A DNA stretch of 64,000 nucleotides from Chondrosia reniformis. Lineage: Eukaryota > Porifera > Demospongiae > Chondrillida > Chondrillidae. Both the position numbers and the translations under genes were made by a program. This document shows positions 1 to 64,000 of this stretch, piece after piece. The stretch spans positions 3,932,001-3,996,000 of the forward strand of contig OX359199.1 in NCBI GenBank assembly GCA_947172415.1. The letters are read 5' to 3'. The notes beneath the pieces were generated by a model that saw nothing but the letters and a program-made list of their open reading frames with translations, was not told the origin of the DNA and ran no database searches. Positions within the stretch are counted from its first letter, which is position 1. The number at the start of each line of letters is the position of its first letter.

Positions 1-1069
1 CTGATCCTGTAACAATGATATTCATGTACCATATGCGTATCACTGTGTTCAACTGCTGTTCTTAAGGAAAGGTATTATTGCCAATGTTCATACTGAGTCT
101 TTTCTTCCTTCAATACCATTATGTGGTTCCTTCCACACTTTTGTACGTATAGTGACCCACTTGGTGACTAGTGTCAACTCTAAAGGATGTTGTCCCAGAA
201 CCATGAAATTTCTTTATGCTGTAGCAAATGGAATTTGGATTGTCAGCTATGCCTGTAAGTGATTTTAAACAGTCTATTTGAGTACTACCGTAGATACCTT
301 TTATGTCTATAGGGATAGAAGCTTCACTGGAATTGGGAGAATGGGCAAATGAAGAAATTTATGAAGTGAAGGGAACTGCTACTTCATCAATGTTATTTGA
401 TAGTGGTGGTCCTAGAAGATCCAGGGAAAATAGGGCACTTCTGGTATGTACATACACAAATCATCTAAATTTCTAAATTACAAATATGTAAGGTCTATGA
501 CTACAGTTAGACACACAAGGTAAAGATCTTTGTATGCAGGTCCAAATTTCCACCTCTTTCTCCTTTACTAATGCAAACAGCTAATTCTAGGAATTCCACT
601 TCCCGGGAGTCTTTGTCTGGCTCTTTGATCGTCTATAGCTCTCAATACTTCATTGTGGGTCTTTAAATGTTTCAAATTGCCCTCAACTTGTACAATTAAA
701 GAGAGAAAACTGTACATATGTAATTGTTTGTCTTTTGCTTAGAATCCTGGTCTGTTTGATGGCTGCAAGTTTTATTTCTTGGGCTCAATTGTGTCACCAA
801 CACCAGATAAAACTGAACTTTCTGAACTGATTCAAAGTTGCGATGGAGAGGTTATATGTCGTGAACCTTCAAGGGCTTATAATACCAAACAAACCCATCC
901 CTTTCACAGCCCCATGCCATTGAAGAGTAGCATTTTCCTTCTTTATGATCCAAACTGCACTGATGAGAAGGATTTAGAAAAATGGTCTAAGGTCAAAGAT
1001 TTATCAGTTATTCCTGTGGCTTGGATACTAGACTGTTTGAGTTATTTTGAATTAAATGCTTCACAATAA
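1..1069 (+). CDS. BARD1: BARD1, 3' end (tandem BRCT domains), partial
   Basis: This is the C-terminal part of the BRCA1-associated RING domain protein, the nuclear partner of BRCA1 in ubiquitin ligation and homologous recombination. Three exons are visible: one ending at 254 (left boundary unresolved, frame open to the left), one at about 315-443, and the last at 743-1069 with stop TAA at 1067. The first encodes the end of BRCT1 (VTHLVTS, then ANGIWIVSYAW across the splice, like the vertebrate NGCWILKFEW). The second carries GPRRSRENRALL, close to BARD1 GPRRSRLNREQLLP. The third gives LFDGCKFYFLGS and a complete BRCT2 ending VIPVAWILDCLSYFEL, matching BARD1 SSWFIDCVMSFELL. The splices GCCT/gtaagt and CTG/gtatgt join in frame. 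The RING and ankyrin parts would lie left of the window. The BARD1-specific linker makes another BRCT protein unlikely. Confidence 0.85.
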
Positions 1070-1396
1070 TTAAAGTTTTGTATTACCGGCCTTATACATG
1101 GTGTCGTTATCAGATTATTCATCCACCATTTTGTTTTATTGATATTTTATTTGGCTTATCTATATAATATCCACCTTCAATCCATGCCATTTCAATTTGT
1201 TCCGAAACTCCACTGCCGCCAGTATCACTAGCTACTTTGATCAGTCTGCTTGTGATTAACCTCAATACCTTGAACCACCATTCCAGGCATCTCTTCCTTT
1301 GCAGTCCATTGTAAACATAGTACACAAAAGAGAGTGCGATTACCGTGGGCGAAATAACCTAGAATACCCGCGATTAATCGACAACGATAATTAAAA

Positions 1397-4300
1397 ATGG
1401 AAGGTCCCTGCAATTCTAAACAGAATAGTCTAGCAGCTCGCCTTTGTGACACCAAAGCACTTGCAGTAAAATACAACATACCAGAAGGTCTTTCGAAGAA
1501 TCAAACAAAGAAACTAATCAAAAAGTACAAACAGGAGGAACACAAACAAGAGTGGAGGTATCTATGGCATGCGATATCATAGTAACGCTACGATTCCTTT
1601 CGGTGTTTGATTGCGATGCTTTAGGAGGAAAAAGAAGGAAATGGCCAAGGCTAAAAGGAAATTAAAATCCCAAAAACAAAGAGAATTAAGTGATGGTAGG
1701 ATTATTCTATCGATATTCTAAGTATTATCGTAATCCCTTCTGATGGAATTAATGTAACACTATATTGGCCTACACTAGTTAGTAACTCATATTCTGTGGT
1801 GTTACCAATGTCTATCTGTTGTCCAACAGATTGTGTTGTGCCTATGAAATCACTGTTTTGAAGTCTGTACATAGGTGCAAGTAGAGAAGTCCCTAAACCC
1901 AAGGTATTCAAAAGGATGGACAGTGGAGCTGCTAGTGCAGTTAAAATTGTGATTGATGTTGGATATGATGATCTAATGTCAGATCGGGTGGGCAATATGT
2001 AATATTTTATGTACACTGTATCTTATAAGGAGCCTGTTGCATGGCACTAGTCTCACTTTTACTTCTTAGTGTAGCCTCATCCGTGCCAGTGCCATACATA
2101 CTTTACTGTAGTCTCATCTCCTCAAGTTCCCTACTTTGAAAAGGTTACTATCTTGCTAGGATATTGTTATGCTATGCAAACAGATACAAAGGTGTTACTC
2201 TGAAAATCGGAGAATGGAGAAACCTGTTCAGTTTTATTTGTCCTCCTTTGAGGGGAAATGTAAAAAGAGATTTGAAGACCATATTGAAGGCTTTTCCAAG
2301 TGGGATGTGAGTTTAGCATCTGATGCATACGTCCTAATTTGATTATGTTAATAATTTCCGAATGGCTAAAGGTGATTGTTCAGAATGAGCACAGAAGAAT
2401 ACTGGCTCTTGTGTCTAATTTTGAAATAGATCACTCTACTACAGCTACATTTATACCTGATTGATAGGCTACAACATACACACTTCAGTGTTTTGTACTT
2501 TTTGTAGGCCACTGTAAAACCATTAATTTTAGCGCACTATTAATGTTAGCGTAATTAGCGATGTGATATCATTCGCTAACATTTATAGTTGCTAAAATGT
2601 TTTTTATTACGCATGGCAATAGTGTGCCATGTTGTGAGTGAAGTGCAAAATGACAGCAGGTTACAGAAAATAGTTGTTCCCTTTGCTGCCAAGTTGTGAT
2701 GACCCACGTACTAGTACTTCTGGGGCAAATCGGAGTATGGAGCAAGTACTTACAACAGATCACTAACTTGCTAATAAGTCATATATATGGCAAAAACGCT
2801 AAATATAATGAACGTTAATATTAATGGTTTTACAGTATGTTGTTTGTATCAATCTGTGGGATTGCATTCTAATAATTTATCAGTATATAGGAAAGGCAAG
2901 ATCTCATGGCCAAGATCTGCAATAAAGTCTGATGTTATATTAATATAAGTTACATTACTTGATTGACCAGCCAAGACCCATCCCATTTCCTGTGGGAGGG
3001 GCCACATGTAGGTACGTGTACAGTTTATTTGATGCTATAACTGCTGTATTTCCCAAGGTCAAGCTTTGTGCTGAAAATTATGTTGAAAAGTTTGGAAAGG
3101 ACAAAGTAGTTTTCCTAGCTGCAGAATCACCAAATGTACTTCAGACGTTGGATCCAAGTAAAGCTTACATTATAGGAGGACTTGTGGATCATAATCACCA
3201 CAAAGTAAGTTTAACTATACACCAAGTGGAAGTTGCCTGTGTGATTGCTAAGTGCATATGTGGAAAAGCACATATATACCATAAATCACCATAAATCATG
3301 AAATGTATAATGTGTGAAATTTATTTGATATTAGTTACATTTTGATTCCTGAAAATATTAATTCATGTGTGTTTCGAATTGTGGATATATCACAATCATC
3401 ATTTATACCGTATGACTTGTTTCATAATAAAATAGGGATTTATTCAAACTGTGTTGAACTTACCTTTTGAAAGATCCAGTCAGAATGAAGAATCCCCTCG
3501 GGGTCAAAATGTCTTGACAATTAAGAAAACCGTGTCTTTAGATGCTCGAAAAGTCGATAAATGGTCATTTCAAAAGATAACTCATTTCATAAGTGGAACT
3601 AGATATAAGAGGTTACCTAGATAGTTATATGGCTAGCAGACGTAAACAATTTCTATTAGTTTAAATCTAAAAAAGGTCTCAATCATCAGCAGTTGGTGGA
3701 ATAGAACCACTGATGTTGTCAGGAGTGGCGATTGGTTTAGCAATTTCTGCCTTAATAAAACTGTTCCTGTAGATCTTGGGTTGACCTTTTAAGTTAGTAA
3801 CATATTGGTCTTTGAAAAATGCTGCAGCAAGCTCATAATGAAACTCTGAAATAATAAGGAAACTTCTTTCACACTAAATGAGTCGGTGTATAGCTATACC
3901 TCTTATGCACAGACATACCTGTACATCGTATCTCTAATGCACATCATTAATGCATGTGAACTTGGTGTGTATTCTACTTATTAACACAAATTTGCATGGA
4001 TAAGGTACAAGCATAAATTTCATGATTTACGGTAATTCAGAACTGAGGAATATTTTCTTTGTCACTGTAAGCTATCCTTTCCAATAGCTTATGTGTATAT
4101 GTTTGTGTATGTATATAAACCAACAGCAGATTCTGAGAACAGATCAGAGCCACAGAATCAGAATCAGAAGCTACTTAGGAAACCTATGGCATGTTTTTTC
4201 TATTGTACTTTAAGAAGATACAAAGAATGTGTTCTCTAAATTTCTTACACCTACATAAGCAGGAATGTTTGTATACAATAGACACATTGTCACACAGCAA

Positions 4301-5093
4301 GAGACATCATGAAGGAATTTATACACAAGAGGAGTACTTAGTCATAACATCACGAAATAGGGGCAATACTTAATGATTCCCGTCCCATTACCTGCTTTAG
4401 ATAGTCTATAGTCGTACATGATTACTTTTTGTAACGTGTTTGTGTGCTTTAGAAGTGTCCTGTTTATTTAAAAAGGAAACCCTCTGTATGGTCAGGTTTA
4501 TTTAAATGCTTGAGGGCAAAAATATGATATTGATTTGAATGAACCCACCCAATTGGGAAAGTGTAGCACCTATTTGTAAGGTTGTAAATAGGCCTATATG
4601 CATACATGATATAGATTTACATGTGGACTGCATGGACTCTGATCACTCAATACATACTGTATTACATATTTCCTCTTTTCTCCTGTTGATTAGTAAAGAA
4701 TACTTGTGGTTTTGTTATCACTTGTGCTCTTTATCCATTAGGGACACTGCTATACAGGAGCTCAAGAACAAGGTATTTCACATGCACGATTGCCAATTGA
4801 AGATTTCATCAAACTGAATTCCAGAAAGGTTCTTGCGGTGAATCATGGTATGTACTGACAAGGCATCACAGTATTTGGTGATTATGAAGTGATTGTGTCC
4901 TTACTAGTTTCATATTACAACTTAGACAAAATCTTTCACTTTATTTTTAGTGTTTGAGATTCTGCTGTGGTATGTTAATAATGGTGGTGACTGGAGGCAA
5001 GCATTCAATAGTGTAATTCCTTTGAGGAAGATAGACCAAATTCAAACTGATGGATCAAATGTAGATCATCTGCTTAGCACAAGAACTGTATAG
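1397..5093 (+). CDS. TRMT10A: tRNA (guanine-9-N1)-methyltransferase, TRMT10A-type, 7 exons
   Basis: The product methylates N1 of guanosine 9 in tRNA using S-adenosylmethionine (SPOUT fold). My model is exons 1397-1557, 1625-1695, 1887-1987, 2160-2306, 3058-3204, 4742-4847 and 4951-5093, with all phases closing, giving 291 residues. Exons 1-2 encode the family's basic N-terminus ([14 protein letters not shown], then a Lys/Arg-rich helix). Exon 3 has [11 protein letters not shown] and exon 4 [11 protein letters not shown] with PVQFYLSSF. Exon 5 has [15 protein letters not shown] and the hallmark [11 protein letters not shown]. Exon 6 has [18 protein letters not shown] and VLAVNH. Exon 7 has VFEILLWY and ends PLRKIDQIQ plus a short tail. 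Each block aligns colinearly with animal TRMT10A. The ATG at 1397 is the first in frame. The gene starts 327 bp after the BARD1 stop on the same strand. TRMT10B cannot be fully excluded. Confidence 0.9.
2512..2835. mobile_element. short inverted-repeat element (MITE) in a TRMT10A intron
   Basis: The stretch is bounded by perfect inverted ends (left ACTGTAAAACCATTAAT, right its reverse complement) and lies inside the fourth TRMT10A intron. No coding capacity is seen. The size and ends fit a non-autonomous DNA transposon; the superfamily is undetermined. Confidence 0.6.
3481..3515 (+). repeat. degenerate hammerhead-like motif, family 2
   Basis: This lies in the fifth TRMT10A intron. It has ATGAAGA, then CCCCTCGGGG, then TCAAAATGTC. 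This is a decayed relative of the CTGATGA/GACC...GGTC motif found at four other places in the window. It is probably a relic of a retroelement tail rather than an active RNA. Confidence 0.3.
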
Positions 5094-5599
5094 GGTTTAA
5101 TAAATCAGGACGCTAATTGACCACTTGTAATGTTTTCCTGTCATATGTTTATAAAGTATAAAGTTAACTTTTTGAAGGCACATGCTCTAGTTATATGCAG
5201 TCATATGTACATAGTACATGAGTATATGACAATATAGCGAGAAATGCTAGTGGACCATGTATTATGTACGTATGTTGTACACATTTCTGAGTCCGGTAGT
5301 CTTGGATAATATCAGTGATAATGAAACTGCAACTAGTCAGTGTTGACAAACGTTGTTATGGGTAAATCAAATATATACAATTAAGGATTTTGGCTGTACC
5401 CAGCAGTGCTCTGCTTCCATCATGCTTTGCACTATCATGGATTGACATAGCTTTATTAAATTGATCAGACTAAACTGACTATATATCAGCATTATACTCA
5501 AGTGATTGCATGTGAAAATACAGAACTACTACATCTGAAACAATGAAAATATAATAAGGCTTAGTTTTTTAAAAATAAATAATAAATAAAGATTTAAAA

Positions 5600-8500
5600 T
5601 CAGTCATTGACAGTGTCTTTCAGATCAAGATTTACAAGATCAGGTACATTGAAACTGTTATCCTGCCTGGGAGGCTTCCATTCCTGCAATTGGACACAAT
5701 CCTCCTGTGATGGCAGGTACAACTGGATTGGACGAGGGATTATTTTCAGACCAGATGAGGATACCTTCCCATTTTCTGTTTGATGAGCATTCTTTGACTT
5801 TGGCCCACTGATTCCATTGTGGTTAAATTTACATGTCTGACCATGGCTATAGTCCTTGAGGTTTATATGTGCATAGTTATCTTGTAGTAAAGAAGTGGCT
5901 GATGGAGATGGATCTTGGAAGAAGGATCCAATCCTAGCTCTTGCAATCGCCGAAAAAGTTTGTGACTTTCTTGGTATATCTAAAGGTTCCTTCAAAGAGG
6001 ACTTGCTGATTTGATAAGGATTATCATAGATCTGCAGTATTGCTTCCTGTCCAGCTGCACTATCAGGATTAATGAGTGTGTCATGGACTGTAAAGGTCAT
6101 TTTGTCATCATCATCAGTAAGGTTTCTACAGGTGTTGCTCTGAAACTGATTTGATGTGGAAGGAAGTTCTTTATCATTAGAGTCACCTTCAGGAATAGTC
6201 AGTAACTGGCGAAAGACGTTACCTTTTAATCTGTTGTAAAAAGAAAATACACTACTCCTCACCAACTTCACAATAGAAGATAAAATGTTTACATGTGTAT
6301 TTTCAATTCCTGTTTAACATATGTAATATTATGTATACATGTATGCAATTATTACTCATGTATGAATTCGAAACCACTATTAATGGATATGCACTTAAAC
6401 ATTTTCAATAGCACAAACGATATTTACAAAATCCGTATACTACGTATTTAAAGAGCTACGTATACGTACTTCAATATTCTATCCAATAGAAACTTCAGGA
6501 CTGCCCCAACTAAACTAAGGCTGTTGAAAATTAACTCTAAAATGGACACACCTTAACAATACAAAGTAAACAAACTGAAATATAAGTATGGTGGAAGAGA
6601 AATCAATGAATGAGTCAGAGTTTGTCCAGTGCAAAAAGTCACAAACACAGCACAGCAATAAGTGATTGCAATCAATTAAAGTCTTATGTCATTTTGGTGA
6701 GTCTGTATTTACCCAGCCCTCTCCTGTTTCCTGTGGAATGCAATGAGTTTAAAACCAAAGGCCACCTGATTGGGAAGCACTTATATTAGTCCCATATCTT
6801 TTACTCTGTTAAGTCAAAATGTATATAACATTTTGACTTAGACGTAGCTTCCTTATCAGTAGATAGGAAGTACATATACGTACGCAAAAGTGTGGCTGAA
6901 CACTGCATTGAAAGATAGGTTACCTGCGTATGGTATTGGATCAAAGAAATCTTAAAGTAGCAAATATCAACATCTGCAGCTGATTTTATAAACTGTGGGC
7001 AGGGTAAATCACATGATGAATATCTAATAAAATTGGTCAATTATTTCTTATAGTCTATAATATAAGGAAACCAACATTAGAAGAAAAAATCTGTTGGCCC
7101 AGTAAGTAAGGTAGGTACATGGCCTTCACTGTGTATAGAGTATTGTTAGTAATTCACTGTGTATAGAGTATTGTTAGTACGTAATTCACTCACATGTGTA
7201 TAAGTAATTTGGATTGCTAACCTTTGTGGCTTGCTTATATTAACACTAATTTCTAATGTCCTTCCTTGCAGCATTTTTGGGTCAGGTAACCATGGAATAA
7301 CAGCAGTGAGATGAAACTTTAGGAAATAAAGGTTGTGCAGTACACTTTTGGGCTACAGTATCATATAAGAGTAAACAGAAACTTATTACAATATTTATTA
7401 TATACACATAATCTACATGAGAATAAAACATTACTGAGCATCAGCAACATGGATTTACTAGTTTAGGACGTTTTGACCCGGAGGTCTTTATCAGCATTAT
7501 AATCTATGTACATGTATATACACTCAGTCCTGACTTATGGTCGATATTAAGGACTACATGTGTATGTTTACCTCTTTTTGCAGTGCAGCTGTAGTGACAT
7601 GTCCATTTGTTTTACTAGATAGATACACTTCAAATTGTGACCTTTCAAAACTAAAGCAATCTTCCTCAGTAGAAGATTTCATCCAGATACACAGGAGATC
7701 ATCAAACTGATTTACTTCTGTAACTCCTATAAGCCTCCCCGCACCTTTGGAGATCTTTAAAATATTCTCAACAGGGATTGGCAGAGATTGAGTTGGAGAA
7801 CTCACTACTTTGCTAACTGTTTCAAATGAATTATTAATGCTGGGATCTAATATTTCAGAGTCACTACATTCTAAGCAGTGGCTGGATCTTTGCTGAGGAG
7901 AACTAGCCCATGGCAGTAAACACATATCTCTCCAAGTCACCATAGTCTCAATATGCGCTGGGCTGGATAATTTCACACCACTGATCAAACCATTTTTCTT
8001 GGAAGATGTGCTACCAATATTGACAAGTGAAAATTGACTGGAAGCAGGTGGCATCAACCCCGAGGAACACTGGCTCACAGACGCTTCACTCCCTCTTGAT
8101 GACACAGCCTATATGTTTATTTGAAACCAGACTGAGTGCATGTAGACTATGTACATAAAATGGTTTTGTCTTGTAAGTGGTGACATAGGTGTAAGGTTAT
8201 GCATAATTTTGATAACACTTGATGGCAAAGGAAGTAGCACTTCACAATTAGCTCCTTCTAACTTTCTGCTGTCACAGATATACGACTCCTTAACTGCTAT
8301 TACATAGACATATATAATTTCAATTTCAATTTTTGCTAAAGATACAACCCCTATATCAGGAAAATGCTGGTATGAATATGGGACCTTATACAAAGAGAAA
8401 TGAATGAGTGAATGGTTTTGTGACTAAAAGAAAAATACAGTTGTAACACTTACCGTAGTTTGTAAATCCTCCCAACAAAGTGGCAATTTTAAGTTTTCAG

Positions 8501-8948
8501 ACTTTTCATAGTCGCCACTACAGACATTGTCATCAAGTGTAATGTTTTCTATGCTTTCCGTGTCGGACATGTCCAGTGTTGTATTGTTTCGATCTCCCTT
8601 GTTGCACTTTTTCATTAACTGCCTGGCATAGCTGGAATCTGATAGGCGGCCATTTACGCAGATGTTAACATTTTGTTTACTTCCACTGAGGTGGTCGTAT
8701 GATTGAAACAGCTTGTGCGATAAGTCGCAATTTGGCTTAACACTGTTTCCCGTGTGCTTATATCTGCTTTTGGATTTGCTGACTGCTTGTACAGGCTTTA
8801 CTCTCTCAATCCAGCTAGGTGTCTGCGGTCGACTCGGACTATCTGCTACGCTTCCCTTTACCAAATTGGGTTTTAATTTCGGATAGCTTTGCTTAAATGA
8901 CGAAGTAGCTTTGCCTTGTGTAGACCAACATCTTTGAGGCTTTTCCAT
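5600..8948 (-). CDS. unrecognised protein, 3 exons, about 565 aa
   Basis: I do not recognise the family. The proposed exons are 8948-8454 (ATG at 8948), 8108-7572 and 6265-5600 (stop at 5602-5600). The donors are ACG/gtaagt and GAG/gtaaac, and the acceptors are tatag/GCT and gtgaag/TTG; all are phase 0. The third acceptor is the least certain: an alternative AG closer to the coding stretch would break phase, and a small exon between 7,570 and 6,270 could be missing. The first 100 residues are basic and low in hydrophobics (SYPKLKPNLVK, SKSKSRYKH). The rest is Ser-rich and probably mostly disordered, with one compact hydrophobic piece (GRLIGVTEVNQFDDLLCIW) in exon 2. There is no signal peptide or membrane segment. 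It shares a very short divergent promoter with BBIP1. Confidence 0.6.
6808..6842. repeat. short perfect palindrome
   Basis: The arms TAAGTCAAAATGT and ACATTTTGACTTA face each other across a 5-nt spacer, inside an intron of the unrecognised minus-strand gene. It is probably the remnant of a small foldback element. Confidence 0.5.
7126..7190. repeat. two-copy tandem repeat of about 30 bp
   Basis: The unit ATTCACTGTGTATAGAG plus TATTGTTAGTA occurs twice in direct succession, in the intron between the second and third exons of the unrecognised minus-strand gene. Confidence 0.7.
7469..7495 (-). repeat. hammerhead-like motif, family 2
   Basis: On the minus strand the order is CTGATA, AAGACC, TCCG, GGTC, AAAACGTCC. 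The GACC/GGTC stem is complete, but the usual GAAA after the stem reads AAAA. It is similar to the copies at 3,481, 16,308, 23,451 and 60,771. Confidence 0.35.
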
Positions 8949-9019
8949 CACCGGAGGTGTGAAATGTTAATAGCATCATCGCCTATGCACTAGGCAGGAC
9001 ACGCCTTGTTCCCTACAAT
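8949..9019. promoter_or_regulatory. 71-bp divergent promoter between the unrecognised gene and BBIP1
   Basis: Only 71 bp separate the two opposed start codons (minus ATG at 8948, plus ATG at 9020). The stretch is richer in G+C than its surroundings and has no TATA box. Both 5' UTRs and the core promoter must fit here or overlap, so co-expression is likely. Confidence 0.6.
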
Positions 9020-10017
9020 ATGGCCGAAAAAATAGACACTACTAAATTTAAAGAAATTCTTCCAAAGTCAGGACAACTTTACTCTCAGGAATCCCCCGAA
9101 TTAGTAAGATTTTAGTTGTGCTATTATCGATACATAAAACAAGGCTATGGAATAGTGATTTCTTTCGTACACTTGTCAATGTAGTGACTAAGTATATAGT
9201 TTGCAATTTGGCTCTTCTGTTTGTTACTTCTCTTTGAAGATACTTTGCAAGCCGAAAATTTTACCTTTAAAATCACTGACATTGGAGAAACTTGAGATAA
9301 TGCAGAGGGAGGTATGTTCGGAAATAAATAACACACTAAGTTTTAATTACTGAACTGTTTTTGATAGGCTGTTCTGAAACTATTAATTTCAACAATCCAA
9401 TTAATTTTCAAACGTACAGCAGAAGCTGGTTAATCAGGATGCTGTGGAGAAGAAGGGATATCCCCACTCACTGGCTGTCCCATTTATCCCGATAATGGTT
9501 ACTTCAAATGCTAACCTTTGTTAGTGATGCTTAACTTTTGCCAGGCAAATCCAACTCCTGAACTTTTCTGACAGCGATAAGTAGACATGCTTTGTCCTAT
9601 TAGCCTGTTAGCTATACACTCATGAATAGGATAATTATTAAAGTACAAGCTTTATGTTCATACTAGTCGGTCATAATGGGTGGTACAGACCAGTCAAAAG
9701 TAGGCAAAATGGTATGGCATTGTTCCGGTTGATCAGATAGGCATCCCATTTATAAGGTAGTCTTCAATGTAAAAATCCAATTCTGTTAACATCTCCAGCT
9801 AAAGTGGGAGTCCCAATTAACCAGCTTTGACTGTACTATGTATCTTTACATATATGCCTTCAGGACCTGGTTCACTGTGCCATATGTCACCTGATATACA
9901 AGCTGATGCTACATTTGTTGTAACTCTATTCTTTGGCATAATTTTATCCAACAGGCACAAGAGGTCGTTAAAGCTAGTGAAGAAGAAATATCAAAAAATG
10001 CTAATGATCATTCATGA
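9020..10017 (+). CDS. BBIP1: BBSome-interacting protein 1 (BBIP1/BBS18), 72 aa in 3 exons
   Basis: This is a small subunit of the BBSome, the coat complex that moves membrane proteins into and out of cilia. The exons are 9020-9103, 9240-9311 and 9955-10017, all phase 0 with canonical gt/ag ends. The peptide begins MAEKIDTTKFKEILPKSGQL, parallel to vertebrate BBIP1 (MAEVKSMFREVLPKQGQL). Exon 2 reads ILCKPKILPLKSLTLEKLE, nearly identical to the family core CKPKLLPLKSLTLEKLE. Exon 3 adds a charged helix (AQEVVKASEEEISKN) and ends with TGA at 10015. The length is at the short end for the family. Every exon is too short to stand out as an open frame, so this gene is easy to miss. Its presence implies a ciliated organism. 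Confidence 0.88.
9417..9834. mobile_element. inverted-repeat element in BBIP1 intron 2 (pogo-like ends)
   Basis: The ends are imperfect inverted repeats of about 25 bp (left CAGCAGAAGCTGGTTAAT, right the complement of CAGTCAAAGCTGGTTAAT). TA-rich flanks and a CAGTC-type terminus suggest a Tc1/mariner-pogo non-autonomous element. No coding sequence is seen. Confidence 0.5.
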
Positions 10018-10680
10018 ACAACAAGACTCATATACTGGTCTTGTGTATGTCATATTTGTATCTTTGTCCTTATTATGAAAGATCTCTGTGAGTTTTCTTG
10101 ATGTAATTGATCGATGTGTTGTATAGATTGGAATTTGAGTCTCTAACTTGGCTGGATGTTTTTTTTAAAGATAGCTAACATCACTAAGGTTCAGTGGGTG
10201 GGATAGCATCACAAAAGTGCATGGTTGTGTTTAGTCTGGCCACTAGACCTACTTTTCATTATGGTGTGGGGGCAGAAGAGAATAGGGTCTGCATGTCAAT
10301 TTCACACCTTGGCAAAAATTGCCTTCAGTGTTTATTAGTGACAATTCCCAATCGATCACAATGGTCTAAGTTGGACATGCTGGAAGGGCATCCATCGTTT
10401 GTAAGCATTGCAGTGATCTAGTAGCGAAAGTGCAGAAACTGGAGACCGAGTTGGATGCTACAAAGAGCAGAATACCCCAATGACCGTACCGCCGTGCTGA
10501 GGCATTTGTTAAGGATCACGGACTCCGAGGATGGAGAGAGTCTGAGACTGCACACTAGATATACACCCATAAAGCGGCTAATTATAAGGTGTGATAATTG
10601 CTGGTGTGATTTGAGTTGGCTGGTTGAACATAGGTGTGAAATTGACAATAGTTGCTAGACCCTACCACACCTGTGCAGTA
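10018..10680. other. intergenic, no gene recognised
   Basis: The stretch 10,190-10,660 is less AT-rich than its surroundings and open on both strands over short spans. I could not match it to any protein or RNA family. It may be an old repeat. Confidence 0.4.
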
Positions 10681-11030
10681 GGTAAGGTAAGGTAGATTCA
10701 TAGGGGTGGCTGTGGTTTGGTCTTAGTGGTGGGTGTTTTAGGTGAGGTAGATTCATAGGGGTGGTTGTGGTTTGGTCTTAGAGGTGGGTGTGTTAGGTGA
10801 GGTAGGTTCATAGTGGTGGGTGTGTTAACTGAGGTAGATTCATAGCAGTGGGTGTGGTTTGGTCTTAGAGGTGGGTGTGTTAGGTGAGGTAGATTCATAG
10901 TGGTGGGTGTGTTAGGTGAGGTAGATTCATAGTGGTTGGTGTGTTCAGTGAGGTAGATTCATAATGGTGGGTGTGTTAGGTGAGGTAGATTTATGGGGGA
11001 GGGTGTGATAGGTGAGGTTTCATAAAAAGA
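10681..11030. repeat. GT-rich minisatellite, unit about 32 bp
   Basis: There are about ten imperfect copies of a unit containing GGTGAGGTAGATTCATAG followed by TGGTGGGTGTGTTA. Copies vary by an inserted GTGGTTTGGTCTTAG block, so higher-order units exist. Confidence 0.85.
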
Positions 11031-11059
11031 GTGGGTTTATTAAGTGCCTGCACTTCTAT

Positions 11060-11186
11060 AGGTAGTCCTGTTAAGTGAGCCTATATAATCATGGTAGTCT
11101 TGTTAAGTGAGCCTATATAATCATGGTAGTCTTGTTAAGTGAGCCTATATAATCATGGTAGTCTTGTTTAGTAACCATGATAGTTT
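11060..11186. repeat. 32-bp tandem repeat, about 4 copies
   Basis: The unit is TGGTAGTCTTGTTAAGTGAG followed by CCTATATAATCA. Two copies are identical and the outer ones are diverged. It directly follows the GT-rich minisatellite. Confidence 0.85.
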
Positions 11187-11284
11187 TTGATAAGCCTGAG
11201 CTAGTATTACTTATGAAGGTTTATTTTGATGTGTTTTAGTGTTAGTAGTATATTCTATAAATGTTATCTAATAAATAAATAAAA

Positions 11285-12223
11285 AACATTTACAAAGATG
11301 ATGTTAGAAGTAGTGTTTACCAGTGACTAACTAGTACATCTGCAAAATGTAATGAAAACTTAACCATATGACACTTCTGTGTTTGGGCGCACCAAGCTGA
11401 AGTAGGAATCATATGGTTACTTAAATAATTAGTTTTGAAAGTTTACTTGACGAAAATCTCGAAATAATGTCTCAGACGAGAAATATGCCGAAAAGCCATG
11501 ATCTCTTATATAAAAATGGCGGCCGAGAAGACCACAATTTTCGCTTTCCACAATTAATATGTTTCATGTAGAGCGCACTCGGACTTAGGACTGTCTATTC
11601 CCTAGTTTGGAAACATTTATGACGATTTATAACTTGTACGTGCCCGCAGAAGTTTGCATATTAGCGCTAGTCAGGGGCGTAGGAACAGCTGAGCAAGTGG
11701 GGGGGCTTGAAAAAAAATTTAGTTTAGCTAACGACTTTGTATCCCGCAGTGACAACAGAATGCGCATGTTTGGACAATTTAAGTGATATTTTCATAGTTT
11801 GTACTATTGTTTTGGACTGATTGCATATAGCTATATACCGAAATTTCTGGTTTACTGGAGCAACATAGTTGATGATAATGGCGGCCAGCATGAGTGGGCA
11901 TGAGTTAGTATTTAAAGAAATAGAAAATATAGGTTGTGGCTAAAAAACTGGGGGGGGGGGGGGGGGGGGGGGCTTAAGCCCCCAAAGCCCCATAGGTTGC
12001 TACACCCTTGCTAGTCCATTTGAAAAAGAAGAAGAAAAAGTGAATTTCGGAAATGGGCCTATTCCTGGTTAACCGCCTTTTGAACGCTGCAGAGTGTCGA
12101 AACATGTTTTGGCATTTAGAAAAGCGTGCATGAATGGCTGCAAATAATCGAATATAACCGAAAATCGTTTCGTTGGTGATTTATGAGGTGTTGCTTGCTA
12201 ATACATTAGATAGGGTGGCCATA
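11285..12223 (+). mobile_element. composite repeat (half foldback arm plus 510-bp block), interrupted by a younger insertion
   Basis: The segment 11,285-11,425 matches one arm of the hairpin at 59,190-59,557 (shared CACTTCTGTGTTTGGGC and ATGATGTTAGAAGTAGT). The segment 11,428-12,223 matches 58,655-59,165 in reverse, interrupted by the insertion at 11,672-12,010. The order of the two parts is the same at both loci, so they form one element. It includes CpG-bearing stretches and an AAAATGGCGGCCG box. No protein is encoded. Confidence 0.7.
11672..12010. mobile_element. inverted-repeat DNA element nested in the composite repeat, with a 23-G run
   Basis: The ends are related inverted repeats (left CAGGGGCGTAGGAAC; right reads as CAAGGGTGTAGCAAC on the other strand). 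The flanks repeat CTAGT, and the uninterrupted copy near 58,890 has this site once, so the insertion boundaries can be read directly. The ends resemble hAT-like elements and the one at 55,359. It contains an unbroken run of 23 G at 11,950-11,972. Confidence 0.7.
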
Positions 12224-15200
12224 CTTATATTATACTGTACTCTCTGATACATGTTTGTGAACATATTTACATTATAAAACCTTTTTAAGATATGTAATTA
12301 CCTAAGTGAAGAGTTCTCTTCACATACCACATATGTTCATATGTCATACTTGAATTATGTAGACACTATTCTGTATACCAAAACTAATGAACAAACAGGA
12401 TTCACACCAAATGGTGCCTTCTTACTTAAATTATTCTTGCAATACTTAACAGTTTAGCATGAGTTGTAAATGTCTTCAAACCATAAAAGATTCTATTATT
12501 TTATTGAATTTTTCCAAGAATTAGCCTTAAAGTTGTTGTTTAAGCTTTTAGTATGCTAACTCAGAAAGCAGTAAATTGATTTTGTGAAGATCTGACTTCC
12601 TCATGTTTGGACTAATGGAAAGAGTCTTTACTTTTTATCATTTCTTTATACAATGTAATTAGTCAGTGTCTTTTAGGAATTATGGGGGTCGTTTACAATA
12701 TCAATGATCCCATGTTTCTGAGTGGTCTAGAACACCACATATTGATAAGGGTCACTAAGTTGTGTTGTATTTGATAAGAGGTTAATATTATGGTTTGTCC
12801 TGTCTGGTCTGAAATGACACTTGTGGTTTGCATTCTTTTTAAAAACAGTGACACAATATTAAATTGGACATACTTAGAATTATTTTTGTAGATAAAACTT
12901 TTTACTTCAAAACTTCCTACTAAAGGTTATTTTATGTTTGGTGCTCTGTCTCTGTTTGACGTTATTATATACATATAATATAATGATTTCTTTATGTGTT
13001 GATTTATGTATTTAGATGATAAACAATTTTCTAATTGTATTTAGGTCCTTTTGGTATTGCATTAGTTAGATTCCTATTAAAGAGGTCCTATAACGGATGA
13101 TACATTTTCTCTAATGCAATCAGTGTGATGCACTACTACAGTCACAAAGTGTATACCATAAGCCATAAAACAGTAGTGTGCAAAATTGTATTAGAGAGTA
13201 CAGTATACTCTTTAAGTATAGGGATCACCAAAAAATATATGGCAGCCCTATGTAATGTATTATCATACATAGTGTGGCAGTACTTGGCAATGCATGATAA
13301 GATTGTGCATTACGCATATCTATAGTGTCACTGAAACATTACTACATAGCAATACTATAAAATGAAGTATATTGATGATTGGAAACCATATGGAAGTGTT
13401 TGTGTATTTCCACAAGCTAAATTTAGACTAGGCCTTGCAAGTATGTACACACTCAGAAAGCAAATGTAAGTAAATGCATATCTGCTTGTATTTCTGTATG
13501 ACATTGGTATTTTCACACTATATAGTTACTAATTCAAGTTACATTTGAAGAGGCCTAATGTAATAAACTGGTTCCATTGATTTTAATTACGCATGTAAGA
13601 GCTCATCTCTTTGAGAATTCACTTTTCCTCCCACCTGCAAGTATGACAGGCTACACAGTGAAGTTCATCACCATATAAAGTATACATTGTATAAGTAATG
13701 TTATTATAATAATAATTGTATTGCAGAGGCCATACTAAAAGTGTCAAAGTAACTCCATTTGGGAATACGTAGAGTAAAGGTGATGTCAGATAATAAATAT
13801 AGACTGTTTTCACTGAGGACCTTTAATGGTACAATAATAATTTAATAGATGGTCTGCATAAATAGGTTTTGTCATTCAGAATCACTGCTAACAAGTATAA
13901 CATAATAATAATGCCCTGTAATGTGAATCCCATGCACAGTTGTTGATATCAAATATATATCTTGTTCACACTTAAATTTGATAGACAGTGTGTACAGCTA
14001 CTCTGCAGCTCCTAAAGTGCCAAGGGGTGTGGTGTGAACTATTTCAGGGTCTCTGTTGGCCTCCCCCTTTGAGGTAAGGCTTGTTTCTCTGAACATACAC
14101 AAAATACATCTTCATATTATATATATATATATTGTGTAGACTGCTGGCAAGTGTATTGGTAATTCAGATTGAAAGGAGATTAATTATATACAGAACGTAG
14201 GGGTTTATTCTTGGCCAGTACTCTAGAGTTTTCCTTTCAATGAAGAGTTCATTTAATACATTAGCGTGCCAATGTTTATAAACATAATATACATAGTTAA
14301 TTCAATTAGGTTAGTTAGAATTACAACAATCTTCACACATGTATGGCGTTGTGCCACAGTCAGCAAAGATGTGGAACAATATAATAGGATTTTGGTTATA
14401 ACTGAATAATATATGGGCTATAAGGAAATTGTGAGACTTTGATCAATGCTGCATATGTGAAATCTCCATAAATTAAGTAATGGTTAAAGAGATTACTCAA
14501 CATGTGTGTTCAAATGCCTATCTAGATGAATGGTGTACAATTATGTGGAGTCACTAATATGGTAAAGACAAACAAATCTTTCATCCATGGCCAATTGTGC
14601 ATATACATATTACGTATGTATGTAGTATGTGTATTTATATCAAATCTAAATACCCTATACTAACTGACACTATGATAACCCTTTTTCAGTGCTACCAAAT
14701 TGTAGGATTTTGTCTTAACATATTTACTAATTGGATATTTGGATAGCTCTCACATAGTTTGCTAGCTTATTGCTGCAAGATCAGAAGCTTACAATTATAC
14801 ATGTAAAATGCACTGACCATATACAATTTCACTTCCTTTAATTTGTATTATATAGCTATAGAACATTCCACTGAAAAGCGGAAACATTTCGTATCATATT
14901 ACATTGGTGCATTAGGGTAATATGAAAATTTGGCTGGTAGCACTGCTATACAGTCGTGAATACGTTCAAAAACATACTATAACTAGATAGTCTGCCAAAA
15001 TGGATGTCAGTGTGGCTGTTCACTCAAGTGTCGTAAAGTAGTCCCCATGTGTATTGAAGATAAATCAAGAATATGTTTTCTTAGACTACAGAAAGCTATA
15101 TGGTGATCTGAACGCTTGACGTTATCTGCATGACCCATGCATGGGAGGAATATACACTATCCTTCTTTGTCTTTACTGTCATCCTTTCGGTTGTAGGGTA

Positions 15201-15394
15201 CAACTGTGTCTGTGTCTGTTTTGGCATTCTCTATATACGCCTAATAGAAATGTTTTGTTTCATGCATGATCATCAGCTCGAGCAATCTTATATTTACAGG
15301 AAGTGAAATTTACAATGATATTCATCGTCATACATTACTCATAGGAGGTTTCTTAAAGCTAAATTTTGTTTAACTTTTTACTAATTTCAGCAAA
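12224..15394. other. AT-rich intergenic region, no gene recognised
   Basis: I see no convincing coding exon, RNA gene or repeat in this 3.2 kb. It presumably holds the upstream region of RTK-1. A possible 3' splice site (ACTAATTTCAG) lies a few bases before the RTK-1 start codon, so a 5' UTR intron is possible. Confidence 0.5.
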
Positions 15395-18300
15395 ATGTCG
15401 TTTCGAATGCTAGTAACGAGTAGTTTGCTTCTGTTTATTCTTGAACTGATCTCTAGTGAACAGCTGAAATTGACTACGCCGATCGTTCAGTGCATACCGC
15501 ATGAACTCTGCGACAATAGCACTCTAGGCACTGGTCATATGCTTTTTTCTGAACTGAGTAGTGACGTTATAACGATTGAGAGATGCTTTAGCTTTTGTTT
15601 CACAAATTCAAACGTAAGAGAAGAGACATTTGTTAGCACTAAGTTAGATCGATAGATATTATTTTAGCTGTTTCCATCAGCATTCAAGCAGGTCCTAAAC
15701 CTGTGTACAGTATGGTCTTACAATGATAGAAATAAGATTGCATGGGGTATCAAGGTATAAAGAAATAATGTCTAAATGACGACATATTTCTATTTCTTTA
15801 AAAATTGGATATTTGTCGACACTCCAAACTCTTTTGTAGGTGACCCATCCTGAAGCTAGTTATAATTTTATTCCAGATATTTATGAAGGAGATGTGTGTG
15901 ACAATCGATCCGTGCAGGTCAGTGTGTTTACATACAAATACGTAATCATGTAACCACACAACATACACATTATGTGCCTAGGACAAGTTTTCCTTGTGTA
16001 AACATCTATTCTCAGTGTGTATGTGTGACATAGCCATGAACGTTTTACTAGAAAATTAAATGGATAAAGAAAAACGCAATTAAAAGTTTGAATAATTTAG
16101 AATTCATAAAATTGTCCAAAGCTTTTCAATCAGCAGATTTCTGACCCTTCAAGAAGAATTTACATATTAAGTTTATAAAGTGATAAGGGTTTTTTGTTGC
16201 GTTCATAATAAGTATCTCGCCGGCGACCGTGTCACGTCATCAAGAAAATATGGAGGCGAAATAGCGGTCTGGGCTACGCGAGACTAAATAAGTAAGTACT
16301 TTTTTATGCTGATGAAGAACTCCGGGTCGAAGCATTCAGTTTTGTTTTAAATACAATTGTTGCTGAGTCTCAATAAATCAGGATACTAATTAGTTTATAT
16401 AGTATTGTATATTTTTACTTTTATCGTGTAATATTATATAGCACACTATCAGGAGCGCCCGCCTTCAGCGGGCTTACCTGCTACCGCACGCAAGTGACTT
16501 CCACGCCGTTAACACGACAAAATAGTGTCCTGTGGATAATTAATTGCACACCTCAGAGCTTGAAAACACTGTATCCTTAGCGATAATTCAGTAGCCTACT
16601 TTCATTCCGTTAATAAAAAGAGCGAAGCGGCCATTTTAGCTATATGGAGCAGATTAGCTTCAGGAAGCGATAATTAAAATATGGCGGTAGGCCGCAAAAC
16701 CGGAAGTAGATGGAGAACAACAGGATAGGCGTCGCTGACCCGGATGTCTCCATAATCCCTAAGACTATGGTGGCTATTCTTGGTGTACTTTATGTGAACA
16801 AGAAACTGTACTAAATGAGCCCTGCGGGCGTATTACTTCCTGTTGAAGCAGTATCAGCAGCACGTGTGAAATCTTATTTCCGCAACAACTGCATACTTCC
16901 GTAGCAAAAATGGCGTCTTCGAATATGCGAATAACGGAAGTAAGGCCGAATCAGCGAAGAAAGACTAGAAAGAAAACGCCAACCCCTTTAGAACACTCCA
17001 TGGACATCCCTAAGTACGTCAGGGTAGTTTGAGGTCGATGGTGCGCGATCCGAAGGAGAACAAACAAACAACAGAGATCCCACAAAATATTAAATGAATA
17101 GATAGATAGATATATGTATATGACCCTGAATTTTATGCTTAGATTGATTACATTAACACATATGTACTGTATACATGTTTGTAATCCTTTTTCAGGCTTT
17201 TGTTTGCTATGCAGCCTGTCTGTTACAGATTGAGCTTGTCCAGAAAACCTTAAATGTTAACCCTGCAAGTTGTGAAGATACCTGTAATATGACGGTAACG
17301 TTTCTAGCATACATACGTATATATACTGTTTTGTTACATACTGTTTGATTCATAGTGGATTGTGGAAACTGATGTGTTGTAGTTTTGTGTTTTGTTTGTG
17401 TGTGCATATATGTAATATTTAGTTGTGTGTTAATATACACCCACCTTGACTGAAGAGGAATTATATTTTAAGATAGTAACACACAGTGATTACTATATTT
17501 AGAACGCTGTTAGTTTCTTCAGTGAAAATACAGTATGTACAGGTCATTGTAAGAATTGCTATTGTGCGTCATAGAATGGTGTTTGTGAGAGGGCATTGGG
17601 TCCAGAAGCACCTTGTCTAGCTTCTTGCAAAAGTGAATTATGTTCTCAGTGGTGTGTGAAGTTGGACAACAGTTTTGATATAGACCTCAAAGGTATGTAA
17701 AATTAAATAAATTCAAGTACACTGCAAGATGCTTTGACTAAAACAAAATTTTGTTGAGCAGCTCTGAATATTTTTGTTTGTATGCCTCCACAGTAGAGGA
17801 AAGTGCTTATAATTTACTGATGCCGGAGATAACTGCTGTCTACCCAGAGGATATAAAGCTGAAGAAAAAAGGAATAATGAAGTTTAACATCAGTGACAAT
17901 TTGTTTGAATCAAATGAAATTCATGGCCTCATATGGAATATAGGAAGTCATTTTGTTCCACAGGTAAATGTTAAATTCTAATGCAGCCTATACATATGTA
18001 TCATTTGTATTTAGGTATAATATATTAGTCGCACACATGTTGACTTATGCAGCTAATCCATGTTTTCTCTCCTACCCTGCTTGACATTTGGCTAATACCA
18101 CCCATTAGTTCATTGCACTCTTCAGGGGACACGAGTGGGCGGGGGTAATATCCAGAGTTCAATTTTGATGATTAATAGAAAACTATGTATTACAAATATT
18201 GTAATGTACAGTAAAACGACAATTGTATGCGTGAGTTTTATTTATGCAAATTATCCAAGGCAACGCCTGTCGCATAAATTTCGAAAGTCGAAATCGTCAC

Positions 18301-21300
18301 TTCCGTTTACTAGGTAATAATTATTATTAATCCAGAATTGTGACATCATGAGATTCTTAAACCTAGAAAGCTTTTCTTTTGAGTGGAGATGTTTCTTAAT
18401 TTTGATAGACAAAAACGCCTAAATTTGTTTACACACATACAGTTGTACCTTTACAGTATGTAACTACGATTTTCCTTTCTTATAATTACTCTACAGTACT
18501 ATTTTTTTAGCATTTTCATTCTGTTAGCCACTTAAAAGCTCTTTTGGCTGCCTTGGGCTGAGACATAGGCTCTTCCACATCCAAATGTAAATCTGAACTC
18601 ATCTGTAATACCTGATCATACAAAGTTAAATACTTTTCTAAACAACATTAAATCCTTTAGCGTGACAACCTTTCCTAAACTACTAACAACTAATAATACT
18701 TGTCATTATGTATAGTTATAAACTATTACATCCAATACCATTCTGGGTTGTTTCAAAGGCTTCTGGAATACGAGAGGACAGTTTGCTACTATGTTAGTAG
18801 CAAGGCAGTGGTTGTCAAAGCTAATTGTTCTGGATTTGACATGCCAGCAAATGCTTCTCTTCTACATATGTATTTCCCTTTAATCATCAATATATCATGT
18901 TGCTTATTAATGCATAACAAATTAACTGATATATATCGGCTAGTTAGCACCATATGACTGGTGAAACATGATCAATAAAATCCTTCCATTAAGGTTTAAA
19001 GGTCCTTTTGTTTAAATCCAGCAAATTTAGTGGGCAGAAATATATAACAGTGGAATGGGCCCCATTCTTCTGTAATCTTCTTGCTATATTATCACTACTT
19101 CCATGTACATGCAATTGACATTGCTGCTGCAAGTCAATTAATTAGATATATTTATATTTTGTTCTTTTCTGTAGCATTACCCATTCATTCTCCTCCCTAA
19201 CGAAACAAATGATACAAAGTCATATAGAGTTGGTGCTGATATGTTTGCTGTAAGATCGCTGCAGTGTAAAATGAACAATGTATCATTTACACTTGTCAAT
19301 GCTACTTCATACAGTGGTTTTTATAGTAATTCTGAATCGGAAGAAATTTGTTTTCTAGGCAAGTCTCAATTTGTTATAACTGTATACTATACCCATCTTA
19401 CCAAAACAGAGGTATTCCAGCCACTGTCCTCTCTCCACTATAATATTTTCTTACTTTTCCTTGTTGTCTTATCTTCTTACATGTCATCTTTCTTCTGTCT
19501 CCTATTCTATTCTTCTAGCTGTCTTCTTCCTTTTGTATCCAGTATTATCAACTGTAATTTGTTTTACATATAGGCAATTGGTATCCCGCACCACCTCAGA
19601 CCTTAACACTTGATCTTGATATTCAGAGAAATGGAGAATTACTTTTCAAAGCTTCCACAGTGGATCTCAGCGCAGGTACGACATTACCTAACATACAAGA
19701 AACTTATTCAAAAAGATGGGTTTGGTACCTGAAATCTATTTGTAGTCAGGATAAAGTCAAAAGATTAGTCCCCCTATATGTCTTAGTATGCATGTTGACT
19801 CTATGTAAAATAGGGCCAACAACCAATAATGGTACTTTTAACACTAAGATACTGGTGTACAGCAGCCACACTAGGGAAAACTGCTCATTAATTGTATTGA
19901 AATGTAAACAGTTATCATAGGACCTAATATGAAACAAAATGGCACCCCATTTTTATAGTGTAATCGAACAAAACGGTAACTTTTAGCATCATGTTGCTTC
20001 ATTCTAGTGTAAGGCTGATCTTCCATCTCTTGGATGACCACACCATTAACCAAGTGCAAGTTTATAAATTCCCTGGTATATAAAATTAGTGACACCCTAA
20101 TTTGGAAGAATCACATTGACTTCATCTTCTCCAAAACCTCTTGATAGATTAATCTTCTATACATAGACATTCTTGGTCCTCCCAACACGTTTGAGGATTC
20201 TGTTCTACCAATCCTACATCATGCCCAGCTTTGACTTATGTGCCATCAAAAGCATTCTGCTTTGATTCCTCCTCTGCTGCCAGAAATCACCTTGGCATTA
20301 CATCCTTACAGGCTCAGCATGTCTACAAATCTGTCAAGGGTGTACACCTATATAAATGCCCCACCCACCACTACCACACAAGAGGGAGTGTATCTGACTT
20401 CAATCTCCCTCCTATTAAAGCCAACATGAGGAATCAGTCACACAATCACCTGCTACCCCTCCAAACCCCTACTAATTTATATTAATTCCATGGACATATA
20501 AGTGGGATGCCCAAATGGCAGTGAACATTAAAATTGCTCTCTATATCCAATATTTATGCCGATATGCTAATGAATGAAATTAGCCAAAATAATTAGTTTA
20601 TTTTTTATATTCTGGCACGTACCATTAGTAAGATGCAGTTAATTTTAGCATTTCTTACTGTAGATGATGAATATGCCACTGGATATAAATTGCAGATTCA
20701 TGCCCCTGATGGTGAAGAACACTGTATTGCTGATTACTTCACAGAAAAAAACATGACTAAATTGAAGGTATGAAAACTCCATTTAACTTCAACATAGTTA
20801 ATTTGTATTTGAAAATCCACTTGCATTTAATAACTAGGAATAAAAATAGGGTTAGACCAATAGCATATTTTTCACTGCAGTAGTCAGACACACAATATCT
20901 GTGCCCCCCATCTGCTGATTAGGAAACCATGAAAGTATTGCTGACACTCAAAATATCATTCTTGAGTCAAGTTATGAGATTTACTGCTATGCTTTAAAAT
21001 CATCCATTTTTCAGACTTTATATCACAACAGTATAAGGATTCCTTCTATTTATATCATAAGTTCTATACCGATACATAATGGATTTGTAGATTATACATA
21101 CATGTTTTTACATCTGTATAAACATTGCATATACAACTAAATCCTTCCTTCCCTTCTCTTTTGCTATGTAGAATGGTGTACAAGGAATTTATAATGGAAC
21201 AGCTGAAGTACAAGATATTTTACCTCTGATAGACCGAAAATCATGTGTGTATTTAATTGGTGTGAGTAAACTTATATAGTATATGGATACAAGGTTGAGA

Positions 21301-24300
21301 AAATCACATTCACAGAATCACCTTGAATTGTATGTATATGCATATCTTTGATTATCATCTTGTTCTAAATGAGATCACCACTAATTATATACACTTGCTT
21401 TGTAATTAGTGTAAGATCTAGGGGGGAAACATGATTGAAGCATTACTGTGGCTATTGTAGCTCAGTAGCAAGGGTACTGCTGGTCATAACTAACTATCCA
21501 GGGTTCATGTGTTTCCCTCTTTACTTAATGGTGTTTGAGAATGATTACTTGTAGTTCGATTATCATGTAAGTTACAATATATTAAGAGGGCCATATGATC
21601 CAAACATATACAATATTAAGGGAATTTTAGGAAATTAAACTTTAGTAATTTTTTATGAGGGCTTTTTTCCATAAATTGGGGATAAACTTAAGATTTAATT
21701 AGACTGTATTAATTGTATAGTGTTTCTATATTGATAAGATGTTCGACATACATACATACTCTTGTTTTTACAAGCTTCTCTACTACCTATACTCAGTCTT
21801 CATCTGCTCAGATAAGCAACTTATGCTCTATCTCCAGCCTTTACTGTCTTCTTAATCCTAATACAGTCTATTACTACCAATGGTCCATACCATATTGATT
21901 GATGTATAAAATGTATACATATTATATACATTTGCAGGTATCAACAGAGCCACATGCTCGTTCTACTATTGATGGAAGGAAAATTTATCCTAATTTTAAA
22001 ATTCACTTTGCAGCTTTTGACTGTAAGACATTGCACTGTAGACTAAACAATCTATACATACGTATATACGTACATTGATAGGTTGTACTGTTGTAATAAG
22101 TTGCAGTGGCAGATCTAGGAAATAAGGAAAGGGGTAACCTACATATGTACATGTGTATTAGATTTTGCATGTGAGTAAGGGTGAGGATGTCCTACTTGGC
22201 GTTCCTTAATTCAATTGAGTTCAGATAGCAACAGTAGCTATTAGTCATACCAATAGAATTTTTAATAATATAGCAAGTATTACATATACAAGATACAGCC
22301 GTTTTGATGACATTATGGCAGCAGATTTATAGTATGGTAAGGAGGTCAATATCAGACTCAAGGCGCTTACATATTTACCGAGGTCCGATATTGAGGGTAT
22401 AAACCTCCTTACTGTACTATATATAATATATAGTACAATCTCTAAACGATGATTACCTTTTTCGTTCTCCTATAAAGACGATTCAAAAGGTTTGATATAC
22501 GGACCTGTCAATACCATTTTATTCTGACTCATGGTCAAGTTTATAGACCAAGTCATAATACATTATTTCCTATAGTTACATAATCATTGTACATGTACTA
22601 TATACAGTACAAGTTACAATATACTAAGGTAATCTAATATAAATAAATATATATATATACACTGTACAGGTCTGTATTCTAAGGAGACATTTAGGTAAGC
22701 ATTGAGTAAAACCAAGAGTACATGGTAAAAACGCGTATTGCAGGATCTACAAAGGGTACAGGCATGCCCCCATATTCCCCTGGATCTGCCACTGAGATGT
22801 GTACATACACTAGTCATGAACAAAGAGCACTGTTTTTATACAGAGCTGTAGATGACAGATGAAGTAGTTCTCTATAATCTTGAAATAGCAAAACAATAAA
22901 TTATTTATATGTACTGTATGTATTAATTTAGTCTGAATAAGAGTTAATTAAAATTAACAGTTATCTCTATGTGTATCCTAAACAGCATTTTTTGCTTTAA
23001 TAATAAGCAAGTTATACTGTAAATATATTTAGAGATATACCACACTAGTATATTACAATGCTTTCTACAATGTATTTATCCTATTTGTATGTGTAGTTAT
23101 ATGCTTAACATAGCAGTAATGGATGCTATATATCCACATGCAGTACGTATATACTTACAGTTTGTGTGATATTGACCTATATCTTATAAGCATGTGCATA
23201 CAGTCCTGTGTTCTGTCCACATGAAATGTATAAGGCTTCTGATATATACCTAACTTGTTCTGGCTTACACAAGTAAGTCATCAATATTGTGAAGTAATAA
23301 GTAATTATTGAACTTGTTCAGTAGAATATGAATATTCTCTATATATCTTTCAAACTCCCTTCATGACCCTAAAAACAAATCACCAACTGTCACACCTCAC
23401 AAATATATACCACCAATAAACTAACCCCGCTCAATTAATTTATATAGCTGATGAAGACCTATGGGTCAAAATGTTCTAAAAATTTAAATAAGTTGTTGCT
23501 GAAGTAGAATCGTATCTATAGTTATGTATCCCGCGACAAAAATAATCTGTACTCTTTCAATATGAATATTAATATCATTATAATAAGTTGCTTGGCTACC
23601 TACTGTATGTGTATACATAAGTTGTTGTTAAGGTTGCTTGCTGCATTTCAAGCATAACTGATTCAGTGACAATTTTACATCAAATATCACAAGCTTGTGG
23701 TTTGCTGTTTGATGATTTACATTAGAGTAATCAGTTAACCTTTGTCTGTATGTTAACCACTTACCTAATGTCTCTAGTTGTGTACGTGTATAGATACAAG
23801 GTTTATTCTTTCAAAACTTTTTTCATAGTTCCTCAATATCCTTCTATTGATGCGATAAAAACTGTAATTTTGGTGGAAAATCCAATTACCGGAAAATATA
23901 CAATTTCTCTAAACTATACTGTGACTAGTCATTGGAAGTCTTTGGCAGTAATTTGGAGTCTGAAATTTGATGTCTACTGCGTACAAGGTACCATAAGTCG
24001 GTTAGGTGGCGCGTCATTCCTTCCTGCCTCTGTAAGTTTAAATTCATAGCAAGTATAGTGACTTCCATGTGATTTTATGTAATGCATAAGATATACTATT
24101 GGCTATGGGTAGCTATCTAGGGACACACATACTTGCAGATATAGAGTGATAAGTATTGATGATGCTGGTACAGTAATATTTTTAGCTGATTGATCATTCT
24201 AAAGCTTAAATGTACATACGTATACAGTATATGATACATATCTTCTCCCGGTTTGTTATCTAAGCAGCTTTTGTTTTCCTTTTAACATTAGCCTACAAGT

Positions 24301-27300
24301 TTCTGTAATAAGAAGTGTAAATCTATTTTGGCTGAGTGGCTAGCGACACCTCCCTACGTCCTTTATGTGCGGTTTATGTGCATATGTGCATGTACAATTA
24401 TAGATGTTATGTTTAAATATTTTAAGTGCTATTCATTGTCTGTAAGTAATTGTTAAATGTAATTGGTATATTCACTTTGAAGCTATTTACTGAATCTCTC
24501 TGTATAAAATGCTTATCCATTCAGGGAGATCAACTTGTTTACATAATAAAAGGTCCAGATATTGCACCATCCTGTTCAGAGGCAACAACAAGAGTAGGTT
24601 TTAATAATCTGTGTAAAGATGGTGTTTGATATTAGACTTCTTTATTAGCATATGTACGTATGTACAGTATTAGTATATGTATTGCTTAAAAGAGTTTTAC
24701 TTTATATATACCTTCTCTAGTTGTGCTGAGACATGAGTTTATTAAATGTATTCATGAGTATTTATTTTATTACATACGTAGATGGAATATCGTCCACGAT
24801 ACAGAAATAGAGGGATTACTCAGAAAAATTTAACTGATCCAGTATTTTCACTGCTAGGTGAGTTACTTTTTTACATTAGGTTTGTGCAACTTACTCACAT
24901 CCTCGTTTTTCTGTCCTAAAGCTCGACAACCCAGTGCTATTCGAAATTTAACTATAGTATGGAATATTGACTTTTCTCAGTTCAAATTCTTTGCTAATGC
25001 TACCTTTTTGGGTCCAGAATTTCCGCAAGGAAAAATTTTGCAATATGAGTACAGGTTGAGCACTCCATTGGCTAGCATTGTTGATGATGGCTCTCTAAGT
25101 GTAAAGGTACTATAACTTGTTTATTCATCACTAGGGTCATCAAAAACCCCAGCCAGTTTGGTATGGGCTGAAGATGATTTATATGCATACCCATAATCAG
25201 TGATAGTCATGACACAATGTTTAATATTCAAGGTTTAAAAATGAACAAGTGAAAAGTAGATTTATTATGATTCAATCCCAGTACACATGCATATACAACG
25301 TACGTACATATGTATATATTAACCACCAGTGCTATCTGCCATATTCGAATCTTATGTAATTGATTATAATTACGGCAGAACTGGTTGTTCGAAAGGGTCT
25401 CTCCCATTTCCTGTGGGAATGACCATTGAATCTACACAACCACAATGTAAAGGTGTCACTGTCATCTAATAACTGCATGCATTAACAATCATAAATAAGG
25501 AAAGAATACAAGAAGTTACATCATATTATACGTATATATGTATGTTTAATTTGGTAGCCCCTTTGCTCAGTATTTTCTATTTGCTCACTGGAGTGACTAG
25601 TGTACCCAGGTTTCACATATGTTTATTTTGTGTAAACGTTTGAAGATTATCTACAGTAAATGTTTGTACACATTTGCAGGATTCTGAAGCAGACAGTGAC
25701 ATGACTCTTTTAAACGAAGTATTTGTTGAAGTAGACCTTTTTGAAGATGATCACTTCAATTTTTCAGTAAGTGTTTTACACATTTATACCTGTGTGAAGG
25801 CTTCCATGCTACACCGGTATATATTCTTCTATGGTATTGTAGTTGTTTTCCTCAAAGTTAATGTACTCTGGCAATCCTTTAAATATTCCTATTTACTTTG
25901 TATATTTCCGAGGTGATCAGTTCTGACAATTTGCCTATAATGGAATAGTAGCAGTGATTAATAGTTAACCTCAAAAATTTCAATATAGCTACAAATCTCT
26001 GTTTCATGTATATAAAGTATATACAGACATTGATATGTTTGATTGGTGTGCATACACATGACAATGCCTCCACTGTATTATTGGTGCTATATGTGTGATT
26101 GCAATTGTAGTGGTGTACATAGTCTTTTGCTTACTTCATGCGATATTTCTTCTATGTCCGATGTGTATTTGTAGGTGCGAGCTATTTCAGAATATGATGC
26201 AACAGGAGAGTGGGAGACAGTAACCATATATCCTGAATTTGTAGCTGATATCCCCAAGCAAGGTATAGTAGTCTCTTATTGTGACTGTTACATTTTGCCA
26301 AGTAATATATGATGTACTTTGATAATGGTAGGTATTACCACGTACATGTAAGGCCTTACCCATACATTATTTCACCCTTGCCCAAGCTACAGTCCCTTTC
26401 TCATATAACTAGAGTGAGGAATTTCTTTTCTCTGTCTTTCTGCAATACAGCTGAATTGCCCTTACATATTCAGGGAATTATTATTGGATGCTGTATCCTG
26501 GCTGTAGTTCTAGTGGTTCTCTTCATCTTAATAGTCACCACCAGTGGTTATTATTATTACAAGAAAAACAAAGTTGTGATTGTGAAGGTAAAAACCTGCT
26601 AGCTGATACCACCATGTGTAGTATAGCATATATTAGAATGCCACACGTGTATACTACTGTGGCGAATGGGAGTCTTTCAATATAGTACACGTACTGTGCT
26701 CAAGAGTATTATCTTTAAGTATGTCTGTGTCGATATCTTGTCGCAAGGTAGTTTTCATGCCAAGATAAGTAAATATACATATTTGAGCCGAAGCCTCACA
26801 AAGATCAAGAAGAAGACAAAGATTCTCTGGGGTCACTGATGAAGGATAGAATTCCTAGAAACAGCTGTCTGGCCCAGTGGAGAAGAAGAGAAGAAGAAAG
26901 AGAAAACTCTTATCCTTATCCAAAGCTCTCACTAGGCTTAGTTCCTTCAGGTCTTTTAGTTTTAGCATGAGTATTGGATTTTACAAATGTATATAAAAAT
27001 ATGGTTCCCTCTTTTTTCTTTTTCCTTCAAGTGGAATTTCAGCATGTGGTATTGAGTATATATGTAATCAGTAGATTATTGTTTTTTACTATCTTGCATT
27101 TATAAAGTTTGTTGACCCTTATTGTGTGTAGAATGCTGGTATTTGGTTAAATGGGCAGGCAGAGGTTGACGACGAACAGGATGGAACATTTGAGCCACTT
27201 CAGTTGGACAACTGGGAGATCTCTCCTGATCAGATTATCATGGACTGCATGCTTGGAGAAGGAGCATTTGGTGAAGTCTATAAAGGCTTGATTAAAGGAG

Positions 27301-29925
27301 CTGTCAGCAACCAATACTTTAGCGGGATAGATAATTTCACTGTAGCAGTAAAGATACTTAGAGGTACGTACGTCAAAAAGTAAAATAGAAATGTCAGATT
27401 CCTAATGATGAGTAATTTCCGCATTGTTAATTCTTTAGAGGAAGCCTCTGCTGCTTTGAAGAGTGACTTTCTGAAGGAGATTGCTACCATGAAGAAGATA
27501 ACCATGGGTAGCTGTCCCTATGTGGTCAACATGGTTGGTTGCTGCACACTCCAGGAGCCACTTGCTCTTGTTCTGGAATATGTTCCTCATGGTGACTTGC
27601 TAACTTACCTCAGAACAGTTCGCAAACTAGTGAGTAGATGACTTGCAGTAACAGGACTCCCTACATTGTTGTAGTTTATCGGTTTCCTCTTTACCATTGT
27701 GTAGAACAACAGCTCCTATTTCAATATGCCAGAGAGTGTACAGGATATTAAAGGGAATGAATATGTCAACCATAGTGGATCAGGAAACCCATCAGTGACT
27801 CCAATGACTCCAATGACCCCAGCATCTGATTGTCCACTCTTGTTGACAGGAGATGGTAGAGTCTCTCAAACCCATGCCTCTCCCTATGAAAGACCATACA
27901 GTACACTTGGAGATTTGAAACCACTTCATTTGATCTCCTTTGCTTATCAGATTGCCAGTGGTATGGTGAGTTATATTCCCAATTATATTTATCAGTATGG
28001 ATATATATATATATATATACAGTGTATGTACCTAAGGTTAGAATTTGTCGATCAGTATTTGTTTTCATGGAAACCATTGTGGGCCAACTCATGACTGACT
28101 ATTATGGTTGACTGATTCTATAATTGAATGTTGATATTGAAAACATCTAACATTTATATATTATGTTAAATAAACTAATATATGTAAGAAGCAATTTCCT
28201 ATTTCTTTTTCAATATCATTACATGTATGTAACTGTATAGCTGATTTATTGCCTTTCAACAATTTACGTGTATTCTAAATAAAATCACATATACAATAAA
28301 TAAGAAAGATGAGAAAACTAAACCTAGAAAATAAAATACAGTATCAACATTTACAATCATGCAGTGAGTGATATGGTGAAATAATGTTATAATATTATGA
28401 AAGTACCTTGAATAGTTAGTTAAATATGTAGTTTCATCCCAATGGGGTATACGCCCCTCATGAGTCACAAGATCTGTGGTAGCATCCAGTACACGGTTGT
28501 ACCTTGATCGAGATCCCCTCAGGCGCACATCATTGCAGATCTGAGCAGAGAGAAACTAAATTGTATAGCTGATTTGTGTTTAAAAGCTTGCTAGTTCTCT
28601 CTGAGTAATTCCTGCATCGATATTCTTTAGCAGTAAGCTGCTATACCATTGTAAATACAATTAGTAAACAATTATAATGCGGTTGATTTCAGCCATATAT
28701 AATAGAAGAAGGTGCTTTAAATTATTCAAGTCCATTTTACCCTTAAATTATTAGCTAGAATTGTGATGCTAATTACTCCATTGATTGTTAGTGGAATCAG
28801 CTCCCACATTTGTATTGGTTCAGGTTTGTTTACTCTCTACAGACCCATTGAGAAGCCAGCTCCACTACATTTCTAGGATACCTATTGTGTGCAGGTATAC
28901 ATGTAACTGATATGTGGGAACTGAAGACCTACCCATCTCACATAACCTTCTCTGTGATCTAAGTCTTAGCCTATAGAGTGTAGGTATAGAATCCTTGCAT
29001 TTTCAGACTTTCATACCTTGTATGATGTGTATATGGTTAAAGGTGTTAGGATACAGAAGCAGTATAGTGTCTGTTGTTTGTTAATTGATAGACATTTTAG
29101 TCATCAGTGTTATTGCTGTTAACAAGTGTGGTAGTGTGGTAGTGTGGAGTGATGATAGGGGCATGTATACATAGTGAGTTTGTTAAATGTTAGCCAACAA
29201 GGGTCATTGAAATGTCAGCTATAAGCATACCCATGTGTGTCCCAGATATCTGCAGGTATCCGTTCTATAAAACTAAAACTGAGACTAGATGTGGCTACTG
29301 GAGCAGAGATTCAGTGATTGTAACTACCCTTCAGTCTTGTCTCTGAAACAAGATTAGTTACACCTAAGCTCTATTTTTGACCTCCAGAATCCTAACATTT
29401 ATCATGGTGTACATTGCAGTACATCAATGTTAGATGGTATATTTATGAACATTACGGTTTGTAAATTTCCCTACAATGTTTTTCTCAATTTTAAGTTGGT
29501 TGTCCAGACCGGACATTGCAATCAGTAATCGTAAAAGGTTATTGATGCATGCATGGTGACGTCATTCTAATGAATATTTGTTCAAATGGCATAGTCGCAA
29601 GTTGCCAATTGCAACGTCTGGTCTGGACAACCGACCCAAAAAGTACTTTAGCATTTCTGTACATGTAATTGTTTCACCCCAAATTTCCCAAGGGGTAGTC
29701 TAGAGTATGCTCTGAAATTCTGCAAATTAGTAAGAAATTACTATTCTAATTAAACTTTCTATATTTACTTACTGTATATACAATTTCTAGAACATGTAGA
29801 AGTCAGTCTTGATTTTCGTTATGTTCACTCCTGTTGAATAGAGTATTCAACGTAGTAGTTATGTTGTCTGATTATGCTTCTAGATAATATGTACATGTAC
29901 ATATACTCTGTATTTGTTGTGATGA

Positions 29926-29961
<36 letters not shown>

Positions 29962-32900
29962 GTCTGTCTGTCTGTCTGTCTATCTATTTATCTATCTACA
30001 AACATATAAAATGATAAGGACTACTTCTTGGCATCATTATGGTTGATAATCCTTTTGAGCATCAACCATATTTAGCTTTGTTAGTTAAAAGACCGACCAA
30101 TCAGAACACTTTTTCTAGTCTCCAGGTTGATGTATTAGGTCCTGCTACAGCTACTACTTATCAGATTTACTCATGCATGGGCAGTATGGTATGTATGTAT
30201 ACCTAGAAATTCTTCAGCAATACTTTATGAGCAACCTTTTTGCTACCCTCTGTCTGAATGGACTCTGTTTACAAATTTATATAGTGTATGTATGTTGAGG
30301 TGAGTGAATGTCTTGCTCTTCTGTAGGAATTTCTTTCTAGTTTGGGACTGGTTCACAGAGATCTTGCCTGTAGAAATATTTTGATCGGAGAGAATAAAAG
30401 TTTGAAAATATCTGATTTTGGCCTGGCCAGGGAGAATGAAATTTATGTCAAGACCACAGATGGCAAGCTTCCTCTTCGTTGGATGGCCATTGAGTGTATT
30501 GTTGACAGAGTATTTACCACTAAAAGTGATGTGTGAGTTTACATAAAATTGTCAATCTTTATCGTGTTGCATTCATCTCTTATAACAGTATTTATCAGCT
30601 TACCACTTGTAGTGATATTAATCTTCCATATCTCAGTCTGCAACCTTCCATGTCTCCCTCCAAGTATTTTATATATCCGTCTGCAACCTTCCATGTCTCC
30701 CTCCAAGTATTTTATATATCCATCTGCAACCTTCCATGTCTCCCTCCAAGTATTTTATATATCCATCTGCAACCTTCCATGTCTCCTTCCAAGTATTTTA
30801 TATATCCATCTGCAACCTTCCATGTCTTCCTATGTAACCTTCTGTATCTTCCTCTTCAACCTTCAATGTCTCTCTACACAACCTTCAGTAAGTTTGTGGG
30901 GAAGATACAACACATTTTGATGACTAGCTGCAGTTACCTTATTTGTTGTACATGCCACAAGAGAGTACCTAGTTGTTGATAAACTTTACTGGGTTCACTT
31001 GTACGGCTGTATTTAGTAACTATGGAAACAAAAATGTCAGTTTTTATATGTAATTTGTTTCAGGACAGTGGGGCCCAAAATGTGGTATTAGCTAAACCAC
31101 TATGTTACTGCTGGTTGGCTTTATGTACCATGACCTTATCTCCTATTAACCCTACTCCACATCATGTTTACTACAAGACTTCTGGCTGTGTGTGGGTTGT
31201 TTCCTAAAGTATTATATAATTTATGTATAGGTAGGTATATGAAGTGTATGGGCCTAATGGTTACTAATAGCCTATTTGTATTCACTATATTTAGTATGCT
31301 TGTGAGTTATGTTGTCAATGCCTAAATTGTGAGCGATGATGTAACAATGTCTAGTACATGCATATACCTACGTACATACACAATACATTGTATCCTTCTG
31401 TAGTTGGTCATTTGGTGTTGTCTTGTGGGAGATAACAACCTTGGGTAAGTTTGTTTATTAGTAATTGCTTGGCTAAACTGATATTTACTTTCCTGTTATT
31501 TTGTAATCCTTTTAGGTGGTCATCCTTATCCAGCCATTGGTAACAAGGCTCTCCTTGCCTCACTGCTCAAAGGTTATAGAATGGAAAAGCCTGAAAACTG
31601 CTCAGAGGAAATGTAAGATAAACAATTAAAGTGTACTCATGTTTATAAGTTGCAAATCTAAATGTGTAGTATAGATTGTAACATTATACGTACATAGGTT
31701 ATTGTTTCCCAAATGCACTTTTATATGTAAGTGTATGCATATGTATATGGAGGGGCTTTTAAACAACAACTTAATCATGATGATGGATATATTTGTTACT
31801 TGCTAGTGTCACTCTGAGTCCATGTACTAGTCACTGTAACCTCCCATGGGTTGCGAGACCTAAACTTCACTCTTCACTGGGTACTGAGATCATTCATTTA
31901 CTAGAGTATGTTGCACCTAATGGGAGACAGTCACTTACTAAACAACCCCAATCCTTAGATATGTGGCCTTGTGGTAGATCACACAGGTGTGTATATACAT
32001 ATACCTGCTGTGGACTGAACTAGATCACCATGGTAACTGCTATGTTTTTGTGGTTGTATATATGTATACTGAGGATATTTGTTTATGTAAGTCTGTTGTG
32101 ACTCTGCAATAGAATGGTGAGTGTTTCTTGTCACCAGTCACTTTTAGAAGGATGTGGTCCTCTTATGTTCAGAATTAACGGTAATGCATTAGTATACCTG
32201 ACAGTATATAACTACTTTGTGCCTGCCTGGAAGGGGTAGTAAACAAATTTGTAATTGCTGTCCTTTATTTATTGTATTAGAATTCATTAACTCTTTCTCC
32301 TTTCGCTGACTAACTGGTAATGATAGTGAAGTATAATATTAGGATTACTGTTCATTAGTGTAATTAGTAGTTTCACAATTAAACTACCACTAAGGTGATC
32401 CTAAGGACCAAAACCTTACAGAAGATTGTATGTGCTTACTAGGGATTCAGGTCATACTCACTATTATGTGAGGGTGCTAGGATGATGTCATCTATTGATT
32501 ATATACAATGAAATCACCATGACAACATCAAGGAAACTTTCAGTTTCTGGTGTCAAGACCTTCAACATATGTATTTAAGATTTAACGCCCACCAAATCCT
32601 TGAATAAGGGATGCCTCTAACATATACATACATGGCAAGGGATACCTCTAACATATACATGGCAAGGGATACCTCTAACATATACATGGCAAGGAATTTG
32701 TGTATCTTGTTACTGATTGATCTATACACATGCATAAGTTATAGTATCAGAGAGATGGCTTACCCTTTATACTTGTATGTTTACTTATTTCTAGCCAATA
32801 GGTTTGATGTGTGTGGGCGTAAACCAATTACTTAAAGTTTTTGTGTCATCTGTGGTTGTGTTTATTGGATTTGTGTCAGCTTTTCTCATTGCAGAAGCCT

Positions 32901-33579
32901 AACCACTTTATTATCTCTGTGTCATTTCTGAACCTTGAAACTGGTGATGATCTCAACCTTATCATAAAATGATATTGTACCTTCAATCTATATCATGCAT
33001 TCAGTGTATTTAATTTTCCTGGTGTATGATACATCTTATTGTGTATCTGAATACATTAAGAAGGAAGTACATGGGCTTAGGTATGAAAGGCCTCTCCTAG
33101 TTACAGGAATGATAGGGAATGATTGATATGGTATGTATGTAAATGTTTATCCAATTGGTTGGAAGCTATCCATTTTATCTTCTGTGGCTTGTAGATACAA
33201 GGTCATGCATCAATGCTGGGAAGCAGAAGCACTGACTAGACCTTCGTTCTCTGAATTGCGAGCTACCTTTGATACATTGTTAACAGGAGCCCAAAATGCA
33301 AGCTACATAGACTTGAATGTTGATGAGATGCTCCCATACTACAGTATGACTGCTGTAGGAGCTGATGATGACTTGGAAGGGTCTGGGGAAGACTTTCAGC
33401 CAAATTCAGATGATAAGGATGGCTATCCAGACACCAAAGGTATTGAAAAACCCAACTACATCCACAGCATTGAACACCTGCCAGATGATGCGAGTATAAC
33501 AAGCAATGACTTGTCTAATATGGAAGGCAAGCAAGAGGAGATCATTTTGTCATCCCATCAAGATATCCAGGAAACGTAG
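15395..33579 (+). CDS. RTK-1: receptor tyrosine kinase with split kinase domain, 24 exons, 1168 aa
   Basis: Exons: 15395-15613, 15840-15917, 17196-17294, 17575-17692, 17794-17963, 19175-19358, 19574-19675, 20664-20767, 21172-21261, 21938-22022, 23829-24031, 24525-24593, 24782-24857, 24922-25106, 25680-25766, 26175-26262, 26451-26587, 27132-27363, 27439-27629, 27705-27965, 30327-30532, 31404-31444, 31516-31612, 33195-33579; every phase closes. It has a signal peptide ([16 protein letters not shown]), a Cys-rich N-terminal region (residues about 60-170), fibronectin-III-like repeats to about 650 and a membrane segment at about 661-684. The kinase has [11 protein letters not shown] (about 740), VAVK Lys772, alpha-C Glu789, HRDLACRN (936-943), DFG (956-958) and one activation-loop Tyr966. 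A kinase insert carries NEYVNHS (Tyr859). WMAIE, GGHPYP and [12 protein letters not shown] resemble RET, FGFR and PDGFR kinases. The tail has SYIDLN and LPYYSM. Exon 6 ends at a GC donor (TAG/gcaagt). The ligand is unknown. Confidence 0.85.
16230..17060. repeat. CpG-bearing repeat-like block in RTK-1 intron 2
   Basis: This part of the intron between exons 2 and 3 contrasts sharply with the AT-rich gene around it. It has many CpGs, GGCGG boxes and the short inverted repeat GCCCGC/GCGGGC. It encodes no protein I recognise. An inserted non-coding transposon is the likeliest explanation. Its left edge carries the degenerate hammerhead-like motif at 16,308. Confidence 0.45.
16308..16336 (+). repeat. 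hammerhead-like motif, family 2
   Basis: CTGATGA, AGAACTCCGGGTC, GAAGC. The stem is partly paired and GAAG replaces GAAA. It belongs to the same repeated motif as 23,451, 7,469 and 60,771. Confidence 0.35.
20100..20575 (+). mobile_element. decayed LINE (non-LTR retrotransposon) 3' fragment
   Basis: It lies in an RTK-1 intron. Broken frames read [11 protein letters not shown], later [15 protein letters not shown] and then FPWTYKWDA. These recall the post-RT end of CR1/L2-type ORF2 (a TR...P box followed by FFPRTIRDWNALP). The fragment is shifted between frames and has stops, so it is dead. The family cannot be fixed from this. Confidence 0.4.
21448..21518 (+). repeat. tRNA-derived SINE-like or degenerate tRNA fragment
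   Basis: It has a tRNA-like A box (TAGCTCAGTAG) and, 40 nt on, a B-box-like GGGTTCATGT. The anticodon and acceptor stems do not pair well, so this is not a working tRNA gene. It lies in an RTK-1 intron. Confidence 0.35.
22330..22419. repeat. small inverted-repeat (foldback) element
   Basis: TAGTATGGTAAGGAGG faces CCTCCTTACTGTACTA. The interior also pairs in part (CAATATC against GATATTG). It is a minimal foldback element in an RTK-1 intron. Confidence 0.5.
23451..23480 (+). repeat. hammerhead-like motif, family 2
   Basis: CTGATGA, AGACC, TAT, GGGTC, AAAATGTTC. The stem is preserved but the first G of GAAA is missing. It lies in an RTK-1 intron. Confidence 0.35.
26755..26965 (+). mobile_element. 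Penelope-like element tail with hammerhead
   Basis: This stretch in the RTK-1 intron after the membrane exon matches the region 45,260-45,470 downstream of the reverse transcriptase frame at 44,412 (shared AGAAGACAAAGA-type purine tract, CCCAGTGGAGAAGAAGA and TTAGTTCC). It is a 3'-end fragment without coding sequence. Confidence 0.6.
26830..26875 (+). ncRNA. hammerhead ribozyme motif (minimal stem III)
   Basis: The core CTGATGA is at 26836-26842, followed by a weak stem II, then GAAAC at 26858-26862, a four-base loop AGCT, and GTC at 26867-26869. The flanks GGGTCA and TGGCCC form a six-pair stem I. The layout equals that at 45,324, with different bases in the stem. Cleavage would follow C26869. 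Confidence 0.6.
28407..28540 (-). other. antisense exon-like segment within an RTK-1 intron
   Basis: On the minus strand a pyrimidine-rich acceptor (TCTCTCTGCTCAG) leads into an open frame of 44 codons, ending at a donor (TCAAG/gtactt). The peptide includes [19 protein letters not shown] and [11 protein letters not shown], which looks like conserved protein rather than random translation. I cannot name the family. No partner exons were found, so it may be an exon of a nested gene or a stray exon copied into the intron. Confidence 0.35.
29494..29636. mobile_element. 143-bp inverted-repeat element (MITE)
   Basis: The ends GTTGGTTGTCCAGACC... and ...GGTCTGGACAACCGAC are inverted repeats of about 27 bp with few mismatches. 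The core is short and non-coding. It lies in RTK-1 intron 20. Confidence 0.7.
29929..29998. repeat. ATCT/GTCT tetranucleotide microsatellite
   Basis: There are about seventeen tetranucleotide units, mostly ATCT with a GTCT block in the middle. Confidence 0.95.
30638..30830. repeat. 43-bp tandem repeat, 4-5 copies
   Basis: The unit starts TCTGCAACCTTCCATGTCTC and continues CCTCCAAGTATTTTATATAT plus CCA. It lies in the RTK-1 intron directly after the catalytic-loop exon. Long open frames here come only from the repeat. Confidence 0.9.
32605..32697. repeat. 27-bp tandem repeat, 3 copies
   Basis: The unit is AAGGGATACCTCTAACATAT followed by ACATGGC. It lies in the last RTK-1 intron. Confidence 0.85.
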
Positions 33580-34965
33580 ATGTGGAGCAGTGATATCTGG
33601 TCTAATTAAAACTCTGCCCTTATTCATGTAATTGATTTATTCACTTCAAAGTGAACAGTTCATTTTCCCTTTGCTCATTATATTTACCCAATAATTCATA
33701 TCATTTAACAAATCCATACTGCAACAGTTACTCTACCTTTGTAATTATTATTCATTAGCTTCTAGTGGTGTAAAATATTTTCACTATGTGTTATGTTCTA
33801 ACAATATTTACACATGTTACTTGACATGGCACTAAGTAGATTGTAAAAGTGAAATGTTGGTCATAAAAATTTGGAATTCCTGCTAACTGAGTAGTAGTAC
33901 TAGTGTTAGAGCTTCACAATCATGTTTCAGTACCCCAGCATGAGGTGCAACTACGTACTGACATGTGTATATACGTAAATATCCTTGTGGACAAACTGCT
34001 TATAGTCATTGGAGTATACAAGTGTAATTAAGCTATGAAGCATGATGAACCAGAAGCCATTCTGTGCACCCAAGTCTGAAGGTCTAGTGGAGGGATTCAT
34101 TGATCCCTTACAATTGTAATCACCTACATATGCATCTATATTCATATATAATTATATACACATGTAGTACTATATGTTTATATATTAACCCTTTGCAGCA
34201 TATTTAATGCATGAACTTTAATTTACAATAATTTGTGTTGTATATTCATCAAAGGTGGCCTTTTTAGAGGGTTTATTTGTTACATCAAGTATATAGGGGT
34301 TCTTTATCCAGAGTTCAAAAAGTTTGATGTTAACTCCTAAGTGATTAATATAAGGAAGCCAGACATTACCTGTGGTGTAGTTGTAAACACATTCCAGTGA
34401 GCTTTACATGTCTATATATACATGTTGTAATGACCATGGTATACCTGCCTGGCTGCATTAAAAGCACAAGAGATAGATGCATATGTATATATGCACTTCA
34501 TATGGTGGCTGAGTCATACACTTTAAACTGCTATATATAATGTGCATTACGTATGTAACAACAATGTTTGTTTCAATAGGCTGCAGAATAATACACAACA
34601 TACATAGTCTTTGTAGATAACTATAACAACTTTCTATGTGTATATATAACTTGCATTGTCCATACAGCAGTTTAGAGATGTGTAAAATTCTATACTGTAA
34701 CAAGTTGCAAATTATCCAATGCAATGTAATCAATTAACACCTCTCATTTTAGAAATCCCAAAGCTAAAATTATAGGGTGTGTCTGCATGGTCTTTCCAAT
34801 CATTAAAGTCAGATGATTATACATTAATAGATTACACACACCAAATTACAAAAAATCAAGAGCATACATAAGAAAATCAATTAGCAAGGTATTAGAAAAT
34901 CCATGAGTTCTAACAGTAGTAATTGACAAATGAATGGGTTAAGATATGTGACTACAGTACTAACA
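33580..34965. other. convergent intergenic region between RTK-1 and RTK-2
   Basis: These 1.4 kb separate the stop codons of the two inverted receptor genes and must hold both 3' UTRs. It is AT-rich, and I see no gene or repeat in it. Confidence 0.6.
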
Positions 34966-37900
34966 CTATTGCAAAGGAACATCTGGATAAACGGATTCAA
35001 TGTTTAGGGTAGTTGGATGATGTGGTGTATCTCCTTTGGAATCTTGCGCAGAAGTGCTTTTACCATTCCTAGCACTATTTATTAATTGTGGCACACTGTC
35101 ACTTGTAATACTAGTGTCATCAGAATTTGAATTAGAGGTGGGTCTTTCAATGTTTTCCAGGTAATTTCTGTTGCTTATTTCTGAAGTATCTGGATATCCA
35201 GGCTCTTTCTCCTCAGACCCATCTGGCAGCACATCATCTTCTAACAATCCTTCTGGCTCTTCATCAATAGCTTTCATGTCATAGTAAGGCAGCATTTCAT
35301 CAACATTTAGGTCAATGTAGTTGGCATTTTGGGCATTTGATAACATTGTTTCAAAGATTTGTTGAAGTTCTGAAAATGTAGGCCTTTCATCCTGCTCCTG
35401 ACTCCAACACTTCTTCATTATGTCATACCTGTTTAGTAGTAAACAAAGTACAGCTGTCTATAAATAATAATGTGGCTGAGGAGGAAGTTACAATAAAAAT
35501 CTTTAAAGTTTCAAAACAAGATGACAAAGAACAGGAAGTAAGGCTATATGAGTTCACATTCCTATATAATCAGCATACACAGTGCCAGTTAACTGTGACA
35601 AACTTTTAGTTAGAAACTGTCTCATGGGAAACACTTGACATATATAGACCAGATTCTAATTTTTGCATTGTGTCATTCACAGCTGAATGGTGTTCATAGA
35701 CTTACACTTCCTCTGAGCAGTTTTCAGGTTTTTCCATTCTATAACCTCTGAGCAAAGTGGCAAGGAGAGCCTTGTTACCGATGGTTGGGTAAGGATGACC
35801 ACCTAAAAGGATATTAAATTTGTATAAGAATAAACTTCTTGATAAATCAATATAGGTATTACACTCCTTGGGCCTAAAACTTACCAATTGTAGTTATTTC
35901 CCAAAGAACCACACCATAGGACCACCTATTAAAGAATACATATTATGCAACACAATTTATAATTGGTTTTGAGTGAATGTGTAAAATCAATGGAAAATGC
36001 TAATTTTAAAAAGTAGTATATGGTTATAATAATGAGCAGACCTAATTGAGAATACAAACAAGTAGAGGAGCCTGACTGTCTGTGGAAACCAATAAAACTT
36101 TGACCACAATATTTTCTGTCAAGCTTCAGTGACCCCTAGTGAGGTTTTCCTTAACAATATTCATAACCCTTTATCACAACAAAGTCAGCATCAGTCAAAT
36201 TTAATAAGCAAGATAGACAAAGGAAGTATTGTCAAAGCTCTATAATATATCAATATCTTTGTTTGCCTTTAGCAAACATCAACTACAACTCACACATCAC
36301 TTTTAGTGGTAAATACTCTGTCAACTATAGACTCAATGGCCATCCAACGAAGAGGAAGTTTGCCATCTGTGGTCTTGATGTATACATCATTCTCACGAGT
36401 GAGACCAAAGTCTGATATTTTCAAAGCTTTATTCTCCCCAACTAGAATATTTCTACAGGCTAGATCTCTATGAACCATTCCCATTTCAGACAAGAATTTC
36501 TATGGAACCAAATACAATTGATTAAATCATGTTAAGCTTGATTTTGATGATCTTAAAAATGATTTAACACTTCAAAAAGTTACTTCACAGCAAAGACACC
36601 CAACCTATTACAACAACATAATGATTTTAATATCTTCCAATGAATGAATGCCCAAGTATATATATATTTCAGATATCTCAAAGTGTATACATTCATGTCC
36701 TTTATGTATGTACCTACATATGTATGCATATGCTACGTAGATGTATTTATGGTCCTCACCATTCCACTGGCAATCTGATAAGCAAAAGACACCAGGTGAA
36801 TTGGTCTGAGTTCTCCCAAAGCACTAAATGGCTTTTCATATGGAGAAGGAACCTGGCCTTGAGGTGAAGATGGACTTGAGGTTTTTTTCTCCCTTTCCCC
36901 AAGCAAAGGGCAATCAGATGCTGGTGTCATTGGAGTCATTGGAGTCATTGGAGTCACTGATGGGTTTCCTGATCCACTGTGGTTGACATATTCATTCCCT
37001 TTAGTATCCTGTACACTCTCTGGCATATTGAAATAGGAGCTGTTGTTCTACACAATGGTAAAGAGAAAACAGGGCCGATAAACTACAGCAATGTAGAGAG
37101 TCCTGTTACTGCAAGTCATCTACTCACTAGTTTGCGAACTGTTCTGAGGTAAGTTAGCAAGTCACCATGAGGAACATATTCCAGAACAAGAGCAAGTGGC
37201 TCCTGGAGTGTGCAGCAACCAACCATGTTGACCACATAGGGACAGCTACCCATGGTTATCTTCTTCATGGTAGCAATCTCCTTTAGAAAGTCACTCTTCA
37301 AAGCAGCAGAGGCTTCCTCTAAAGAATTAACAATGCGGAAATTACTCATCATTAGGAATCTGATATTTCTATTTTATTTTTTGACCTACGTACCTCTAAG
37401 TATCTTTACTGCTACAGTGAAATTATCTATCCCGCTAAAGTATTGGTTGTTGACAGCTCCTTTTATCAAGCCTTTATAGACTTCACCAAATGCTCCTTCT
37501 CCAAGCATGCAGTCCATGATAATCTGATCAGGAGAGATCTCCCAGTTGTCCAACTGAAGTGGCTCAAATGTTCCATCTTCCCCTTCAACCACTAGCCCAT
37601 CTTCCTGCTGTCCATTAAGCCAGATACCAGTATTCTAAGGAAAAGGACAGAATTTATTCTTAAAGTATACATATCCATGTTTAATTCCTGTCCATACCTT
37701 CATAATGACAACTTTGTTCTTTTTATAATAGTACAGCACAATTAAACCTATGATAACAAACAGCAACACTACAAAAAATGCTGCAAGGCCTCCAACTATT
37801 CCATAAACCCAGGTTTTAGTTTCAGGAGATTGCTCTTGCCTTTGAGGAATTAATATAGTTTCAATCAAAACTTCTCCAATAGCATCATATTCAGAAAGAG

Positions 37901-40900
37901 CCCTCAACTAACACACAAAATACATACGTACAGTTACACCTATACAGAATAGCTTACTATAACTACATTTTCAAAGTTGTCACTAACTGTTATATTCATA
38001 TGATCGTTCTCTGTGATAATTGCTCCTTTAGTTGATATACTTATCACTTCATCCATATCCTTCGCCGCAGATGTTCCCTAATAAAGAAATATGTTTACTA
38101 TTGGTAATTAGTGCACTTTGGTCTCCTCCGATACTCACTGCAACTTCAATTTTTTCATCAATAATGGCTATAGCTGATTCTGAGTTTAATACAAGAAAGT
38201 ATTGTTTAATTTTCCCTTCTGGAAAATCTGGACCTTTCCAGGAAATATTCAAATAAAATTCCACACTCTCAAAATTGAAGACTATTGAATCAACTGTCAA
38301 ATTTCTAGGTTCACTTGGCTGAAGGGCTATGGACAATGACAATATCATACTTATTTGTGTTGACTGAAAACATTGTTTTTACACATTACCTGGTATATGT
38401 ATGGGTAATGACTGGTGATTATCAAATGCAGTTCCATTATAGCGACTTAGAAGATTATACTGCAGTAAAGTAGATTTTTAGTGAAGCAAATTGATTCAGA
38501 AATTGTACTTGCACAATGCATATATACGTAGATGATAGTCTAAAACTGTTTTTACGTACCTATGTAAATAAGTGTACTTACTTTGTATGTTAGATATTCC
38601 TTCCTCATGGTATCTGGTGGAGGGATATCTTCGTATACAAGAGTATAGTCCCTGACAGATGGCTAAATATAAAGGTGAAATAGGATGGAAATTAAGGACG
38701 GTAAAATTATTACCACTTCCTTCTTCACTTACTTTAACTTTAACGTTAGTTACTGCTATGTTTTTAGGATAAAATAAGCTAATGGATGCAACAGAACCGT
38801 CAGCTTCAAGAGCAAAGCTTGGTTGCAGGCTTTCAACAAGTGCCATTGATTTCCAATGACTCTTGAAGTGATTATAAACTATTACAGTTGCTTGACCAGT
38901 CACATGGTTACGTTTCACTGCATGAGTTAGGTTTAGCTGGGGAGACCTAGAGTCTGGAACTAAAAATTGAATGTATAAGAAGAGTTTTAACTGGTATTCA
39001 TAATGTTACATATTTGAATGCTAATAAGATATGTTAAAAGACACAGCCCATGGAGGCTAATATACAAAACAACTACTGAGGCAAATATTTGGTCCTTTAG
39101 TGTGTTGGAGTTGTCCCTTAATTATTCAAAGGTGCTGTGAAAAAGTTTAATTATGTAGTAAGTATACTCAATCCTCCCTTATCCGGGCACCTTGGGACCG
39201 GGCATTGTCCATAACTCAGATGTGCCCGAAACTCAGAACACACGTATAGAGTATATATAGCCTCTATATTTGTAAAATATACAAATTAAGTAAGCTATGT
39301 CTCTGAATTTAGAAGTCAATTTCACACTTTGCTGCTGAACTTGTTAACTACTATTCATATTCTTGGGGGTTAAAAAGATTGGTAAACAGGTTTGCCTTCA
39401 AAAACGGCCATAAACAGGACATGTACGCAACTGCTGCCTTCGCAATTTTGTAACTTACTGACTCAGCAACCGCTTTTATGCTACCCGGTAGAGGGACATG
39501 CCCGTATCTGGGGTGTCCGGATAAAGGAGGATTGAGTGTATTTAAGGTTTTCTCATTTCTAAGCTAAATCGATAACCTCATACAGTTGGAAAAACCTTTC
39601 AGTATGTAACCACAGTGGCCTAATAGCAGACTCAGAATAAGTACATGTATACCTGACAACTTCAGTAGCCCCTCTCCTGAAGAGTCTACTAAAGCTGCTT
39701 AAGATAACCATTTCCTTAAAGTATTCACTATTTATGATATACGTATATAGTACTCAAAAAGCTATATAGTACTCGAAAAGGTATGCAACAATATTTTTCA
39801 TTTTTCATATACATTTAAGCCTTGATATTTGATCCATTTAATGGATCAAGTATCAAGGCTTAAATGTATATGAATGGATATGTATCATAATACATATCCA
39901 TACAAATACCTACCTTAATTGAGATGCAAATAAAAAATGTATGTATATATAAATAAACAATCTACAAAGTTCTCATAAGTACTGATCTGATGTATGTGTA
40001 AACTGACCTTCAACAGGAACATTAAACCAATTTGCAGCAGCATATTTAGTTCTTGACGATGTATCAAAATGTGGCAAAGCATACACCTTCAGAAAGACAT
40101 TATGAGAGCTATGGAGGCATAACAATGGACTTAGAGAGTGATTAACTTACTCCAATTAGGTAGTTACAGACACCTTGATCATGTATTACTGGCAAGTATT
40201 GCAGGACGTTATCGGTACCACTAACAAAGAGGTGTACTGCAGTCTGGTACAGAACAAAATAACAGTAAAATGTGAGAGTAACATCATTTGCTCCTATATA
40301 AGCCACCTTATTATGAGATTCAAAACTTTTGATTTTTATATAGGGTCTAAGACATTTATTGAAAAGACTTGGAGCAGACACTATCTGAATTCCATAGCCA
40401 GTCACATCTTCCTGATCTACAAATGCAATGAATGGGCATGTTAATTATTCATTTTAAGCTTACATTGTGTACATACATTATAAAGAAATTATGTGTATAA
40501 TACAGTGGAACCTTGCCTAGTAACCACCTTTAAGTTATAGAATTAGGACCAATCTTGCATTGTATTCAGAAAAGCTACCCCCTTGGAATTTACTTTTACT
40601 ACTGCCATTTTGGACGGATGATATGATATGAGAATGATAGAAAATTTTTAAAGCTTAGTGTTCTCATTTGTGAGGTTCCATTGTATATACAACTTCTATA
40701 AACACTAACCTGGGCTTAGGTCATCTGTCCAAACTTCAAATATTAGCTCTCCAGTTATGTTAGAAAATCTTAATTTTGCTCGAATCTCTCTTGGTGGAGT
40801 TGGTGTCCAAGTACCTATACATATACGTACAGCAGATAATGTGCATATATAACTACTGTATACGTATATGCCAATAGTATTACTTACCATAAAAACACTG

Positions 40901-42322
40901 TTGCCTTGGTGGTGAAAAAAAATTAGAGATGCCATCTTTATCAACTAAGGCATAAGACAAATTGGCACCCTTTTTACATTGCAATTCACGTATGGACAAA
41001 ATGTTGGAATTAATCCCATAAAGAGGGCTGTCTCCGGTTAAGGTCTTAGTGAAAGGTTCATGCTAAACAACAAAAGTATAAAAAAACAAGATTACTCCAT
41101 CAATTTCTGGATACCTGTTAAATAGAATGTGTACCAACTTGTGCAACATATCTTAGACTAGTTTCTTTTCCAGGAACTTCTATTTTCCAAATAATCCCAT
41201 GATTGCTGGAAATTATGGTTCCATTAGTACTTATACTCCACTTTGGTTCTAAAGCTCCTAGCCTCCAAAATGTTTTGTTATCAGAAAAATAATCCAATTC
41301 CACTGAATTGAAAGGTCTCAAACTATTCAATTTAGAAGCTGTGATGGTGACGAAGAAAGCAAGACCATTATGACTTTGGTTGCATGAATACTCCCAAGAG
41401 TATGAATATGAAGCTTACGTACAGCTCTGGTTGTAGTGGAAGGGAAAGTTATCATCTAAATCATTACATATATCTGGACAGGTTGAATTCTTGCATTCAG
41501 GCAAACAATCAGAATTAGCGGAAAGAGCTCTTTCACATGATATCTATATATGCAGGGATAGAAAGTTCATAGTCTAGAAGAGTGGATCCTACCCACAGTA
41601 CCAGAAACAATATATAGTGATTGAATGACATACCTGACAGAGTCGTGAGCAAGAGAATGGTGCACGTGCCTGCTTAATATAACACAGAGGTATACACACT
41701 AACACCTTCAAAGGAAAGCAAGAAGGGATGAAATAGGTTTCTGTGAATATATACAAAATAAATATCTATCTGGTGGAAAGAATTCCAATTATTATAATAC
41801 ATGTTTACCTTATTGTAAGATCCACATTCGTCCTCACTATATAAGTTAGGAAAAGGGCTAGTAGTGGACGTGTCATCCTGTGCACAAGGACAAGGGAACT
41901 ATACCTCGCAAAATACAGAGAAAGTCTGTGCCCTTTTGAGACAGATTGGAGAACATATACGCATTTAAGTACCAACAGTAACACATAGCACTCACTAAAA
42001 GATTGGCAAACTTTAAGCAATAGCTGTAACACCGTTCCACGGAAATGGTCTTTTGTACAGATGGTCCATCGTTCTCTCCCGATTCTAGGGTATGTCCAGT
42101 ACCAGGTGAATCATTAGAACAGTGCGTAGGAGCGTCACACTGTTTATTTGTTTCGTATCTAATAATAGCCTTGTGTAAAACGTGCGTTAGTTCTTCCGTT
42201 CGCAGACCGTCCTTATCGCAGTTAGTAAAATTGAATCTTTTAAGGTTAACACAAGAAGTACTGCTTTCAGTTGAAATCCAAACTGTCGACCATAACAGCA
42301 GAGACAGGGGCAATCTGACCAT
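34966..42322 (-). CDS. RTK-2: receptor tyrosine kinase with split kinase domain, 23 exons, 1254 aa
   Basis: Exons, high to low: 42322-41996, 41877-41809, 41705-41634, 41543-41423, 41338-41139, 41062-40888, 40814-40710, 40416-40307, 40243-40151, 40086-40008, 38959-38733, 38662-38582, 38459-38390, 38326-38139, 38077-37967, 37907-37698, 37634-37394, 37318-37128, 37047-36760, 36499-36294, 35925-35885, 35802-35706, 35428-34966; all phases close. It has a signal peptide ([12 protein letters not shown]), Cys-rich exons 1-4, fibronectin-III-like repeats ([12 protein letters not shown] at about 600) and a membrane segment at about 710-734. The kinase has [30 protein letters not shown] and WMAIES. The insert carries NEYVNHS (Tyr910) and three TPM repeats; the tail has NYIDLN, LPYYDM and GYPDTSE. 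It aligns exon by exon with RTK-1 but lacks the intron before the membrane helix. The donor after exon 5 (CAA/gttggt) is weak and was placed by homology. Introns 8 and 11 are only 63 and 70 bp. Confidence 0.85.
39167..39538. mobile_element. pogo/Tigger-like MITE in RTK-2 intron 10
   Basis: The ends are inverted (left CTCAATCCTCCCTTATCCGG, right the complement of the same with two changes) and flanked by TA. The TTATCCGG box near the end is typical of pogo/Tigger elements. The right half also survives at 46,690-46,830 in the first ectodomain copy, so the insertion is older than the duplication. Confidence 0.75.
39806..39872. repeat. 67-bp near-perfect palindrome in RTK-2 intron 10
   Basis: The arms CATATACATTTAAGCCTTGA... 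and its reverse complement meet at ATTTAAT with one mismatch. The paralogous site near 47,085 has only one arm, so the second arm arose after the duplication. Confidence 0.8.
40502..40684. mobile_element. short MITE, CAGTGGAACC-type ends
   Basis: It begins CAGTGGAACCTTGC and ends GAGGTTCCATTG, a pogo/Tigger-like terminus. The same element is present in ectodomain copy 2 (54,245-54,431) and in part in copy 1 (about 47,660-47,745). It was therefore in the ancestral receptor gene before duplication. Confidence 0.7.
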
Positions 42323-42373
42323 GTCTGATTTTTTTCTTCTAGATTTACAACTGACTTAACAGTCGTGCATTCA

Positions 42374-42403
42374 TATTTATACGCGGATGTATACATACGT
42401 CAT
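42374..42403 (-). promoter_or_regulatory. RTK-2 core promoter: TATA box and CRE-like site
   Basis: On the minus strand TATAAATA (42381-42374) lies about 52 nt before the ATG, which allows a short 5' UTR. A TGACGTA site lies just upstream (42403-42397). Ectodomain copy 2 keeps the TATA sequence (56,524-56,531); copy 1 has lost it. No transcription start is visible, so this is a prediction. Confidence 0.45.
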
Positions 42404-42443
42404 GCTGTATATGTTGTCATGCTAATTATTTGAAAGCGGTAGT

Positions 42444-42493
42444 CTAGATCATAGACTATATAAACCACGTAGTTTATATAGTCTATGATCTAG
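42444..42493. repeat. perfect 22-bp-arm palindrome upstream of RTK-2
   Basis: Two 22-bp arms starting CTAGATCATAGACTATATAA match perfectly around a 6-nt loop. It lies about 120 bp upstream of the RTK-2 start codon. It is absent from the matching promoter regions of both ectodomain copies. Confidence 0.85.
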
Positions 42494-42839
42494 CCTACAT
42501 CTCATCATGCTAATTGTGCTTGAAAGCGGTAGTATAGCCTACATCTTTCGACTTTTGAGCGCCTAAAATGCAGTTTGGTTTAGATGTTACTTTTTCGACC
42601 TGCGTGAAGGTCATGATCAGTATATTTTTTAGACGCTCAAAAGTCCCATTCGACATGTTAAGTTCGATGCAGTTATAAGAAATATATGTAGTTATAAGAA
42701 ATATATGGTGTTTATAAGAAATATATGGTGTTTGATTTCTGACTGTAATGATGATGAATTGGCTCTTAATTTGTATCTTGTAAATACCATTATTGTTCGT
42801 TAATAGGGAGATGATCAATTTAAATCATTATATACACTC

Positions 42840-44240
42840 TTCCAGGGTGTGGGGGTCCTTCACCCCATCCCAGTATTGCAAAATGATATGGGCTGAGAGA
42901 GTGGAGAGGTTTTGCTATTTTGATTAAAGGAAATGGAATCTGAAATCTGATAGCTACGTATATTTACTCATTCTGAACTGATGGAGTGTAGCAATGGTGA
43001 AAAGAAGTTAATTAACCAACAGAAGTTGACCTGATCGTGATCTTTACACTATGTTTTGATTACTTCCAGTCCATCAATTATAATATATACCTTAATTCAA
43101 AATTTTCCCTCTCTAATTTGATAAAAAATAATAACTAGTAGGCTTCTTAGGCTTGTTTACTCTTGATAGATGAATATTTCTTGGTTTGTATTGTTTGCTT
43201 CCTCTTAATTTGGCTGTCTAACCCCTTGGGTTGCCCCTAAAGCACCTTATCATCTATTCTATATATATAAGTATGTACAATCATAAGTATACATAAGATA
43301 TAGAATAGAGTCATGTAAATGTATACAGTTTGCAAGTTACAATATATACGCATACGTGATGGTTTATTGTCAGCTATAGTATATATCTGGTTGCAGAATC
43401 TATTTATGGGAATTATTTAAATTTGAAGGTGTGTATTTATTACTTAATGTCACACTGAGTGTGATGTGTATATACTGGCGGTTGTTAAATTACTGTGCTT
43501 TTGGTTTATGATCAAATGCATAGTGAAGAAATGCATGACTTTAATTTGCCGGTTGATAATAATATTATAATAATACTAAGCTTATTATAAACATTTCTGT
43601 ACTGATTGTCACTCTAATTGTTAACTATTATATTATTATTATTATGGAGAGACCAGTACAAATCTTGAAGTTCCCATCACTGAAACTGCTATATACATCA
43701 CCCTAGCTGTTGCAATGCTACTAGATATCTGCATGTTGATACAGATAGAAACAGCCTTTACCTCAACAAAAAACATTGACATGAATCTACAGTAACAATT
43801 TTATAAATTGATTCAAGTCTTCGAATTCTTCAACCTCAATAATCCTTTTCAGAGTACATTTCCTATTTATATAATTTTAATTTTAAGTTTACTATGAGTG
43901 GGCTGAAAATTTGTAACTAGGAAATCATTAGAGCAACTCATAAATAGCCAAAGTGAACTCTTTTGAATACATTTAGTCTCTTAAACAAGTTGCCTGGCAT
44001 ACATATACATCTAATTCTATTTTTTGCATGTACATAAATGGATGAGGTAATTCAGTTAGTTATTATGATGTAACCTATTGAGAATTGAGAAAGAACAATT
44101 GCAAATACATATAATTATACTTGTTCCTACAATATATATTATATACATACATATATATAGCATGGTAAGGATCAAACCTGTAGCAAATGGTATGCATGTG
44201 TTTCACATGCAGATGTATATATATATAGATAACATATACC
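42840..44240. repeat. duplicated upstream flank of RTK-2
   Basis: The part 42,840-43,230 matches about 49,390-49,550 and 56,740-57,175. The part 43,260-44,240 matches 51,300-52,325. These segments travelled with the ectodomain half in the tandem duplication. No gene is seen here. Confidence 0.75.
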
Positions 44241-45480
44241 TGTAGGAAGTCCCAATATATAGAAGTCTGTCAGGATAAAGCCTTTTGGTCTAACAATGTC
44301 TCCAATAAAGCAGTCACAGCGGTTCATTTAGTAGAGCTCTTTAATTACCTTATTGACAACATTTATGTATGTGTAGACGGTTCTGTATTTAAGCAATGTG
44401 TAGGTATCCCTATGGGTACTGACTGTGCCCCTGTAGTTGCTAATCTTTTTCTGTTTGCCTATGAGTATGAGTTTATGAAAGGACTACTTAAGGATAACAT
44501 CACCTTAGCTATTAAATTTTCCAATACTTATAGGTATATTGATGACCTTTTATGTATTAACAACAAGGATTTTGAACTGTCAATTAGTGATATTTACTCC
44601 AAAGAATTTATTCTTAAAAAGACAAATACCAGCCCTAAAAAATCCCCCTTTTTAGACTTAGATATAACCATTACTAACAATCAATTTATCACTAAAGTAT
44701 ATGATAAGCGAGAGGACTTTAACTTTGATATAGTAAATTTCCCCCATTTAGATAGTAATATTCCTAATACCCCAGCCTATGGTGTCTTTATTTCACAACT
44801 AATTAGGTATTCCAGAATATGTAGTGACTTCTCCAGTTTTCAGGCTAAAGGTTTGCAGTTATGCAGTAGGCTTATTAAGCAGGGTTACAAATACTTTAAG
44901 CTAAAATCAACCTTTAAAACCTTCCTATCCTGGCAGCCTCTAGTTAGAATCAAGTATAAGCAAAAAGTAGCTAGTATACTTAAGGACTGTCTTGTGTTAC
45001 CCCATATTGTGTTACCCCACCTCCAAAGAAATGTTACTACTAGAAGATCTAAGGGTAGACTTACGTAATATGTCCTACTTGTGTCTATAGTTATGCTGAG
45101 TCTGTTTTACCTGTACAAGCAAGATTACTAATAGATTTATAATTAATTCATAAAAGTTAATTGGACCTACATTCCTTTCATAAAATTAAATTTCATCATG
45201 TGTCTTAGTTAACACCTTATTTAACTTTTGGCACCAAAATAGTGTATATAAGGCCCCTAGATTTAGCATAGAGAGCCAAGGATTCACAGAAGATCAAGAT
45301 AAAGAAAAAGACAAAGACTCCCAGGATCACTGACGAAGGGTGGAATTCCCAGAAACGGCTGTCTGACCCAGTGGAGAAGAAGATAAAAGAAGGAAAAAGA
45401 AGGAAGAAAAGACTCCTGTATCTTCATCTAAAGCTCTCTTTAGGTTTAGTTCCCCTATAGGCTCTTTTTACAGAATAGGC
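44241..45480 (+). mobile_element. Penelope-like retroelement fragment with reverse transcriptase and hammerhead tail
   Basis: A 218-codon open frame (44,412-45,068) encodes part of a reverse transcriptase: [15 protein letters not shown], then YRYIDDLL (the YxDD catalytic box), FLDLDITI, YDKREDFNFDIVNFP and AYGVFISQLIRYSR. The frame continues upstream without an ATG ([11 protein letters not shown]). The GIPMGTxCAP...YIDD...QLIRYSR signature, followed by a hammerhead in the non-coding 3' part, suggests a Penelope-like element. It is 5'-truncated: the N-terminal RT part is missing and no GIY-YIG domain is seen. It sits exactly at the junction between the RTK-2 flank and ectodomain copy 1. Confidence 0.65.
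45324..45369 (+). ncRNA. hammerhead ribozyme motif (minimal stem III)
   Basis: CTGACGA is at 45330-45336, stem II GGG/CCC (45338-45340 with 45348-45350), GAAAC at 45352-45356, loop GGCT and GTC at 45361-45363. Stem I is GGATCA (45324-45329) with TGACCC (45364-45369), five of six pairs. Cleavage would follow C45363. It lies downstream of the Penelope-like reverse transcriptase frame, as expected for that element class. Confidence 0.7.
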
Positions 45481-45524
45481 ATATAGCATGTAGGAAAATG
45501 GTATCCTAGATTTTTCATAAATAG

Positions 45525-48500
45525 TTAGAAATACTAACATTTAGAAAACGAAGTTAGATATAGTGATGGACATGCTCAGCGTCTGTAACAGTGGCAGGTC
45601 TGGAAAAATATTAAAACAAGACATGTACAGTTATCATATGGTATAGCTAGCCATGCACAGAACTAGCTATAGTGGAATAGTTGTCACTAACTGTTATATT
45701 CATATGATCGTTCTCTGTGATAATTGTTCCTTGAGTTGATATAGTTATCACTTCATCCATATCCTTCGTCGCAGATGTTCCCTAATAAAGAAATATGTTT
45801 ACCATTGGTAATTAGTTCACTGTACACTTTGGTCTCCTCTGATACTCACTGCAACTCATCAATAATGGCTATAGCTGATTCTGAGTTTAATACAAGAAAG
45901 TATTGTTTAATTTCCCTTCTGGAAAATCTGGACCTTTCCAGGAAATATCCAAATAAAATTCCACTCTCTCAAAATCGAAGACTATTGAATTAACTGTCAA
46001 ATTTCTAGGTTCACTTGGATGAAAGGCTATGGACAATGACAATAGCATACTTATTTGTGTTGACTGAAAAAATTGTTTTTACACTTTACCTGGTATATGT
46101 ATGGGTAATGACTGGTGATTATCAAATGCAGTTCCATTATAGCGATTTAGAAGATTATACTGCTGCAGTAAAGTAGATTTTTAGTGAAGTAAATTGATTC
46201 AGAAATTGTACTTGCACAATGCATATATACATAGATGATAGTCTAAAACTGTTTTTACGTACTTATGTAAATATGTGTACTTACTTTAAGATCCTTCCTC
46301 ATGGTATCTGGTGGAGGGATATCTTCGTATACAAGAGTATAGTCCCTGACAGATGGCTAAATATAAAGGTGAAATAGGATGGAAATTAAGGACGGTAAAA
46401 TTATTACCACTTCCTTCTTCACTTACTTTAACTTTAACGTTAAATACTTCTATGTTTTTAGGATAAAAAAGCGAATGGGTGCAACAGAACCATCAGCTTT
46501 AAGAGTAAAGGTTGGTCACAGTCCTTCAACAATTGCCATTGATTTCCAATGACTCTTGAAGTGATTATTAACTACTACAGTTGCTTGACCAGTCACATGG
46601 TTACGTTTCACTGCATGAGTTAGGTTTAGCTGGGGAGACCTAGAGTCTGGAACTAAAAATTGAATATACAAGAAGAGATTCAACTTCAAAACCGGCCATA
46701 AACAGGACATGTACACAACTGCAGCCTTCCCAAATTTGTAACTCACTGACTCAGCAACCGCTTTTATGCTACCCGGTAGAGGGACATGCCCGTATCTGGG
46801 GTGTCCGGATAAAGGAGGATTGAGTGTATTTAAGGTTTTCTCATTTCTAAGCTAAATCGATAACCTCACACAGTTGGAAAACCTTTAAGTAACCACAGAG
46901 GCCTAATAGAAGACTCAGAATAAGTACATGTATACCTGACAACTTCAGTAGCCCCTCTCCTGAAGAGTTTACTAAAGCTGTTAAAGAGATTTCCTTAAAG
47001 TATTCACTATTTATGATATACGTAGTACTCAAAAAGTTATAAAGTACTCGAAAAGGTATGCAGCAATATGTTTCTTGCACATTTAAGCCTTGATACTTTA
47101 TCCATTTAATGAAGCCAGATACATGTATGTAAGTTGTGTCAATAGTGGTGATATGTTGCACTGTATCATAATACATATACATGCAAATACCTACTCCTAC
47201 TCCCTCAATTGAGATGGAAATAAAAAATGTATGTATATATAAATAAACAATCTACAAAGTTCTCATAAGTACTGATCTGATGTATGTGTAAACTGACCTT
47301 CAACAGCAACTCTAAACCAATTTTCAGCAGCAAATTTAGTAGAAGTTCTTGACGATGTATCAAAATGTGGCAAAGCATACACCTTCAGAAAGATATTATG
47401 AGAGCTATGGCGTACCATGGTATAATAATGAACACATGCATACACTGATTAACTTACTCCAATTAGATAGTTACAGACGTACGTGTTGATCATATATTAC
47501 TGGCAAGTATTGCAGGATGTTATCGGTACCATTAACAAAGAGGTGTACTGCAGTCTGGTACAGAACAAAATTACAGTTACATGTGAGAGTAACATCATTT
47601 GCTCCTATATAAGCCATCTTATTATGAGATTCAAAGCTTTTGATTTTTATATAGGGTTTAAGACATTTTGGACGGATGATATGATATGAGAATGATAGAA
47701 AATTTTTAAAGCTTAGTGTTCATTTGTAAGGTTCCATTGTAATAATACAACTTCTATAAACACTAACCTGGGCTTAGATCATCTGTCTAAACTTTAAATA
47801 TTAGCTCTCCAGTTATGTTAGAAAATCTCAATGTTGCTCGAATCTCTCTTGGTGGAGTTGGTGTCCAAGCACCTATACATATATACAACAAATAATGTGC
47901 ATATATAACTACTGTATACGTATATATATGCCAATAGTATTACTTACCATAAAAACACTGTGGATTTGTTAGTGGAGAAAAAAATTAGAGATGCCATCTT
48001 TGTCAACTAAGGCATAAGACAATTTGGCACCTTTTTTACATTGCAATTCACGTATGGACAAAATGTTGGAATTAATCCCATAAAGAGGACTGAATCCGGT
48101 TAAAGTCTTAGTGAAAGGTTCATGCTAAACAACAAAAGTATAAAGATTACTCCATCAATTTCTGGATACCTGTTAAATAGACTGTGTACCAACTTGTGCA
48201 ACATATCTAGTGTCTTCTTTGGAACTTCTATTTTCCAAATAATCCCATGATTGCTGGAAATTATGGTAAAAGCAAGACCATTATGACTTTGGTTGCATGA
48301 ATACTCGCAAGAGTATGAATATGAAGCTTACATACAGCTCTGATTGTAGTGGAAGGGAAAGTTATCATCTAAATCACTACATATATATCTGGACAGGTTG
48401 AATTCTTGCATTCAGGCAAACAATCAGCATTAGTGGAAAGAGCTCTTTCACATGATGTCTATGCAGGGATAGAAAGTTCATAGTCTACAAGAGTGGATCC

Positions 48501-49055
48501 TACCCAGAGGGCCAGAAACAATATATAGTGATTGGATGACATACCTGACAGAGTTGTGAGCAAGATCCTGGTGCCTGCTTAGTTGCCTCATAACACAGAG
48601 GTATACACACTAGCACCTTCAAAGGAAAGTAAGAAGGGATGAAATAGGTTTCTGTGAATATATACAAAATAAATATCTATCTGGTGGTAAGAATTTCCAA
48701 TTATTATAATACATGTTTACCTTATTGTAAGATCCACATGCGTCCCCACTGTATATAAGTTAGGAAAAGGGCCAGTAGTGGACGGGTCATCCTGTGCACA
48801 AGGACAAGGGAATTAGTATACCTCGCAAAATACAGAGAAAGTCTGTGCCCTTTTGTGACAGATTGGAGAACCTACGCATTCAAGTACCAACAGTAACACA
48901 TAGCACTCACTAAAAGGTTGGCAAACTTTAAGCAATAGCTGTAACACCGTTCCACGGAAATAGTCTTCTGTACAGAAGGTCCACCGTTCTCTCCCGATGC
49001 TAGGGTATGTCCAAACTGTCGACCACAACAGCAGAGACAGGGACAATTTGACCAT
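45525..49055 (-). pseudogene. RTK-2 ectodomain copy 1 (no membrane segment, no kinase), broken
   Basis: This is a head-to-tail copy of RTK-2 exons 1-15 and their introns. The start is intact ([15 protein letters not shown] from 49,055), but exon 1 has an internal deletion that shifts the frame. Exon 5 has lost its first part. Exon 8 is cut by a deletion fusing it to the neighbouring MITE. The exon 11 counterpart has a stop soon after SHWKSMAIVEGL. Intron 10 has lost the left half of the pogo-like MITE. The copy stops at 45,525, within the sequence below the exon 15 counterpart, so no membrane helix or kinase follows. A functional secreted product is unlikely. It shares the exon 5 deletion and VVVNN-type changes with copy 2. 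Confidence 0.75.
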
Positions 49056-49559
49056 GTCTGATTTTTTCCTTCTAGATTTACAACTGACTGAACAGTCGTG
49101 TATTCATATACGCGGGCGTATATTCATGCTATATGTTGTCATGCTAGCTAATTGTTCAGTTTGGTTTAGAGCGTACTTTTTCGACCTGCGTGAAGGTCAT
49201 GATCAGTATATTCTTTTTTAGACTTTCAAAAGTCCCATCCGACATGTTAAGTTCGATGCAGTTACAAAAAATATATGGTATTTGATTTCTGACTGTAATG
49301 ATGAAGAATGTTCTTTAAATTTGTATCTTAATTGTAACTGTCATGTTGTTCGTTTATAGGGAGGTGATTAATTTAAATCATATGCTATTATATAGACTCT
49401 TCCAGGGTGTGTGGGTTATTCACCCCATTGATATCCCGGCCAGTATTGAAAAATGATATGAGCAGATAGAGTGCATGGAGAGGTTTAAATTTGCTATTTT
49501 GATAAATTCTAATTTAAAGGAAATGGAATCTAAAATCTGATAGCTACGTATCACACAAG

Positions 49560-51300
49560 GCTCATTATGAAATAAATTAAAGGCCCCAGCCTTTATGTCC
49601 CTGTGTGCAAGTTACCAAATTGTCTCTAACCCTGTTATTTTTTGTGAATGTATCCAAGCAACCAACAGTACTCCTACCTCACACTGAAGGCAAGTCAAAT
49701 CCGTGATGATTATTGGCTGAGATCCCCTACATGAGACTGTAATTGTTGCTGATAATGGCATGTAGATGCATCATCTTGAGTCTATACTAAGGTGTGAAAA
49801 GGTAATTGGAAGGCCATGTGTTTAACCTTATATGATCTGTAGAGACTACTACTCTGTATGCAGAAGTTGAGAATTTTATTGTGGTAAAGTCTTGTAGCAT
49901 TTAATTATATACCTGATTGTGATTATTTTTGGGAGTCATTTGCATCTATATTATATTATCTACCTCAGTGTGATTATTTTGGGAGTCACTTGCATCCGTA
50001 TATAAATTTGTAACTTGCACTGTGTAGTACTAGATTGTATTTAAATATGCATAATATATAAGCAGTATCATTTGTGGTCCGAACAGAGGTGTGAAAAAAG
50101 TTGATTGGCAGGCCATGTATAAAGTATTTTTCTCCATGCAGAAGTTGAGGATTTCAGTGATGTTTTAAATCTACAGCAGTGTGACTAAAGTGTTGGACTG
50201 TGGTTATCATTTGCAATAATTGTAACTTGCAATGTGTAGTGTAGATGTAACATATGCTTTATATTAGAATGTTTATTGAAAAATGTGAAATTTAAGTAAA
50301 GCTGTATTTGCATAGATTTTTTGTAAAGTGAATATATGTACTGTAGATTGCAAACACGGATGAATGTGCACATAAATATACAGTTGAATCTATTGAATAT
50401 TCACTATACTGAATACAAACATGGATGAATAATGCTTTGCACGGACGCATATTTATCCAAATCCACCCCTACGTATCCAATTACACTCCTGCATATGTAC
50501 GTACACACATGGATAGGTAAAAATATTAACAGAAAACAAAAGAAGAGATGACGGAGCTTAAAGTACCAAAGTTTTACTACGGTCGTCTAAACGAATTTAT
50601 TTTATTTATTTTACATCAATATATATATATAGCAACAATTCTGCATGGCTTAAACTTAACATGAACGTATACAAATACGCTTTATCTAACCTTCGCTACA
50701 ACTCGCTTATTCCGTAGCTCCTTCTCGTAGAAGAGCATCGACTTGTCATAGCCGTTCACGAAAGGGATGACCTTCTTTAGCAACGAGACGGTGACGTTTT
50801 CGCAACGTCACAAGATTCATTGAATGTTTACAGAGCGACATACGAGAGGTGTTGGTGACGCACTAGAGAAACATCATCAGATTGCGCAATCGTAACCTTG
50901 AATTCTTCACTATTATCTGGATTATTTTGCTCATTTAATTAAGCAAAACTTCGCCAGACGTTTCCTATGCACATGTACCATGATATATGTTGGTTTCACA
51001 GTTATCTGACAAATTGAAATTTTTTATTAATATAACACATGGTTTGAATATAAATTTTCCATAGGTTTTCTATAGTCCTATGGCCTTTTATATGCAGACT
51101 TTGTCCTCCGTTTTCTAACAAATGGAGGCCTAAATAAGAAATCCCTTAATTTAAAACGAGTTTTATATATATACCCTATACTTTATGATGATATGCCCAT
51201 TTTGTTTCTAGATCCTTTCTTGGAGCCATATGAATTATTTACATTATTTATATTATATTATTTATTTATTTAGATTACCTTAGTATATTGTAACTTGCAC
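49560..51300. other. region unique to the first copy's flank, no clear gene
   Basis: These 1.7 kb interrupt the duplicated flank. They are mostly AT-rich. The part 50,680-50,900 has more G+C and CpG and contains a minus-strand open stretch (50,807-50,682) reading LLKKVIPFVNGYDKS and MLFYEKELRNKRVVAKVR before a TAA. It looks protein-like but is only 41 codons and has no start. I cannot identify it. Confidence 0.35.
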
Positions 51301-52326
51301 TGTATATATAATAGAATAGATGATAAGGTGCTTTAGGGGCAACCCAAGGGGTCATGCAAATGTATACAGTGTAAGTTGCAATAATCTAAGGTAAACATAT
51401 ATGTATACATAATATGTGCTGGTTTATTGTCAGCTAGTATATATCTGGTTGCAGAATCTATTTATGGGAATTAAATTTGAAGGTGTGTATTTATTACTTA
51501 ATGTCACACTGAGTGCATGTGATGTGTATACTGGCAGTTTTTACTTAATGTGATTTTGTTTTATGATCAATGCTATATATATAGTGAAGAAATGCATGAC
51601 TTTAATTTGCTGGTTGATAATAATATTATAATAATACTTATTATAAACATTTCTGTACTGATTGTCACTCTAATTGTTAACTATTATATTATTATTATTA
51701 TGGAGAGACCAGTACAAATCTTGAAGTTCCTATCACTGAAACTGCATCACCCTAGCTGTTGCAATGCTACTAGATATCTGCATGTTTATACAGACAGAAC
51801 AGCCTTTACCTCAACAAAAAACATGACATGAATCTACAGTAATGATTTTATAACTATCTCTATATTGATTCAAGTCTTTAAATTCTTCAACCTCAATAAT
51901 CCTTTTCAGAGCACATTTCCCATATATATAATTTTAATTTTAAGTTTACTATGAGTGGGCTGAAGAAATGAGAAGTAGGAATGGCAGTCCCTGCAACAGT
52001 ACCTATATCACATCTAGAAAAAGTAATGAAACAATACACATCACTTCCATGTTTGGGTGCACTATCCCTACATCATGGTGTGCCCAAACATGGAAGTGAT
52101 GTGTATTGTTAAGTCATGCACTGAAATTTGAGGCAGTATATATTCCATTTGTGTATTGTTGGCCTTATTAAATGATGTTTCATTGCTTTTTCTAGATGTG
52201 ATAGGTACTGTTACAGGGACTGCCATCCCTACTTCTCATTTCATTTTTTAAATGTTTATATTTACTTGTATAATTAAGGATCAAACCTGTAGGTATACAT
52301 GTGTTTCACATGCAGATATATAAATA
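51300..52326. repeat. second copy of the RTK-2 upstream flank
   Basis: It matches 43,260-44,240, apart from the foldback element at 51,964-52,246 and a short inverted piece at 51,310-51,350 (CTTTAGGGGCAACCCAAGGG, which lies in the opposite sense near 43,222). It ends at the duplication junction, where GAAATACTAACATTTAG starts the next unit. Confidence 0.7.
51964..52246. mobile_element. foldback MITE, hairpin with interrupted right arm
   Basis: The left arm runs from AAATGAGAAGTAGGAATGGC to CATGTTTGGGTGCAC; the right arm is its complement, interrupted by about 70 bp of unrelated sequence. It is related to the hairpin at 59,190 (shared TGTTTGGGYGCAC and AGAAGTAG). The matching flank of RTK-2 lacks it, so it inserted after the duplication. 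Confidence 0.75.
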
Positions 52327-54244
52327 ACAGAAATACTAACATTTAGGAAATGAAGTTAGATATAGTGATGGGCATGCTCATGATCAGTGTCTGCAACAGT
52401 AGCAGGTCTGGAAAAATATCAAAACAAGACAATGTCATGTACAGTTATCATATGGTATAGCTAGCCATGCACAGAACTAACTATAGTGGAATACTGCTGA
52501 CCCTTTTAGGACATTTCTCTTGTCTTTGAGGAATTAATATAGTTTCAATCAAAACTTCTCCAGTAGCATCATATTCAGAAAGAGCCCTCAACTAACACAC
52601 AAAATACATACATACATTTACACCTATACAGAATAGCTTACTATAATTACATTTTCAAAGTTGTCACTAACTGTTATATTCATATGATTGTTCTGTGTGA
52701 TAATTACTCCTTGAGTTGATATAGTTATCACTTCATCTATATCCTTTGCCGCAGATGTTCCCTAATAAAGAAATATGTTTACTATTGGTAATTAGTTCAC
52801 TGTACATGGTCTCCTCTGATACTCACTGCAACTTCAATTTTCTCATCAATAATGGCAGCTATAGCTGATTCTGAGTTTAATACAAGAAAGTATTGTTTAA
52901 TTTTCCCTTCTGGAAAATCTGGACCTTTCCAGGAAATATCCAAATAAAATTCCACTCTCTCAAAATCAAAGACTATTGAATTAACTGTCAAATTTCTAGG
53001 TTCACTTGGATGAAGGGCTATGGACAATGACAAAGAGCATACTTATTTGTGTTGACTGAAAAAATTGTTTTTACACATTACCTGGTATATGTATGGGTAA
53101 TGACTGGTGTTTATCAAATGCAGTTCCATTATACCGACTTAGAAGAATATACTGCAGTAAAGTAGAATTTTAGTGAAGCAAATTGATTCAGAAATTGTAC
53201 TTGCACAATGCATATATACGTAGATGATAGTCTAAAACTGTTTTTACGTACCTATGTAAATAAGTGTACTTACTTTGTATGTTAGATATTCCTTCCTCAT
53301 GGTATCTGGTGGAGGGATATCTTCGTATACAAGAGTATAGTCCCTGACAGATGGCTAAATATAAAGGTGAATAGGATGGAAATTAAGGATGGCAAAATTA
53401 TTACCACTTCCTTCTTCACTTACTTTAACTTTAACGTTAGTTACTGCTATGTTTTTAGGATAATATAAACGAATGGGTGCAACAGAACCGTCAGCTTTAC
53501 GAGCAAAGGTTGGTAGCAGGCTTGCAACAATTGCCATTGATTTCCAATGACTCGTGAAGTAATTATTAACTACTACAGTTGCTTGACCAGTCACATGGTT
53601 ACGTTTCACTGCATGAGTTAGGTTTAGCTGGGGAGACCTAGAGTCTGGAACTAATAATTGAATATACAAGAAGAGATTTAACTGGTATTCATAATGTTAC
53701 ATATTTGAATGTTAATAAGGTATGTTAAAAGACACAACTGTGTAAACTGACCTTCAATAGAAGCATTAAACCAATTTGCAGCAGCATATTTAGTTCTTGA
53801 CGATGTATCAAAATGTGGCAAAGCATACACCTTCAGAAAGACATTATAAGAGCTATGGAGGCATAACAATGGACTTAGAGAGTGATTAACTTACTCCAAT
53901 TAGGTATTTACAGACGCCTTGATCATGTATTACTGGCAAGTATTGCAGGACGTTTTCAGTACCACCAACAAAGAGGTGTACTACAGTCTGGTACAGAACA
54001 AAATAACAGTAAAATGTGAGAGTAACATCATTTGTTCCAATATAAGCCACCTTATTATGAGATTCAAAGCTTTTGATTTTTATATAGGGTCTAAGACATT
54101 TATTGAAATCACTTGGAGCAGATACTATCTGAATTCCATAGCCAGTCACATCTTCCTGATCTACAAATGCAACGAATGGGCATGTTAATTATTCATTTTA
54201 AGCTTACATTGTGTACATACATTATAAAAAAATATGTATATAAT

Positions 54245-54431
54245 ACAGTGGAACCTTGCCTAGTAACCACCTTTAAGTTATAGAATTAGGACCAATCTTG
54301 CATTGTATTCAGAAAAGCTATATACCCCCTTGAAATTAACTTTTACTACTGCCATTTTGGACAGATGATATGATATGAGAATGATAGAAAATTTTTAAAG
54401 CTTAGTGTTCTCATTTGTGAGGTTCCATTGT
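54245..54431. mobile_element. duplicated copy of the CAGTGGAACC-type MITE
   Basis: It is nearly identical to 40,502-40,684, at the same intron position of the ectodomain copy. Confidence 0.7.
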
Positions 54432-55358
54432 ATATACAACTTCTATAAACACTAACCTGGGCTTAGGTCATCTGTCCAAACTTCAAATATTAGCTCTCCA
54501 GTTATGTTAGAAAATCTTAATTTTGCTCAAATCTCTCTTGGTGGAGTTGGTGTCCAAGCACCTATACATATATACACCAGATAATGTGTATATATAACTA
54601 TATAATATATATATATATATGCCAATAGTATTACTTACCATAAAAACACTGTGGACGTAGTTGTGAAAATTTAGAAATGCCATCTTTGTCAACTAAGGCA
54701 TAAGACAAATTGGCACCTTTTTTACATTGCATTTCACGTATGGACAAAATGTTGGAATTAATCCCATAAAGAGGACTGAATCCGGTTAAAGTCTTAGTGA
54801 ATGGTTCATGCTAAACAACAAAAGTATAAAGATTACTCCATCAATTTCTGGATACCTGTTAAATAGAATTTGTACCAACTTGTGCAACATATCTGGTTCC
54901 TTTTTCAGGAACTTCTATTTTCCAAATAATCCCATGATTGCTGGAAATTATGGTAAAAGCAAGACCATTATGACTTTGGTTGCATGAATACTCGCAAGAG
55001 TATGAATATGAAGCTTACGTACAGCTCTGATTGTAGTGGAAGGGAAAGTTATCATCTAAATCACTACATATATATCTGGACAGGTTGAATTCTTGCATTC
55101 AGGCAAACAATCAGCATTAGTGGAAAGAGCTCTTTCACATGATATCTATGCAGGGTAAGAAAGTTCATAGTCTACAAGAGTGGATCCTATACCCAGAGTA
55201 CCAGAAACAATATATAGTGATTGGATGACATACCTGACAGAGTTGTGAGCAAGATCGTGGTGCCTGCTTAGTTGCCTCATAACACAGAGGTATACACATT
55301 AGCACCTTCAAAGGAAAGTAAGAAGGGATGAAATAGGTTTCTGTGAATATTATTAGAA

Positions 55359-55882
55359 CAGGCCCGTAGCCAGGGGGGGTTCGAGGGGTTCGAAAGAAAC
55401 CCCTAAAAATTTAGCTTAGTTGGGAATGGTCTCTGACTCTCGCGTATACGTACATAAAAGGTCCCTTCTCACTGAGCTACTAAGAGGCACTTATATTGGC
55501 CGAAATTTGTACTACTTGGACAAGTTAATATATTCTTCAGTTCGGTAGCGTGCGTTGTGTAAAAATGGCGAAACGTAAACCTGGGCCGGACTCGGAGACG
55601 CCGACGCTGTTGAGTTTATTCTTGACGATAGATATACGTATAGAATACTCTATATGTATGTATCTCATTATATGAGGTTTATGTATGATATATAGTCATT
55701 GCATTAACTAAGCATTGCATTTCAAGTTCCCTTAATTAAGCGATTTCATGGACAAGAATAGCTATAAAGAATTAGCTAGCTGCCTTGAAAGGTTTAAAAA
55801 AATTTCAATCACTTTACTCGCGCGCGACTGCTTTCAACATGCACAGATCAAATTTCTACTGAGAAGGCTGGCTACGGGCCTG
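55359..55882. mobile_element. hAT-like non-autonomous element with a transposase N-terminal relic
   Basis: Perfect 15-bp inverted ends (CAGGCCCGTAGCCAG) bound 524 bp that are absent from RTK-2 and copy 1 at the same intron position. Inside, ATG at 55,565 opens a short frame MAKRKPGPDSETPTLLSLF, like the basic start of many transposases of this type (MxKRK...LxSFF), and then runs out. It is therefore an internally deleted derivative. Confidence 0.75.
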
Positions 55883-57204
55883 TAATATATACAAAATAAA
55901 TATCTATCTGGTGGAAAGAATTCCAATTATTATAATACATGTTTACCTTATTGTAAGATCCACATGCGTCCTCACTGTATAAGTTAGGAAAAGGGCCAGT
56001 AGTGGACGGGTCATCCTGTGCACAAGAACAAGGGAAATACTATACCTCGCAAAATACAGAGAAAGTCTGTGCCCTTTTGTGACAGATTGGAGAACCTACG
56101 CATTTAAGTACCAACAGTAACACATAGCACTCACTAAAAGGTTGGCAAACTTTAAGCAATAGCTGTAACACCGTTCCACGGAAATGGTCTTTTGTAGAGA
56201 AGGTCCACCGTTCTCTCCCGATTCTAGGGTATGTCCAGTACCAAGTGAATCATTAGAACAGTGCGTATAATATCGTCACACTGTGTAGATGTTTCGTAAC
56301 TAGTAATACGGGCATCCTTGTCTAAAACGTGCGTTAGTTCTTCCGTTCGCAGACCGTCCTTATCGCAGTCAGTAAAATTAAGTTCTTTAATAAAGGGATG
56401 ACAAAGAGTACTGCTTTCAGTTGAAATCCAAATTGTCGACCACAACAGCAGAGACAGGGACAATTTGACCATGTCTGATTTTTTCCTTCTGGATTTACAA
56501 CTGACTGAACAGTCGTGTATTCATATTTATACGCGGACGTATACATACGTCATGCTGTATGTTGTCATGCTAATTGTTCAGTTTGGTTTAGAGCATAACT
56601 GTTTCGCAGTTACAAAAAATATATGGTATTTGATTTCTGACTGTAATGATGATGAATTGGCTTTAAATTTGTATCTTAATTGTAACTGTCATGTTGTTCG
56701 TTTATAGGGAGGTGATTAATTTAAATCATATGCTATTATATAGACTCTTCCAGGGTGTGTGGGTTATTCACCCCATTGATATCCCGGCCAGTATTGAAAA
56801 ATGATATGAACAGATGAGTGCATGGAGAGGTTTTGCTATTTTGATAAATTCTAATTTAAAGGAAATGGAATCTCGAATCTGATAGCTACGTATATTTCAT
56901 ATATATAATACTGATTCTGAACTGATGGAGTGTAGCAATGGCGAAAAGAAGTTAATTAGCCAACAGAAGTTTACCTGATCGTGATCTTTATATATGTTTT
57001 GATTACACTTCCAGTCCATTAATTATAATATACCCTAAATCATTTTTTCCCCTAATTTGATAAAAAATTGCCAAATGTTTTTCTTTAATAACTAGTGTTA
57101 GGCTTGTTTACTTTTGATGGATGAATATTTCTTGGTTTGTATTGTTTGCTTCCTCTTAATTTGGCTGTCTAACCTTACTCTGTATCTAATGAATACATAT
57201 AAGT

Positions 57205-57365
57205 TAAATAAAAACATTCAAAAATGAAGTTAAAAGTAGGGATGGCACTATAACAGTGATTGGCACATCTAGAAAAAGTGACGAAACAAGAAAGTGATCA
57301 TATGGTAAGGCTAACATTACAGAAGTGGTATACTGCGTAGCTAGGAACTCAATAAGTCAAAATGC
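57205..57365. mobile_element. half of a foldback MITE
   Basis: It matches the left arm of the hairpins at 51,964 and 59,190 (AAAGTAGGGATGGC, CACATCTAGAAAAAGT, ATATGGTAAGGCTAA). No second arm follows. Confidence 0.55.
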
Positions 57366-58097
57366 ATGTGTCAAATGCATGCAATTGAGGTAGAACTAAT
57401 AGACAATCAGTTTTTTTCTAACATGTGCAATGCAGATTGATGTTATATCTTTACCAAATAATAAAATAATTGTATATCCATGTATTATATATAGATGAAG
57501 AATACAAAGTAGACCTATAGGGTATATATATATACTCTAAAGTGTTTCAGAACATCCTTTTGGATTATTAATATTGCATCTCTCACTTTCTTATTTTTAC
57601 GATGTGTAAGCAATTTAGGGTTACATAACCCTACATAAACCTGTATTCTAAATACACGCTAACCAAGATTTAATATTTTAGTGAGAGGCTGAATTCTTAT
57701 TAAACGGCCAGTGATCCATGATAAAAGCTTAAGGTGCAAGTAGAGGTTATTCACAGAGCAACAATAGGTGAACACTTACGTACAGTACATTTGGCATGCG
57801 CAAGTACCAGAATGTGGTATCCCATGTACATATACACTGTACTCTCTACATATTGCCAAAACTGCTTAAAATGAATTAAAGTGCATGGTGCATATACAAA
57901 AATGATTGAAAGATAGAATCCATCAATTTAGGTATATTGTTATTTGGAATTTTAAAGTTCAACAAATGTCTGGTTCTGTAAGCTAGGAAATTTGTGCATT
58001 ACTCCGGTATATATGTAGATAATTCCATAAATTTTTTATTTTATTTTAAACAATATGGCTATCATGCAGATCCTGATCATGATTCAGTATTAAATTT

Positions 58098-61000
58098 TTA
58101 TCTTTCAATGATTTCCGGGTAGTACGTATTGCCTATTTCAGAGGTATTTTGATAACCTGTAGGCTCTTCCATACATAATTCACCTTGCATCTCAGCTAGA
58201 GCTTTGGGTTGCTGATTAAATTCTGCTACATTTGGAGAAGGAGAAAAGTCCTCAAAATTAAGATCAGTGTTACTTGCAGTCTTTGCAGTTGAAAGCACTG
58301 TATCAAAGATATTTTGAAGCTCTGAAAATGTAGGCCTTTCATCCTGTTCCTGACTCCAACATTTTATCATTATGCCATATCTACAATATTAAAGTATAAA
58401 TGATATATAAATAAACAATCAATGCCTAATTAGTGCCCAAATACAATTGCAAATTACTGACATTTCCTCTGAGCAGTTTTCAGGCTTTTCCATTCTATAA
58501 CCCTTGAGCAGTGAGGCAAGGAGAGCCTGGTTGCCGATGGCTGGGTAAGGATGACCACCTAATAGGATATTCACATATAGATATATGTTGTATATATATT
58601 TGTAGCTTAATGTGAACTATACTATTCTTCTACAGTGACATTATCATACCGTACTCTCTAAGTAGGAATGGCCCGGAAAAAAATGGCCGCCCTATTCAAT
58701 GTATTAGCAATCAACACCTCATAAATCACCAACGAAGCGATTTTCGGTTATATTCGGTTATTTGCAGCGATTAATGCACGCTTTCCTAAATGCCAAAACA
58801 TCTTTCGACGCTCTACACGCTCTATAGCGTTCAAAAAGTGGCTAACTAGGAATAGACCCACTTCCAAAAATTCATTTTTTCTTCTTCTTCTTTTATTGAA
58901 TAGACTAGCGCTAATATGCGAACTTATGCGGGCACGTACTAGTTATAAATCGTCATAAATATTTCGGAACTAGGGAATAGACAGCCCTAAATCTGAATGC
59001 GCTCTACAATAAGCATGTTAATTGTGAAGAGCGAAAATTGTGGTCTTCTCGGACGCCATTTTTTAATTAAGAGATCATGGTTTTCGGCATATTTCTCTTG
59101 TCTAAGACGTTATTTTGAGATCTTCGCCAAGAAAACTTTCAAATCAATTTAAAACAAGTAATATTAAGAGGAAAAAAGGGGGAATACAAGTAAAAAAAAT
59201 ATTTACAAAAATGATGTTAGAAGTAGTAATGGCAGTGTTCACTAATACATCTGCAAAAAGTATCGAAACAAGACACTGATTATATGATAAGGCTAATCAT
59301 ACAGAAGTTGCATATATACTGAAATTTAAGTAACTTAATCATACACTTCTGTGTTTGGGCACACCATTCCTACTTAAGGTTAGTGCGCCCAAACACAGAA
59401 GTGTATGGTTAAGTTACTTAAATTTCAGTATATATGCAACTTCTGTATGATTAGCCTTATCATATAATCAGTGTCTTGTTTCGATACTTTTTGCAGATGT
59501 ATTAGTGAACACTGCCATTACTACTTCTAACATCATTTTTGTAAATGTTTTTTATTTACTTTATATTTATATAGTGTTTAAATATATATATTTAATTTTG
59601 TTACAATCAATTACCAATTGTAGTGATTTCCCATAGAACCACACCAAATGACCACCTAAATCAAATTTATAAGAGTACATTAAGACAGTAAGTGAGTGTA
59701 TACATACTATAAAAATATGGGAGATGATAATTGCACAATGCATATGCTATACAATTAATGTAAAATCAATATGAATAATTACTGGAAAGTCAGTCAACCA
59801 AATATGACTTGGAGGTGATCAGTAGTTGCCACTATAATGGACTTTGGTAACCTATGGCTAGCTAGAATAAAATTTGCTTTGTAGCCTAGCAGTTTGTTTG
59901 GTGTAACATATACTCGTGGATATTTGTATAGATATAGTACATGTAGCATGCTTTTAAGTATGTACACAGTGATTAGAATAGCTGTGTATAATTAATGTAT
60001 ATAAGCAACTGGCAAGTTACACCAAACCAGACAAGTAACCGAGCTTGGGGACCGAAGTGCAACCAGTAATCGCCTCCTAGTCTTCAACGATGGTAAAATT
60101 CATCAATTGCAAAGAACAACAGACAGCAGTTTCGCCCTCATTTGGGCTCATCAGTGTGGTACACTTCACCAATGGTGAATTTGATGACTGTCTTCACTTA
60201 TTAATCCATTACAAGTGAAATACCGTGGTTTCATATTAAGTGAAAGTGAGGCTACATGTCTAAGCGAGACTGAGCACTCACAATGAACTAAGGAAGTTAA
60301 TTGCACTGAGCTGTGCAAAGGATATGATAAGTAAATAATTATAATAACCAGCTCAATGCAATTAACTCCCTTAGTTCATACTTTATGTATTCACCAATTA
60401 CAACTCACACATCACTTTTGGTTGTGTAAACTCTGTCAACTACAGACTCAATGGCCATCCAACGAAGAGGAAGCTTGCCATTTGTGGTCTTGATGTATAC
60501 ATCATTCTCACGAGTGAGACCAAAATCTGATATTTTCAAAGCTTTATTCTCCCCAACTAGAATATTTCTACAGGCTAGATCTCTATGAACCATTCCCATT
60601 TCAGACAAGAATTTCTAATAAAGAATAATTATTATTATGCTAAAAATGAAGACAGTATATATGAAAATGGAGACTATTAAATGAGTAAAAATGACAGCAG
60701 CACTAAATTATAGATATTTCTTTGTGAGATAATATTGCTTGAGCATCAGTAACCTGAATTTGGTAATTCTGGACATTTTGACCAGGGGTCTTCATCAGCA
60801 ATATAATGAGGGGTGGACATACAAGCCAGTTTTGACAACACCAACTGTCACACTTTTTCTATTTAATCTTGCTTGTATGTCCACGCCTGCCCTAAAACTA
60901 TATAATTAAGGAATTCTTAGCAGACCTACATGATAAGTACATTATATATAGCTAACAAGGACTTTAATAATATAATATTTATATGTAAGTTCTACTATAG

Positions 61001-64000
61001 ACAAACCATTAATAAAGAAAAACAGTTAGTACCTCTACTTATGCTAAATCTGCAGTAGGACCTCAACAGTTAATTTCTTAAAACTAGAACACTTAGAACC
61101 CAAACCAGACTGGTGCAACCTTAAGAACCCCTATAGTCATAGATTCATAGCTGCCTGCACTAATGTACATACTACTAAGCCCCTTTCTAGATTTCTAAAT
61201 TTGGCCCTCAGACCTATTCTTAAGCATTTTAGTGAATACTGCACAGGAATACTGGTATTAATGCCTTTTGACAATTAACTCACTAGAGGTATTACGTCTA
61301 TACTCTATACAAAAGTGAAACTAGTAAGTTTTGATTTTTCTACCAGTATATAAGTCTGTCAGGATAAAGCCTTTTGGTCTAACAAGGTCTCCGACAAAGT
61401 AGTCACAGTTGGCCATTTAGTAGACCTTTTTAATTACCTATTTGACAACATTTATGTATGCGTAGACGGTTCTGTATTTAAGCAATGTGTAAGTATCCCT
61501 ATGGATACTGACTGTGCCCCTGTAGTTGCTAACCTTTCTTTTTGCCTATGAGTATGAGTTTATGAAAGGACTACTTTAGGATAATATCACCATAGCTATT
61601 AAATTTTCCAATACCTACATATGTACGTACAGGTACATTGATGACCTTTCACGATGTACATATTAACAAATGAACTGCCAATTAGTGACGTCTACCCAAA
61701 AGGACTTATTCTTAAAGGGACAAATTCAAATCCTAAGAAATCTCCCTTTTTAGACTTAGATATAATCATCACTAGTACCCTGTATAAAAATGTAATTAGA
61801 TACCCCGGTGACCTAATCAAGTCGGCATTATATATATATTCCTTTGCATATATAAGTACCTACAGACATGTATGTATACATACGTGCGTATGTAGCAGTG
61901 TGCATGTGGCCCTGAGAGGGCTGCCCCTCTGTGATATATATATATACCTGAAATTGGCAACCATACACATATGGGTTGTTTGTTTTGGAGTTTGGCATGG
62001 AGCCTTGGGTGGCAAGCATAACAGATCCTTATACTTTGCTGGACAATTATATATGGCATATATGAATAGGAATATATAGTTATAAGTATACATATATAAT
62101 AATAGAGGGGGTGGGAGGGAAATTGGGGAGCTGTTTCTCTGTTGTGAGCCAATCATGGATGTGCACGAGGGATCAATGCTTTTCACATAGTAATCTAGCT
62201 CAGCATATTTGAGACTAGACACAATTTACTAACCTCATAGCTTGTTTCACCAAATTGATCAAGTTAATTATTTTTATGATGTATGTAGCCTGCAAGGTGC
62301 TTACCCACCTGGTCCCTCTAACTTTATTTATGTATACATAAATGTTATTACATGTGTTTGTATATAACATACATATATGGACTGTAAATATGTACATTAA
62401 ACACTCCTCACCATTCCACTGGCAATCTGATAAGCAAAAGACACCAGGTGAATTGGTCTGAGCTCTCCTAAAGCACTAAATGGCTTTTCAGTTGAAGAAA
62501 GAATTTGAGTTTGAGGCCAAGAGTCCTTCTGTTCAAACAAAACATCTCCTTTTGTTGATGAACTTTTAGATGTACTCCTATGCTACGCATATAATATGTA
62601 AGATGTAGTATTGGTGCATGCATGCATAATAAGCAAAAGAGCAATTTCTATATGTAATTAATGCCATGCAATGTTCAAGGTCAAACACTTGTTATAACAA
62701 GCAGATTAAATAACCAATCTCATGCCAGGACTCAATCCCACAAATGCAAACATGTATATAGGTCATTCAAAACCTTTATATGCATATACATATATATATA
62801 CTTAGAAATATGTAGTGGAAATTCACATTTCTCTGTATATGTATCATTCACAATTATTCAATTTCTTGTTTATTCTATAGGTTGGTTTAGAGTACATTGT
62901 ATATATACTCACAAGTTTGCGAACTGTTCTAAGGTAAGTTAGCAAGTCACCATGAGGAACATATTCAAGGACAAGAGCAAGTGGCTCCTGGAGTGTGCAG
63001 CAACCAACCATGTTGACCACATAGGGACAGCTACCCATGGTTACTTTATTCATGATAACAATCTCCTTCAGAAAGTCACTTTTTAAAGCTGTTGTGCTGT
63101 TCTCTGACAATTGCAAAATATCTATCTATAATTATGCTTCCATGGACAGATATAAGAGAATTATATACCAATACACCTACGTACTTTTAAGAAGCTTTAC
63201 TGCTACAATATTCTCTAAATCATTTGAACCATGTTTGTTGGTGTTCCCCTTTATCAAGCCTTTATAGACTTCACCAAATGCTCCTTCTCCAAGCATGCAG
63301 TCCATGATAATCTGATCAGGAGAGATCTCCCAGTCGTCCAACTGAAGTGGTTCCAAGTTAGCATCCTCATCAAAGATTATCACTTCCTCTTGCTGTCTTT
63401 TCAGCCAAAAACTCGCATTCTTTATTCAATATTTTAGAGGTATTTCAAGCAAACATAAATGAATATTAGACACTGTATATATGATATATATACAAAATAT
63501 ACATATATAAACACTGTCTTAGGTGCAACATACGTATATATATATATATGCATGTCAACAAGTGTGTCGTCGACATCGTGCATGTACCTTCACTAAATTC
63601 TTCTTTTTCATTTTGTAACAATAACAAAAAACTAATGCTAGCACTGTGATTATAATGAGAATTGAAACAAGAACTCCTCCAATGATTCCATATATCCAAA
63701 ATTGATGGTCAGGATTTGAAGTTGACAATTGTATTATTGGAATAGTTACAACTGCAGCATTACCTTGCTCATCGTATTCAGAGAGAGCACTGACCTATTG
63801 TATATTATTATTATATCCAAACACATTATTGGTAATGTTTATAAAATACTTAATAAACTTAACATATAGATAGCATACATTATTAGCAAGTGTTACATAT
63901 TCTATTTAACTTGAGTGGTATATTCACCTCCCTATTTACTGTAGAGAGTGGTACTGTACTTCTGATACATGTTATTCTTTTAGCAAAGAAAACTCTATTG
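58098..64000 (-). CDS. RTK-D: receptor tyrosine kinase, membrane segment and kinase, partial
   Basis: The exons in the window are 63794-63588, 63419-63185, 63103-62913, 62582-62412, 60614-60409, 59655-59615, 58558-58462 and 58380-58098, all phases closing (476 residues). A possible earlier exon ends at 63928 and runs off the edge. The first sure exon has [11 protein letters not shown] and a membrane helix ([19 protein letters not shown]). The kinase has [39 protein letters not shown] and [14 protein letters not shown]. It is close to RTK-2, but the insert exon is shorter (57 codons) and lacks NEYVNHS, and the tail reads SNTDLN in place of NYIDLN and ends at 95 codons. The tail has GYQNTSE. 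Introns hold a foldback hairpin, a hammerhead and a Penelope-like fragment, yet the kinase appears intact. Confidence 0.82.
58655..59557 (-). mobile_element. composite repeat with long near-perfect hairpin in an RTK-D intron
   Basis: The part 58,655-59,165 is the reverse of the block at 11,428-12,223 (without its insertion). The part 59,190-59,557 is a hairpin with arms of about 165 bp that differ at very few positions, around a loop of about 25 nt (CCATTCCTACTTAAGG). The 11,285 locus has the same order, with only one arm. No coding sequence is present. The intact arms imply recent insertion or ongoing arm repair. Confidence 0.8.
60115..60160 (-). ncRNA. hammerhead ribozyme motif with perfect stem II
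   Basis: On the minus strand CTGATGA (60154-60148) is followed by GCCC, loop AAATGA, GGGC, then GAAAC (60133-60129), loop TGCT and GTC (60124-60122). Stem I is ACA with TGT, plus one further pair beyond a mismatch. All catalytic core bases are present. It lies in an RTK-D intron in the sense direction of that gene, so the pre-mRNA would contain it. Confidence 0.7.
60283..60383. repeat. inverted repeat in RTK-D intron
   Basis: GAACTAAGGAAGTTAATTGC and, about 50 bp on, its near-complement GCAATTAACTCCCTTAGTTC face each other. It is probably the border of a small foldback element near the hammerhead. Confidence 0.55.
60771..60797 (-). repeat. hammerhead-like motif, family 2
   Basis: CTGATGA, AGACC, CCT, GGTC, AAAATGTCC on the minus strand. 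The stem is paired, but AAAA stands for GAAA. Confidence 0.35.
61020..61800 (+). mobile_element. Penelope-like reverse transcriptase fragment, decayed
   Basis: It includes the upstream RT part missing from the 44,241 copy (frame reads [19 protein letters not shown], then [12 protein letters not shown]), and then a stretch closely matching 44,257-44,660 ([17 protein letters not shown]). It is broken in several places and lies antisense to RTK-D within an intron. It belongs to the same family as the 44,241 element. Confidence 0.6.

Follow-up and report, generated by a model that had tools for sequence, protein, structure and literature searches.

The window, a stretch of 64,000 nucleotides from chromosome 11 of the sponge Chondrosia reniformis (GCA_947172415.1), contains RTK genes and, in and around them, three motifs that had been described as hammerhead ribozymes from the sequence alone. 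The order CTGANGA, stem II, GAAA, two-pair stem III and GTC is confirmed at 26,836-26,869 (+), 45,330-45,363 (+) and 60,154-60,122 (-), and the full extents are given in Table 1. The predicted intronic placement of two of the motifs also holds. The first lies in sense in an RTK-1 intron, between an exon read by eye as transmembrane and the GEGAFGEV exon, which scores 19.4 bits against the kinase profile, under the cutoff of 23.1. The third lies in sense in an RTK-D intron, between a kinase exon and the exon read by eye as WSFGVVLWE.

Table 1. Features of the window bearing on the three motifs, in order of position
Feature	Position	Strand	Remarks
Family A, old decayed short copy in RTK-1 intron	26,785-26,998	+	blastn to L089, 26,801-26,945 at 79.9%; ends approximate, by eye
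Hammerhead-like motif, family A	26,830-26,875	+	predicted cleavage between 26,869 and 26,870
5'-truncated Penelope-like element, pLTR ending TTTTTCAT	44,235-45,518	+	98.7% identity to L089 over 1,284 nt
C-terminal RT part of the frame, window element	44,235-45,068	+	translation
TATATAAGG of pLTR	45,245-45,253	+	31 nt before common 5' end of short copies; putative promoter
Leader piece, 243 nt, presumed transcription start to 3' insertion end	45,276-45,518	+	makes up the short dispersed copies
Hammerhead-like motif, family A	45,324-45,369	+	predicted cleavage between 45,363 and 45,364 (element bases 88 and 89)
Family B, decayed copy with inverted head in RTK-D intron, sense	59,990-60,381	-	ends approximate, by eye
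Type I hammerhead motif, family B	60,116-60,160	-	predicted cleavage between 60,122 and 60,121
Kinase exon (RTK-D), upstream of the 60,122 copy	60,408-60,614	-	Pfam PF07714, 87.9 bits

Two unrelated families of dispersed mobile elements, A and B, supply the three motifs, and no sequence kinship is visible between the families outside the core, so the original prediction of a single design is not borne out. A loose hammerhead pattern matches the window five times, against 0.22 in shuffles, with the two additional matches, at 960 and 3,639, lacking stems when inspected by eye. Genome-wide, this pattern yields 3,753 matches versus 1,315 in the reversed control; by arithmetic on these counts, about 1.3 genuine copies are expected per 64 kb, and three in the window are thus unremarkable. 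Strict matches number 1,242 and 214, with none in the controls, the 1,242 representing family A with its core intact; family A as a whole is put at roughly 1,800-2,200 copies in the assembly of 14 chromosomes. Since the density of motifs equals that of the genome, an enrichment near RTK genes was rejected, and the RTK gene setting looks incidental.

All three motifs present the type I hammerhead core (CUGANGA, GAAA and UH) and its three stems, which contain a single mismatch each at 45,324 and 60,160. Stem I comprises six pairs at 26,830 (GGGTCA/TGGCCC, one of them G.U), whereas an A.C mismatch marks the young variant, seen at 45,324 and in the intact element L089, and a C.U mismatch occurs at 60,160. 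Reading by eye reveals no double compensatory change between 26,830 and 45,324; on this reading of the pairs, covariation of stem I, earlier proposed as pairing kept while sequence changes, was rejected. In family A, stem II opens with A.A instead of the G-C of the Rfam consensus. The covariance search named beforehand as a check, with low scores counting against the motifs, came out unfavourably, as no copy in the window reaches the gathering score: the single match below the cutoff is that at 60,116-60,160 (RF00163, 26.7 bits versus a cutoff of 34). None of three family A loci passes the gathering cutoff, and in nine loci the family has no match to the Rfam hammerhead models at E<=10. RNAfold folds 26,830 into a hammerhead-like shape (z -0.98) but does not do so for 45,324, for L089 or for 60,160 taken whole. 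No relevant solved structure was found. Column variability among 45 distinct clustered copies had been considered as a sign that the hammerhead is under selection, but this argument was dropped because most copies had been chosen by the hammerhead pattern.

The original prediction had also linked the motifs to the minimal hammerheads of Penelope-like elements, which fits those at 26,830 and 45,324, located in the pLTR/5' leader of an element with open 997-aa frames, but not that at 60,160. Judging from its sequence, family B is a separate tandem repeat of about 360 bp resembling animal retrozymes and carrying a canonical type I hammerhead. Its units measure 359-362 bp, within the 150-450 bp characteristic of tandem retrozyme units; four occur in each of two loci, L090 and L091, and a target duplication, TTGTTATAACTTG, was read in L091 only. 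In nine of nine loci, relatives of family B exceed the RF00163 cutoff (17 matches, 34.6-41.6 bits).

A young permuted Penelope-like element is the source of family A, which corresponds to its pLTR/5' leader. In the intact L089, an open frame of 997 aa lies between two pLTR copies, with hammerheads at 301 and 3,802 and hence a period of 3,501, and RT pairs 3,501 bp apart place the hammerhead-bearing pLTR in an element of tandem units. Within this one frame, a GIY-YIG domain at aa 126-159, which scores 23.6 bits against a cutoff of 22.6 when the N-terminal third is scanned and 21.9 bits for the entire frame, precedes the RT, which is recognised by profile matches below curated cutoffs and by motifs read by eye at aa 695-866; searching the last 646 aa against Pfam gave no such match. 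This order is that of Naiad-type elements. Between the two domains lies PEPCECHKS at aa 416, with a CxC at about aa 419, and the CxC motif is a defining mark of the Naiad-type clade. There are at least 150 RT matches (149 of 1,022 candidates were scored), the best other copies being 97-98% identical. TAGATTTTTCAT is present in 19 of 20 RT loci, with the next unit following it in L077 and L083. No relatives of the element were confirmed in viral contigs.

The ends of the dispersed copies fall into classes. Sixteen of 32 family A copies begin within -3 to +10 of the leader start (L037 and L038 among them are adjacent in one array), eight reach at least 29 nt further upstream, six of these including TATATAAGG, and the last base, 243, is reached in 25. 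In the proposed life cycle, the transcript would start about 31 nt past a putative TATA box, with the minimal hammerhead in its leader; insertions usually stop at a fixed TTTTTCAT that lies 243 nt downstream of this start and 129 nt upstream of the ATG. Reverse transcription may begin at TTTTTCAT inside the RNA and run to the RNA 5' end, as published for an Anolis Penelope element. Transcripts with an uncut 5' end would then yield the short copies of 243 bp, reading through a tandem neighbour would yield the units of 3.5 kb, and hammerhead cleavage of the leader would leave copies of 155 bp that begin at base 89. Taken together with a separate family B, this explanation is considered likely; the anatomy, the classes of copies and the chromosome 1 excess at 89 are observed directly, and the start of transcription, the internal start of reverse transcription and the role of the ribozyme in the 89 ends are deduced from them.

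Evidence on the last class comes from part of chromosome 1, where the listed breaking places of family A copies were classified for each step along the leader, the three step lists reaching different distances. Seven copies there have their first base immediately behind the predicted scissile bond, compared with 5 to 7 starts in total for the remaining eleven positions of the control stretch 82-93. In the step from 89 to 85 (15 places), seven non-homologous junctions fall exactly between 88 and 89 (L095, L105, L106, L107, L112, L114 and L116), and the others comprise an internal deletion from 17 to 89 (L096), a start near 70 (L115) and six mutants. The step from 85 to 81 (18 of 19 places classified) contains starts at 82, about 84 and 87, one internal deletion and 14 mutants. 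Among the 13 places of the step from 93 to 89 are a start at 90, two with identical letters at 92/93, and ten mutants; the exploratory sample adds a further start near 92, flanked by CATG (L094). A binomial calculation over the 12 positions gives P of 1.5e-5 to 5.7e-5 for 7 of 12 to 14 starts and 1.1e-4 to 3.4e-4 for 6 of 11 to 13 without the exploratory L095. Starts at 89 are seen in both leader variants, TGGCC and TGACC, and among the matches listed, 7 of 100 chromosome 1 copies keeping the post-cut sequence begin at the scissile bond. Genome-wide nested counts by themselves reveal no clear step at 89 (losses of 16.9%, 18.1% and 15.6%), because point mutations dominate, and were rejected as insufficient to serve as sole evidence. 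Given the excess on chromosome 1, the family A hammerhead probably cut in vivo and the cut RNA was then inserted; insertion ends recorded where the cut was predicted argue that cleavage is real.

The same excess could be produced by micro-homology, if a target TG matching the element TG at 89-90 drew truncations near 91 to one spot with no involvement of the ribozyme. Family A target flanks often end in ATG or CATG, so that a start at 91 could mimic one at 89; the start near 92 in L094 follows the kind of flank required, and L112 fits either a duplication TATG with a start at 89 or TATGTG with a start at 91. Where the 3' flank was read (three of the seven copies), L112 is accordingly ambiguous, but the other two support base 89 exactly, since the duplicated target sequence, CATATA in L095 and only 3-4 nt in L114, stops before the TG and leaves it to the element. 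Moreover, no start at 91 with a non-TG flank occurs among the 13 places of the step from 93 to 89. Allowing a start at 89 or 91, P rises to 0.001 to 0.004, or 0.005 to 0.013 without L095, and micro-homology is regarded as an unlikely source of the excess. Still less probable is an RNA 5' end made otherwise, by a second transcription start or a cellular endonuclease: RNA 5' ends at the first start do seem to have set where half of the 32 copies begin, yet no TATA-like box is seen by eye 30 nt before 89, the agreement with a cut after GUC would be accidental, and the site had been named from hammerhead rules before the ends were known. It is very improbable that the motifs are dead fossils, hammerhead-like words in repeats that never cleaved; sub-threshold Rfam scores and the poor RNAfold result for family A fit such an origin, and against it stand the 89 ends, the family B relatives above the cutoff and the preserved core of the strict family A matches without a control counterpart. 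Chance motifs unrelated to mobile elements, a reading that suits only the matches at 960 and 3,639, are refuted by the strict genome matches against zero controls and by the conserved element ends, and their probability is close to nil.

The balance somewhat favours a sponge Penelope element of the permuted Naiad type that would cut its own 5' leader in vivo by a hammerhead whose stem II is not recognised by Rfam, the cut RNA entering the genome. For the host genes, the suggested competition of self-cleavage with splicing would probably be minor, because the motifs are commonplace dispersed repeats, cleavage as dimers is reported for minimal Penelope hammerheads (PMC7761336), and that of Anolis (Poseidon) is described as cleaving only with protein (PMC11167929).

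Genomic insertion ends constitute a lasting record of RNA ends. Should the excess at 89 hold genome-wide, whether and at which step these ribozymes act in animals would become testable from public assemblies, and hammerheads would be extended to permuted Penelope elements and to sponges. If cleavage is real, the ends represent a genomic footprint of Penelope hammerhead activity, in a clade reportedly devoid of such ribozymes. A limited literature search found no paper joining the hammerhead ribozyme with both sponge and Porifera, nor one joining Penelope-like, Naiad and hammerhead.

Naiad/Chlamys elements are said to be Penelope-like elements with an N-terminal endonuclease, the order GIY-YIG, CxC, RT, a pLTR and tandem insertions, all of which recur in the sponge element; they reportedly lack canonical hammerheads, whereas the sponge element has a hammerhead-like leader. 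Hammerheads in the pLTRs of Penelope-like elements were described by Cervera and de la Pena (2014) and reviewed in PMC7761336, which describes their role as unknown. As far as the cited texts characterise them, these ribozymes, Poseidon of Anolis included, share with family A the minimal type I form, a very short stem III, tandem units and insertions whose end lies at a site inside the RNA, close to the frame start. The sponge element differs from them in having an endonuclease before the RT and in insertion 5' ends that seem to record the predicted cut. According to PMC11167929, the Anolis hammerhead overlaps the frame start, is dispensable for insertion in vitro and left no RNA-seq ends observed at its site, whereas the predicted sponge cut lies 285 nt before the ATG. 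Family B, in turn, is similar to the animal non-LTR retrozymes outlined in PMC7229834 in its tandem units of about 360 bp, canonical type I hammerhead, target duplication and co-existing Penelope-like element, and differs in its sponge host and in arrays with inverted heads as in Penelope insertions.

All three hammerhead motifs that the original prediction had placed in the window are present, and a covariance check of the window against Rfam yielded zero matches at the gathering score. Across the Chondrosia reniformis genome (117,379,552 bases in 15 contigs, with the window at 3,932,001-3,996,000 of contig 11, chromosome 11), a loose hammerhead pattern gave 3,753 matches versus 1,315 in the reversed control, and two strict patterns gave 1,242 and 214 matches, each with 0 in the control. 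The strict forms sort into two families, the former (A) comprising short copies and the leader of a Penelope-like element, and the latter (B) a retrozyme-like tandem repeat. The receptor tyrosine kinase surroundings of the motifs look incidental.

Features located in the window
Feature	Position	Strand	Remarks
Hammerhead motif, family A	26,836
Hammerhead motif, family A	45,330
Hammerhead motif, family B	60,122	-
Family A copy	44,235-45,518		98.7% identity to intact element L089
Sole sub-threshold Rfam match	60,116-60,160		26.7 bits (cutoff 34)
Second, older Penelope RT fragment	60,872-61,785	+	its two longer pieces share 44-50% protein identity with the L089 frame
Inverted repeat	59,194-59,553		171-nt arms, 98% complementary, 18-nt spacer
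Additional foldbacks	39,803-39,875; 42,430-42,507
Three direct repeats, ~7 kb apart	37,800-42,400; 45,600-49,500; 52,500-56,800		minus-strand open frames, receptor-ectodomain-like; no hit for the kinase motifs sought between 37.6 and 60.4 kb

In the intact family A element (L089), a 997-aa frame is flanked by two leaders 3,501 bp apart and encodes an N-terminal GIY-YIG, then CxC, and C-terminal reverse transcriptase (RT) motifs. RT matches at a distance of 3,501 or close to it, such as those on chromosomes 5 and 7, show head-to-tail units. Every RT profile match fell under curated cutoffs, and a Pfam scan of the C-terminal 646 aa gave zero matches. The strict hammerhead occurs in 18 of 20 RT loci and TAGATTTTTCAT in 19. 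Exact genome matches numbered 319 for the promoter part, 34 for the leader-to-frame junction and 1,837 for the 3' half of the leader, patterns of unequal length that make the shares rough; leader-only copies clearly outnumber the rest. Of the five places in the window that match the hammerhead pattern, none falls within the older RT fragment, and the inverted repeat and foldbacks resemble MITEs, at a guess.

Short copies were aligned from 30 chromosome 1 loci (the first listed, selected by the strict hammerhead pattern) together with the two window copies. The part they have in common is approximately 243 nt long, and the hammerhead occupies 55-88 of reference L014. Half of the copies (16/32) start within -3 to +10 of the leader start, including L037 and L038, neighbours in one tandem array (spacing ~1.1-1.2 kb, 68-bp sub-repeats). 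Eight extend at least 29 nt upstream, six of them with TATATAAGG, and eight start later; for seven of the late-starting copies (start 11-25), the shortness may come solely from BLAST stopping in diverged sequence. Base 243, the end of TTTTTCAT, is reached by 25/32.

Among 100 leader 3' halves (the first listed, all on chromosome 1), 49 have a strict hammerhead upstream and 51 do not. In an exploratory sample of 11 of the latter, L095 begins exactly at 89, directly after the predicted cut, while L104 begins at 87, L094 near 92 and L100 at about 103; five extend to the leader start or to within 4 nt of it, and L099 retains older upstream sequence. In the remaining one, L096, a deletion joins leader positions 17 and 89, a junction that would fit a jump of reverse transcription from the cut end onto the 5' fragment.

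Genome-wide counts of nested patterns (2,152 from position 93, 1,789 from 89, 1,466 from 85 and 1,237 from 81) are not decisive alone, because losses per step are similar. Broken places on chromosome 1 were classed by reading their letters. The 89-to-85 step (15 places) comprised seven starts at 89, one deletion to 89, one start near 70 and six mutants. The 85-to-81 step (18 of 19 places classified) comprised three starts (82, about 84 and 87), one internal deletion and 14 mutants, and the 93-to-89 step (13 places, eight visible as 12 letters only) three starts (90, and 92/93 twice with identical letters) and 10 mutants. Thus, seven starts fall at 89 versus 5 or 6 over the other eleven positions, or up to 7 counting L094. 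Presupposing equal chance at each of twelve positions, 7 of 12 to 14 gives P 1.5e-5 to 5.7e-5; when L095, which was already known when the test was made, is omitted, P is 1.1e-4 to 3.4e-4 (6 of 11 to 13). The three lists extend to different points along the chromosome (8.21, 9.75 and 7.53 Mb); restriction to the first 7.53 Mb leaves 5 starts at 89 versus 4 or 5 elsewhere (P 0.0004-0.0007).

A caution is that insertion targets of family A frequently end in TG. The 3' flank was read for three of the seven 89-start copies: the target duplications of L095 (CATATA) and L114 (3-4 nt) assign TG to the element, and L112 is compatible with a start at 89 or 91. Counting 89 and 91 together raises P to 0.001-0.004 with L095 and to 0.005-0.013 when L095 is omitted.

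In an Anolis Penelope element, according to PMC11167929, reverse transcription begins inside the RNA and insertions end at that site. Applied to family A, this scheme would make TTTTTCAT the cDNA start and equate the 5' end of an insertion with that of the RNA, set by the transcription start, the hammerhead cut or a previous tandem unit. Full-length transcripts would carry two hammerhead copies. Around stem III of the 26,836 motif, ACAGCUGU is self-complementary, as is the young variant's counterpart ACGGCUGU with G.U pairs; two hammerheads could therefore pair, which agrees with reports that ribozymes of this kind work as dimers (PMC7761336, PMC6155905).

Family B arrays (L090, L091) have units of 359-362 bp, and all nine loci scanned contain canonical type I hammerheads above the Rfam cutoff (17 matches); inverted heads occur, and L091 has a target duplication of 13 nt. 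Short family B copies start ~8 nt upstream of CTGA and ~41 nt downstream of a TATA-like TTTATAA; four of them (L040, L041, L058, L059) start at unit position 320-323 of L091, with the hammerhead at 330. Their start-ribozyme-end layout, seen at unit positions 280-330, is the same as in family A. Hammerheads in Penelope elements are already known; permuted Penelope elements are not known to carry them, as Craig et al. 2021 reportedly state. Family B, for its part, resembles animal retrozymes as portrayed in PMC7229834.
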